In this document: piece after piece, positions 1 through 64,000 of the stretch
How the letters are laid out: every line of letters starts with the position of its first letter
How positions within the stretch are numbered: the first letter of the stretch is position 1
Assembly: GCF_003073045.1 (NCBI RefSeq)
Contig: NC_037593.1
Coordinates: 12,222,735 to 12,286,734 of the forward strand
Source of the DNA: Pomacea canaliculata
Taxonomy: Eukaryota; Mollusca; Gastropoda; Architaenioglossa; Ampullariidae
Length of the DNA stretch: 64,000 nucleotides
Direction of reading: 5' to 3'
Notes under the pieces: model-generated
Told to the model about the DNA's origin: nothing
Seen by the model: only the letters and a program-made list of their open reading frames with translations
The model's database searches: none
Translations under genes and position numbers: made by a program

Positions 1-3000
1 GGAACCTCTGTCCTCGCCGTGAGAGCTGCAGCTGCAGACGTCTTTAGGTGTGGCGCCCTGCACGGTCTGCACGTGAGGCTTGTGGATGAGGCTCGGACAG
101 CAGTACGTCACCTTCACGTTGTTGGTTGTTGTCACGACCGTGGTGTTGATCCCCACAGGGCAGTCGCCGTCGGTCAAGCACCCTGCAATGGTAGCAGGAA
201 GAAAAGACATGACGGGACATGATCCCCCGGCCTGTAACATTTACCTTGGCAGTCCACACAGTGTCACTACTTTTCTAATGGACTGCTGACTCCGCTCACG
301 TGACCTACCAAAAAAGTTCCTTCTGGAAAGAGATACTAATGATGTCCGGCTTTGCTTCTGGTTTGTATGGGTGACTTATCTGTCCAAACCTGATTCAGGT
401 TCAAGTCGTGTGTGTGAGTGAGTATCTCACCATGGATGTGTATAGGTGGACTGCTGACTGCCAAGACCAACGTTTAGCCTCTTGCGAAGTTCTCCGCTAT
501 TAATCTCGGCGAGCCTAAACAAAGAATGGGACTAAACCGGAAGCTTTGTAGTCTCATGCCTCGTTTTAGTAGTTAATCTGAAATGTGAATAAACCGGAAG
601 CTTTGTCGTGTTGTGCCTCGTTTGTGTAACAGGCTGGACATCACTCACTCTGTTCTGTGAAGGGAGCTGGCTCCTGGTAAAGTCCGCACCGCCCGCCCCA
701 GAAGTCGTTAGTGCACGTGCATGCGGTGACGACGGGTGGGTCCAGGTACTTGGTGTGGATACCCCGGCTGTTGTAGCAGCAAAATACGTTGTCTCGCCTG
801 CTGCCACACTTGAGACTGGGGGAATCGTCACAGAGGGCGTTGTATAGACACGCCTCTCCTGCAAAGCAAAACACCTTTGTACATGGAACTGACTGACAAG
901 CTTGCGGTGGAGCTCTGCAGAGTCGGTGAATTATGAAAGAAACCATCAGGAAAAAAATGATAAACTGAATTTACACGACGACCATTACTAGAGAAACAGA
1001 GTATAGAAACACAAACGAATGATTGAGATAAACACGAGTTCTTAAGAAGTACAAACATATTTTGTGAGGCTTACCTGAAGAGTTGTAATCTCCAGTCAAG
1101 GGAGGAGTGTAGGCACCTGGAGGGATGACAGGGGCAGTGTTTCCCGGACACCTACACCCACGGTAGATGACTTCACCGAAACTGGCAACGTTCATGGAGA
1201 TACTGTTGGAGCAGCAATAGGGCCTACTTTTCATCAGGCTATTAGTCATGTCACGGCAACTCTCTGTGCCGTACGTACAACTGTGACCTTTACAAAAAGA
1301 AAACAGGTTTTAAACGGGTATCAGTCACCCCTGTGTTTCACTCAGCAGGCCTGATGAGAGGATGGGGTGGACAGAGGAGGATGCTGTACAATGATGATAG
1401 TATTAGAGACTAGTGTCAGTCATCCGACCACTATACATAATGCGTACACGCAAAACCACTATAGGCTTGCGACAGTGAACACTACAACACAACTGGCCAA
1501 TACCTGAAGGGGTGCAAGCATCATACAGCTGCAACAAGACTACTGTATTAACTCAAGCCATGTAGACATACCCAAAAAGCAAATTTTCTCATTTCTGCAT
1601 CATCAAATAAAAAGTTATAGTATTAACTCGTAAACAAAGCCATATAATGCCAGCAGATTAGTGCCAACAACAACAGAACATTTAACAATGAGAGTCGGGG
1701 TAGAAGTGGACGTGGAGAACATTTCAAGAATGATTGTCGTCAACGACTCATTCGCCTCCTTCGAAGAAGGAACCAATAGTTCTCATGCAAACTCACTTGA
1801 AGAGTTGTGCCCCCTTTTCGAGGATTTTTTCCGACATTCACAGCCATGGTAGTCGGTGGGGTCGTAGGGATTGGAAGCAATGTGCAAAGAATGACCGCGA
1901 GGACAGCAGAAAGTGTCCTTCCTCGTGTAGGTTCTGCTCGCACCACCACAATCTTCGTCCCCGTTTAGGCACATGCGACCTAAAGGAAAGAAAAAAAAAG
2001 AAAAAAACAATAATTTGTTCCCCCAGTGTCGGTTATGGGGAAGACTGAGCAGTATTCACGAATGACATGACATCAGAGATCAAACGTTGGAGATTACAAT
2101 CTACTTTGTTACTTTTCTACTCTCATCCGTGGATTACAGTTAACCCTTCTCCATTATCCCTCATTTGTCCTTTTTTGCCCCTATCCACGACTCCATTTTC
2201 TGTAACCGCTTTCTGTAGGATAAAGGAGGATACAAACGTTTCGTAAACAAACAACTCAGACCTAAGAGCGGCCGCACGAATTACTGCATTCTTCTCTGGA
2301 GTGATGCTTCCTGTTTGTATTAGCTGCTCTTGTGATACTCGGTGACTGTGCTTCCGTTGGACCTTGACACGCAGATCCGACAACAAGGAGACGGATGCTC
2401 GTAAACATTACAGGTCGGCAGTCTGTCTGCAGGCTTATGATGCTATGTTCATAAATTATTTTTATTAAACTAGCCCTAAATAGGAGCTTGCGATACTGCC
2501 TTTAGTACAAACCCACCATACTAGCCTACATGAAATGCTTGTAACACTAGTTGGAGTTACAAGACGGCGTTACAAGCTTAAGATACAAACTGAAATATGA
2601 GCTAGCAGATGTGTCTGATATACAGGTCTGCATTATAGTCAGATTTTAATGTACTTTGTACTTCAAAACAACGTTTTTGCGGGTTTTTTCTGTGATTTGC
2701 ACTGAAGATTTTCACATCACATTGGATCATAGTCTGTCACATGACATCGTCAGCCTCCTGACTAAAGGACGGACGTTGCCAGGATTTTTATTGCCAGTGG
2801 CTGTTGAAATCCTTGCGACTACCTCTTACCGTCATTCATAGTTGTATCGGCCCACATTTTCATCTCTTCATCCTCAGGCTGGCACTCGCAGGTGCCATCA
2901 ACCTTCACCTTTGGCGATCCAGTGACGTCACTGCAGCAGTACGTCACGCCTCCAATGGTCTCTTTGTTCACGGAGTTACTACACGCATCACCTGTCAGAC

Positions 3001-3512
3001 AGCCCTGACTCGCAGCGGCACCTGCACAATATTTGTACCACGCATACGTCGGTCTTCACACACGACAACGTCCACACAACAGCAAAACCGATGCAGCGAC
3101 TGTGCTGCGTGCTACGACTTGCAATGCGTGAGAGAGGTAACGGTTGTCTGTGGGAGACTAACACTAGTGCAATGTCATTGTTCACACAAGAATTTGAATG
3201 AATAAAGGACGATTTTTCTTTGATTGTTATCTTCTTACTGGGATATAAAAGCAGATGCGTGTTTGTTTGTTTATTTGTTTGTTGGTGGTTGGTTGGTTGC
3301 TAGAATACATCGACTCCATGGTATACACGAGTTAGACATAACTGCTGCTCTCATACTGTCGTCTGACATGTTTTAAACATCCCGATTCAAATGTGACTGT
3401 GACGTCATAAACCCAACGTTCTACTCTATGAGTTTTGACGTCACAATGTTCGCTTCTCCTTACTTGCAATCATAGCAACTGCTGTGCACAGCGCAACACA
3501 AGTGGCGGCCAT
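1..3512 (-). CDS. G1: secreted multi-module cysteine-rich protein, partial (3' end off the window)
   Basis: CDS exons on the minus strand: signal peptide 3512-3464, module A 3021-2830, shortened B 1979-1797, full B 1287-1075, C 858-649, A' 182-1 (cut by the window edge). All visible introns are GT-AG in phase 1, and every complete internal exon is a multiple of three (192, 183, 213 and 210 nt). The start was chosen because the ATG at 3512 opens a hydrophobic leader (MAATCVALCTAVAMIA), has G at -3 and +4, and ends in phase 1. A, both B and A' carry six Cys (C, C, CC, CxC); C carries eight. The shortened B lacks the Pro-rich APV-PPGAY stretch but keeps all six Cys and a GTGAGT donor, so two B modules may be used in series or alternatively. 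A' is very like that of G2. Family not recognised; function unknown. By analogy with G2, B' and C' exons should lie to the left of the window. Confidence 0.8.
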
Positions 3513-3524
3513 GTCGTAGAAGGT

Positions 3525-3557
3525 TTTGTTGTTGTTGTTGCTGTTGTTGTTGTTTTT
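3525..3557 (-). repeat. CAA-type triplet tract just upstream of the G1 start codon
   Basis: On the minus strand this is an interrupted (CAA/AAC) run, about 33 nt long, ending 12 nt before the G1 ATG at 3512. If the first exon begins upstream of it, it is a 5' UTR leader with little secondary structure. It could also be read as an Asn-rich N-terminal extension from an ATG further upstream. That is less likely, because the extension would bury the signal peptide. Confidence 0.55.
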
Positions 3558-4810
3558 GTCCCAAGCGAGGTGTCTTCTAAACAGTTCAAGAGAAGTTTTT
3601 TTCATTGATGAGATTTCACTGAACACCCAAAGACAAAACTGACATCGATGCACCCGACAAGATGTTGGTCATTCTGCGTTATAAACAGTTGCTTGCTAAC
3701 TGACAAATATCAAAGTTAACTTGTACTTACAGTCTCCATCACTACTGTCCTGACCCATTTCTTAACATAAAAGTATTCGCCATTCACACCCATGCTCTTG
3801 TGTTGTGTGTGGGGCACTTTTTTTCACCCCGGACCTTCCACCCTTCAGCCCAATAGTTACCAAATATAACTTAGAGAATCAGAAGCGTCATGTTACAATA
3901 ACATTATATACTTCCCTCTACCTCACAGTTTAAAAAGAGAGTCTACATGCTCCCTTGAGAAGTCTGTCATGCAGTGTAAAGTATGAGACAGTATTGTAAA
4001 GCTGCAGTATCGTATTATCAAGTATTATAGCTGCAGAACCGCTGGTGCATGTGAACCTTAGTCATGGCGACAAAAGGGTAGATGTTACTTAATTTCAATA
4101 TCTTAAATTTTGTTGAACGGACTTTCAGAAGAAAGATATATATAGTAATTAAAAATAGAGAGGTAGTAATTGACAATACTTCTCTTTGTCTTGATGGGTT
4201 AGGCTGGTGTGACTGCGAATCACTACCCGAGACAGAAATGGTCGACTGATCAGACAAACAATTGTTGTCCTCGCCAAGTTCCAAGACAACCGAGGGCAAC
4301 GAACGATGCTTGATGGATGCGAAGACGAGACCAGACAAAGTCCACAATTGACTCTTCCTTGTTTACTTGATTGAAGCCTTCTATCGTCTCTTCTCTCGTC
4401 TGCTCGTCTGTCTTATTTCTAGTTCGCTGGTGTGTGTTCCAGGTCACGTGTCAGGATGATGTGCGCAGTAGACTTTGTTTACTCCTCTGTCGCCGGAAAC
4501 CCGTGACATTATACACCTGATACAAAGGGTTTGTTAAAAGTAAAGCAAGAAGAATGTGATTCGTGTGATCAAACAGACCTCAGATGTCTACATTTAACCT
4601 TAAAGTCCCGATCCTACCTCTGGGTAATAGTCGTAGCCTTCGGAGTCACCCAGCTGTGTCGGTCAAGGCCAGTCTGAACCGGGCAAAGTTCCAGTGTCTC
4701 AACTTTCCGTTGTATTAGCAACTTGAGACTAATAGCGTGTTGACTACAGTTCCAACGCTCTGAACTTTCACCCCAAAACTATTCTGACCTTTACACACAA
4801 TGAGTCGTAT

Positions 4811-4860
4811 TTCACGTGACGTCATCAGTTTTTGCGGGCTGCTTCAGCGGCCATCTTGTT
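4811..4860. promoter_or_regulatory. Candidate promoter/enhancer: overlapping E-box and CRE with nearby YY1-like site
   Basis: CACGTG overlaps the full CRE palindrome TGACGTCA (4817-4824). About 25 bp on is GGCCATCTTG, which on the minus strand reads CAAGATGGCC, close to the YY1 core. Such clusters are common in CpG-type metazoan promoters. The nearest minus-strand gene is G1, whose ATG is 1.3 kb away. No experimental support; inferred from motifs only. Confidence 0.3.
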
Positions 4861-5907
4861 ACAGAAGAAAAAGCGGAGGCTACACAATTAAGTTTGTTAG
4901 CGACTGTTCAGTTATTATGGTCTGTGGTACAAAAGGATGAGGAAGCACGCCCGGTGATAAACAACAACAGATGAATGTGAAGTGAATGTGAGTGAATGTG
5001 AAGATAGTAAAGTGAACATAGTGAAGTGAACATAGCCTTGCAGTCAATTTTACAGAACTCATCGGCCCTCCACATGTCCAGCAGACTAGAATACAATAAC
5101 ACACACACGCGCGCGAAGGCCGTACACACCTGTCGTAAGCGGTTTCCGGGGTCACACGGGAGGTAATCCGCGGTGACGTCACTGGGCTCCTAGCACGTGC
5201 TACGGGGAACTGAACCAAAATCACGTCGATCACAGAATGGTCCTGGGAGGCGATTCTTCATTATCCAGAAGGCTCCAATTGTTCAGCCCATACACTTGAA
5301 ACCTGTAACTCGAGGTTACACTATGTTCTCCAGTTCTCACATCTTTTTCTCATATTATTATGATAACGACTTCCAAACTTTCATAATATCCATTACAATT
5401 TCACAAAACATTTCATTAATACAATTTCATAAATAATACAGAAAAAGATGTCATACGTCGTTTAGGTGAGGTTAGTCCAAAAACGGGGGACTACCGCGCT
5501 GTCGATAGACACTACTCTACTACTATACACAAATCCCAACTAGGAAGATTTACAGCTCGTGACTCAGGCACCACTTCTTCTCTAGGCATCCCGGGCCGCT
5601 GATTTTTGTTTTGTTTTGTAAAGGTCTCAGTGAAGGGTAAAACTTCGGGAGACTTCGGAAGCGTGACGTCAGCAATCTCTCAAATCGGCGCTGAGAGGGG
5701 CCTTCTGCTTCAATCATTGCGAGTCATAAAAATTTTTCTGTCGATAATTCAACAAACATTAAAAACTATGAAGAGCTGCATAAAATATAATAAGACAATC
5801 AAAATCACTCAAGGCATTAAACTGATGACAGGTAAAGGTCCATGACAATATGGCGACGCTGACCGCTGACTCCTCTCACACATGATGGCGATGCACTGTC
5901 CACAAGG

Positions 5908-8900
5908 AGAGGGGCTGGAAGGCAGGGCTGGGGATTCTGGCATGGCACCTCCCCCATCGCCAGGTCCAGAGCACCAACCTGGCTGGAAGGCAGGGCTGGG
6001 GATTCTGGCATGGCACCGTCCCCCATGGCGCCAGGTCCAGAGCACCAGCTGGCTGGAAGGCAGGGCTGGGGATTCTGGCATGGCACCTCCCCCATCGCCA
6101 GGTCCAGAGCACCAACCTGGCTGGAAGGCAGGGCTGGGGATTCTGGCATGGCACCTCCCCCATCGCCAGGTCCAGAGCACCAACCTGGCTGGAAGGCAGG
6201 GCTGGGGATTCTGGCATGGCACCTCCCCATCGCCAGGTCCAGAGCACCAACCTGGCTGGAAGGCAGGGCTGGGGATTTTCTGGCATGGCACCTCCCCATC
6301 GCCAGGTCGGCAGAGCAACCAACTGGCTGGATCCCCATCGGGTCAGGCACTCCCCATCGGGCTGGGGAGGGCTTCTGGCATGGCACCTCCCCATGCGCCA
6401 GGTGGGGATTCCATACCTCCCTCGCACCAACCTGGCTGGAAGGCAGGGCTGGGGATTCTGGCATGGCACCTCCCCTCATCACCCATCGCCAGGTCCAGAG
6501 CACCAACCTGGCTGGAAGGCAGGGCTGGGGATTCTGGCATGGCACTCCCCCATCGCCAGGTCAGAGCACCAACCTGGCTGGAAGGCAGGCTGGGGATTCT
6601 GGCATGGCACTCCCCCATCGCCAGGTCCAGAGCACCAACCTGGCTGGAAGGCAGGGCTGGGGATTCTGGCATGGCACCTCCCCATCGCCAGGTCCAGAGC
6701 ACCAACCTGGCTGGAAGGCAGGGCTGGGGATTCTGGCATGGCACCTCCCCCATCGGCAGGTCCAGGCACCACAGGCCTGGCTGGGGGGGGGGGCAGGCTC
6801 AGGGATCTGGCATGGCAGGTCCTCTGGAAGCCTGCTGGCATCGCCAGGTCCAGCACCAACCTGGCTGGAAGGCAGGGCTGGGATTCTGGCATGGCACCCC
6901 CCATCGCCAGTCCAGAGCACAACTGGCTGGAAGGCAGGGCTGGGGATTCTGGCATGGCACCTCCCCCATCGCCAGGTCCAGAGCACCAACCTGGCTGGAA
7001 GGCAGGGCTGGGGATTCTGGCATGGCACCTCCCCCATCGCCAGGTCCAGAGCACCAACCTGGCTGGAAGGCAGGGCTGGGGATTCTGGCATGGCACCTCC
7101 CCATCGCAGGTCCAGAGCACCAACCTGGCTGGAAGGCAGGGCTGGGGATTCTGGCATGGCACCTCCCCCATCGCCAGGTCCAGAGCACCAACCTGGCTGG
7201 AAGGCAGGGCTGGGGATTCGGCATGGCACCTCCCCCATCGCCAGGTCCAGAGCACAACCTGGCTGGAAGGCAGGGCTGGGATTCTGGCATGGCACTCCCC
7301 ATCGCCAGGTCCAGAGCACCAACCTGGCTGGAAGGCAGGGCTGGGGATTCTGGCATGGCACCTCCCCCATCGCCTCCCCAGGTCGCAGAGCACCAACGCT
7401 GCTGGAAGGCAGGGCTGGGGATTCTGGCATGGCACCCTCCCCATCGCCAGGTCCAGAGCACCAACCTGGCTGGAAGGCAGGGCTGGGGATTCTGGCTATG
7501 GCACCTCCCCATCGCCAAGTCCAGAGCACCAACCTGGCTGGAAGGCAGGGCTGGGGATTCTGGCATGGCACCCTCCCCATCAGAGCACAGGCCTTTTGGC
7601 TGGAAGGCAGGGCTGGGGATTCTGGCCATGGCACCTCCCCATCGCCAGGTCCTTGAGAGCACCAACCTGGCTGGTGAAGGCAGGCTGGGGATTCTGGATG
7701 GCACCTCCCCATCGCCAGGTCCAGAGCACCAAAAACTGGCTGGAGAGGCAGGGCTGGGGATTCTGGCATGGCACTCTCCACACCAATCCGCCAGGTCCAG
7801 AGCACCAACCGGCTGGAAGCAGGGCTGGGGATTCTGGCATGGCACTCCCATCGCCAGGTCCAGAGCACCAACCTGGCTGGAAGGCTCAGGGCTGGGGATT
7901 CTGGCATGGACCCTCCCCATCGCCAGGTCCAGAGCACCAACCTGGCTGGAAGGCAGGGCTGGGATTCTGGCATGGCCCTCCCCATCGCCAGGTCCATGAG
8001 CAGTACCAACCTGGCTGGAAGGCAGGGCTGGGATTCCCTGGCATGGCACCTCCCCATCGCAAGTCCAGAGCACCAACCTGGCTGGAAGGCAGGGCTGGGG
8101 ATTCTGGCAGCTGGCAAACTCCCCCATCGCCAGGTCAGAGCACAACCTGGCTGGAAGGCAGGGCTGGGGGATTCTGGCATGGCACGCTCCCCCATCGCCA
8201 GGTCCCAGAGCACCCAACTGGCTGGCTGAAGCGCAGGCGCTGGGGACTTGAAAGCCAGGCTTTCAGATCACCAAACTGGCTGGAAAGGCAGGCTGGGGAT
8301 TCTCGGCTGGCCACCCCCCATCCGCCCAAGGTCCCAGAGCACCCCAACTCTGGGCCTGGAAAGGCAGCACGCCCGGGCGGGATTTGGCATGGCAACCTCC
8401 CATCGCAGGTGCACCACCTGCTGGAAGCGGGCTTGGGGATTCTGGCATGGCCCTCCCCATCGCCAGGTCAAACACCAATGGAAGGCAGGGCTTGGGGATG
8501 CTGGCTGCACATCTCCCATCGCAGGTCAGGAGCACCAACCCTGCCTGAAGCAGGCTGGGCTTCTGGCAATGCACCTCCATCCGCCATCAAGAGCACCAAC
8601 TGCTGGAAGGCAGGCGCTGGGGTCGGTATGGCCACCATCCTCATCGCCAGGTCAGCAGCACACCTGGCTGCAACATGGGCTGGGGAATTCTGGCATGGCA
8701 CCTCCCCCATCGCAGGTCCAGAAGAACACCTCGGCTGGAACCGGCAGGGCTGGGGATTCTGGCATGGCAACTCCCATCGCAGGTCCAGAGCACCAAACCT
8801 GCCTGGAAGGCAGGGCTGGGGATTCTGGCATGGCACTCCCCCATGCCAGGTCCAGAGGCACAAACCTGGCTGGAGGCAGGGGCTGGGGATTCTGGCTGGC

Positions 8901-11390
8901 ACTCCCCCATCGCCAGGTCCAGAGCACCAACCTGGCTGAAGGCAGGGCTGGGTTCTGGGCATGGCACTCCCCGCATCGCCTAGGTCAGAGCACAACCTGC
9001 TGGAAGGCAGGGCTGGGGATTCTGGGCATGGCACTCACCCATCGCAGGTCAGAGCACCACCTGGCTGGAGGCAGGGCTGGGGATTCTGGCATGGCACTCC
9101 CGGGTCGGGCCAGGTCGGCATGAGCACCAACCTGGCTGAAGGCAGGGCTGGGGATTCTGGTGGCACCTTCCCATACGCGCAGGTCAGAGGCACCAACCTG
9201 GCTGGAAGCGGGCTGGGGATTCTGGCATGGCCACTCCCCTCGCCAGGTCAGAGCACCAACTGGCTGGAAGGCACGGGCTTGGGGATCTGCACTGGCACTC
9301 CCCATCGCCAGGTCCAGAGCCCCAACCTGGCTGGAAGGCGGGCTGGGGATTTCTGCACTGGCCTCCCCCATCGCCTAGGTCCAGAGCACAACCTGGGCTG
9401 GAAGGCAGGGCGGGATCTCTGGCATGGCTACTCTCCCATACGCAGTCAAGCACAGACCTGGCTGGAAGGCAGGGCTGGGGATTCTGGCATGCACTCCCAT
9501 CGCCAGGTCAGAGACAACCTGGCTGGAAGGCCGGGCTGGGAATTCCTGATGGCCGTCCCCATCGCCAGGTCCAGAGCACCAACCTGGCCTGGAAGGCAGG
9601 GCTGGGGATTCTGGCATGGCCACCTCGCCCATCGCAGGTCCAGAGCACAACCTGGCTTGGAAGCAGGGCTTGGGGATTCTGGCATGGCAACTAATACTCC
9701 CCATCGCCGGTCCAGAGCACCAACCTGCTGGAAGCAGGGCTGGGATTCTGGCATGGCACTCCCTCGCAGGTCCAGAGCACCACGCTGGCTGGAGGCAGGG
9801 CTGGGATTCTGGCATGGCACTCCCACGCAGGTCCAGAGGCCAACCTGGCTGGAGGCAGGGCTGGGGATTCTGGCATGCAACCTTTCCCCATCGCCAGGTC
9901 CAGAGCACCACCTGGCTGGAAGCAGGGCTTGGGATTCTGCATGGCCTCCCATCGCCAGGTCCAGAGCACCAAACTGGCTGGAAGGGCAGGGCTGGGGATT
10001 TCTGGCATGCACCTCCGCATTCGCCAGGTCCAGAGCACCACCTGGTGGAAGGCAGGGCTGGATTCTGGCATGGCACCTCCCATCGCCAGGTCCAGAGCAC
10101 CAACCTGGCTGGAAGGCAGGCTGGGGATTCTGGCAGGCACCGTCCCCATCGCCGAGGTCCAGAGCACGCAACTGGCTGGAAGGCAGGGCTGGGATTCTGG
10201 AATGGCACCTCCCCACGCCAGGTTCAGAGCACCTAACCTGGCTGAAGGCAGGATGGGGATTCTGGCATGGCACCTCCCCATCGCCAGGGCCAGCAGCACC
10301 AACCTGGCGGAAGGAGGGCTGGGGATTCTGGCATGGCATTCCCCATCGCCAGGTCAGACACCAACCTGCTGAAGGCAGGCTGGGGATTCTGGCCATGGCA
10401 CCTCCCCATCGCAGGTCAGAGACCAACGCTGGCTGGAAGGCAGGGCTGGGGATCTGGCCATGGCACCTCCGCCATCGCAGGTCAGAGCACAACCTGGCTG
10501 GAAGGCAGGGCTGGGGATTCTGGCATGGCACCGTCCCCATCGCCAGTCCCAGAGCACGCAACTGGCTGGAGGCAAGGGCTGGTGGATTTCTGGCATGGCA
10601 CCTCCCCATCGCCAGGTCCAGAGCACCAACCTGGGCTGAAGCAGGGCTGGGGATTCTGGATGGCACTCCCCATCGCAGGTCAGAGCACCACCGCTGGAAG
10701 GCAGGTGGGATTCTGGCATGGCACCTCCCCATACGCCAGGTCAGAGCACCAACCTGGCTGGAAGGCAGGGCTGGGGATTCTGGCATGGCACCGTCCCCCA
10801 TCGCAGGTCCAAGAGCGACCAACCGGCTGGAAGGCAGGGCTGGGATTCTGGCATGGCACCTCCCCCATGCCAGGTCCAAGACAAACCTGGCTTGGAAGGC
10901 CAAGCTGGGGATTCTGGCATGCACCTCCCCCATCGCCAGGTCCAGAGCACCACCTGGCTGGAAGGCGGGCTGGCGATTTGGCAGGCACTACCCCAATCGC
11001 AGGTCAGAGCACCAACCTGGCTGGAAGGAGGGCTGGGGATTCTGGCATGGCACTCCCGCATGCGCAGGTCCGAGCACAAACCCTGGTGGAAGGCAGGGTG
11101 GGGATTCTGCATGGCACTCCCATCGCCAGGTCCCAGAGACCCAACCTGGCTGGAAGGCAGGGTGGGGATTCTGGCATGGNNNNNNNNNNNNNNNNNNNNN
11201 NNNNNNNNNNNNNNNNNNNNNNNNNNNNNNNNNNNNNNNNNNNNNNNNNNNNNNNNNNNNNNNNNNNNNNNNNNNNNNNTCATGGCAGCTGGGTCCCGGG
11301 TTTGCTAATCGCCAGGTCCAGGTACACAGACCTGGCTGGAAGCAGGGCTGGGAATTCTTGGCATGCGCACCGGTTCCCCCATCGCCAGTG
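5908..11390. repeat. Large minisatellite, 67-68 bp unit, about 80 copies, with an assembly gap
   Basis: Head-to-tail copies of a GC-rich 67-68 bp unit that contains GGCTGGAAGGCAGGGCTGGG, GATTCTGGCATGGCACCTCC and CCAGGTCCAGAGCACCAACC. Copies from 5,908 to about 7,600 are nearly identical, apart from a few disrupted units. From about 7,700 on, single-base insertions and deletions become frequent, mostly in homopolymers. The array continues to both sides of the 100-N gap, so its true length is unknown. Long open frames through it on both strands arise because a repeat without stops stays open; they are not genes. Confidence 0.95.
11180..11279. other. Assembly gap (100 N)
   Basis: Exactly 100 consecutive N, the usual placeholder for a gap of unknown size. 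It lies inside the 67-68 bp minisatellite, a typical place for assembly to break. Confidence 0.99.
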
Positions 11391-13968
11391 TTGGCCTGTC
11401 TGGCTGTTGGCTGTTGGCTGTGCTGTTGGCTGTTGCCTGTTGGCTGTTGGCCCTGTTGCTGTTGGCTGTTGGCTGGTTGGCTGTTGTGTCTGTGTGTGGT
11501 CCTGTTTGGCTGTGTGGCTTGTTGGCTGTTTGGCCGTGTTGTTGGGCTGTTGGCTTTGTTCGGACTGTTGGCTGTTTGGTCTGCTTGGCTGTGGGCTCGT
11601 GTTGGCTGTTGGCTGTTGCGTGGTTGACTGTGTGCTGGTTGAGGCTGTTTGGGACGTATGTATGGTTGTGCTGTTGGCTGTTGGCTGTTGAGTCTGTTGG
11701 CTGTTGCTGTGTTTGGCTGTTTATGGCTGTTGGCTTGTTGGCTTGGCTGTGTGTGCTGTTGGCTGTGCGGCTGTTGTGGCTGTTGGGCTGTGTGCTGTTG
11801 GCTGGTTGTGGCTGGGTTGGCTGTTGGTCTGTTGGCTGGTTGGCGTTTGTGTCTTTGGCTTGTGTTGGCTGGTGGGCTGTTATGCTGTTGGAGCTTGTTT
11901 GCTGTTGGCGTGTTGGCTGTGGTCGGGCGTGTTGGCTGTTGGCTGTGTGGCTGTATGGCTGGGTATGGCTGTTGGCTGTTGGCTTGTTGGTCTGTGTTGG
12001 GCTTGTTGTTGGCTGTTGGGCGTGTTGGCTGTATGGCTGTTGGTGTTTGTGGTCTTGTTGGCTGTTGTGGGCTTTGCTTGTGTCGCTTGTTGTGCGTGAG
12101 TTGTGCTGTTGGTCTTGTTGGCTGGTTTGGCATGTTGGCTTGTTGGCTGGTTGGCCGTGTGTGTGGCTGCGTTGCTGTTTGGCTGTTGGCCTGTTAGGCG
12201 TTGGCTGGTTGGTGTTGGCCTGTTGGTCTGTTGGCTGTTGGGCTGTTGGCTGTTGCTGCTGTGGCTGTTGGCATGTCTGCTGTTGGCTGTTGGCTTGTTT
12301 GGCTGTTGGCTGTTGCTGTTGGCTGTTGGCTGTGTGGCTGTTGGCTGTTGGCTTGCTGGCTGGTTTGGCGTGGTTGGCTGTGGCCTGTTTGGCTGTTGGC
12401 TGTGCTGGTTGGCTGTTGGCTGTTGGCTGTTGGGGCTGTTGGCTGTTGGATGTTGGCTGTGGGGTGGCTGTTGGCTGTTGGCTGTGTGGGCTGGTTGGCT
12501 GTTCGCGCTGTTTGGCTGTTGGGTCGCTGTTGGGCTGTCTGGCTGGTCGGGCGTTGGTCTGTGGCTTTTGGCCTGTGTTGGCTTGTGTGGCTGTGTGCTG
12601 TTGGGGGCTTTGGTGTGGCCTTGTGTGGCTGGTGTGGCTGTTTGGGGCTGTTGGCTTGGTTGGCTGTTTGGTTCTTGTGTCGGCTGTTGGCTGTTGGCTG
12701 TGTGGCTTGTGGCTGTTTGTGGCTAGTTGGCTAGGTTGGCATGTTGGCTTTGGCTGTTTGGCTGTTGGGTGTTGGCTGTTTGGCTTTGCGTTGGCTGGTG
12801 GCTTGTGGCTGTTGGCTGTTGGCTGTTGGCTGTGTGGGGCGTGTTGGTCTGTGGTGGCTGTTGGCTGTTGGCTGGTGGGGCTGTTGGCGTGTTGGCTGTT
12901 GCTGGTGTGGCTGGTTGGCTGTTCGGCGGTTTGGCTGTGTGGCTGTTGGCGTGTTGGCTGTGGCTGTTGGCTGTTGGGCTGTTGGCTGTTGGCTGTTGGC
13001 TGTTTGGCTGTTGGCGTGTTTGGCTGGTTGGGCTGTTGGCTGTTGGCTGTTGCTGTTGGCTTGTTGGCTGTTGTGCTGGTTGGCTTGTTGGGCGTGTTTG
13101 GCTGTTTGGGTCTGTTGGCTGTGTGCTGTTGGCTTGTTGTGCCGGTTGGCTGTTGGGCGTGTTGTCTGTTGCTGGTTGGTCTGGTTGGCTGTTGCTTGTT
13201 GGCTGTGTGGCTGTTGGCTGTGGGCTGTGTGCGCTGGTTGGCTGGTTGCTGTGGTGGCTGTTGTGGCTGTGTCGCTGTTGCGCGTGTTGTCGCTGTTTCG
13301 CGGTGTTCGCGTTTGTTCGCTGTGTCGCGGCTGTGTTCGCTGTTTCTGCTGTTCCGGTTCGCTGTTCGCTGTTCGCTGTTCGCTGTTCGCTGTTCGCTGT
13401 TCGCTATGTTCGCTGTTCGCTGTTCGCTGTTCGCTGTTCGCTGTTCGCTGTTCCGCTGTCGCTGTTGGCTGTTGCTGTTGGCTGTTGGCTGTTGGCTGTG
13501 GCTTTCGCTGTTGGCTGTTGGCTGTTGGCGTTGGCTTGTTGGCTGTTGGCTGTTGGCTGTTGGTTTGGCTGTTGCTGTTGGCTGTTGGTGTGGCTGTTGG
13601 CTGTGCTGTTGGCTGTTGGCTGTGGCTGTTGGCTGTTGGCTGTTGGGCTGTTGCTGTGCTGTTGGCTGTCGGCGTGTTGCTGTTGGCTTGTTGGCTGTTG
13701 GCTGTTCGCTTTCGCTTTCGCTGTTGCTGTTCGCGTTGGCTGTGCTGTCGCTGTTGGCTGTTGGCTGTTGGCTGTTGGCTGTTGGCTGTGGCTGTTGGCT
13801 GTTGGTGTTGCTGTGGCTGTTGGCTGTTGGCTGTTGGCTGTTGGCTGTGGCTTGTTGGCTGTGGCTGTTGGCTGTGCTGTTCGCTGTTCGCTGTTCGCTG
13901 TTGCTGTTCGACTGTTCGCGTTCGCTGTTCGCTGTTCGCTGTTCGCTGTTCGCTGTTCGCTGTTCGCC
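11391..13968. repeat. Heptamer satellite (TGTTGGC)n with TGTTCGC blocks
   Basis: About 2.6 kb of a 7-bp unit reading TGTTGGC on the plus strand. From about 13,275 it switches to blocks of TGTTCGC (about 13,275-13,455 and 13,880-13,965), separated by a TGTTGGC block with some mixed units. The left two thirds is full of one-base slips; the last 600 bp is much cleaner. It directly abuts the 67-68 bp minisatellite on its left. All long frames here are low-complexity artefacts. Confidence 0.95.
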
Positions 13969-14700
13969 ATCAATCATCAACAACCATCATCAACTATCAG
14001 TAACCAGCATCAACAATAAACAACCACCACCACCATTAATCAACAACACTCATCACTTATCACCCTTAATCATCAACTTTCATCAACAACGACTATCAAC
14101 AACTTTCATTAACCACCAAGAACAACCACCAATCAACAAACAACTATGAACAGCAATCATCACTCATCAACATCAATTACCGTTATAAACAACAATCATC
14201 ATCATGCATCATCGTCGTCGTCATCATCATCGATTATCAACAGCAATTATTAACATCAACCATCAACAACTATCAATAACCACAAACAACCACCACCATC
14301 AATCAACAACAGTCAACACTCATCACCATTAATCATCAATAACCGTCAACAACGACCACCAACAACAACCACCATCAATCAACAACAACCATCAAGAGCA
14401 ACCATCATCATCAACATCATCATCAACATCAACCATCAACAGCAACCATCATCAGCAACAGCAACCATCATCATCATCATCAACAATCACATATCACCCT
14501 TAATCATCAACATTCATCAACAACGACCATCAACAACTTTCAATAACCACCAAGAACAACCACCAATCGACAAACAACTATGAACAGCAATCATCATCAT
14601 CATCAATTATCAACAACAATTATCAACATCAACCATCAACAACAACCATCAGCAACTCTGATCGACAACTATCACAACTTACAACAGTTGACAACATTTA
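13969..14700. repeat. CAT/CAA-rich low-complexity tract
   Basis: Irregular mix of CAT, CAA and AAC triplets (CATCAACAACCATCATCAAC-like). At least one longer internal duplication is visible: the CATCAACAACGAC...CAACAACTTTCA...ACCACCAAGAACAACCACCAATC segment near 14,070-14,140 recurs near 14,510-14,575. No coding potential seen. Confidence 0.85.
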
Positions 14701-17700
14701 TTATACAAGAGTAATCATTTCTATCAGCTGGCCGGCTTGCTCTTCTTGGGCAAGTGTATATAAGCTGTCTGCTGTTTTCTGTTCTCTACTTTCCATCTTT
14801 CTATCATAACGATGCGACACGCATTATGTATGTAGTCAAAGACAAAGCTTTACCTTCTAATTCTATCATTTCGCCTTCTTTCCTACATGAGATCACATCA
14901 CATACTAGTTGCGGTCCATGCTGCGCACAAAGATAGCAAAAAATAATAAAATAAAATCACCTCAAATTATCTCACAAATACAGTCGGGATAGAAATGTAA
15001 TCACAGCATCAAAACTTGCCTTCACAATGATTCGCAAAATAAAAGAAGGAATAAAAATCTCCAAGTCAACTACAGGTGTAAACACTTCAAGGTGTAAGCC
15101 CTAGTTCAATCACGGCTAGCCAGGAAACAACTATACTCAATACTCAATCATCAATCAAAGCAGTCAGTGTACACACATCTCACATCCAAGTCTCAGTAAA
15201 CACAAACAAGCCCACAATGGCAATTTCTCTCTAGAGATGCAATAAACACACAAGCAATCCTAACGAGAAATCAAAGAGCAATCCAGTTCTTTAATTGTAA
15301 TAATGTGAGCACTACTCATCATCAAAGATTTAAAGTTCAATATAAGGGTTTCAGGAAACAGCCAACAACTTTTTCTTAAAACAATAAATGGAGTAGATAA
15401 TGGGGAGATAATCCTCTCGCTCAGAACACTTACCAAGCTTCTTCCATGAAAAGCAACACTCAGGGATAAGGTGAAGGTAGCAGGGAAAGAGAAGACAGAA
15501 TACAGTAGAGACAGAGGCTATGCCCTTACTAAACCTCGACATCTGGAGCTGGAGACGGGGAATAAAAATGTTAAAATTAACCATAAACATCAACAGAAAG
15601 ACCACTAGACTCCTCAAAGGACAATCCTTCCACACAACAACTGTTTACAAGACAGACAACCCCTCAATCTCTTCGGGGTCACCAATTGTCACGGACAATC
15701 ACAGATGATGGCAGATAGATGATGGTAGATGATGGCAGATAGATGATGGCAGATAGATGATAGCAGATAGATGATAACAAATAGATGATGGTAGTTGATG
15801 GTAGATGATGGCAGATGGCAAATGTATTTTTTAAGCTGGTTCACAGATCACAACAACACAAACCCTCTGCCCCAACACACGGTCAAACACCAAAGAACTC
15901 TCACACAGACAAAACTCAAAGCTAACTCTACCATCTCGCAATTCTTAGCTCCTCGCCAAAAATGAAAAGTTTCTTATATTTGTCCTCACGTCTGTCTACT
16001 TGCTGATTAGAAGAATGGGATATGGTCATGGAACTATGTCCGATGACTAGTGGTCAAATTAAATAATAAAAAAATAAAAAATTGAATAATCGAAAAATTA
16101 GAGTAAGTCGAAGATAACACTTACAATTCCCGTCATCTGCAGTCCCGATGTAGGATACTTTCACGAACCTCAGCGCCAGGAATGCTTCTCCCACCCTTTC
16201 ACTGCCAGGCAGGTGAGGTGCGCTGTCTCACTAGCAACTACACCAACACACCACTGCATATGTTTCCATGGAAACACAAATGCCAGTAGACACTTCCAGA
16301 CTCTCTGGCCAGGACATTCGTGGAAACGTCGACAGGATGTTCGATTCCTCGACGACCGACAAGGGAGGAAACTCCAGGACTACCCGGATCGGTTGGAGCT
16401 ACCCAGCCCTACCTCGGTTGACAGTCACCCCAGGGTGGGTCCGGTGTAGGAAGAAGGCTGATGACGGCACGCGGCAGTCGTTTCCGAGATACACACTGGC
16501 AGACTCCTGAACAGTGAGGGCTGACGAGGCAGACACACCTGACTGCTGACGATACACTTCAGTAGCCCCGAACCGCAGGTGCTGACGTCAGATCCACCCG
16601 GCTGACGACGATTCACTTCAATAACCATCCACAGTCGGTGCTGACTGCGTAGGGCTGCCGACGACACTCTTCCAATCGTCGTTCTTTTCCTCGTTCATTC
16701 CTTGTCCTAGGTAATTTCTCTCCCGGGTAATTCCTGAAATGCTTACTTGGCTAATGAATATTCATACTGAACTTTATCACTATTACAATAACAACCACAA
16801 CAACTCTCTCCATTATCATCACATTATACACACCGTGGGTCCGGTGTAGGTAAAAGGCTCGCAGGCCCTCCTGTAGTCAGACGTAGTTAACCTCCTTAAC
16901 CATTCGTCCACATTAGTTCCTGTAACTTAATGACTAATGAGTACCACTCACTGCTGCTATTAGTCTCCCTGAGTTATACTCATCACGTGATTTCTTGTTG
17001 AACGTTAAGATTTTTTTCATGAAACAATTTAACAATGCTTTCACTGTGAAATCAGAATTTAGAATTCAGGACAATATAAAAACATATTTGTTTACCTTTA
17101 CACGGCAAGGAACTAAATGCACAGATTCCACTGTCTGTATTCACACCTGTACAGGTAGGACCAACTGTCTCGGCGGCTGCGGTGGGAATGTCACACACTG
17201 CTCACTGAGCGAAAAACCTGGAGGTGAGCTGTCCTTACTAGTGTCACGTGTCATCAGATATGCTCCTGCACGGGGTGTACGAATTCACCCTTCATTTCTT
17301 TTATCCTCACGCGGTACACACACAAACAGAAGAAAAAAATTGTTAGCCTCTCACTGTTTTAAATTGTTTATTTTAATTTGTCTTAATTTTTTTTTCTTTA
17401 TCAAGATACATCCTGAGGAGACTTTTGTTTACAAGTAAATCACACTGGAAAATGAAGCAAGCACAATTTGACTTTTTTCTGTTCATTTATTCCTCCTAGT
17501 CTTTCCGTCTACATTCTGACGCTTTTCTGTTGAATGATGAAGTTACGGTTACACCAGATACAACGATATCTTTAATTATAATAATTTATATTTTTGATAT
17601 AGAGTCGGTTATTAGCAGTGATAGTGTGTGGGATAACCGTTACCGACATCCCAGGTTCTTAGTTGTAATACACACACACACACACTCTGACACACACACA

Positions 17701-18718
17701 CACACACGCAAACAAAAAGAATAAGTAGACAGAGACAGGAGACAGACGCACGAGTTAAATAGACATTAAAAGATTTTCGTTTCGCTGAAATCTTTATGAG
17801 GATCACACAGCATAATAATTTTCTTTCAATGGAAAACAAAAGCGAAATCAGATTGGTTCACAAGTCTTTTATTTTCCAAGACATGAACTGTAATATTGTG
17901 GCAAATAAAAAAGATTTTGTCGTAAGATGTCGACTCCCGAGCGACAGCCAACACTAAACAACTCATTCAAACTGGCAGAGGAGAAAGTAATCAAAGGGAC
18001 GTAAGACACATTAAAAAGGCTTAGCTTGTTATCTCCCATTCTTCAGTGTGGAACTTTTTCGGAAAAGAGTTTTGACGGGATTCAATCGCTTCTCGCGAGT
18101 CTGTGTTCGAGCATGGAGCTTGTTGTTGTTGTTTTTTTCATTTTAATTATAATATTTTGAATGAGTATACCATGTAGTGATAGACGGAAGGCTCTCCTCG
18201 GTAGTCTTTGTTTTATTTGACTGTCGAAGTGTGATGTACAGTTGGACACGTGTGCATGTAGGTCCACATACTGATCACTTCATCTGTTTCTTCGTTCATC
18301 CATACGCCGTATATATATATATGGTAAGTTTTATTTCATCGAGACGTGTAAGTTGAATTAAAATAACAGGTTAAACATTAAAAAGTGAACATTGACACGT
18401 ATGAAAAAACATTGACATTAACAGTCGTACAGAAAAATGCAGAGGATCTGTTATTTCGAACATCGCCATCTTGACTTCCAGCTTCAGGCACATTTACCTC
18501 TGTTGACTAGGTTACCTCAGTTTTGGCTCGACAGAATGCTCTCCTCCTGGATTTAGGGCGAAGACACCAGCAATAGTAAAATAAGGTCTCTCAGAATCTG
18601 AATCTACTCAGCGGCAATGCCAGGATACCCGTAATTCACCCGTGTCTTTCTCCCCTTTCCTTTTCTTCTCTCTCTTTCGCTTGATGCGTGTAGTCATTTC
18701 TTTCTTAGTGGGGTAACT
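14701..18718. other. Intergenic DNA between satellites and G2, no gene recognised
   Basis: AT-rich DNA with several repeats but no convincing exon. A plus-strand TATATAAGCT lies near 14,756. A GATG-type minisatellite occupies 15,700-15,826. The 16-mer GTGGGTCCGGTGTAGG occurs at 16,435 and again 400 bp on at 16,835. An AC run lies at 17,671-17,707. No module-type cysteine exon was found, so no seventh family member is visible here. Confidence 0.5.
15700..15826. repeat. Short minisatellite of AGATGATGGC / AGATAGATGATGGC units
   Basis: About nine imperfect tandem units of 10-14 bp (for example CAGATAGATGATGGC) within AT-rich intergenic sequence. Confidence 0.85.
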
Positions 18719-21700
18719 TTAACGTCCAAGGCAGTACAGCGCCATGAGCAGCAGGCACAGGACGCCAGAGGGCGTGACGTGAGATGACGTAGAAACAGGA
18801 AATAGTTTTCCTGCGCAGAACTCGCCCAGACGGTCGTTAGTGCAAGTGCACGATGTAATCCTGTCGTTCAGGGTATCCGTGTACATACCCCGGCTGCCAT
18901 AGCAACAAAAGGAGACGTCAGATGCCTCGCACTTGAGGCTTGGATGGTCGTCACACCCAGAATTGTAAGAACAAGCCTCACCTGAAAACAATACCTCAGA
19001 ATGTTATTCAGAACCATCACTGCTTCTTGCTTGATCTTAAGAAACCAGGGACCAACAGGACCTAAGACCATGATTGGCTGCATTGGGACAGTTTGAACTA
19101 ATGTACCTGTGGAGTTGTAGAAGCCCGCCTCCGGCACAGCGTAGGCGCCATGTTCTGGGTGGGGAACCCGGGTGTTGGCGCACCGGCACCCGATAGATTC
19201 GTAGCTCTCCTGCTCGTAGGCGGCGAAGTAGTAGGTGGTGTTAGGTGTTCGACAACACAGCGACAGAACCTTGTTGGTGCTGGTGTCGTAGTTCCTATAA
19301 AACGTGAGCTTCGACGACAACAGTTCGCAGGCAGATCCGCTCTCGCACCAACGACCTGAGTGAACACAACAACAAAGAGGTCAAACCGTACATACGGGTG
19401 TGGCTCACCTGTCTATTCACGATATCCCTTCACACGCCCAACTATTCATTCATTTATAGTCTTACCATAGTCTTTCGTTAGCTCGGCCCACTGAATGGTC
19501 TTGACTGTCGGGGAACCTTCCTCGTCGTGAGAACTGCAGCTGCAGATGTCTTTAGGTGTAGCGCCCTGCACGGTCTGCACGTGGGGCTCGTGTATGAGGC
19601 TCGGACAGCAGTACGTCACTGTCACGTTCTGGGCACCGCTCTTGACAACCGCCGTCTTGGCTCCTACTGGACACGCGGCGTCCTTCAGGCACCCTGTGAC
19701 GTAGCAAGAAAAACACAAAAGTGAAGTGTGACGCGATGCCGAGATATAAATATTCATACAGCTGCAAACACACCCACACAGTGTCTACATACAGTGTCTA
19801 CATTTACACAGAGTAGATAGCATACAGTATGCACTCTCACCCACCCACCTATCCGCCTTACCCACCCACCTATCCACCTAACCCACCCACCTATCCACAC
19901 ACAAAAGTGAAAAAAAATCTCCTCACTCTGTTCCAAGGCGGGAACGGACTTCACATCGTCGTCGCAGCGCTCCCCCCGGAACTCGTTGCTGCACGTGCAG
20001 GCCGTGGTGGTGGCGTTGAGGTTGGTGGTGTGGATGCCGCGGCTGTTGTAGCAGCAGTAGACGCCCCGGTGACCCTCACACTTGAGGCTGGGGTTGTCGT
20101 CACACAGGGCTTCATACAGACACGCCTCGCCTGCAGTCACAACAATGAGGTCAACGACAATCAGTATCCGCCAGGGCCCTTCCCCATCCCCCACCTCCAC
20201 CTCTTTCTCCTTCTGTACATACTCATCACATCTTAGGTTTCTTATCTTTATGTCCGACACAACACGTGACAAGCCAGTATGCATATTTTCTCTGTCAAAA
20301 AAACCTAAAGAAATAAAGATATATTATTGCACAAGCAGTTGTGTGTGTGTTTTCTGTGCGTGCGTGTGTAGACGGGAACATCTAGTTGCTACTTGACTTT
20401 TATGACGACCGTTGTGACTGTACTTGTGGTCTTTATGTTGTTCAGTGTCGTTACACCTACGTGCTGTGAAGCCTGTCTCATGCTACACTTTACGTTTCCC
20501 GACGGAAACACAAAAGCAATGGCGTTGAAACTTTTATTGCTATTATTCTTGAACAGTTGTACTAGAGGTGTCGCTTGTCACCATTGCAGTGAGAGGCTCT
20601 GGGTTCAGATCTCGTCTCGGGACACTCTTTGTGACACCTGTCCGCAGGGCTGGGCGTTGTTTTTTTTTTCCCCCTGGTAATCCGGTTTCCTTCTCCCTTC
20701 CTCTCCCACCCTCCCTCAATAGTCCGAAATCATCTCAAGGTGTCAGCACTTTTCTACTAAATAAACCAACCAACCTTTCCCTCTTACGCACACACAAACC
20801 AGCAGGCGAGACAGAAACACACAGAAGCAAACAGGTCAGACACACAGGCTTACACACACACACAGACACACACAGAGCTTTCTCTCTCTTTTCCGCAAAC
20901 ACACAAATCCAGACAGAAATTACTCAGCGGCGATCTGGAGGATAGTGATCTAAAACAACATGTCGGCTACAAACAACAGTCCATTAATAATTTGCGCAGC
21001 TCTCACCTGAAGAGACGTAGCGTTGGGTCAATGGCACGTTGTAGGCGCCAGGTGGCGTTAGTGGCGCCGAGTTGTTCGCACAACGGCAACCCACGTAGTC
21101 GGGGTCAGAGGCGTTGTACATGACGAACTCGATGTTGTCGCTGTTGCGGCAGCAGTACGGCTGCTGTACCGACCCGATCGTCGCATTGAAGTGGGAGCCA
21201 CTGCAGTCCTTTTCGCCGAACAAACACATGCGACCTGAACATGCAAAACAGACATAATAAACACGTGACCTGAACATACAAAACAGTCATAATAAACACG
21301 TGACCTGAACATGCAAAACAGACATAATAAACACGTGACCTGAACACACAAAACAGACATAATAAACACGTGACCTGAACACACAAAACAGACATAATAA
21401 TCACGTGACCTGAACATGCAAAACAGACATAATAAACACGTGACCTGAACATGCAAAACAGACATAATAATCACGTGACCTGAACGTAAAGCAGTCCTAT
21501 AAACACGTGACCTGAACAAGAACGGTCAAATTCAAATTCAACGGTGTAATTCTTTATCATATGAAAAACAGACAACTCCGATTTTATTGCGTGAACTTTC
21601 ACTTCGGTGACCTTAGGTCAGTCAGGATCAAGATCCTTCCGCGCCTCAAACAGCTTTTCAAACCTCACCTTCATCCATGGTGTCGTCAGCCCAGTTCTTC

Positions 21701-21975
21701 AAAGCATCCTTGGTCTGACCAGTCCCGTTGTGCAGACCTTGCGACAGGCATTGACACTGTCCGTCAACCCGCACACTCATCTGTCTGCTGACGTCACTGC
21801 AGCAGTAGGTAACGTTGCCGGTGGTCCTGGTGGCGGTGATGTTGCGGCAGTTGTCGTCTGTCAAACAGTCTTCCGCTGCAGCAGCTCCTGGACATTAACA
21901 TCAGATGAATTCTCGTTGTCATAATCTTCTTGTGGATTATGGCGATAGTGGAAGTGATGATGATGATGGCGTAAG

Positions 21976-22012
<37 letters not shown>

Positions 22013-22299
22013 AGAGATAATTTGTCTAAGAGAGGCACAAACTACAAAAGAAGAAAGTGGGGAACGCCTCACCCTTCTTCATCCATCCAAGACCTATCCC
22101 ATGTCCATGCATGTAACCATAGAAACAAGTTCTATAACATTTCGTGTTCTCGGTACACAACACAATAAAGTTTACATCAAACTAAAGGCCGCATAGTCAT
22201 CTCCCAAGCCATTCTCTCACAAAAGAACCACTCACCTACGACTACAGCAACAACAACAGCCACAGCAGTCACCCACAACGTAGTAAGGATTGCAGTCAT
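18719..22299 (-). CDS. G2: long-form cysteine-rich protein, A-B-C-A'-B'-C' with GPI-like tail
   Basis: Seven coding exons on the minus strand: signal peptide 22299-22236, A 21887-21669, B 21234-21007, C 20130-19927, A' 19693-19466, B' 19355-19107, C' 18981-18719 with TAA stop. The sum is 1,455 nt, 484 residues. Every intron is GT-AG in phase 1 and each module exon is a multiple of three. The leader (MTAILTTLWVTAVAVVVAVVV) is strongly hydrophobic. A is longer than usual (73 residues) but keeps six Cys; the cysteine counts are 6-6-8-6-6-8. The C-terminus has a Ser-rich stretch, then a hydrophobic run (GVLCLLLMALYCLG) ending in Arg, as in a GPI-attachment signal. Introns hold a SINE-like copy, a 35-bp minisatellite and a GAT repeat. 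A' is closest to that of G1. Probably an extracellular, surface-anchored glycoprotein; function unknown. Confidence 0.88.
19838..19899. repeat. Short tandem repeat in G2 intron (CCCACCCACCTATCC unit)
   Basis: Three imperfect copies of a roughly 21-bp unit, containing CCCACCCACCTATCC, in the intron between the C and A' exons of G2. Confidence 0.8.
20560..20776 (+). mobile_element. tRNA-derived SINE-like element in G2 intron 3, antisense to the gene
   Basis: GGGTTCAGATCTCGTCTCGG at about 20,601 resembles a pol III B box (GGTTCAANTCC-like) followed by a SINE body. A homopolymer-rich middle follows, then a 3' end with AAATAAACCAACCAACC, typical of a simple-repeat SINE tail. The A box upstream is unclear, so the 5' end is approximate and may be truncated or diverged. 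It sits between the B and C exons of G2. Confidence 0.5.
21235..21515. repeat. 35-bp minisatellite next to the exon B acceptor of G2
   Basis: About eight tandem copies of a 35-bp unit (ATGCAAAACAGACATAATAA then ACACGTGACCTGAAC), differing by few bases. On the gene strand each unit contains a pyrimidine-rich stretch followed by TTCAG and GTCACGTG, echoing the real 3' splice site of exon B at 21,235. It appears to have grown by duplication of the intron end. Confidence 0.95.
21954..22011. repeat. GAT trinucleotide microsatellite in G2 intron 1
   Basis: About 18 GAT/TGA units with two interruptions, starting 67 bp from the exon A acceptor on the intron side. Confidence 0.95.
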
Positions 22300-25200
22300 C
22301 GTGGTGTCTCTTGATCAAAGTCACCGACTACCCGTTGTCTCCTGAAAATTCACAAAGATGTTTCTACACTGAAGAAGAAATGTTTGCTTCGAGCACTGCC
22401 TCTTATTCCTTCCTCGATACAGAAATGTTATATACAATTTCTCAAGAGATGTTATATACAACTCAACACCTTTCAGAATGACTTCTAACAAACACATCCG
22501 GGTTTTCCCAAACGCTTGTCGCACTGCGCAGAACCAATTAAAGGTGTGTCAAGGTGTGTACACACAGTCACGTGACGGTTGTAAACAAGAGCACACCTTG
22601 AATCAAGGTGAGGTTTGCTCTGTTTTCCCTTCTGTGGCTGTTCGCGTCAATAAATGTACATCCGGGAATGTTTCCGACTAGGGTCGAGAGGTCAACTACA
22701 ACGTGCGACTGTGACTGTGAGCACGAGAGAGAAGTCATGGCGGATCACGGAGCTGCAGTCACGTGTCTCTGTGTGCCCCTGTGAGGTCAGACAGAAGATT
22801 TCGCATGAGAATCAGTTTCTACAGTGAGGTAGTCGCTTTACTCACCGTGTGTGTGGCACGAGTGGAGTGAATGTGTGACGTGCGGGTGTGTGACGTGAAC
22901 GTGTGTGAACCAGAGAAGTTCCTGCAAGTGTTCTGCGCGCTCCTGTGTGTTTATGTCTGTAGTATAGTTATTAACGGTGGCTTAAGTGTATGGTGGTGGA
23001 GATAAAATATGAGCATTGTATAGATACACGAGTGTATTTGTATGTGTGGGAGGGAGAGAGATATAAGGTTGGGTGCGCGAGCGCAGGGGGAGAAATTTTG
23101 TGTGTTTGGTGATTGTCAAAAGACTGGTGGTCATTTTTCTTTGTGCAGTGTAAAACTTGTTATCTAATGACTGTCTAATGACCTCTTTGTCTGTTTAGCT
23201 ATTAGTTGCTTATGGAATAACATTTCAGTTTTGTCCTCTGTACTGTTCGTTTTTGATTAATAAGTATATCTCACGTCTACTATAATTAAATCGCACGGGG
23301 TTAATGAGTACAGAAAATAAATGGAAACATTGGTTATTGATATCAAACCCAAAATATATTTTTTTTTACGATGTAGTTCCAGACTCATACTGTCATATAG
23401 GTTTCCGTCCAGAAGGAACGACTGAGAAAGCGAAAAACAGAAAATGAATTGTTTGACTGTCTAAGCTCCTTTCTTTGAACTCATTTCGACATTTTCGTTT
23501 TACCATAATGCAAGAGTTGGGAACTTTTTTTTTCCTCCGAGAGTCATTTTGGTATTTATAAGATTATTCGCCTTACAAAATTATGAATTGAAAAATTATT
23601 CTGCCACATCCGGTCAACCCGTAGTGTGGCTGCCTTAGCGGGACTAGACCAAATCATTTCGCGGACCGTATGCGACGTTTATTGACCTCTGCCATAAAGA
23701 GTAAACAAAAAAAAAATGTTTGTTCTAAATGACAAGTTACGTACCTGATCTATCACTTGGCTGACTCTTCTTGTAATGTGCTTCCCCTTCAGTTCCACAC
23801 ACAAAGAATAAAAATTAGAAACTACTACACATTTCTTAACAAAGTCATGCACAGTGAGCCTCGTGACGTATGTGAGCCTCTCCGACCGACTGCAACCCAG
23901 GGACAGTTCACCGATCTCTGGTTTATCTCCTTCTCCCTTCTCTGAACGTCTGGTCCTCTGTACTTGTCATTCGAACTCTTTCACCTCCAGCACCTGTTTG
24001 CTCCGTCGCTGGCTGGTGCGATGGCGAGGCTCGGATCCTGTTGACTGTCCAGTAACGTGCTGCGGAGGTGACGTGACGCAAGCGCACCGTTAATGCGTAG
24101 TCAGTAATTAATGTAACGTCCTTGTACAACGGGTTCATAATACTATGATTGTATGCGGAACTTGCGTAAACATGAACGCGCTACCCAGCTCATCCTTTCT
24201 TTCAATCAAAAGGGACCGAGTCCCGACCGACCAACAGGTAATACATTTAATTCTAACCAAATTAACGGATAGGGGATGAGGCAAGGGAGTTAAGTTGGAG
24301 AAATTTTTCTCAATTCAGAGTGACCATAAGTCAAGTAACTGTCCCACGCCATGTATGCCGTTTAAATTATTTAAAAAGTCTTTCAAACTCAGACAGAAAT
24401 ACACAAAACCAAGACAATCAGTGAATATAGAAGACCTTTAATTAATTCACTTAAAGCGGGAATGTCTGGTGAGGTCTTCACTGAGCCCACAGATGTGAAG
24501 ACAGGTAAAAATATAACAATGTGCGGAGATTTTTCGCAGAACAAAAGGTTTTACAAAATTTGTATTTCACTCTCATTTTTAAACAATTTTTACGTTATAT
24601 TCTTTTACATAGAAAAATTTGTTTTTACATTTTTGAAATCTTTTGTTAAACATAGGTGATATTGGTTTAAAGTTATTCACATTATTTTGTAAACATCATT
24701 CAGATTTAGAATGTGTGTACTTATTAGGAAATATTCCAAAACTATGACACACATACAGGAACATTAACAAGTGTTCCGTTTGTGTCACAGAAAATGTTGA
24801 GGAATAAAATACTTTCGGTTTACTCTATGATGTACAGTAAGTATTGAAAGTGAACCTCTGGACACCTGATCTTAGAAGTTTATTGTTTGTTACCAGAGAG
24901 TTCAACAACAGTTTTATTTTGACCTTCGGCTCCAGTGATACCAAAGTGTGGAAATGATCGCTAATAAAGGTAGAAGACTTGATGGGAGGAAACATTTCGA
25001 TATAGATAGATTACCTGAACTGTGCAATTATTTCTACATTTGATAAAGGATCATTGGTGGTACAGAATGAAAGGGAATGTACACAGGTAAGAAATGAGTA
25101 AGACTGATTCTGCACATTGACTGTGAACCATGTTATATGATTAAATGAAGTCTGACATCTCACATTTTTGAATAAAAACAAACGGAATACAAAATAAGAT

Positions 25201-25441
25201 TTAGTTTTATCGGCGTTAGCAGAGCGGTAATATTAATTTGATATATATTAGTCGGCTGGTTGGGTAAAGAAATTTAGTTTTATCTATTGTCCACTTTCAG
25301 AAGAGGCTCGAAAACAAATTTGTAATCACATCTGTTTTATAAAAGAAGGAGCTCTCCATTCAGTCTTTTATGTGTGTAAAGTAAGAATGTTATTCATGAT
25401 TGCTTAAACTACTTGAAATAAAGCATAATTCATTTTAGAAA
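22300..25441. other. G3-G2 intergenic region, no gene recognised
   Basis: Holds the presumed G2 promoter on its left and the G3 3' flank on its right. It contains CpG-bearing sequence around 22,700-22,950 and AT-rich DNA after that. The short frames show no domain, leader or module cysteine pattern. Confidence 0.5.
22427..22460 (-). promoter_or_regulatory. Candidate duplicated TATA element upstream of G2
   Basis: TGTTATATACAA occurs twice within 34 bp on the plus strand; on the minus strand this reads TTGTATATAACA, TATA-like. It lies 130-160 bp upstream of the G2 ATG at 22,299, leaving room for a short 5' UTR. Motif evidence only. Confidence 0.35.
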
Positions 25442-25527
<86 letters not shown>

Positions 25528-25540
25528 GTGTCTGTCTGTC
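25442..25540. repeat. CTGT tetranucleotide microsatellite just 3' of G3
   Basis: About 24 nearly perfect CTGT units (one GTGT variant near 25,527), starting 18 bp beyond the G3 stop codon. On the transcribed strand this reads ACAG repeats, so it is probably inside the G3 3' UTR. Confidence 0.95.
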
Positions 25541-25557
25541 AGCTCGATCGATTCACA

Positions 25558-27492
25558 CTAGCCAGCATAATTTCCAAACAGACTGGCAAAAAGCCCGACA
25601 ACCACACACAAGTGCATCGACGGTGTGACCTGAGGTACTTGACCTTTAGCCTGCCCTGTGGTCTGATTTGTCGCCTGAGGTAAGGAGGTGCAGGTACAGA
25701 GGTATCTACGAGTTGTTCCTTCAAAAATTTGCAGGTGTGGCATGCTGCGGAGGTCGGGACAACAGTACGTGACGCCATCAGTCGTGACACTCGTTGGGTT
25801 GTCTCCGGGAGGACAGGCAGCGTTGGTCCAGCACCCTGTGAGGCGACGAGTGGACACGTGACAACGTGACATCTAAATCTTACATCGACGTAATTCTTTA
25901 GCTTTCCTTAGCGCTAAACATTAACTCACAGCATCTTACAATAGCACAACCCCCTTAAAGATGCTGTGCTTCACTGTAGCGCCCAACGAATACCTAAGGA
26001 ATCAGGTGTAAAAACAATTTTTTTAAAGTTTAAATTTCAAAAATGGACGACATACAGACTTACGACTTCCACACACGCACACACACAATTCTGCTCACTT
26101 AGTTGTGTGTTAGGAAGGGACCGTTGGTTGGAGAAGAAGGAGACCAAATATGCCCCCTGAAACTCGTTAGAGCATGTGCAACCCATGGTGCTGTCGTTGA
26201 TGCTTGTGATGGAGACGCCCCGGCTGTTGTAGCAGCAGTAGACGTTGTCGTTCAGCGAAATGATACGGGTGGGGTTGTCGTCACAGAGAGCGCCATACAG
26301 GCACTGCTCACCTGCAGAGTGGAAACACATTGGAAGATAAATTATTGGTGACGTAGCGAGGTACATTTGTGAAGCGCCATAATTAGGTTCTTTTATCTAG
26401 AGGTATGTACATCAAATGTGAGACAAAACTTGACACATTTATTCAATATTTTCCAAACAACCTCTTTCCTTAGAAAAGACGAAGCACGCGCCTTATGTAG
26501 AAGTAATTGCAAAACATTTAATATGACATCATCATAAAACAGGGGTTAGACACAACGGGGAACTAAACACACAACCATCTTTTCATCAAAGCTTTATGTG
26601 TTCCTATTACTTCCCTTAAAAAAAAAATGGTGGAACGCACCGGAAGAAGTGTATTTCCTATTCAGGGGAAAGACGTATGCATCTGGAGGCAGAACAGGGG
26701 CTGGATATCCCCAACACCGGCAGCCCACGGAGTTCGAGTTAGATGTGTTGAAGACGACACTTCTGATGGACTGAGTGTTGGTGCAGGAGAACACCTTTGA
26801 CCCCGCTGTAACCTCTGAACAGCTGACTTCCCCGCTGGGACAAGACTTCTGGGAACACATGCGACCTGAAACACAGCAATGTGGGGTCAGTGTTCTGCCA
26901 ATGCCCTCTGAGACATGAAACGTTATTTTCTCTTGTTTGCTCGTTGTAAGACTAGTTCACAATGCACGTGAGTGAGACACCGCAGTTCTCACCTTTATCC
27001 ATGGTTGTGTCGGCCCAGTCCTTCACTGCCTCATCAGGGGTCAGACATTTGCACGAGTTGTTGATGGTGATGATGGCATTCTTGGTGACGTCGCTACAGT
27101 AGTACGTGACGTTCTGATCAGTCTCATTGCGAGGGATATTGGGGTAGGAGTCTCTTCTCAAACAGTCTTGCCCTGTCGAAAACTCTGGAAATAAACATAA
27201 AAATGATTTTAAAATAGTGATGATAATTGCAGTTGTGGAGTTGGTGATGATGATATGGTGGTGGGGGCGGTGATGATGACGATAATGATGATTAAGATGA
27301 TGATGTTGAGAAAGCTGGACAAGTCATTACATACTTTTGAAAAAGTGACTGGCATTGGACTGGATTATCAAAATCCTTGCGACTCAAATGACGAGGTAGG
27401 CTCAAGACCCCAAGAAGACAACAATACACAGTCTGGGAAAATGTTCACTCACCGATCGACATGACACTCAGCACAATGAAGATGATCGCCAT
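25558..27492 (-). CDS. G3: short-form cysteine-rich protein, A-B-C-A' with GPI-like tail
   Basis: Five coding exons on the minus strand: signal peptide 27492-27453, A 27184-26993, B 26865-26641, C 26311-26099, terminal A' 25835-25558 with TAG stop. The sum is 948 nt, 315 residues; all introns are phase 1. Leader MAIIFIVLSVMSI. After A' the last exon runs on through a Gln/Thr/Gly-rich linker to a hydrophobic end (SMHLCVVVGLFASLF), a likely GPI signal. Cysteines differ from the family: module A lacks the second Cys and the first of the CC pair; module B has Ser for the first Cys of the pair but gains another Cys; module C lacks both the Cys after the CDD segment and the last Cys. Losing cysteines in pairs suggests a maintained fold, not decay. 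The reading frame is intact throughout. Function unknown. Confidence 0.85.
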
Positions 27493-28573
27493 AACAGATT
27501 ATCGTCACGCAATCTGTCACCTGGAACTGACAGAGACGAAGAGAAGCTTTTAGAAACATTAAGAAACTGTCAAAGATGATAGGAAACTGTCAGTTTTTCC
27601 GTCGCTGGTGTTTTCTGTTTATGTTCGATGTCCGCAGGTGAGATTTGGGATTTCTCGGAAACAGTGAATGCTAACCGGAGAGTCAATGATTTAAGTTTGT
27701 AACAATCATCAGATGCAGATTCGCATGGAATTTTCGTGTTTTCAATCTGCACAAAGCTCAGGTGCAAGACGGAAAAAGCCGTAAATGTAAATCCACTGAT
27801 CTTTTAATGCTTTGCTCATCAACCACTGCGCATGCGTACAAGATTTTTCGACATTTCAAACAGTAAACGCAAGTTGTGTGCAAAACGATTTGTATTTTGC
27901 AATCATGTAAGCATATTTATTTGGAAGTATAACAATTGTACTGAAAAAGAGCACAAGAAATACTCAACTTTAATGACAGTGTGACAGTATTTTAGGCGTT
28001 TTTTAAACATTTGACAAACTCTCGTAGATGTGATTAAACTATTTACTTAACTGTCGTCGGAATCAAGTCTAAACTGTCGGAGTTGTTAACAAAATGTCAA
28101 AGAAATGCTGCCACTCATTCATTACATCAGTGGGTGAGTAGCTGTCATGCGATTGTCACCTTTAGGATAAAAATTTAAATACAAGGAGATATTTCTGCAA
28201 TTCATACAGAACGGGCAGTTCCAGAAAATTTCCTATAAACTTCATCATTAAAGTAAGGAGAATCAAAGAGAGGATATCGTAAATGTTTTATAGACCACTT
28301 ACTTTTTTGTTTTTATGTGTTTTGGTTGGTTGTTGGACTGTCTTCTACAAACGTCGCTTGTCCCTTGCTGGATATTTGCACTGATCCTGTGCTGCGACAC
28401 CCTCCTGGTGTCTGGTAATGTCCCTGCAAATAAATCCCGCTGGAGTGTATGCAACTATGAAATACCTTTTGCTCGGCAGGTTGAGGATGTCAACTACACT
28501 CAAAGTCGCTAAGCTGGTGCCCAATAGACCAACCAATCAGAAAAAAGCAAATAAATGTCATGTCTCTGTAAAC
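27493..28573. other. Upstream region of G3, no gene recognised
   Basis: No clear TATA box or module exon was seen. A plus-strand frame at 28,315-28,512 begins with a hydrophobic stretch but has no recognisable domain or partner exon. CCAATCAG lies near 28,535. Confidence 0.4.
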
Positions 28574-28887
28574 CAGTGGTTCTCAAAGTTTTCCGGACCG
28601 CGGACCACTTTGCTTAAGTAAAAGCTATGGCGGACCACCAAGGCCTAAAAATCACTCTGTATATGAATTTCAAATTTAAATTGCCGCATTTGTTTCATTA
28701 CAATTCAAAACTAAATGTCCTTTTGTAAAAGTAGTATAGTAATAAGATGACAAAACTACGTATGCCTCGTTCTTTGTAATTAAAATGTTAATGCGAGGAA
28801 TGCATCACTTTAAACATTACTTTGCTGATAGATGACAGCCGCGGACCACCTGACTTATGCCCGCGGACCACACTTTGAGAACCACTG
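28574..28887. mobile_element. Non-autonomous hAT-type element (MITE), 314 bp, with intact 8-bp target duplication
   Basis: Ends are a perfect 16-bp inverted repeat CAGTGGTTCTCAAAGT ... ACTTTGAGAACCACTG, with further subterminal pairing (GGACCGCGGACCAC against CCGCGGACCAC). It is flanked by identical 8-bp copies of CTGTAAAC (28,566-28,573 and 28,888-28,895). An 8-bp duplication with CAGTG...CACTG ends is diagnostic of the hAT superfamily. No transposase frame inside. The exact TSD suggests fairly recent insertion. Confidence 0.93.
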
Positions 28888-30396
28888 CTGTAAACTGTTT
28901 ACACAGACGGAGATCAAAGAAGGAGTCACGAGGAGTGCTTGGTGACGATCTGTACAATGTGTTTCATAGAAAAGGACGAGTTTTGAGAAAGAAATTTTAC
29001 CTCTTACGGTTACCAGGGGTTGGTTGCATGTGGAGATCTTACATCGGACTTGACTGCTCGCTCATCTGACTATACTGTCAAACAGCGTTCAGTGACACGC
29101 GCCGGCATGAACAATGTCCACGTGCAACCACTCAACACTACCCTGATGCGAGGTACCTCCGGTCTCCAGTGCTATAATGTCAGATTTTACAGCATGCCAT
29201 TACTCTCCTCTCATTTTCCCATCCACAATCCTTGAATTTTCAATAAAGATCATAGCAGTTAATTTTTAAAACTCTCTTAAACCCACATATGAGAGAGAGA
29301 GCTACGCGTGCTCGGGCATGTACAAGCTGGAATATACTCGTCGGAAGCATTAACAAAACAGGATGAACGGGCAAGATTCAGTCAGTAAACACGCCATTTC
29401 TCCACAAGGGAAAACTCACAGCAGTATATATATAGATAGATAAGTATGTTACATTAGCCTAATTGAGGTCTGTTTATTTTCCTTTTTTTTTTTTTTTTTT
29501 TTTTGCAGGCAAGGAGGATTTCTCCTTCACTCACTCGCTGTCGTACGCAAGCACGCGCGCGCCTGCATGCAAGCAGGCACGTACACACGCACGACAACAC
29601 ACTTGTTACACCCAAGATCAAGCCCATTGTTCGGTACGTGTATTTTTCCCTTTGTGTGCTGCCTTCATTATCTCTTATCACTCATAGACACGAACTTACA
29701 CTAAATAATAATAATGTCTCTTTTTCCCTCTTTCTCCCTCATCTCTCTCTCTCACACACACACAGACGAGAACAGAAGGAGAAGAGATGGCAGTTGTATC
29801 TGTTTTAATAAACCAAACACTAGAGATACGAACAAAGAACGATTACACTGTTAGTTATCTTTGATAAGATATCAGGTTTGGGATTCTGATGGTTTCTACG
29901 CCCCTCCAAAAATAGAAAATGCACACATACACTAAAAATAAATTGAATTTGGTTAACAGCCTAGCCAAGAAAAAGTGAATAATTTTATTCTTTTAATTTC
30001 TTTGATTAATTTAATGATATGTGAAACGAAAAGCCAATTCTGCAAATTCTAGCGATTTCTAATACTTTAAGAAAGGTAAAAAAACTTAAAGATATTCCTG
30101 GATATTTTGTAGAATTCTAAAGAGGCTTTACAAGATGCTCTTGAAAACACTCACTTATCTTTGATGAGAATGTAAGCAGCCCCCTTCCCATTATACCGGA
30201 CATGTATAAATCTTATTTTAAAGCTACACTTCGTCATGTGCCATATTGAGTAAGGCCTTTTAGCATGTTTTACCCATGCACCGAGTGAGATGTCGATCTG
30301 ACTGCCTGGCGAACGTATCATCATCCTACACTGACCGTTTACCCTGCTAACGCACACAGGTCAGCTGACCCCGTGACCTGAAGTGTCTGACGTCAG
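28888..30396. other. Flank between hAT element and G4, no gene recognised
   Basis: AT-rich sequence with a poly-T run near 29,485-29,505 and alternating GC/CA runs after it. TGACGTCA lies at 30,388-30,395, immediately after the G4 stop codon. No exon recognised. Confidence 0.5.
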
Positions 30397-32498
30397 CTAG
30401 CCTATGATTTCCGTTGGAGCGCTGCAGCTGCAGATCCAGCTGCGAGTCGTTGCCCCTTCGATAACTTGCACGTGCGGCGCGGTGCGAAGGTCGGGGCAGC
30501 AGTACGTCACGTTTCCACCCGTGCTCGTCACCGCCTCGTCTACGGCGGAGCAGGCGTCGTTAGTCAAGCACCCTGTGATTCGTGACAAGAAGACACGTGA
30601 CAGTGTGATCCAAACTGTAATCTCCACCTGTCATCTTAAATCGGCTTTTAAATCGGCCCAGTCTAAATGTTAAAATAAGCTTTAAAACAATATCCTCTCG
30701 GACACCACCACAACCACCACCACCACCACCGCCGCCGCCACCACCACCACCACCACCACCACCACCACCATGCTTGTCTCACTTTTTTCTGTAACAGGGA
30801 GGGGCTTGAGGACTGGGCTGCACCGCGTGCCCTGGAACTCGTTGCTACACGTGCAGGCCGTGGTGCTGGCGTTGAGGTCTTTGGTGTGGATGCCGCGGCT
30901 GCTGTAGCAGCAGTAGACCGCGTTGTCGTCCTCGCACTTCAGGCTGGGGTTGTCGTCACACAGCGCGTCGTACAGGCACAGCTCACCTGGTGGTGGAGGG
31001 AACAAACACATCGTGACAGGAATTTGCAGACTGGTATCACGTGGTATGGGATTCATGTACTTGCGAGGACTGTCATGAAGTACAACAATACAATACAATA
31101 CAATACAATACAATACAATACAATAACTGATTTTATTTGTCCCAATGGGCAATGTGAGTGGGAGGTGTGCTCTATTTTACTAAAAAAAAAAAAAAAGAAA
31201 AGAAAATCACACTGACGATGCAGTGGAATAGAGATATTAACATTAACAAGAGCAATGAGAGATATGGGCAAGACATTCCTATCCACACCTACAACATCAC
31301 ACACACCGCTGACAGTTCATCTGTGATTGAGCAGCTGGACTGCTGATAAAACAGTAAAACATAGAAGAAACTTCCCTTAAAGAACCTCTTGAATGTGTTT
31401 TCAAAATGATGTTTTTTAACGGATCTAGGTAATAAATCAAAACAAACAGTTGAGGAAGAATCCACCTGAAGAGTTGTACTCGGCAGACAGGGGCACGGCG
31501 TGTGCGCTCAGGGGCAGGACAGGGGCTGGGTTGTGCCTGCATCGGCAACCCACGTAGTAGGAGCTGCCGACGTCCAGCAGCGCCATGAAGCTGAAGGCTC
31601 CGTTGCTGCAGCAGACCTGGGACTGGTCGTTCTGCAGTTTGACAGTCGTGAACCCGTGAGGACAACCCTCGTTTCCAAATGAACACATGCGACCTGCAGG
31701 GAGAACAAACTGAAGATTACTTCTTTCTTCCTTCCGCTGCAAGACAAATAAAAAGGCAGCTTGCTGGTCTCACAGACAGAGCAGCATCCTGGCATCTATA
31801 TTTACTGAGAAACTGTAGGAGAAACTGCAATGAATTTCGCCTTCCGCTATTCCATGTGTATGTTGTATACGTAAATTTAATATCATACAATACAGATTTT
31901 CAGTCTTATGAGAGAAATTAATGTAATTTGCTGCCAGGAAATTACAAGGAAATGTGAACAGTAAAATGTTTAAGATTTTTAAAAAGGAGTGCTCATACTT
32001 TATTAAGTATATAATAACATTTAACATCGATACGAATACAGAAATAGATCATTCAAATCGTTGCGCACTTGCCTCCCTACAAACCGTTTAGTGAATCTTA
32101 CCTTCCCCCATAGTTTCATCAGCCCAGTTCTTCATTCTTGCATTGGCAGAGAGACAAGCACATGAGTTATTCTTCGTGGTTGGTCTGAGAGTAACGTCAC
32201 TGCAGCAGTACGTGGTATTGCCGACTGTTACGTTGTGCGTCACGTTGTGACATGCGTCACCCGTCACACACTCTTGCCCTGCTGAAAACCCTGAAAATAA
32301 ATAAATAGGAAGATAACTAGGGGGATAGATGGAAAGAAGAACAAAGAAAACGAAAGTGGAGCTTCGTTTGAAACATCACAAACACCCGAGGCAGCCATTG
32401 AAGCCAGAAAATCACAAAACCAAAACACAAGGTGTTCACTCACTCAATGACACAGCAAATATTGCGCTCACGGCGATGATAATGATGATGTTAGTCAT
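30397..32498 (-). CDS. G4: short-form cysteine-rich protein, A-B-C-A', no anchor, probably secreted
   Basis: Five coding exons on the minus strand: signal peptide 32498-32444, A 32290-32102, B 31693-31466, C 30986-30783, terminal A' 30572-30397 with TAG stop. The sum is 852 nt, 283 residues; introns are GT-AG and phase 1. Leader MTNIIIIIAVSAIFAVSL. Cysteine counts 6-6-8-6 are canonical. The last exon stops only nine codons after the final Cys (SAPTEIIG), where G3 runs on into a hydrophobic tail. So G4 should be a free secreted protein, unless an alternative 3' exon exists. B lacks the usual PPGAY and reads LPLSAHAVPL instead. The first bases of the C-A' intron run into a TGG repeat on the gene strand. 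Nearest relative by architecture is G3. Function unknown. Confidence 0.85.
30702..30770. repeat. CCA/CAC trinucleotide microsatellite at the G4 exon C donor
   Basis: About 23 CCA-type units with two short CCG interruptions. On the G4 strand it reads (TGG)n and starts about 12 nt into the intron, just after the GTGAGA donor at 30,782. Confidence 0.95.
31081..31127. repeat. Pentanucleotide microsatellite (AATAC)n in G4 intron
   Basis: Eight to nine near-perfect 5-bp units (ATACA) in the intron between the B and C exons of G4. Confidence 0.95.
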
Positions 32499-34102
32499 CT
32501 TGTTGCGTGATCACCTGAAACTGACCGTAAATCAGTCTTAAATGGTTGTCACCAGCTACATAACTGACCGTCAACATCAACCTCAAGCCGTTTACATGTA
32601 AATGCTTACGTAGCCAACCAGTTGTCCTCACAATCAACCCATCAGTCAGTGCTCGCCTACATTTAGGCAAATAGACTATTATAATAAATAAAAGTGTATT
32701 TTATCTAACTACAGTGGAAAAGTGAGCTTAAAAAAAACAAAAAGAAAGAAATATCAGTTTTTTACCCACTGAAAGGTAAGGAAGTAGGACTCTGAAATAT
32801 GAAAATCTGATAAAGACTCTGAAAGTATGTCACTTACTTCCCTGTAAGTGCTGACCTGCGGTATGTCTTCTAGAAACTTGGAATCTGCCGGTTATTTTTT
32901 CCTTGAATACAGCTGCTCTCCCTTTCTCCCCCTGAACAGTCCCCTGATGAGTTCCGTCCTTGTGATTTCTACCTTCCCGATGAACACAACTCGCGATCAA
33001 AGTTCTCAAGCTGCACAGCACTCCTCGTACAGCCAGCAATGGACGGAGCGGTTCGAGATGCCCAACCAGTTCCTGATGGGCAGAACAAAGATAACACACT
33101 TCTCTGCACCGACTATGTTGCCGTTTACAGAGTCCGAGACCAACTTTAGGGCGTATACAACAATAGTCATCGGCAATGTCATCGAGGACCGCTGTAACTG
33201 CAGCATCAGATCTTATCACTAAATCGTCTGTTGGCGATGACATTACGGCACGCCTTTAAAAAAATTCTGGGATGTATTCAGTTTTACAGACAGTCATCTT
33301 ATAAATCCATCGACCAAACTTTATGTTGTAACATTATCGGCACTACATTCACTCAAAGACTCACGAACACACACACTGAAGATGTTCAGTAAATTTCGGG
33401 AACACATAAAGACACAAGAAATCAGTTTTTTATTTAATCAAGTCATGGATACCTGAACCCAAATATTTCACAGATCTTTTTATAGATATAAAACTAAAAT
33501 AAAGGATCCTCATTGATTCAGTTATAATCTTGAAGAGGCTTTAAAAATTTTACGTTGAACTCAACAGATATACAGCACGTGAAGTGTATATATATATATG
33601 TTTAGCACTCTTGCCTTAGAATGTCATCATCAGTCACCGGGAAGCTTGTAACGGTCGTATTTTGATCATGAGCAAACGTTGGTGTAAACACACGCAAGTG
33701 TTTGCACGTTAGCTACACTGTCGGTCGAACAGCAAAAGATGGGGCATTGGGTAAATTTTACAGATTGTGAACCATCACAGGTAGATAAGGTCCACATGAG
33801 ATCTAGGGTACACTGTCGATTTAGCAGACATCCGTAGCTTGATATTTATACAAATACAGAAAAAAAATTACAAGCTGGGCAAACGTACTTAATGAATACC
33901 AGTTCATATCTATTCTCCACTTTCAAAGCTATAATAACTTGTGCACAGACTTTGATACATTTATAGATGTCCAGAGATAACATTTTACATGTTGTGTCAT
34001 GTGACACGTCAATAACTGTGCTTACAGACCGTAAGGCCCTTAGCTGCATGAGATACTGTGCTATCTGTTTATGGATTGCACAATCATTCTTGATTAATTA
34101 AT
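32499..34102. other. G5-G4 intergenic region, no gene recognised
   Basis: Contains the G4 upstream region. Around 32,830-33,240 both strands are open for about 400 bp with moderate GC, but no confident homology could be read. A short TA run lies near 33,588. No module exon. Confidence 0.45.
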
Positions 34103-34277
34103 CAGGGCTTCTGCTTACGCAAAAAAATGCGTACAGTACGCTTTAAAAGTTCGGAGGACCCCTTCAATTTTCGTCGATGGGGTCCCCTCCAAAGTTGGGC
34201 GAAGAACAGGGACCCCTTAAAAATCTGAAGAAGGGGTCTGTGGGACCCTAAAGAATTTAGCCTTAGCAGAAGCCCTG
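34103..34277. mobile_element. Small inverted-repeat element (MITE), 175 bp, hAT-like ends, in the G5 3' flank
   Basis: Ends CAGGGCTTCTGCT ... AGCAGAAGCCCTG form inverted repeats. Both sides are flanked by ATTAAT, which may be part of the target duplication or of the palindrome. The interior has further GGGACCCC-type inverted stretches, so the whole can fold. It ends 36 bp from the G5 stop codon and so probably lies in the G5 3' UTR. No coding capacity. Confidence 0.8.
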
Positions 34278-34313
34278 ATTAATCATTAGTGTGCAGTGTG
34301 CTCTGTTATCGGA

Positions 34314-37071
34314 TTAGCCAGTATTGTATCCATAACGACTGGCCAGTAAGCCGATCAGCACCCAAAGACACGCAGTGGTAGTGACCTGAGATGACCCGGA
34401 TATCGAGTACATTGACCCTTCGCACCGCGGGCCTGCGATGTCGTTGGTGCACGTGCACAGCGTGGTCTTGTTGTTCAAGGTGCCCGTATGTAGGCCTCGG
34501 CTGCCATAGCAACACAGTGTAAGTACATAGGATTCACATTTGACACTCGGGGAGTCCAGACACATGGCATTGTAGGAGCAGACCTCGCCTGCAACAACGA
34601 CACCAAGACATACAATATTTCATAAATAAAAAGTTGATTCAATCTGACCTCCTTCGCATCCCATTTCAGCCCACCTCATGAAGTCGAGGTTGACTAGCAT
34701 TCTTACTTTCATTACAGCAAAGATCGCACTGTGGTGAGCAGTCGGGAGGGTTACCTACCTGTGGAGTTGTAGTATCCCACATCAGGAACGACGTAGGCTC
34801 CAGGCTGTGGACCAGGAACCGAGGTGTTGGCGCACCTGCAGCCGATGGACTCGTAGTCTTCTTTGTAGGCGGCGAAGTAGTAGGTGCTGTTAGGATGTCG
34901 ACAGCACAGCGACAACACCTGCCTCGTGTTGGAGTCGTCGTTCTTGTAGAAGGTCAGGCTCGGCGAGAACCCTTGACACACTGACCCGCTCTCACACCAA
35001 CGACCTGAAATGACCGAGAGATCAGTCAAACATCAGGATTTGTAAGTCGAAATATTTGACTGGTTATAAAATGATAACGGACAGACCGATCGACAGACAG
35101 ACAGACAGACCAAGAAAAATAAGTACATGAAAAAGATCCAAGCTCTCACCAAAGCCATTGGTGCTCTTGGCCCAGAGGCGAGTTCTGTCCACAGCAGAGC
35201 CCTCCTGTCCGTGCAGACTGCAACTACAGACGACATGAGGGATTGTTCCTTGGACGACCTGCACGTAGGGGGTGACTAGGAGGTTGGGGCAGCAGTAGGT
35301 CACATCAACATTGTTGGTTCCACCAGCAACAACCGTGGTGTTGGCTCCGGCTGGGCAGGCGGCATTCGTCAAACACCCTGTGACACGGAGAGACGACAGG
35401 TGAGTGTGTGACCTTTATACTAGGACCTATGTTATCCTACCTTGTTCGCTATTTGACTTTAGCAAAATAGGAACTGTACATCTTCCTCTGTTAAACTTAA
35501 CACAAACAAATAAATACATTAAGGCACGCCTACATGCACACACACACACAAACAAACAAATAAATACATGAAGGCACGCCCACATGCACACGCGCGCTTT
35601 CAGTCTCCTCACGTTGTTCCGTGGATGCAACGGGCTTCAGGGTGGCGTTGCACTTCTCGCCCCAGAACTCGTTGCTGCACGTGCAGCCCGTGGTGCTGGC
35701 GTTGAGATTTTTGGTGTAGATGCCGCGGCTGCTGTAGCAGCAGTAGACTACGTTGTCGCCCTGACACTTGAGGCTGGGTACATCGTCACACAGCGCGTCG
35801 TACAGGCACGGCTCACCTGGGAAGAAGAAGAGACACTACCAACATGTAACATGAGACTAAACTCGTCTGTGTGGTGTAATGGATCTACAAATGTATGAAC
35901 TTTCACTAAAAAAAAGATCCGCGATAGCAATTTTGTTTTCATGAAAATCACCCAAACAAGTAGAGAATCGACTCTAACGACTGTACCGACTCCAACAAAA
36001 GTTCGACAGGCAATGCCTTTGTGTGCAATTTCATGAAGACGACAGGGCGAGTGTGGAGCTCAGTGTGTATTGATAAGGATTCGTGACGAAAAAAAAAATG
36101 GACTTAATGAAGAGTTTTCTGTTGTGTACAGACCAATACCGTTACTGCCTAACAACAGTCCAAACTGACAGTTTGCGTGGAACTCACCTGAAGAGTTGTA
36201 ATCTCCAGACAAGGGGACGACGTAGGCACCTGGAGGCAGAACCGGTGCTGAGTTGTTGTTGCATCGGCAAATGATATTGTCAGGGAAGCTGAAAACGGAC
36301 TCAGAACTCTTCCAGGAGTTGCTGCAGCAAAACGTAACATTCCAGCTCTTCTGTGAAAGGGTAGTACGAGAATGACCTTTGGGGCACTGGCTTTCTCCAG
36401 TTAAACACATGCGACCTGCAAACAAGACGACCGCAGAATTTCATCTTTCTGTCTGCAGAACATTTGCGCACACTAAAGCTTACATCCTCAATGTCTTTGA
36501 ACGAAATACTTGGAAGACATTGCGAACTTTGACCGGCTCCAGAAGTGAGGGACGTTCGTGCCTCAGTCATGCTTGCGATGCCTTAACCGGAAGTTCCGAA
36601 CTATGGTTTTCTGCGCAAATTTTTAATGTACGTAATTAAAAAAAGTGTTTATGTACCTACGTGCATGTGTGTATATCTATATCTATCTATATCGTTCGTA
36701 TGTTTATGGATATTCATGTAACTGCATATTTAGATTGTGTATGTTTGTGTATTTATGTACAGTATGTGTTTTCGTGGTCGTGTGTACACGTTTGTGTATG
36801 TTTGTGTGCTCTATATTCTGTGTGTGAACACACCTGGTGTGTCAGACACTGCGAGCCTCACCTTCACCCATGGTGTAGTCGGCCCAGTTCTTCGCTCTCG
36901 TAGCAGGAGATACACAATCGCACGAGCTGTTAAGAAACCGGCTGGGCCACCTGGTGTCGTCACTGCAGCAGTACGTCACGTTATCTACAGTGTAATTATG
37001 CGTAGCGTTGTAGCATACATCACCTGACAGACAATCTTGCCCTATTGAAAACCCTGGAATGATAATAAAGA

Positions 37072-37121
<50 letters not shown>

Positions 37122-37365
37122 CACTCATTCATTTTGATGACATCAAACAGACATGCAGAGAAGGGAAAATATGTAAAACTTATGTAAAGTTTCAGATTGA
37201 ATATATCGGACATGCCAAATCCTGGCTCCAACCATACGCGGAATACAACCAAATATTTAATCTCGTTATTTAAAGAAGACAAAATAAAAAAATAAATACA
37301 ACTTTGCACTTACTCATCGACAGAGCAAACACTGCACACAGAGCAATGATGACAGTGACGGCCAT
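34314..37365 (-). CDS. G5: long-form cysteine-rich protein, A-B-C-A'-B'-C' with hydrophobic tail
   Basis: Seven coding exons on the minus strand: signal peptide 37365-37314, A 37053-36862, B 36415-36188, C 35816-35613, A' 35377-35150, B' 35004-34759, C' 34588-34314 with TAA stop. The sum is 1,425 nt, 474 residues, all introns phase 1 with good donors. Leader MAVTVIIALCAVFALSM. Cysteine counts are exactly 6-6-8-6-6-8, making this the cleanest member. Typical motifs: K-N-W-A-D-Y-T-M-G-E-G at the end of A, P-P-G-A-Y-V-V-P-L in B, C-T-C-S-N-E-F-W-G-E-K-C in C. After C' comes SISGSSQ, then a moderately hydrophobic run (ACLWVLIGLLAS) and a short polar end: a probable GPI signal, though weaker than in G2. 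Very close to G6 in C'. Function unknown. Confidence 0.9.
37073..37121. repeat. CAT trinucleotide microsatellite in G5 intron 1
   Basis: About 16 uninterrupted CAT units, about 20 nt from the exon A acceptor of G5, between the likely branch region and upstream intron. Confidence 0.97.
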
Positions 37366-40300
37366 TTTGGTAGCGACAAGGCGTCCTGCACTAGCTTTCT
37401 TGTCGCGGACTTCTCAACACAAATCGTAGAATTAACGGCGAGATTAGACCCTAGTGGTGGCCTTGTAACAGTCGACAGGACTTTCAGGTCATGTGACCGT
37501 AACCCGCAAGCTACGGCTTAATCTCTCCAGCACGTCCCCGTGATACCAAGCAAGGCGGGTGAGCAGCCCACCCGGCCAAGCGTCACATGTAGGTTACTTC
37601 AATCCCGACGCTCGCGAATGTCGTCCAATATTTTGTTTCTAGTCAGCTCCACACAACACTTTCCTGCGCGTTATTGAGTTCCAAGTTGTGCAATACCTGT
37701 TCTCAGGTGTGACGTATGCGTGCTACCTGCGGATGCAGGTGTGAAATCTGGTCTCCGGGTGTAGCCGCACCGTAGCGCAGTAACACCGAGACTGAACGAG
37801 TTGCTCACAAAGCGAGAGATTGACCAACAAACCAGCCAATCACGGAGCGCGTGACGAGCTTCCCACTTCCGATAATTCAGTCACGCATGCGCAGACTTCT
37901 TCCTATTCACACCGCATAGCGTATTCAGCGTAAACGCATATAACCATCTGTTACAGGCAGATAAAGGCTCCTTACTGGTGTCATAGTCATGTAAATACTT
38001 AGGGTAACGGTCAAATGTCATATTAATCAACCTTGCCAAGTCGTTCAGCGATTACTTTCTAGAAGAAATTTATTTAATTTTTTAAGCTATGACGTGCAGT
38101 CTACAGTCTGTTGCACCACAAACATGGTCGTGACTGTGTCTGTGTAGCACAGGTGGAACATTCAGCTTTGAAAAGACTTTAGATAAGGTTATTGATGAGG
38201 AACGGCTGGGTGTGTGCACAGCTGACGAGACAGCGGTATCGAGCGCAATGACTCACATCAACTCATGGCCGACCGAAGAAAGATGTTGATTATCAAATCA
38301 GCTGCATTGTCATCGAGAATGGTTTGTCATTGAGAACTAGATATCATCGCTGACAAAGCCCGAAACATTTATTAGTTCTCTTTCGAACAATTTAAACTCA
38401 TTAATGCAATTAGTTCATAATTTTGCTGTCTTCAGCCCTCATCTTATTGACTCAATAATAATAATGATGATGATGTTCGTGAGAGCAGCATTGATTTATT
38501 AATCGCACACAACGCTGTTGACAGAGCAGCTGTTTGAAGAAGATATCTCTCCTCGCCCACGGGTAGATAGGGTGAATGGCTAAGATCAGTACACGGGTAC
38601 TTGCTGATTCCTTCTCTAGACAGATGGGAGGTGGCCCATGGGATTGCCTTCCCTGGTGACGGTTGCTCCTTCAGTTCACAGCCTTCACCCGTCAAACAAG
38701 TCTGAATATTTGCTTTCCGCTCACATCGTTCCTCTTTCAGTGTCGCATACCTCAGGGTATTATATCAACACATCTTAGGTAGGCGAGCTCCATTGAAAAA
38801 TAGGTTGCATGCATCTGAGACCTGACAGTGAGGTGAATAGAAAAAATAAAATAAAGAAGACTGTGTGCAGCGACTGGCTTGCTGTCAGTATCGAGGTTAT
38901 AGCACACACTGACTCATTCCTATTTTGTGTCCAGTATGTTTTATCCTACACATTCAAGAAATTATCTGTTGCCTCTAATGACAATGAAAAGGCTTTCATT
39001 CAATCGATTAAATAAATAGGAATGTGTCCTGTCTGTTTTGTTAAATGAAAGTAAAATATGGATCACATCTATGTGAATATACAAACTTCACTGACGGACT
39101 GAAACAGTGAGAGTGCAGCCCTGTATAATTTTCCCTATACATATCAATAAAAATCTGATATTAAAAGGAAAATATTTTCTTCTGGATTTGGTTTTGTTTG
39201 AATAATCCATGGAGGTGAAAATGTAATCTAGTTATAGGAAATTCAAAGGTGTATTAGCTATTGATTAATGCTAACCAACTAATTTATGATAAATTATCTT
39301 ATAAAGTGTATAAAATTATGTATGATTTATGTGAAAATAAGTATCTGATATTAAAATGAAGTTATTTCCTAGTAGATTTGGTTTTTTTAAAGTGAGCCAA
39401 GGAGTTTAAAATGTAAATATATATATATGAAAAGTAAGATAAACAAAGGCACAAGTAACAAATAATTGTAATCATTGAGTCAATTCAAAAGTATTTTCAC
39501 CGCCTTGTTGTTATCCACACAAGGAAACTTATATTAACAACACTTCTGACAACATTTCTCAGAACAAGTGTTTCTTATATACCAAAGTCACCGAGACACC
39601 TGTCTTCGACCGGCTTGCTTTCGGTGTAGAGAAGGAACAAAACATGTTCACGTGGCCTCACTTGACAATATGCTCGACAATGAAGGCGTGATGTTTGAGT
39701 GAAGGGTGAGATAAAGAAATAGGCGGTTTTTAGCTTCCCTAAACCTTCCTTATTCGCTCTTTCTCTCTCTCATATCCGCTCTTCTAAGATACTCAGTCAT
39801 TGTACATTGTCAGCGTAATATAATGATTTTTTTCTGCGTAGGATTCTCTCCATTTAGAACCGCCATTAACATTTTATAACGAAGAAACTAATCCTACGTA
39901 GCAACATATCTTCCCCTATATGAAAAGAATAATCTTGCCAAATGTTGTGAAAATTGTACAAACATGCTGTGGAGTTCTGCGTGATTGTCAACCAATCCAC
40001 CCTTACACACCATCAAACAAACAGCGCCTCGTTCTGCTTTATTGACTAGATTTACTTAACCCTAGATGTCACTGAACAATCTTTAGTTCAAAGGTCAATA
40101 TATACAGGGAGATAACAAGGGAGCGTATAAGAGATTTTTCCTTTTGTGCAATAGTTAGCAAGTTGATTAAGTCTTAATTATGCCTCATTACCTGCCATGT
40201 GCAGTATTCAGTTCAACACTTAAAAAAAGAATCCTCAGACAGTTCTATTGTGATAATAGTAGGTGTACAGAGAAACTCTTGCTTTAACATTCCTGGCAGG

Positions 40301-41155
40301 TAAAATAAACAACTTTAAAGTAAAACAAACAAACAAATCAAAAAACAAAAAATAAAAATGGCTGCAGATAACTACAAGCAGCACATTTGTTCACATTGTA
40401 GAAGATGTCACACGGTCAAATCCCGCACACTGTGCATATGTCTCAACATTTAAAATGTCAGGAATGAACTTTCTATCTTGTTTTTTTTTTAACATAATAC
40501 TGACATATATACACACAAATAATACAATGTCATCTACCTATGTTTCGATCACAAACATTATTTACATTTTTCATTGCCCCTGAGAATTTCACTGTTTAAT
40601 GGCTTTATAATTTAAATAATGAAATATTTGTAATAAATCTTGTTTGATGTCTTTATCTACAGTAACGAGAAAGCAAGGCATGTTGTACTTGTAACATTTG
40701 ATGATGAAGTATCCATAATCTTTATCACATAAACTCTGCTTATTGCTTTTTTACCCTGAACACGTCACTACATACTTGTCTCCCTTTGTTATCGTCCCTT
40801 TCCGTTGCCAGAATTTAGAAGATGTGCGACTCGAATTTTTGCCAGTTCATTATAGAAACCAGTGATCATACTCTATGCTGATTGGTTTAACGATGATAAG
40901 CACATTAACAGCCTTGTTAGATATCAATATTATTATTGTTCTAAACGTTGCAAGGATTTTCGTCTGTATACCTAAAACAACTGCATTTCATGACTGTTTT
41001 GAAGTTTCAAATGGATAAGAGACAATAAATGGAAATATTTAATTGCACAGTAGTAGGCCAGCTATGATGCCGTTTACAATGTATTATAGTATACTATGGT
41101 CATTTCCTGTTGTTGTACAAGCAGTGCTCATCACCTCAATTCAATAAAAGATTGG
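37366..41155. other. G6-G5 intergenic region, no gene recognised
   Basis: The first 600 bp upstream of G5 is relatively CpG-rich and contains AGCCAATCACGGAGCG (37,834-37,849), a CCAAT-type site shared with the region upstream of G6. The rest is AT-rich, with no convincing exon, tRNA or mobile element identified. Confidence 0.5.
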
Positions 41156-41161
41156 TTTATT
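41156..41161 (-). terminator. Candidate polyadenylation signal of G6
   Basis: AATAAA on the minus strand, 118 bp beyond the G6 stop codon. It is the nearest canonical hexamer downstream of that gene. Confidence 0.45.
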
Positions 41162-41278
41162 CGTTCGTTATGACGGGACAGAGATCTTGTGATGAAATGG
41201 TCTCCGTATTATTGTACCTTCGTCATGCCTGATTGCTGAACTGTACTAATTGTCCGATGCTTTCCATTTAATTCATAT

Positions 41279-44200
41279 CTAGTCATTATTGTATCCACTG
41301 TATCCAAGGAGAAAGGTCACTAGCCCTGCCAGTCCCCACATGCCGGCGGTCGCTGTAATCTGAGATGACCCGGAAATCGAATACATTGACCCCTCGCACC
41401 GCGGGCCTGCGATGTCGTTTGTGCACGTACAGGATGGGGTGTTGTTCTTCAGGCTACCCGTATGTATGCCACGGCTGCCATAGCAACACAACGTAAGTTG
41501 AGTTGATTCACATTTGACGCTGGGGTAGTCGTCACACTTGGCATTGTAGGAACAGACCTCGCCTACAGAAGGAAAAAGACACAAGTTTATTGAAAAATAC
41601 AGGTTAGATCAATAAACTACCCTCGCCTTGTTTACCTTGAGCTATCCTAACCCATAAATCCTAAATATTGCACAACTGCAGCTCTTGGTTTTAGTTTTCA
41701 GAAGGTGACCGACTTTTACTTCGGAGTGGGTTAGAAAAAGGCGGCAGAACATGTGGGGCCAATTGTATAACAAATTTGTAATTTTTAACAATTTTAGGGT
41801 AAGGCCTAAATCTAGTTAGTTAAAACAATTATATAAAGACCTTTTGAAACATGTCAGAGAAGAAAATCTCCAGCAGAACCCCTACACCACTGCCTTCCCT
41901 GCCGTACATGCATATTCCTCCTCGCCAATGTTCTCTCCATCTTGAAGTCAAAGACTCAGGCTCTCAATCTGTCTCTCGCAGAAGCTCAGTGGACAAGGAG
42001 TGGGGTGGCCTACCTGTGGAGTTGTAGTACCCAGCATCCGGCACAACGTAGGCGCCAGGCTCTGTCCAGGGAACCCAGGTCTTGGTGCATCGGCAGCCAA
42101 TGGAGTCGTAGTCGTCCTTGTAGGCGGTGAAGTAGCAGGTGCTTTTGGGTTTCCGACAACACAGCGACAGGGTCTCCACGGTGCTGGAGTTGTCACCCTT
42201 GTAAAATGTCAGGCTCGAGGAGAACTGTTCGCAGACTGACCCGCTCTCACACCAACGGCCTGACATGAGAAAGACCGATCATGAATCAACCTTCCCTTGA
42301 TTCGTTGTGCGGAATTCTCACAACCCACTCTCACACGCGATCGGCCCTAAAATTATGATGGCACAGTCAGATGAAAAAAGGCAGAGACATAAAAATACTT
42401 TTTTAGAAAAAAGAAAGACAAAGACTGGCATCAGTCATGCAGTCAGGATGGGGCAGCGTTATGTTTTCGAGCGTTCCAGAATAATAATCACACGCGTTCG
42501 TTCTTGAAAAAGCACATCCCTACCATAGTTGCTGGTGAGGGCGGCCCACATTCGAACTTTGTCTTCAGTGGACCCTTCCTGTCCGTGCAGACTGCAAGTG
42601 CAGATGACTAGAGGAGTAGCTCCGCGAACAACTTGCACGTAGGGCGTGACCTGCAGGTCGGGACAACAGTAGGTCACGTTCACGTTGCTGGTACCGCTCG
42701 TGACAACTGTCATGTTGGCTCCGGCCGGACAGGCAGCGTCCTTCAGGCAACCTGTGATATCAACCCAGATCTGACCTTTATCTATTAACTTCTTTAATGT
42801 TCTTTAATTAATGTTCTTTAATTACCCATTTACTACAGACAGATAAAAGTTACATATGCAGAAGGAGCGGATGTGAAAAACGACAAAGTTAACCCCTCGT
42901 TAACTCTGTATTGGGACTTCGAGTTCAAAGCGACTCTGTAAAAGCTTTGTCTTGTGTCCGCGGCAACTGTATTTAATTTAGTGACCAGGGCTGTGTTCTT
43001 GAACCTTCAACGACTGTTGTTACCTTGGGAGTACACGTTCACAAACAGTTTTCCTCCCTCAAGTTCCGGATGTTGATTTCAGGAGAAAAAACTCAATACT
43101 AGCTCATGACTGAAATTCAAAGTATTTAGCTTTTTGAGACTTGTAATAAGTAATTTTTTGTACAATTAGCAGCTTGCGTGTTGAACTGAATTTAGAATTA
43201 TTAGCTAACTTAAAGGGATTCACTGTCCTTAGTGTTTATGGGAAAGTGAACTTTAGTTTGTTTTAAAATTTGTTCAGTGAGTATGCTTTTCTTTAATCCT
43301 TATGTTGTATCTGTACTGAAGTAAGCATAACCTGCAGAGACCAATGTAGTTTTGTCTTGTTTTAGAACAAAAGAACACGAAAAAGTCTGGATAAATGCGT
43401 GGGTGGAGTTAGTTCACATGGGAGTATCCTTGACAAATCACCCAACACAGAAAGAGGTAAAACTCGCTACGTAACATTTGTACACAAATACAAATAAAGA
43501 ACACACTGTCCTAGCTCTCCTAATGGCCAAGGCTTTCACCTAAGTGTCTCCATGTACAATCATGACGTCAGTGTTGATGACCTCTTTCTGTGCAAGGTGA
43601 TGTTTGTAGGCGTGTGTCTCGAGAACCCAATGTGGTTATTCACCCAGAGTTTGGGAAAAAGTAAGCTAGTACCCTATACCGAGCTTTACCTTGTCATTAA
43701 AAACGATTTTGTACCCACTAGATCTTCAAGTTCTTCTGATCACAGACTGGATGCCCCATGTGTGCACTGCACTAAGAAACAAAAATGTATGTGCATAGAC
43801 AAGTTCGAGTCTTCTTACTTTGTTCGGTGGATGGGACGGGCTGGACATTGGAGGCGCACCTGTCGCCCCAAAAGTCGTTGCTGCACGTGCAGCCCGTAGT
43901 GTTGTCCTGGAGGTTTTTGGTGTGGATGCCGCGGCTGTTGTAGCAGCAGTAGACCGCGTTGTCCCCCTCACACTTCAGGCTGGGGTTGTCGTCACATAAA
44001 GCGCCATACAGACACAGTTCACCTGCAATGTGCCAAGAGTTTTTCTAGAAAATTTGCAGGCCAGCTGGACCCAGTGTGGACGGGCGGCAAATGTCGACAT
44101 GTTGACAACTGTCTCCAAGACTTTCTTCCATATTCTCCATAGAAAAACACGAACGTCTTTAAAACTTAGAATCCCCATTCTGAGAATGGTTCTGTTCAAA

Positions 44201-47200
44201 CCAAACCCGAAATACCCAGGGTGTACATCTCCAGCAAAGGAACCCTCTGAACTGATTCCGACAAGAATTATTGAAATACTTACACCACAACCCATGATTG
44301 TTTTCTGAATCCGGTTACCATTGGTTCTGTATTTTGGTAACACATTGCGCAACTAACTCCAAATAAAGAAAAGAAAAGAAAAGAAAAGAAAAGAAAAAAA
44401 AGAAAAGAAAAGAAAGAAAAGAAAAGAAAAGAAAAGAAAAGAAAAAAACAAAATTTCAGAGTGATTACACAACTAGCTGCTGGTCATGTAGATTTGCTTC
44501 TTCCTAACACCTTTAGTATAAGAACAGAATCAAAACGAGTAAATAAGAGTGAAGGACTGGAGGATGAAAGAAGGAATGAGGGTTAGGCGTAAGTCGAAGA
44601 AGGTTGGGGATGAGGGTGGCGAGGGCAGAGGGTATGGGAGAGAAAAAAATTAGCGATGGTGACGACAGTTAATCCCATCTTGTCGGATCATGCAAATAAT
44701 GTCCACCAGAATCAATAAAAATTGTTTATGTGAGGAAAACTGTTGAAACACCGGCCTGAGTCAATCGGCTTTAAGCTGAATTACGAGTTCGAACTGTAAA
44801 CAAACATCTGCTGCACCTGGGGGAATTTCGAACCACAGCTGTTTATATTGTGAAAAAAATCTGTCGACGAGATTTCTTGTTTGTTTGCCAGGAATTTTAA
44901 ATTTTGAGGTTGTTTATTAAGCACTCAGGAAAACATGCTTAACAAAACAGATATCAAAGTTCTCTAAAAAAACTAAATAGCTGAAAGACTAGGCCACCTG
45001 TACTTGAGGGTACAAAAATGTGAGTGTTATTCAATACAAATAAATCTTATGATCTGAGATTTTAAAAAAAAAATATGAGACACAGCAGCAGCGAGGGCTT
45101 GCCGTTGAGACTGGTCTTGAGGCCTGACAAGCAGGTAAAGACATGGGGCGACCTGTCCATTCCTTCAGTATAGTCAGCCGCTGGCTTTTTTCTGTTTACC
45201 TCGTAGTCTTCGTCCCTGGAGGACTGTCCTTTGGTGTCATGCCTAGCGAGGTATCCGAATCATGCCAGAAGCATACCAGAAAATCAAACTGAAAACTTTG
45301 GTCCAACCCACCTGAAGAGTTGTACTCTCCGGACGGTGGGACGACGTAAGCGCCTGGAGGTGAGGTCGGAGATGGGTGGTTCATACATCGACAACCCACG
45401 TAGTCAGGGGCCGTGGTGTTGATGACGGTAACTACGCAGTAGCGGGCGTTGGGGCAGCAGTACACCAGGGGCTGGGAGTTAATCATCAGACTGAGTGGCA
45501 CACCGTGACAAGAGTCGTTGCCAAACAAACACATGCGACCTGTGAACATGACAGTTGGAGTGTGACTTAACGCTCTTTCTCTCCGTCAGGCGAGTGAACA
45601 AAACAGTTAATGCAGACCATAAGCAAAGTAATATAGCCTGGAAGTGGAAAAATGCGGCCCATAAACAAAGTTACACAATCCACAACAAAAATAATGCTGT
45701 CCGAAAACAAAGTAATACAGGTTGTATGCAAAATGTCCTTAACCCCACTTTGCCACAGTGATTCAAGATAATGTAAAATAATATTATTACAGGCGATAAA
45801 AATAGATACAAATACAGCAGTTTGTTTTTGAAGTGAAATTCGAGTATGTGTATAGGTTTGTGTACTTGTGTGCAGCGCAGGTTTACCATCAGGAAAGCTT
45901 TGCATCACACGAATGGTGCAATAAGTGATTGGAATGTGGAATAAAATTTAACTAACCAGGCCAGGTGCTGATACTTAAATATCCAATTTTAAGGCTAACT
46001 TTAGATTTAAAGACCTACTAAAAATTACACGTGTTGCTGTACATATTTATTGTTCATTTACAGAATAAACGTACAAAAAGACAGCTTACATGTGAATAAA
46101 ATTCAACTGAGATAGTTCTGTCTCAATAATATGCAACGATTGTGTGATCCTAATGTCCTTAGAAAGTTCTTTGTATCGTTTGTAATGTGACCATTTGTTG
46201 TTGACCAGGCACTACCTGCATTTTTCCAGTTTGTCTATCCTCTGACTTTTAATTTAATTTAATATCGCTCAGCATCACATCCAGAACAGGCTGCATTCGT
46301 TTTGCTGACCAACCATTCCGTGTGAATTTACTAGAAGTAAATTATTAGATCTACACATTTAAACACTGTGTAGTTTAAAAACTGATCTTTAAAATTATTA
46401 TAAATCATTTTTCTGGATTTGTAATTACATATAAACAGGTTTGTGAACAGCATGTAAAAGTGCGGAAACCACCCGAGAATGCTCCGGGGGCTTGGTTGGG
46501 GAGGGAGAATCTGTCGAGAGTAGGTTAAAATTGACATTCTGGGCAAGGAAAGACATCGTTGAGCATGTCATCGTAAAGTTGTTGAATGTGACAGTTGGGG
46601 CAATCCAGCAAGGATCTTTCGCGAATGTTTATCAATGAGTATTTCTGCTACGTGTAAAGGACGGATGTAGAGCGACCATGCACTGCTTATCATCCTCGCA
46701 GTGTGTGATTGAGCGGTCATCACCTTTCTCCATCGTTTCGTCGGCCCACTTCTTTGTTTCTTCTGCAGGCGTCAGACACTCACAGGCCCCTTGTTGAGTC
46801 ACGCTTGGCGATCTCGTGATGTCACTGCAGCAGTACGCGACGTTTCCAACAGTCTGATTAGACGTGGAATGGACGCATGCGTCATCCGTCAAACAATCTT
46901 GCCCAGCTGCCAATCCTGATAGTTAAAAAACAGAGAGACGAGACATTAAAGAACACGCCCAGACAGAGAGGACAAGCAGAAAATCAGTTTAATAGTTCGA
47001 GACTTTAGCGCAGTTTTTACTTCTTTCACTCAGTTGCTTCGTATCAGATGGTCGCCCAACCGTCTCCGGAGGGCACTGGGAAAGCTGGTGTTTTTACGCC
47101 ATCCACCTATGAGGGAATTAATCGCGATTCATAATAATCACTGATTCAGACACCAGATTAACAGCGTGTTTGAGAATGTATTGGTGTCTAGTGCCATCAG

Positions 47201-47828
47201 GCTGCCAAATTGTCCACAGGGACTGAAAACCAAGCAGGGCCTTGGACATGAAATAAGAATGATCCGTTATCCCAGGGGGAAAATATAAGAAGATCAAGGG
47301 CAAACTTACTGTCTCCGTATTTATGAAGGAGTCTTCAGAACCCATGGATTTTGGTTTATATTTAGGGTGTCGTTGCCACTGCTTTATAGCTACATCCCTA
47401 TGGTATTAACAACATGCGCGGATTCTGGAAACGGCTTTGCGGCTATGAAGTCAAGACGTTTGCCTTTGATTTACTCATTTATTGTACCGAAGCAACGACT
47501 TACCCTTGCTTCATAACGACTACTCATTTCTCTAGGCGTAAAACTGAAGGCAGCGATAAGTAGATGACTTTGGGTCCATAGCCGAGATTCCTGATAATGG
47601 ACACAGCTGGACGACTTCGGATCACGTGTCGCTGCTTACGTGGCACCACAGGAGTTTGGGTGGGGGGGATAATCTCTTTATGGGATCGCAACGGTCCTTT
47701 CAGGCTGAGAAAGGGAGAAAGCCGCATCAAAACATAAAGCCAGGTGTTCACTCACCTATCGTCACGACAAACGCCATCCACACGGCCCTGCTGACGGCGA
47801 CCATTGTTCTTGTCGCGCCGCGCCGCAT
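41279..47828 (-). CDS. G6: long-form cysteine-rich protein, A-B-C-A'-B'-C' with hydrophobic tail
   Basis: Seven coding exons on the minus strand: signal peptide 47828 (or 47804)-47756, A 46915-46724, B 45539-45312, C 44022-43819, A' 42751-42524, B' 42259-42014, C' 41562-41279. All introns are phase 1. From ATG 47804 (A at -3, G at +4) the protein is 476 residues with leader MVAVSRAVWMAFVVTI. ATG 47828 adds eight mostly basic or polar residues and gives 484. Counts are 6-7-8-6-7-8: B gains a Cys (PNARYC) and B' gains a Cys (STCYF) where relatives have none. The tail after SISGSSQ (AGMWGLAGLVTFLLG) is GPI-like. Introns here are the longest of the cluster (up to about 1.3 kb) and carry an AAAAG microsatellite. 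Closest to G5. Function unknown. Confidence 0.88.
44362..44450. repeat. AAAAG microsatellite in G6 intron
   Basis: Roughly 17 AAAAG-type units starting directly after AAATAAAG in the B-C intron of G6. It may have grown from the A-rich tail of a retroposed sequence. Confidence 0.93.
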
Positions 47829-50297
47829 GGCCCCCGTGTACGTGCTGCCACCTGAGAATAGAACACCAAGGGTCAACCAGGAACGGTCTTGGGGGTTGGG
47901 GCTGAAAATTCATCATGTCGGGATTGTCGAGCCTACACCGCGTTAAAATATCAACATTTGAAGCATTGGATCAGAATTGTACAAGTGAACATGTTTTGAA
48001 ATAACCAGTATGTGCACCAGTTGAAAGTAAAAAAAAAGAAAAAAAAAGAAAAGAAAAGTAGATGGTGTTGCGCTGTTGCTGATGACGCTATTTTTGTTTA
48101 TGATAATAAGGATAACAAAAACGATTTTATGATGTCCCTCTATCATTATTCTTTCAGTCTTACATTTAGATGGAGTCTGATGATGATGATGTGAAATGGT
48201 GAGCACAAATCAGGCCAACATCTTGTCGAACATACATGAAAATGTCCGAGGGTCCTGTTTATCTTCTGAAGCTTTCACTCATGGATAGGAAATGCGGACG
48301 TCCGTGCAATCCCACCACAAGGTGACCGACTGGGACTGGTTTCATATGCAATCTGCATCGTTTATTGTGGTCTGAATAGTCGACTTGTCACTTAAGAACG
48401 GGCGACTGAAGGCTCGTTTTAAAGACCTTACATCCACATAAGTTAACGGAGGTTTTTGGAAGTTTAACCGAAAAACTTGGGGTTAATACCAAGTCCTACT
48501 TAAAACTTCGCATGCAACCAACCCATGAACCTGACACATTAAGCATTGCCTTCTGGATTACAAAATATATGAAAATGTCTTGAATTGTTTAAAGGTAGCT
48601 TACGATACTTACTATCTCTTGGAGGTACCCGGTCCAATTTGAAGTTTCCGTATTTTGGGATTGATTTCTTGTATGCTTCCCTTTTGAAGAATAGTGATTG
48701 AAAGTAGGAAACTTCAGGTGAAAACACGCACTATTTTAAAGGACCATTATTTCCAAATGACATCTTCTCCAGCAGAATTATTTTTATTATTTCTTTGAAG
48801 AGTGCCTGCACAGACTCACGTCAACAACTTCCTGCGCGAAGTATATATTGTATACTATCAGCAGTGTCCGTTGATGTCTCTGGGAGAGATGTGCCACACC
48901 TGCGGGAGGCGTGTTGCCGGGGCCCAAGTGTGATCGAGACCCGCCAACGCCAATGCAACTGCGCGCTCAAACTGTAAAAGCAGCGGAACGACTAGCCAAT
49001 CACAGAGCGGCTACCAACAGACTAGCCAATCACAGATTGGTAACGAGTACTAGTTGAGCGGTTAAAAATGCAAAAACAAAACAACCAAACAAATAAAAAA
49101 CAAACAGAACAGCTGTAAATGACACGCTTCTCTGCCTCCTGCATCGATCGAAATCGACGTGTCGATGATTTTTTTTTAAATTAGGACACGATATTGCATA
49201 CCACACACACACACACTCTGTCTTCGCCAGTGGCAGATGTTTGATGATGTTGGCCTCTTCCTTGCCAACAAGCAGTTGTATACAGAGGGCATCACTGTCC
49301 CAAATTACATTTTTCAAGTACCTTGGACATACAAAGAATATTTTTATGTGTAATAGTTTCTGGCCACAGAGTGAGGCAGTGAACTGATTCCCAAGGTAAA
49401 ATCAGTTTGTGCACAATACCAGTCAGTAAAGCAGTCCATTTCATTATTCAAGGTACTTTTATATTAAAAAATAACTTTTCAGATGACTATCTTACAGTCA
49501 TAAAAGAGGACGAATATTGTTAATATATGTCAAATCTTGATATAACTGACGAGGAAAGCAGCATATGTCGAAGGAACAGAAAAGGAAGACATACAGGTAG
49601 GCACATCTTTACCTGCTTAGAATAGCATGGATTAAGAAGTCCATTCATAGGTTTTGTCATATATGAAGAACACCAAACAAAGTCAGTCCAGATTCCCATC
49701 ATCTTTGCTTTCCAAGATTGCCTCAGTATTGCTGATGGGGCATACTTATATCTGAATGAGTCCAACAATGAAGCAATTTTTGCGATACACAGTCATGTCA
49801 TTTGATTGAGGTGATTGTCTGTCGACCGATAACCTCCGCAATCACATGTCATCCTTGTTACAGCTCACTTGCGATTTCTGGGTGCAGTTAATCTTGATAT
49901 GATAAAGGTTACAGGTTATTCATTCTTTTATTCTTTACTATTTTACTAAATAAAAGAGGGACTTAATTTGCTTCAAATCTATTCACGTTAAGGACGCACT
50001 TAATAATGTTTGGTACGCTTGTTAATTTGGTTGGCAGTAAGTTTTGCATTTATGTATATATATGTATTAAGAAGTAAAAATTTTACTGTGCAAATCTTTA
50101 CCAAAATAGTTTCTGTACCTTGTCATAATTACTAATGAAGCATACAAAGATGTGAAAAGAACAGTTTATATTGTTCGTGTCATACATTCTAGCGTCGTTC
50201 GTTTAAACACTTTGACTTCACATCTCTAGAAAATATAGGTCATCATCCGGACACCCATATCCTGTATCATAATGTCATTTTCCTTTTTCATCGATAT
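47829..50297. other. Upstream region of G6, no gene recognised
   Basis: Contains two CCAAT-type sites (48,994-49,009 and 49,024-49,034) and a GATGATGATG run near 48,180. Otherwise it is AT-rich with only short frames lacking recognisable domains. No further module exon was found, so the array appears to end with G6 on this side. Confidence 0.5.
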
Positions 50298-50367
50298 ACA
50301 TATATAAGCTTGCTCAAATGAGACCCAGTCTCCATCACACCCACAAGCTTCTTCTCAGTTCACACAG
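50298..50367 (+). promoter_or_regulatory. Candidate TATA core promoter plus short first exon
   Basis: CATATATAAGCT (TATA at about 50,300) is followed about 30 bp on by a CT-rich possible start region, then by CACACAG/GTAAAT at 50,367/50,368, a plausible 5' splice site. This spacing fits a TATA promoter with a non-coding first exon of a plus-strand gene. The downstream coding exon could not be identified in the window. Confidence 0.3.
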
Positions 50368-53243
50368 GTAAATGTTTAGTGCTGACATCATGGACAAAAA
50401 TAACATCTCGATTCTGAAATATGTTAAGTCAAAATGACATTGAAATATCTAAAGTTTGTGGGTAAATTTATACAACAGCACTATATCAAGAACATTGCTT
50501 TACAGACATTATAACAAGAGCACTGGTACGGTAATGTAGCAACAACAATGATTAGAGACTCTGTAAATGAGCACTGATTGCAGATGTTTTATTAAGAGCA
50601 TTGATTATGGGTTTTCTTGATTACATTGATTACAGATTCTAAAGAACGAACAGTGATCACAAGTGCCATAGCAAGAAAATTGACAACAGAAGCTCTTTTA
50701 ATTGTTAAAGGCGTTATTTATTCATAGTAAGCCTCAGCTGCTTTGGTGTTCTAAACATTTTTTTTTTAGAATGTGGTTCTCTTTCCTTCTCTTTCTGTCT
50801 TTTTATTATTAATACTTTTCTTTCTTCCTGAAGAAACATCACAGAAAAGGGAGAAAGGGCAAGTGACTCTCAATCTTTACCAGTGTCTTTTTTTTTTTTT
50901 AACAAATTTTAACAACTGGAAGTTAGTCACTTAAAGAAAAAAGCGTCACTAAACTAGTTAAAGGGAGATAAGTGAGTTGAGTTTGAAACATGACATTAGT
51001 ATCGATTATTTTTCCTTGGTCTACGTCACTTCCAAGCCTCCTCGCCATGTTTACCGTTATAATGCAGGATGTGGGCAAATGAAGGACTTTCAGCCAGCAT
51101 TTTGTAAATTTCAAATTAGGCAGTGATAGTAGTTGTTTTAAAAAAAATCTTGAAGCACAACTACGGTGGGGTGTAGCCATTTTAAATTTAGCTGTCTGGG
51201 AATGCCTGCAGACCTCACAGGTGTCTCGTGCCATTCACAAACGTGACACGTGACCGTGACTAAACAATGATGGCTATCGAAGGGTGAAATGCTTCACGAA
51301 AGAGAACTCCTGGGTTCTAACCATGCAGTAGACAGGATCCATTAATCCCCAAACCCATTTTTTTCCTACATCCCGATATAACATGACTAGAAGTGACACG
51401 GCAGAAAACTTTCTTTCTTTGCAGTGACTAGGAGAGTGATCGAGTTGCCTAGTGATCGAAGTGGCTCTACATTTTTATTATCAAATATAATGCATACACA
51501 CGCACGCACACATAAACACTAAATGCGTGTTTGCTGTTCTAAGAAAGAGTTCTTCTGTTTAGTTCTTGCACTTCGTGATTCGCCCCTATCACAGCTACAA
51601 CCTCATTTCGTCTGCATCCTGGAAAACTACAGACCCCGGTCACGTGTCAGAAACCGAAACTAGGTCACAGCAATGTCGATCAAATATGACGTCAGACCAT
51701 TCCCGAGCCAATCGTGATGCGGGTGCGCAGTATCATCGCTGAGGTCACATGGGTGAGATGATGGGTAAAACACACTGTAGCATGCATACTGCGCAAGGAC
51801 GAGCGGAGAGCGTGACCACCGAGGGCACGAACTGTGTATATAATTTCTAAAACAGCTTGTGTACGCTGCCTGCATGGAGCAAATATAGCCTCACCTGCCG
51901 CATGGTGGTTTGTGAATACCCTCACGACAGGAAACTGGTCTCGTGACGATCTGTTTTCGTTTTCCTTGCATGACAGACGATTAGTCAAAAAGCCTTGCAT
52001 TCTTGTGTTTGATGGATCCTTATAGTTACAATTTTAGCCCGAGTGTTACGGTTGACAACACCGATCGTTTTTCTCATATACAGATACATGATTATGAAGC
52101 ATGATAGGAACTTCATACATGGTAATAGAGAAAATTGGACCACGGACCCACGTATTGTCGGTCGAGCTTTGTATACATGTACATTGAAGTGGAAAAAGAT
52201 TACATCACGTGTATGAAATGAATACTGCATAATGCATACAGGAGGAAAAGGGTGCGATGCACAGCACAGGAAAGTGCTTCTACCTTGTGATGATTTTGCA
52301 CAATGGTGGGAAAGAAGAATGATGGGCAAGGAAACTCGAGAATGTCAGTCTCGTGAACAGGTGTCACAACCAGAGAGAAGCAGATGTGTCTCAGGCCTTC
52401 AGATTCTCAGTACAGTGATGACAAAAGATCGAGTTCTTCTACCAGGCTGCCCCGTGGTTTTACAGCGCACAACGCAGCAGGTTTCTAGTCACGGATTCTG
52501 CATGAAAATACAAGTTCGTGGCTCAGGCTTTCACCTCGTACACGGTTAGCTGCCTTAATGGGGGAGATAGCGGGAGAGAACTCAAATGTAATACGAGTAG
52601 GCTTTTGCTAGAGAGGAAATGGCTTTATTTGGATTCCAGCACTTTTCAATCCCACACAATACCATACAGTTGGAGCGCAATCTCTCTGGTCTACTTTCCA
52701 GCCTTGTATGCTCAATATGTAGCTATGGTTGATCAGAAGATGTGTGTAGAACTGCCTCGGTCTGTAACATAATGGTGTTGGCACCATGAACAATCGCTAC
52801 CCTGACAGTGCTGCTCGTCGTTGTGAAAAGACAGCTGCGCTGACGTAAGCTTGTTCCGGAAATCCACCCGCTTTCTCTGGCAGATTCTTGATATTGCTGC
52901 ACTTTTCCCCCAGCTGCGCTTATATAAGAGGTTCTAATAGAAGAAATGAGATTTCCAATTATAGTTCACTAGGGTCCAAAAATGAGGAGTAAAGTAAATT
53001 CGAAAATTAATTTAACTTTGCAGATGATTTTAATAAAAATGTTATAAGTACATAGCCCAATGGGGTGACTCCGAATAACCCATAGAGTCTGTTTTCTTAC
53101 TTCAGAGGTACATATGGGTATGAGGCGTAGTGGAAACTTCTAGGCCCAGACCTCGGAAGATAGCAACAAACATTTGCATGCAATCGTTCAAGCAATCACC
53201 TGGAACCATATCGATAGCTCAATAAAAATGCCATCTTCTAAAC
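50368..53243. other. Non-coding region, no gene recognised
   Basis: Several open frames of 60-105 codons (for example 52,232-52,549 plus) have no domain, leader or splice partner I can support. TGACGTCA lies at 51,687-51,694 and TTATATAAGAG near 52,920. Confidence 0.45.
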
Positions 53244-53684
53244 CAGGGGTGGGCAAACTACGACCCGCGGAAGTCTTTGAATCGGCCCGTCTGCCAAAAT
53301 GAAGTCCACATGTTTTATATATTTTTATTCACCCTAGCTTAATTGGGTTAAAATTTTATTTGATCTAGTAGAACATCGTTAGAAATAGACAGTCCGTAAC
53401 ATTCTAACAAAAAGCACAAAGATAACAACACGGATGACATGTCTGATGATTAGAGACCATCGATGACGGCTGCCTTCAAAGGAAGGGCTGGCTTTAAAGT
53501 TTTATTGTGAGCGAATTCAAACAGCTTCACTTTACACAATAAAATTGGCAAGTGAACGCTATTATATACTCATTTGTTGTCCACTCCATTATCAGTAGGT
53601 TTGTTGTGTACTTACCTGGCCTTTTTTCTATTTTACTGGCCCGCCGCATAGCTTAGAATATTGAGACAAGCCCGCCCACCCCTG
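53244..53684. mobile_element. hAT-like non-autonomous element, about 440 bp
   Basis: Left end CAGGGGTGGGCAAACTACGA and right end ...GCCCGCCCACCCCTG give an inverted terminal repeat CAGGGGTGGGC. Further subterminal pairs such as CGGCCCG are present. This end type is common in hAT elements. An exact 8-bp target duplication is not visible, so the copy is probably older than the one at 28,574. No transposase coding sequence. Confidence 0.75.
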
Positions 53685-56569
53685 CTTTATTAAACTCCAA
53701 AGTCTGTTTGAGATATGTGAGAGCGCCAGTGCTGTTCGTCAGTTTGGACCAGCAGCCGACCAGTCGATGGTTTGGGCCGGTCAGGACATGCACGGTCACT
53801 CTGAGACCAGCAGGAACACACGTACTTCCCCATGGCGCCAGCCACTGCCACCCACGGCTGCGTCACTCGCATGAGGTCAGCGAGGTCAGCGGGAGTACGT
53901 GCCGACCTGCATCGTGTGCCAAGGTCAAGCACGTGCGTCAGACGGGTCACCCACAGCTCCACCATGCTGATGAAATGACGGGCCAGGGGAGCATCGGGGG
54001 GTCAATGAACTCTTAGTTTTTGGTGTAAACAAGTTGTTGTCACGATCGATCGTCTGACTGTGAGAGAGAAGAAGAGCGAAGGAGGAAGAGAGAGACATGT
54101 CTGAGTTTAGAGACGTTACACTACTTGATCGGTCAGTCGAGTGAGCGGGACTGGACTCTGTAGGAATGTCGCACGACAATGCAGTGCGTTCCTCCAGAAA
54201 TGATTCACCCGATCATATGATTGATCGAAAGTAATCCTCGCGCACGATGCAACAACAGTTGGCTTCCCGGCATCCTTTGGCTCTCTCCTCTGGCCACTCG
54301 CTTGCTTACACGCACTCAACGCACACTACAGATGAAAACGCCAGTTACGTGTTAGAATACTGCGGCAACCGTGTTCCGAAAACTACAAAGCTACTAGCTT
54401 TGAAAGGGGAAGCGCGAAGGGGAAAGAAGGGTGGTTTAACCGGATACAGGATGTGACTTTGTTCAGCTATTATTTATCGCATGACAGTTATAAATATCTC
54501 TCATGCACATGCCGGCAGTATATGTGGGCGAATATATGTAATTAACAAGTTCAATTTCTCTGTTGGTAAATATTGTACACTTTTAATCTGCTTCACCGAT
54601 TGTGCGCCAAGACACAACACGGGGCCAATAATAGTGTGTAGGTGGAGTATATCTAGTGCAGGTCTCGGCATACTAGATATAAAGTGTCACACCTGGCTGG
54701 CTGGCTGACGCAAGAACAAGAAAGTCGGTGACACCAGCTGGGGAACTGCGCATGGAGACATTCAAAAGAGCCAGAATAAATGTTTACATTAAATGTTATC
54801 GTCTTGATTTGTTTACATCTGGCAACGAGTTTGTTCAAACTGATGGACAGCATTTTAAAAGAGACAAGTGAAATAATTACAGACTTATCATTACATACCC
54901 TATCATCATCGACATCATTAATTAATATTATCAATAAATAGTTGTGACGAATATCTAGCTCCCCAACTACCGATACCCAACACCATTCCTGTCTAACCCA
55001 TGAATTACGTTGCACCGCTTTGAAGGTGACATAAGAGATATATCACTAGAAAGATATGTGAATATATAGTGTACCATGGCCATGTACAATGGCGGTAGCA
55101 TACGTTTCATTTTTTATTCCTAAGACTGGTCATATACATGTACACGGTTGTCGTGACCTAAATCGTCGCGGTTCAAATCTTCTTTAAACTCAAGGTCTTT
55201 AAACTTTAAGTGAACCTCAAACTGTTTAAGTGTCAGTGAGGGTGGCGTGGCAGCTTTACAGCTAAGCAATAAATTTTGAACTTTTGCACGATTTTAATTT
55301 CTACTTTAAGTTGTCAGAGCTTAAGCTCAAGTTCGTATTTCAATTCGCTCATGCAGCACCAGCCCAGGTGTTTCTGCGTACGTGGGAGAGACAAAGAAGT
55401 GCTGGCGAGATATGTGAGACGAGAAAGTATATAAACTCAAATAAAACAACGGAAATTCCTGCAGAAAACCCACTTCCGTCTTGTCCAAACACGCTAGTTC
55501 CACACACACTCGGGTAACCGCACAGCTATTTTTAGACCTTTTGTTATCGCGGACCAATCGCAAGCTCTGTCTATGCCACGGATCACATGCTGCTACACAA
55601 ATTTTCTTTCGTCAACAACCGCCGGAAAAAGAAACTCAACAGCCAATCAAATTTACGAACGCACCGCGTCCCCGATGTTGACACCGTTCGAGAAAGCAGA
55701 CGACAGCTCAACAGGCGGTTAGTGCGGAGTAACAATTCCTGAGAAAAATAACACGGTAGCGCCCTAGCATCAGCCAAAAGCTGATGTAACGGCCGTAGAG
55801 CGCACGACCCATTTCTCAGCTCTTGCACCAGACAGTGGGACGTGACCTGCGACAGGATCCAGGTTACTCGTAATTTCTTGATTTTCAAGCTCTTGCATCA
55901 CCAGCACGACATGCAGTCAGTTAATGTACAACTGATCAACTTTGCACGTTACTTAAAAATTCCATGAGAGATAAGGATGAATAAACTTTAACAGCTTTGT
56001 CTGATGTTAAAAAAAAAAAAAAGCTCTACATGCCAACATTCAAAAATGATGTGTACCCTAAACTGAATCAGGTTTGGGCAACCTAATGACAATTAGCTTC
56101 TTTGACTGATCCCCACCAAAACTACATGTCATGTACTTTACATGTGCATACATTTGCAAGTAAACAGACTATTAAAACATCACTGAAAAGCAGTATAGCT
56201 CAAGTTGTATATGCTAAAGTACAGCTATACCAATACACATTTCTCTCTATATATATATTTCACATGTAGCTATTCATCAAAGATCCAGTTGGATTCTTTA
56301 AAGTCATTGTCTGTAAATTAAAGGATTGATTTTTTGAGGGAGAGGATCAAGCTAATAGAAAGTGGAATGATCACTAATCATGCCCAATTTCCTGATTAAT
56401 AATAAATGTGTACAATGCAACTTTATAAATTCACAAGGGCAATTCCAGATAGTGCTAATACTAGCAATATAAATACATACGTATACATTTTGAAATGATT
56501 TTTCCCATACACAATATGTATTTGATTAATATAATATAGCACACAGTATCATGATCACAAAGGAGAATG
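53685..56569. other. Non-coding region, no gene recognised
   Basis: Mixed sequence with CCAAT boxes near 55,553 and 55,641 and GC-richer patches around 53,700-53,970. Nothing that can be supported as a gene. Confidence 0.45.
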
Positions 56570-57055
56570 CTCTCAGTAGGAGACAGGGACAGAATACAAA
56601 GGTGATGAGAAACAACTACAAAGACTTGAAATAAATGACAAACATAGAAGACACAAAGAAGAATCAGGGTACAAACAGTAAGGATGGAGAGTGTCATAAA
56701 TCTGCAGAAGAGGTGGAGCACGCGGTCCAATCAGTTTGTTATAATCACAACTATTGACAGCTATTTTGATTGGTGTAAGGAGTAATATGCTAATGGAACA
56801 GTTATGGTTTAAGTGCATGTTAAAAGGATTTGATGGTGGGTATAGATGGTGGATATGGAAGGGAAGAGAATCCCACTGTTTTGCAGTACAGTAACTAAAA
56901 CTCCAGTGACCATGGTTTATGTGGCTTTTCTGTTGACAGGGATAGAGAAATTCATCAGACAAAGAAGGGAGTAATCTGGCTAGGATGTAGGGGAAGAAAA
57001 GTTCATAGATATACTTGGGGCAGGAGCTCGAAAAGAAAACAAAGAATAAATACAC
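56570..57055 (-). mobile_element. LINE (non-LTR retrotransposon) reverse-transcriptase C-terminal remnant
   Basis: A minus-strand frame of 160 codons contains a segment ending GHWSFSYCTAKQWDSLPFHI, then H-L-Y-P...F-N-M-H-L-N. This matches the usual end of LINE ORF2 proteins (R-S-F...A..W-N-S-L-P..I....S...F-K..L-K). The upstream reverse transcriptase core is not present, so this is a 5'-truncated copy. The clade cannot be named from this tail. Confidence 0.55.
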
Positions 57056-58981
57056 AATTTTCTTGCAATGTATATAGGTGCGTTGGCTAAGCTGTCTTCA
57101 ACAACGGAAACAAATATAGAAATTTCTAAACCTATCAACTAAGAATTATTAACACACATTTCTTACATATAAACTGGAGGCAAAAATAGGTATGTGGATT
57201 TGTGTGTATGCACTTGATTGATTGCATCTTCTGTACATGTGAGAAGACAATGATCGACATTCTAACTATAAAACATTCTAATGATAAAGCATGTCAGAAA
57301 GGAGTATAATTAATATACACTGCATGAAAATGAACAAAACACAGATGGGAATTAATTAAGGCACTAATAATTGACTAATTTGTAAAGTATACATCGATGT
57401 GTTACAAGAAAAAGCAAAACAGATCGAGCAGGCTGCTATAAACTTTTCTATATTTCCTTGTCCATCAAGACCATCGTACATGCACGAACTAATACCTATA
57501 TATATGTTCATGGTACATGCGGGGCAAAACCACAAAACCTGTAAAGCTGTCATTAAAAACTCACAAAGCAAAATTAAAATAGTGCACAAAAATTGAAAAG
57601 AAGCCCGTATTTAATAGGGGTATATAACTGGATGAGCATAATGTCCAAAATCTGCAGTAAACTTTTAGAAATGGCGTTAATAATGCATGTGCTGAGTGCT
57701 TAAAGTGTATAAAGAAATCGGTCATCGTATGCAAATGACAGTCCGAATTTTAAAAGTTTCCAAAACCTTCAGGGAAGAAGTGTCGACTCAGATGCATGAA
57801 CATATATATATATTGCATTTATCTTGCAAGAATATGTGCCTTTGACAGAAGTCTGTGGAATTTTCTACGTCACTTCAACTGCATGTACCGATAAATTGAA
57901 CGAAGGTTACGTGTCCATATACGGTTGAGGTCATGACGTCAATGCAACATGATTAAACAAACCAATCAGAAGCTACCACCTCGGGAATTTTACACTCACG
58001 CAAGGAAATATAGATCCATTTTATGGCATTTATATCATGCAAAGTTGATGATTTACGAAGCAAAATTTAAACAAGAACCGTTAATTTGTTACGTTTTCAT
58101 TTAATTTAAAGATATTTTACTGATAAAGAATTGTATTTCAGATTGTCAAATGTCTTCTGTACCCACGTGCGGAGGTGTACAGCAAGTTTTGTGACGCGGC
58201 TGGAAAAGCGCACTTACACGAAATCACCACACAATGGCGTCTGCTAGTTCGTGTTGCGGGAAGCAGTAACTTAGAAGGGCTTTCGTTTTAGCCCTTCCCA
58301 GGTTCAGAAGTGAACAGGTTTGCTGCATCTCGACGTTGGATAACATCTCGCAACAATAGCAGTAAGATTTTCATCTAGGATCATTGCCTAACTGATACGG
58401 AATTCAGGTGACCTACCATTGAGGCCGGCTGTTGGACCGTTTGGCACAAGTCAGAAGTTGAGTTTCATCACTTGATGAAATTTCGACTTAGCAGCCTGTC
58501 TTGCTTAAACCTGGGAAAGGGGGACCAACAGTTTACATGATCAGTCTACATGATCATATGCCATCGCAAATTTCAACCTTGAAACTCTTTGAAAGTCGAA
58601 CACAGTCGTGGATCGAATCTGCGTCATTCCATCAGCTGAGTTGAAGTAGGATAGTTCTCGGTACAAAGGTGATTCATCATGAGGCAAGATCGACTGTGCT
58701 AGATCTTGTGTAAAGGTTGGTTGACAATCGTGCAATATCAGATCTACGTAGACAAATTTTGTATATTTGTGCAATAATGGCTGATTTACGCATTCCACTT
58801 CCCCCTTGTCCCAGTGACAGTTGATGTGTTTGTGAAGTGCGATTATTCTTCTCTGATCGGCGCGGTAACTTGCTCAGACAAAGAACAAAGAAGTGGTGCT
58901 GCCAACAAAGGGTTTACCTGTACTTCATCATCTCACCTGGTCTGTGATAGAATTTCTCACTCACTGTCTTTGACAGCTTTA
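57056..58981. other. Upstream region of the Tribbles gene
   Basis: AT-rich at first. From about 58,150 to 58,330 it is GC-richer, and a mini-frame of 11 codons starts at ATG 58,233. TGACGTCA lies at 57,934-57,941 beside a CCAATCAG near 57,960. The 5' UTR and promoter of the Tribbles gene are probably here; a separate upstream exon cannot be excluded. Confidence 0.45.
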
Positions 58982-61754
58982 ATGAGTTTGATAGGAAGTA
59001 GGCCCAGACTGTGCATAAGTCATGGGCCGAAAAAGAAACTTATTCCAGAATCTGATGCCATCATAGGAAGTTTGACACCAGATGTCCATACCAATTCTCA
59101 ACCATCTTTTCTGAGCTCAACCCCAGAAAAAGAAGACATTTTGAAACTTGGAAAATATGTTCTTTTTGGGCAGACAGAAAAAAAGGATATATACCTTTCA
59201 GTAGATACTACAACACAAGAAGAATTTACATGCAAGGTTTGTTCTTATTTGTTACCTGTCATACTTAAAATTTTGCTTACAATAAAAAGCTATTATGCTT
59301 TTAGGTAAAAGCTTTTGTTTCATGATGTTAACAATTTTATGATTTCACGTGAGTTAGGATCAAATTGTTTAAAATTTATTATGCTAAATAGTTGAGAATG
59401 CTTAATAATTGTATGTAAAAAAAGAGAATGAGAGAGAAAAGATTTCATCAGCATTAGAAAATGAATTTTCTTATGTAGATTTATAATAAGATATTAAAAA
59501 TAAGAGTTTAAATTTACATTTATAAAGTAAGTAGTGTATAAATGTGCATTATATCTTTTAAAATGAGGCAAAATGTTAAGGAGTTTTCTGTGTTGAGCTT
59601 TATGTAAGCTTTTTTTATATAAGCACATTGTTTATATTTGCTACACTGTTTACATGCTGATTGGCTGTTGATTGTGAACATTGTTTAATTATCATTCTCA
59701 TGATCCCATGATTATACCAACAGCATTTTCTGAATCGAAAGTGAAATAGTGTGGACGTGAAGCTGCTATTAATAGCCTATGAGTTAGATGACATCAGACT
59801 TCCTTGTCTGTGTATCTCTTGCCCAAATTCACCTCCCAGTCTCATAGACCAGCTTTTACTAGTCTTGGTGATTTCAGCTGGTGATGTATGTGTACTTGGC
59901 TAAAAGAGGTTATTAATGTATTTAGGCATATAAATAACAGCTTGGTGTCTACTTTGGTGCTATAGGCCTGTTACAAAGAGTATTAGTATTGTTGGCTAAA
60001 CGACTCACCATAGGATATAATCTATATGTAAAATAATAGGCCTACAGGCTGATTTTTTATTATTTAGCAGGAGCTTGTTATTCATGTCAGCTTCTTGGTA
60101 GAGAAGAGCACTAGAAGTAAATGGTTAACTATTGCTAGGTATGTTTTGTTATGGAACCATTTGAAGGTTTTCTACAAGATATTAAAAAATAAGCCATTTT
60201 GATATATGGAAATGATAAGAATGTATGCTTAAAGAGAAGAAATATGCTTGTGTGAATCTTTCTAAACAAATACACTACTGTCTGACTGCCCCTATCAAAC
60301 AATAAATAGAACAGTAATTTCAAGTCATGAGCTAATGCAATTCTGAAGTTGATAGAGAGGGTTACTCAATACTTTATAAGTCTGATAGGAATGTTCTTTA
60401 ACATAGCAGTTAAAATTTGTCAGGGGTTACAATCAGCATGACTTAAGAATTAAGAGCTGGCAAATTGTAACATGCTGGTGCAATGCTGCTTTATTAGTGT
60501 TTCACCATGATGACGACATGGTTTTGCAAGTGATAAATTTTGTAGCATTAAATATTACTTTAAATACTGGCTGAAAAGAGAATAAATGGATGCATCTACT
60601 AATTAATTTTTTTCCTAGCTTTTTTAGTGTTCTCATTTTGTCATCCATTAAATGGCTTTTTGTTCCTATATACAGCTTTGAAAAATTGTCACATCTATTG
60701 GTCCCAAGAAACAGAATGCTTAGGAGGCTGATATTGTATGACATAGACTAATATTCTGTTTTTGCAGTGGGTTGATATCCTGTAACTTTAAAGAACTTAA
60801 CTATCTGCTGCAGGTTTTTCCAATCGACCGCTACAGAGAAGCCTTGTCTCCATATTGGCAAGTGGACTGCCACAAGAACATTGCTGCTACAACAGAGGTT
60901 GTACTTGGAGAGTCAAGGGCCTACATCTTCTTTCACAAGAACTATGGAGATCTACACTCTTATGTGAGACAGAAGAAACGACTGAGGGAAGATGAGGCAC
61001 AGCACCTGTTCAGACAGATTGTAGATGCTATATGTCATTGCCATGATAACAACGTAATCCTTCGTGATCTTAAGCTGCGGAAGTTTGTCTTCATAGATCC
61101 TGAGAGGTAGTGTTTTTATAAAAATTTTGTTAACTTATATTTACGTTTTTTCCATCAGATCTGTGTTGATCTTGTGGGTTGGTACATGCACATAGGTTTT
61201 AGATTAATAATATTGTTAAATAACAAATATGAATGTTGCTGGAACTTTTTTCAAATTATCTGGAATTCCTTCTATTTTTTAGGACAACATTGCAGCTGGA
61301 AGGATTGGAAGATGCTGTAGTATTATCTGAAGAGGACCATGATGTTCTAAAGGACAAGCATGGCTGCCCAGCTTATGTCAGCCCAGAAATCCTGTTCTCT
61401 TCAGAAGCAGGGTACTCAGGCAAGCTTGCTGATGTGTGGAGCCTTGGAGTGATGCTGTACACCATGTTGGTGGGTCGCTACCCCTTCCATGATCCCCAGC
61501 CCATGGCCCTCTTTGGCAAGATCCGCCGGGGGCAATTTCACATTCCTGATTCAGTTTCTCCAAAGGCCAAGTGCTTGATACGCTGCTTGCTACGTCGCAA
61601 TCCTGCAGAGAGACTTGCCTCAAATGAAATCATCTCTCATCCTTGGTTCCGCTCTGTCCCATCTCTTCGAAGTCAACCCAACACTGAGCGCTGCAATCGC
61701 TACCAGGTGGTGCCAGAGATGGAGTTGCCTCTACCATCAGCCATCGATTTCTAG
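58982..61754 (+). CDS. trib: Tribbles-family pseudokinase
   Basis: Three coding exons: 58982-59236 (ends ...FTCK, phase 0), 60814-61106 (phase 2), 61283-61754 with TAG stop; 1,020 nt, 339 residues. Tribbles proteins are pseudokinase scaffolds that bring substrates such as C/EBP to the COP1 ubiquitin ligase and modulate MEK and AKT signalling. Visible hallmarks: VFPIDRY after the ATP-site lysine segment, catalytic-loop variant LRDLKLRK (residues 168-175), L-E-G-L-E-D where active kinases have [36 protein letters not shown], a MEK-binding-like HPWF segment (302-305) and a COP1-type motif YQVVPE (323-328). The ATG at 58982 was chosen because it gives a family-sized N-terminus. An in-frame ATG at 58814 would add 56 residues with no Tribbles similarity. 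It is unrelated to the cysteine-rich array and on the opposite strand. Confidence 0.93.
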
Positions 61755-64000
61755 GGCTGACTTAGTCGCCTGTGTCTTCACTTTGATGGCAAACATCACA
61801 GTACCATCAGCGGCTGGTTTAACAGTACTGACAATAGGGTGGATATTGACGAGATCAGTTAATTGAGAACTTGATTTTCATAACAGAAAAGAGTCACAGA
61901 TAAAAGAGAAGGCATTAAGTAAGAATGGCAAATAATGGTTAAGAATATTTGTAAAGGCTGTGTTGCTGCCTGTTATATAGTTCTGGTGATGGTACTGTGA
62001 TTTACTACAAAAGCAGTGAGGACGCGGGCGTGCAATGACCATTTTGAGAACAGTCACATTTAGAAGCAAGGCATGTTGTGGTCTTTCATTTTATAATCCA
62101 AACTGCATTAACAGTTTGATGGATTCTAAATTCAGCAGTAGAGATTGTTAGCTATTAGGAGGTGAGTATGGGCTCTTGTCCACTGCTGAATTCCATTGCA
62201 GCTATGCTTTCTGGATGCATGGAACAGCACGTTGGTTGCCCTGAAAAAATTCAAACAAAGAAAAAAGACTGGCATACAGGCTGCCACAGTTGTTTAGCAG
62301 GATCCAGATTATGTGTGCTCAGGAAGGCTGCCTTAGAAGTGCAAGCATTACACACATCAACTGCTGCGGGTAAAGTAAAATGGTTGTTAATGATGCTGCT
62401 GGACAATATGTCGGAACCTTTAAGATTGTGTACAATTTGATCTCCTGCTGGAAATGTTCTGAAGAGACAGCACAGTTTGGGCAGATGTGTGCAACATACA
62501 GTCTGGCTTATGTACTAGAATCAAGAGCCAATTTAATATCATGGAGGTACCTTTCTTATGGACTGTTTGTTAAACACATTCAACTAACTGTTACTGCAAG
62601 CTTTATGAGAGAAGATTGGGAATAATGAAGGGTCAGCATGATTAACCTCTCAGACAGTGGAGTTTGCAATGTCATCATAAATTTGGCCTTGATGAACTTG
62701 CATTGTGAGAGTGGATAAATGTCCAGCACAGGCAATGACAAGATGGCTAAGTGAGCTTACTACTCCACCTTGTTACTGACAGAACAATGACTACAGGTTA
62801 TGTATGAAGCAAGTGAGAACATGAATGTATATCTGAGTGCACTTGGCAAAGAATGAAAGGTTGTTATAACATCAGCATGTATGTCTTAGGGAAGGAAAGC
62901 ACAGGTTGTGCATGTGGTAATCAAAACATATTTTAGAAACACCAGAATCATGGTGTTGAATGGGATATGGTTGGAAGTAACACTGTTCTGATAAAATGTG
63001 TTGGGGAACTAGGGGGTTAAAATTCAGTGTTATACCATTTCTAGTAAATTTTTTGTTTAAGTTTCTGTAGGTTGGGTTTTGTTGTTTTTTTTAAGAATCT
63101 GCTGTCAGTAGAAACCCAAGGGACACTGCTTATAGTCTCACAGCTCTATCTTTGGTGCATCATTGTTTGATGAATGACTTGAGACAAATTAACATTATGT
63201 GTGGAAAAAAGATCTCTTTTTTTTCTTTTGGTCCACACTTTAAATTCCTAGTTTCATGTTGATGTGTTAAATTAGAACTGACCAGGTGTTGATGTCTTTT
63301 GACAGGCTTGTATTTCATGGTGTCATCTGTTCTGGGATCATCAGTGAAAAGGAGTATGTGTGACAAACATGTACACCTCATAATTTTTAATTGGCTGGTG
63401 AATGTTGTGAATGCAGAAACCTTGCCATAAGCTGTTTGAACTGTACATTTCTCAAATGATATTTATAGCCCACTGACTGGCCAGTATATGTTAAGGAAAT
63501 AACCATGTGCGTGTGCATGTTCAACATGTTAAGCTTAGTTTAATTGTTTTTTGTGCCTGTTAGACTTGTTTATGATCATAATTTGTGTGGAAAAAAGGGT
63601 CTAAAAGAAAAATAATTGTTAAATGCTTTAGATTTTGGAAGACAAACCTGTGCTTTAAGTGTTGAAACAAGATGCTCCTCCGGGGTTATGTTCAGTAGTA
63701 TTCATTTTGGCCCTAAGCCTTCTTTATTTAGACTTGACAGAAGTTAGATGAAGCAAAGAGCTAATCAGACCTGAGCAGAAAACATTTACTTGATTTGACT
63801 GGGCTACACTAGCTGCAACCACTTGCAGTGGGCTTTGTGTACATGTAGACACATCCTTTCAGTCTTGAAGCAGTGTGGAGAATTCTTGTGCATGCACACA
63901 GTAACTGAATATTTGTATAGTGATATATCCCCCGAAAACAAGCTCAAAGTGCTTCACACACATGCACACTTACACGTTTTTACTCTTGTTAAAATGAGGT
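61755..64000 (+). other. Probable 3' UTR and flank of the Tribbles gene
   Basis: 2.2 kb without a recognisable coding exon. No canonical AATAAA was noticed on the plus strand, so the transcript end is undefined; vertebrate Tribbles mRNAs have long 3' UTRs. Short frames (for example 62,162-62,625) have no domain. Confidence 0.45.

Follow-up and report, generated by a model that had tools for sequence, protein, structure and literature searches.

The window, by which we mean the whole 64,000-nucleotide stretch of the Pomacea canaliculata genome analysed here, contains an array of six paralogous genes that lie head to tail, all on the minus strand, between positions 1 and 47804 (or 47828). Each gene begins with a hydrophobic signal exon that ends in a phase-1 donor and continues with exons that each encode one Cys-Cys module (Table 1); 31 module exons fall inside the window. 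The exon joins in all gene models were derived from the sequence. Counting also the part of gene 6 that lies outside the window, every one of the 33 modelled introns has GT-AG ends and lies in phase 1, and the length of each of the 27 internal module exons is a multiple of three, in agreement with an earlier note on this DNA that had described six head-to-tail minus-strand genes built from a signal exon and one module per exon. No in-frame stop appears after conceptual splicing in any of the six genes, with gene 6 completed beyond the window. As a chance test, we counted occurrences of the motif with both an in-phase acceptor and an in-phase donor, and found 28 on the minus strand and none on the plus strand; local shuffles gave 0 in 19 of 20 runs and 1 in the remaining one. 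A satellite occupies 5.9–14.8 kb of the window and was excluded from this count. Judged by these features of the DNA, the six-gene array is a real, tandemly duplicated family. A tRNA scan (bacterial code) found no tRNA genes.

Table 1. Exons of the six array genes. Positions are those of the window unless prefixed C4.
Gene	Exon	Position	Strand	Remark
1	signal	47756..47804	-	in-frame ATG at 47828 also a possible start
1	module D	46724..46915	-	
1	module B	45312..45539	-	one additional Cys
1	module A	43819..44022	-	
1	module C	42524..42751	-	
1	module E	42014..42259	-	one additional Cys
1	module F, hydrophobic tail, stop	41279..41562	-	
2	signal	37314..37365	-	
2	module D	36862..37053	-	
2	module B	36188..36415	-	
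2	module A	35613..35816	-	
2	module C	35150..35377	-	
2	module E	34759..35004	-	
2	module F, hydrophobic tail, stop	34314..34588	-	
3	signal	32444..32498	-	
3	module D	32102..32290	-	
3	module B	31466..31693	-	
3	module A	30783..30986	-	
3	module C, stop	30397..30572	-	without hydrophobic tail
4	signal	27453..27492	-	
4	module D	26993..27184	-	core Cys 2 and 3 lost
4	module B	26641..26865	-	CC pair without its first Cys; another Cys gained
4	module A	26099..26311	-	extra Cys pair lost
4	module C, F-type hydrophobic tail, stop	25558..25835	-	chimeric exon
5	signal	22236..22299	-	
5	module D	21669..21887	-	
5	module B	21007..21234	-	
5	module A	19927..20130	-	
5	module C	19466..19693	-	
5	module E	19107..19355	-	
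5	module F, hydrophobic tail, stop	18719..18981	-	
6	signal	3464..3512	-	
6	module D	2830..3021	-	
6	module B	1797..1979	-	
6	second B-class module (b)	1075..1287	-	
6	module A	649..858	-	
6	module C	1..182	-	continues past left edge to C4:12222689
6	module E	C4:12222497-12222246	-	outside window
6	module F, tail	C4:12221771-12221497	-	outside window

The cluster was previously said to continue past the left edge. It does so, but only for the remainder of gene 6 exon C followed by exons E and F; it is not open-ended, and the array ends at C4:12221497. The cluster is positioned between Elongin-A and Tribbles. A pattern scan of the next 18.8 kb gave one match, which is unlike a module. A seventh gene with the same plan lies on another chromosome (contig C1, chromosome 1). 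When modules A, D, B, F, C and E and the A module of the chromosome-1 gene were searched against the genome, only the cluster and that gene were recovered, other matches having E values of at least 0.7; the fourth module of the chromosome-1 gene, used as a query, matched itself and gave one further match at E=0.5. The genome matches outside the cluster and the chromosome-1 gene range from E 0.5 to 6.4. The A/F alignment was also used to scan viral contigs, where 34 stretches matched the pattern and none was a relative. The dispersed chromosome-1 gene suggests an old family, as would be expected if these genes were conserved across molluscs and already annotated under another name with an ordinary known role. 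Against this, Pfam, NCBIfam and PDB sequence searches yield no family, and we found no name for or description of the module family in the literature, judged by title and start of abstract; we consider such an identity quite improbable.

The module has the core C-x(4-6)-C...CC...C-x-C and is encoded by a single symmetric phase 1-1 exon. All six core cysteines are kept in 35 of the 37 modules, and the first two lie 4–6 residues apart in 36 of 37, the exception being gene 4 D, which lacks the second cysteine. The loops that flank the CC pair span 13–23 residues before it and 13–22 after it, and the last two cysteines are one residue apart. The extra cysteine pair of the A and F modules is present with both members in 11 of the 37 modules and with one member alone in none. 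The modules had been taken as separate kinds, a view that profile comparison, alignment and tree overturn. Comparison of their profiles relates the module classes to one another (P values 1.8e-6 to 6.1e-6, at 85–90% probability), and alignment and tree pair D with C, B with E, and A with F, in a tree that has long branches for zB, zC, zD and g6B, has unsettled bootstrap values and places neither the chromosome-1 gene nor the B modules. On these comparisons, all modules are three classes within one superfamily, and the long genes are a three-module unit duplicated internally, (D-B-A)(C-E-F). Genes 3 and 4 have four modules each, and gene 6 has one B-class module (b) more than the other long genes.

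A hydrophobic C-terminal tail is encoded by five of the six cluster genes and by the chromosome-1 gene. No cytoplasmic domain follows the tails, and the proteins end at most about nine residues past the hydrophobic stretch, as expected of a GPI-attachment signal. The tailed proteins would most likely be GPI-anchored, for the most part, at the cell surface. The tails of genes 1, 2 and 4 have several small or polar residues at the end, which is less typical of GPI signals. Gene 3 has no tail and its product should be released, so that tailed and untailed forms are encoded at one locus, as the earlier note had proposed. In gene 4, the tail attached to module C resembles those of the F modules in genes 2 and 6 at the protein level (0 of 2000 class-preserving shuffles in each case), with a weaker resemblance to the tail of gene 1 (7 of 2000) and no clear one to that of gene 5 (168 of 2000). 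At the DNA level, the gene 4 tail rises above shuffles against gene 2 only (27, shuffle maximum 25), and not against genes 1, 5 and 6. The conceptual proteins carry between 3 and 14 N-glycosylation sequons each, gene 6 being counted only up to the window edge.

We found pN<pS in all 66 same-type module pairs, a count that leaves out gene 6 b, E and F and the chromosome-1 gene and takes gene 6 C up to the window edge only. The dN/dS ratio is defined for 62 of these 66 pairs and exceeds 1 in none, so that the positive selection to be expected of an arms-race receptor is not seen. By these ratios the modules are under purifying selection, and the genes look real and kept by selection. Such selection, together with the high cysteine content, the many modules, the glycosylation sequons and the one untailed form, would also suit a structural or protective secreted coat (of egg, mucus, shell or periostracum) that is crosslinked through its cysteines and has no recognition role. 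The hydrophobic tails of the five cluster genes and the chromosome-1 gene would be unneeded in a secreted coat protein, and we regard this explanation as unlikely.

We compared the modules with known domain families. None of the 31 modules has a credible Pfam match at E<=10, with most matches weaker than about 0.1 already removed by the HMMER filters, and neither the EGF family nor a Ly6/uPAR profile is found among the Pfam matches at this threshold; six representative modules had no Pfam match, and an NCBIfam search with the modules gave nothing credible. The earlier note could not place the modules in a known domain family, and the profile searches agree with this. Weak matches to YmcE, MGA_dom, MerP and other families involve one module each, with a best E of 0.01, and were taken as chance. 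Ly6/uPAR, WAP, sushi and normal EGF were rejected as candidates on the Pfam results for the six representatives and the 31 modules and on the NCBIfam search. We also predicted structures for two single modules of different classes, a check proposed earlier. The two models have moderate confidence (mean pLDDT 71.2 and 71.5) and share the same two-hairpin layout, from input alignments that overlap, and neither gave a meaningful match in structural comparison.

The EGF domain has six cysteines in a set order and spacing, with disulfides 1-3, 2-4 and 5-6. The A/F profile matches the EGF domain of neuregulin-1 (E=2.3e-5; 1.3e-4 with a wider alignment) and, more weakly, Spitz (E 0.026–0.038), and two column-shuffled A/F controls, the first of which was flawed, gave no EGF match. 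The C/D and B/E profiles show no similarity to solved EGF domains. The likeness to the EGF of these ErbB ligands is confined to the back half of A/F, C-x-C and then F-x-G-x-x-C, whereas the modules have an adjacent CC where EGF cysteines 2 and 3 are separated, and an added N-terminal C-x5-C. The EGF spacing is thus absent: in A/F the third cysteine adjoins the second, and D, C, B and E lack two EGF positions. The description of the modules as not a normal EGF holds for the spacing and the Pfam result, and needs qualifying for the back half of A/F. Were A and F derived EGF domains, and the other modules further degenerate EGF copies, the proteins could be surface-presented ligands or decoys of the ErbB pathway, which we think improbable.

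Two other arrangements invite comparison. Ly6/uPAR clusters are tandem arrays with phase-1 exons, GPI-anchored and secreted members, and multi-module forms, and their three-finger domain begins C-x2-C. The snail array shares the tandem layout, the phase-1 exons, the predicted anchored and free members and the several modules per protein, but its modules start C-x(4-6)-C and end C-x-C. The inhibitor cystine knot has the cysteine order C-C-CC-C-C, with connectivity 1-4, 2-5, 3-6. This order is found in 35 of 37 snail modules, which differ from the knot in their long loops around CC, in the single residue between the last cysteines and in being repeated inside large tailed proteins. Paired cysteine losses hint at disulfide partners: core cysteines 2 and 3 are missing together from gene 4 D, which, as one case, hints at a 2-3 pairing and away from a knot.

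We tentatively favour the view, to which we give somewhat less than an even chance, that the array encodes secretory-pathway proteins of one repeated cysteine-rich module, mostly GPI-held ectodomains that may bind a surface partner. The modules would line up as an N-glycosylated ectodomain, presumably disulfide-bonded and held at the cell surface by a GPI anchor. Across the four long genes, module A has the highest mean identity (0.66) and module B the lowest (0.39). The conserved A and F modules would provide the scaffold, and B, as the most variable class, could be the contact surface for a partner on another cell, in the matrix or on a microbe, a role suggested by B variability alone. The released form of gene 3 could compete for the partner of the anchored forms. 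A broader proposal, which we hold to be rather doubtful, is that the module represents a new class of disulfide-rich domain, perhaps derived from the ErbB-type EGF by fusion of the second and third cysteines into one pair and by gain of a loop at the N-terminus. The module would have founded a snail GPI-anchored recognition family of duplicated triplets, which diversifies as exons duplicate or fuse and as cysteines are gained or lost in pairs.

To call the locus an undescribed system, as was done before, goes further than the data; what they give is a well-supported gene family with a role that is so far conjectural. If confirmed, it would enlarge the extracellular repertoire of animals by one cysteine-rich module and clearly illustrate how modular proteins grow: each exon supplies a module, a triplet is duplicated, a last exon becomes chimeric and cysteines are lost in pairs. 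A clustered surface family in an invasive snail would also be a sensible place to seek recognition functions. In Biomphalaria, the Guadeloupe Resistance Complex is likewise a cluster that encodes surface proteins in which no domains are recognised (PMC5310918). Its member Grctm6 is described there as a single-pass transmembrane protein with extracellular and intracellular parts of >200 aa each (PMC5310918), whereas the Pomacea proteins, compared with it by description only, have no cytoplasmic part.

In the cluster, six head-to-tail paralogues carry one cysteine-rich module per exon, and a cysteine-pattern scan confined the modules to the minus strand of the window, plus-strand matches being satellite only. 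We set exon ends by in-phase AG and GT sites, and took as signal exon a hydrophobic exon that opens with ATG and has a phase-1 donor. In the cluster models, all 33 introns have GT-AG ends and phase 1, the length of every internal module exon (27 of 27) is divisible by three, and none of the six conceptual proteins has an in-frame stop; the final exons of gene 6 lie immediately left of the window. With the satellite excluded, the module motif plus in-phase splice sites occurs 28 times on the minus strand of the window and 0 times on the plus strand, and the same count in 20 local shuffles was 0 in 19 and 1 in the remaining one. We consider the gene structure near certain. For same-type modules of different genes, pN was below pS in every one of 66 pairs (means of 0.32 for pN and 0.58 for pS), a count without the second B-class, E and F modules of gene 6 and the chromosome 1 gene, and with the gene 6 C module only up to the window edge. 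dN/dS is defined in 62 of these pairs, peaks at 0.84 (gene 1 A versus gene 4 A), and nowhere indicates that paralogues diverged under positive selection. A 35-bp tandem repeat of 8.3 copies adjoins exon B of gene 5; its minus-strand units have a splice-acceptor-like ttcag at the end, then GTCACGTG, so the intron acceptor before this exon is itself repeated about eight times.

Features of the cluster, its flanks and the dispersed gene z (C4, contig NC_037593.1, with the window at C4:12222735-12286734; C1, chromosome 1)
Feature	Location	Strand	Layout or match	Residues
Gene 1		minus	signal-D-B-A-C-E-F-tail	476
Gene 1 module B	window 45312-45539	minus	one added cysteine	
Gene 1 module E	window 42014-42259	minus	one added cysteine	
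Gene 2		minus	signal-D-B-A-C-E-F-tail	474
Gene 3		minus	signal-D-B-A-C, without tail	283
Gene 4		minus	signal-D-B-A-C-tail	315
Gene 5		minus	signal-D-B-A-C-E-F-tail	484
Gene 6		minus	signal-D-B-b-A-C-E-F-tail (b, second B-class module)	534
Gene z	C1:12068568-12070892	plus	signal-D-B-A-fourth module-hydrophobic end	331
Open frames upstream of z	C1:12062014-12062477			
35-bp repeat	window 21232-21518			
GTCT microsatellite	window 25442-25540		24.8 copies	
Satellite	window 5913-14470		100-N gap at 11180-11279	
Pattern match left of gene 6	C4:12210344-12210472		unlike any module	
Elongin-A-like gene	C4:12207718-12215757, left of cluster, outside window	plus	PF08711 (Med26) and PF06881 (Elongin_A)	
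Tribbles pseudokinase gene exons	window 60742-61751	plus	Pfam kinase; last exon best PDB match Tribbles homolog 2, E=5.3e-55	

The pattern C-x(4-6)-C...CC...C-x-C is shared by the 33 modules of the cluster and the 4 of z. Of these 37, 35 keep all six core cysteines; the two that do not are gene 4 D and gene 4 B. Profiles of the three classes match one another, at probabilities of only 85-90%: A/F with C/D at P=1.8e-6, the alignment extending into tail columns; A/F with B/E at P=2.3e-6, the C-x-C not aligned; and C/D with B/E at P=6.1e-6. In a tree whose bootstrap had not settled, the C modules form one branch (96/93) within a D/C branch (99/96), the E modules form another (100/100) joined with gene 5 B (92/78), and A, F and zA (the A module of z) form a third (98/85); zC and the B modules other than that of gene 5 have no supported place. 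The long genes are best read, from these sequence comparisons, as a duplicated triplet, (D-B-A)(C-E-F). Because zA groups with the F modules (99/95), the duplication may, tentatively, predate the divergence of z.

The final exon of gene 4 has a C module at its start and a tail at its end. Judged by 2000 class-preserving shuffles per comparison, this tail resembles the F tail of gene 2 (0 of 2000) and that of gene 6 (0 of 2000), and more weakly that of gene 1 (7 of 2000); the comparison with gene 5 is not clear (168 of 2000), and z does not match (1592 of 2000). DNA alignment of the tail supports gene 2 only (27; shuffled maximum 25), and for the last exon neither genes 1, 5 and 6 nor four C exons, the gene 6 C piece being incomplete, exceed shuffled maxima. 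In our reading, this exon arose when a C exon was joined to an F exon, with loss of E and of the F module but not of the tail. A GTCT microsatellite lies just downstream of the gene 4 stop. Gene 3 ends after its C module, and inspection by eye of all three frames immediately downstream showed no encoded tail.

The earlier note's claim that the modules are not Ly6, WAP, sushi or normal EGF is upheld: Pfam has no credible match for any of 31 modules, WAP and sushi included, and by cysteine spacing and profile match the family is neither Ly6/uPAR nor standard EGF. Searched against solved structures, the A/F profile matches the EGF domain of neuregulin-1 (E=2.3e-5; 1.3e-4 with 12 sequences) and Spitz (0.026-0.038), and no EGF turned up with the profiles of C/D and B/E. 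The third cysteine of EGF is absent from its expected place in A/F modules. Two column-shuffled A/F controls (8/9 sequences, gene 4 A omitted) found no EGF. Both are imperfect, gap removal having made C-x-C into CC in the first and one loop one residue shorter in the second. The second retained C-x-C and the distance to the last cysteine, so there is one fair control in support of a similarity that goes beyond cysteine spacing. Predicted structures of modules A (pLDDT 71.2, 31 sequences) and C (pLDDT 71.5, 28 sequences), whose input alignments overlap, have in common a pair of beta hairpins, of which the first ends at CC and the second at C-x-C; a C-terminal helix is predicted in C. No meaningful structural match was seen for either.

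The extra cysteine pair of A/F modules is present in 11 of 37 modules, absent in 26 and never single. Gene 4 has lost both extra cysteines in module A and, in module D, core cysteines 2 and 3 jointly; these joint losses, each a single case, suggest that each lost pair was disulfide-bonded. The added cysteines in B and E of gene 1 occupy similar positions after CC, and one guess is that they might bond across its two triplets.

Signal exons, 3-14 N-glycosylation sequons per protein (gene 6 counted only within the window) and the hydrophobic C-termini of z and five of the six cluster genes together point to extracellular proteins, most of them likely GPI-anchored. Among the four long genes, conservation is highest in A (0.66) and lowest in B (0.39). 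The proteins would be ectodomains binding a partner at the cell surface, with B as candidate contact module; as a whole, we hold this proposal plausible and just short of probable. The likeness to Ly6 clusters is in role as a clustered surface family, not in shown ancestry. The same holds for the Biomphalaria resistance complex, whose Grctm6 (PMC5310918) differs by a cytoplasmic domain absent from the Pomacea proteins. No description of the family was found in the literature searched, a scope that stopped short of subscription papers and eukaryote protein databases.

Searches of the 440,159,624-base assembly (24 contigs) with modules A, D, B, F, C, E and zA, in which match counts are lower bounds, returned this cluster and at least one further gene, z; other matches had E of 0.7 or worse. 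The four introns of z are all GT-AG and phase 1, its fourth module has eight cysteines, and its B module is classed by order and tail, not by a search match. Open frames upstream of z resemble, by eye, reverse-transcriptase fragments. A pattern scan of the 18.8 kb left of gene 6 gave a single match. The cluster is flanked by an Elongin-A-like gene on one side, a useful synteny marker, and a Tribbles gene on the other. Genes 5 and 6 are separated by a satellite of about 8.5 kb, made up of a 67-bp GC-rich unit (79.5 copies), the N gap, and then TGTTGGC-like and CAACAAC-like sequence; this satellite may partly be long-read or assembly noise.
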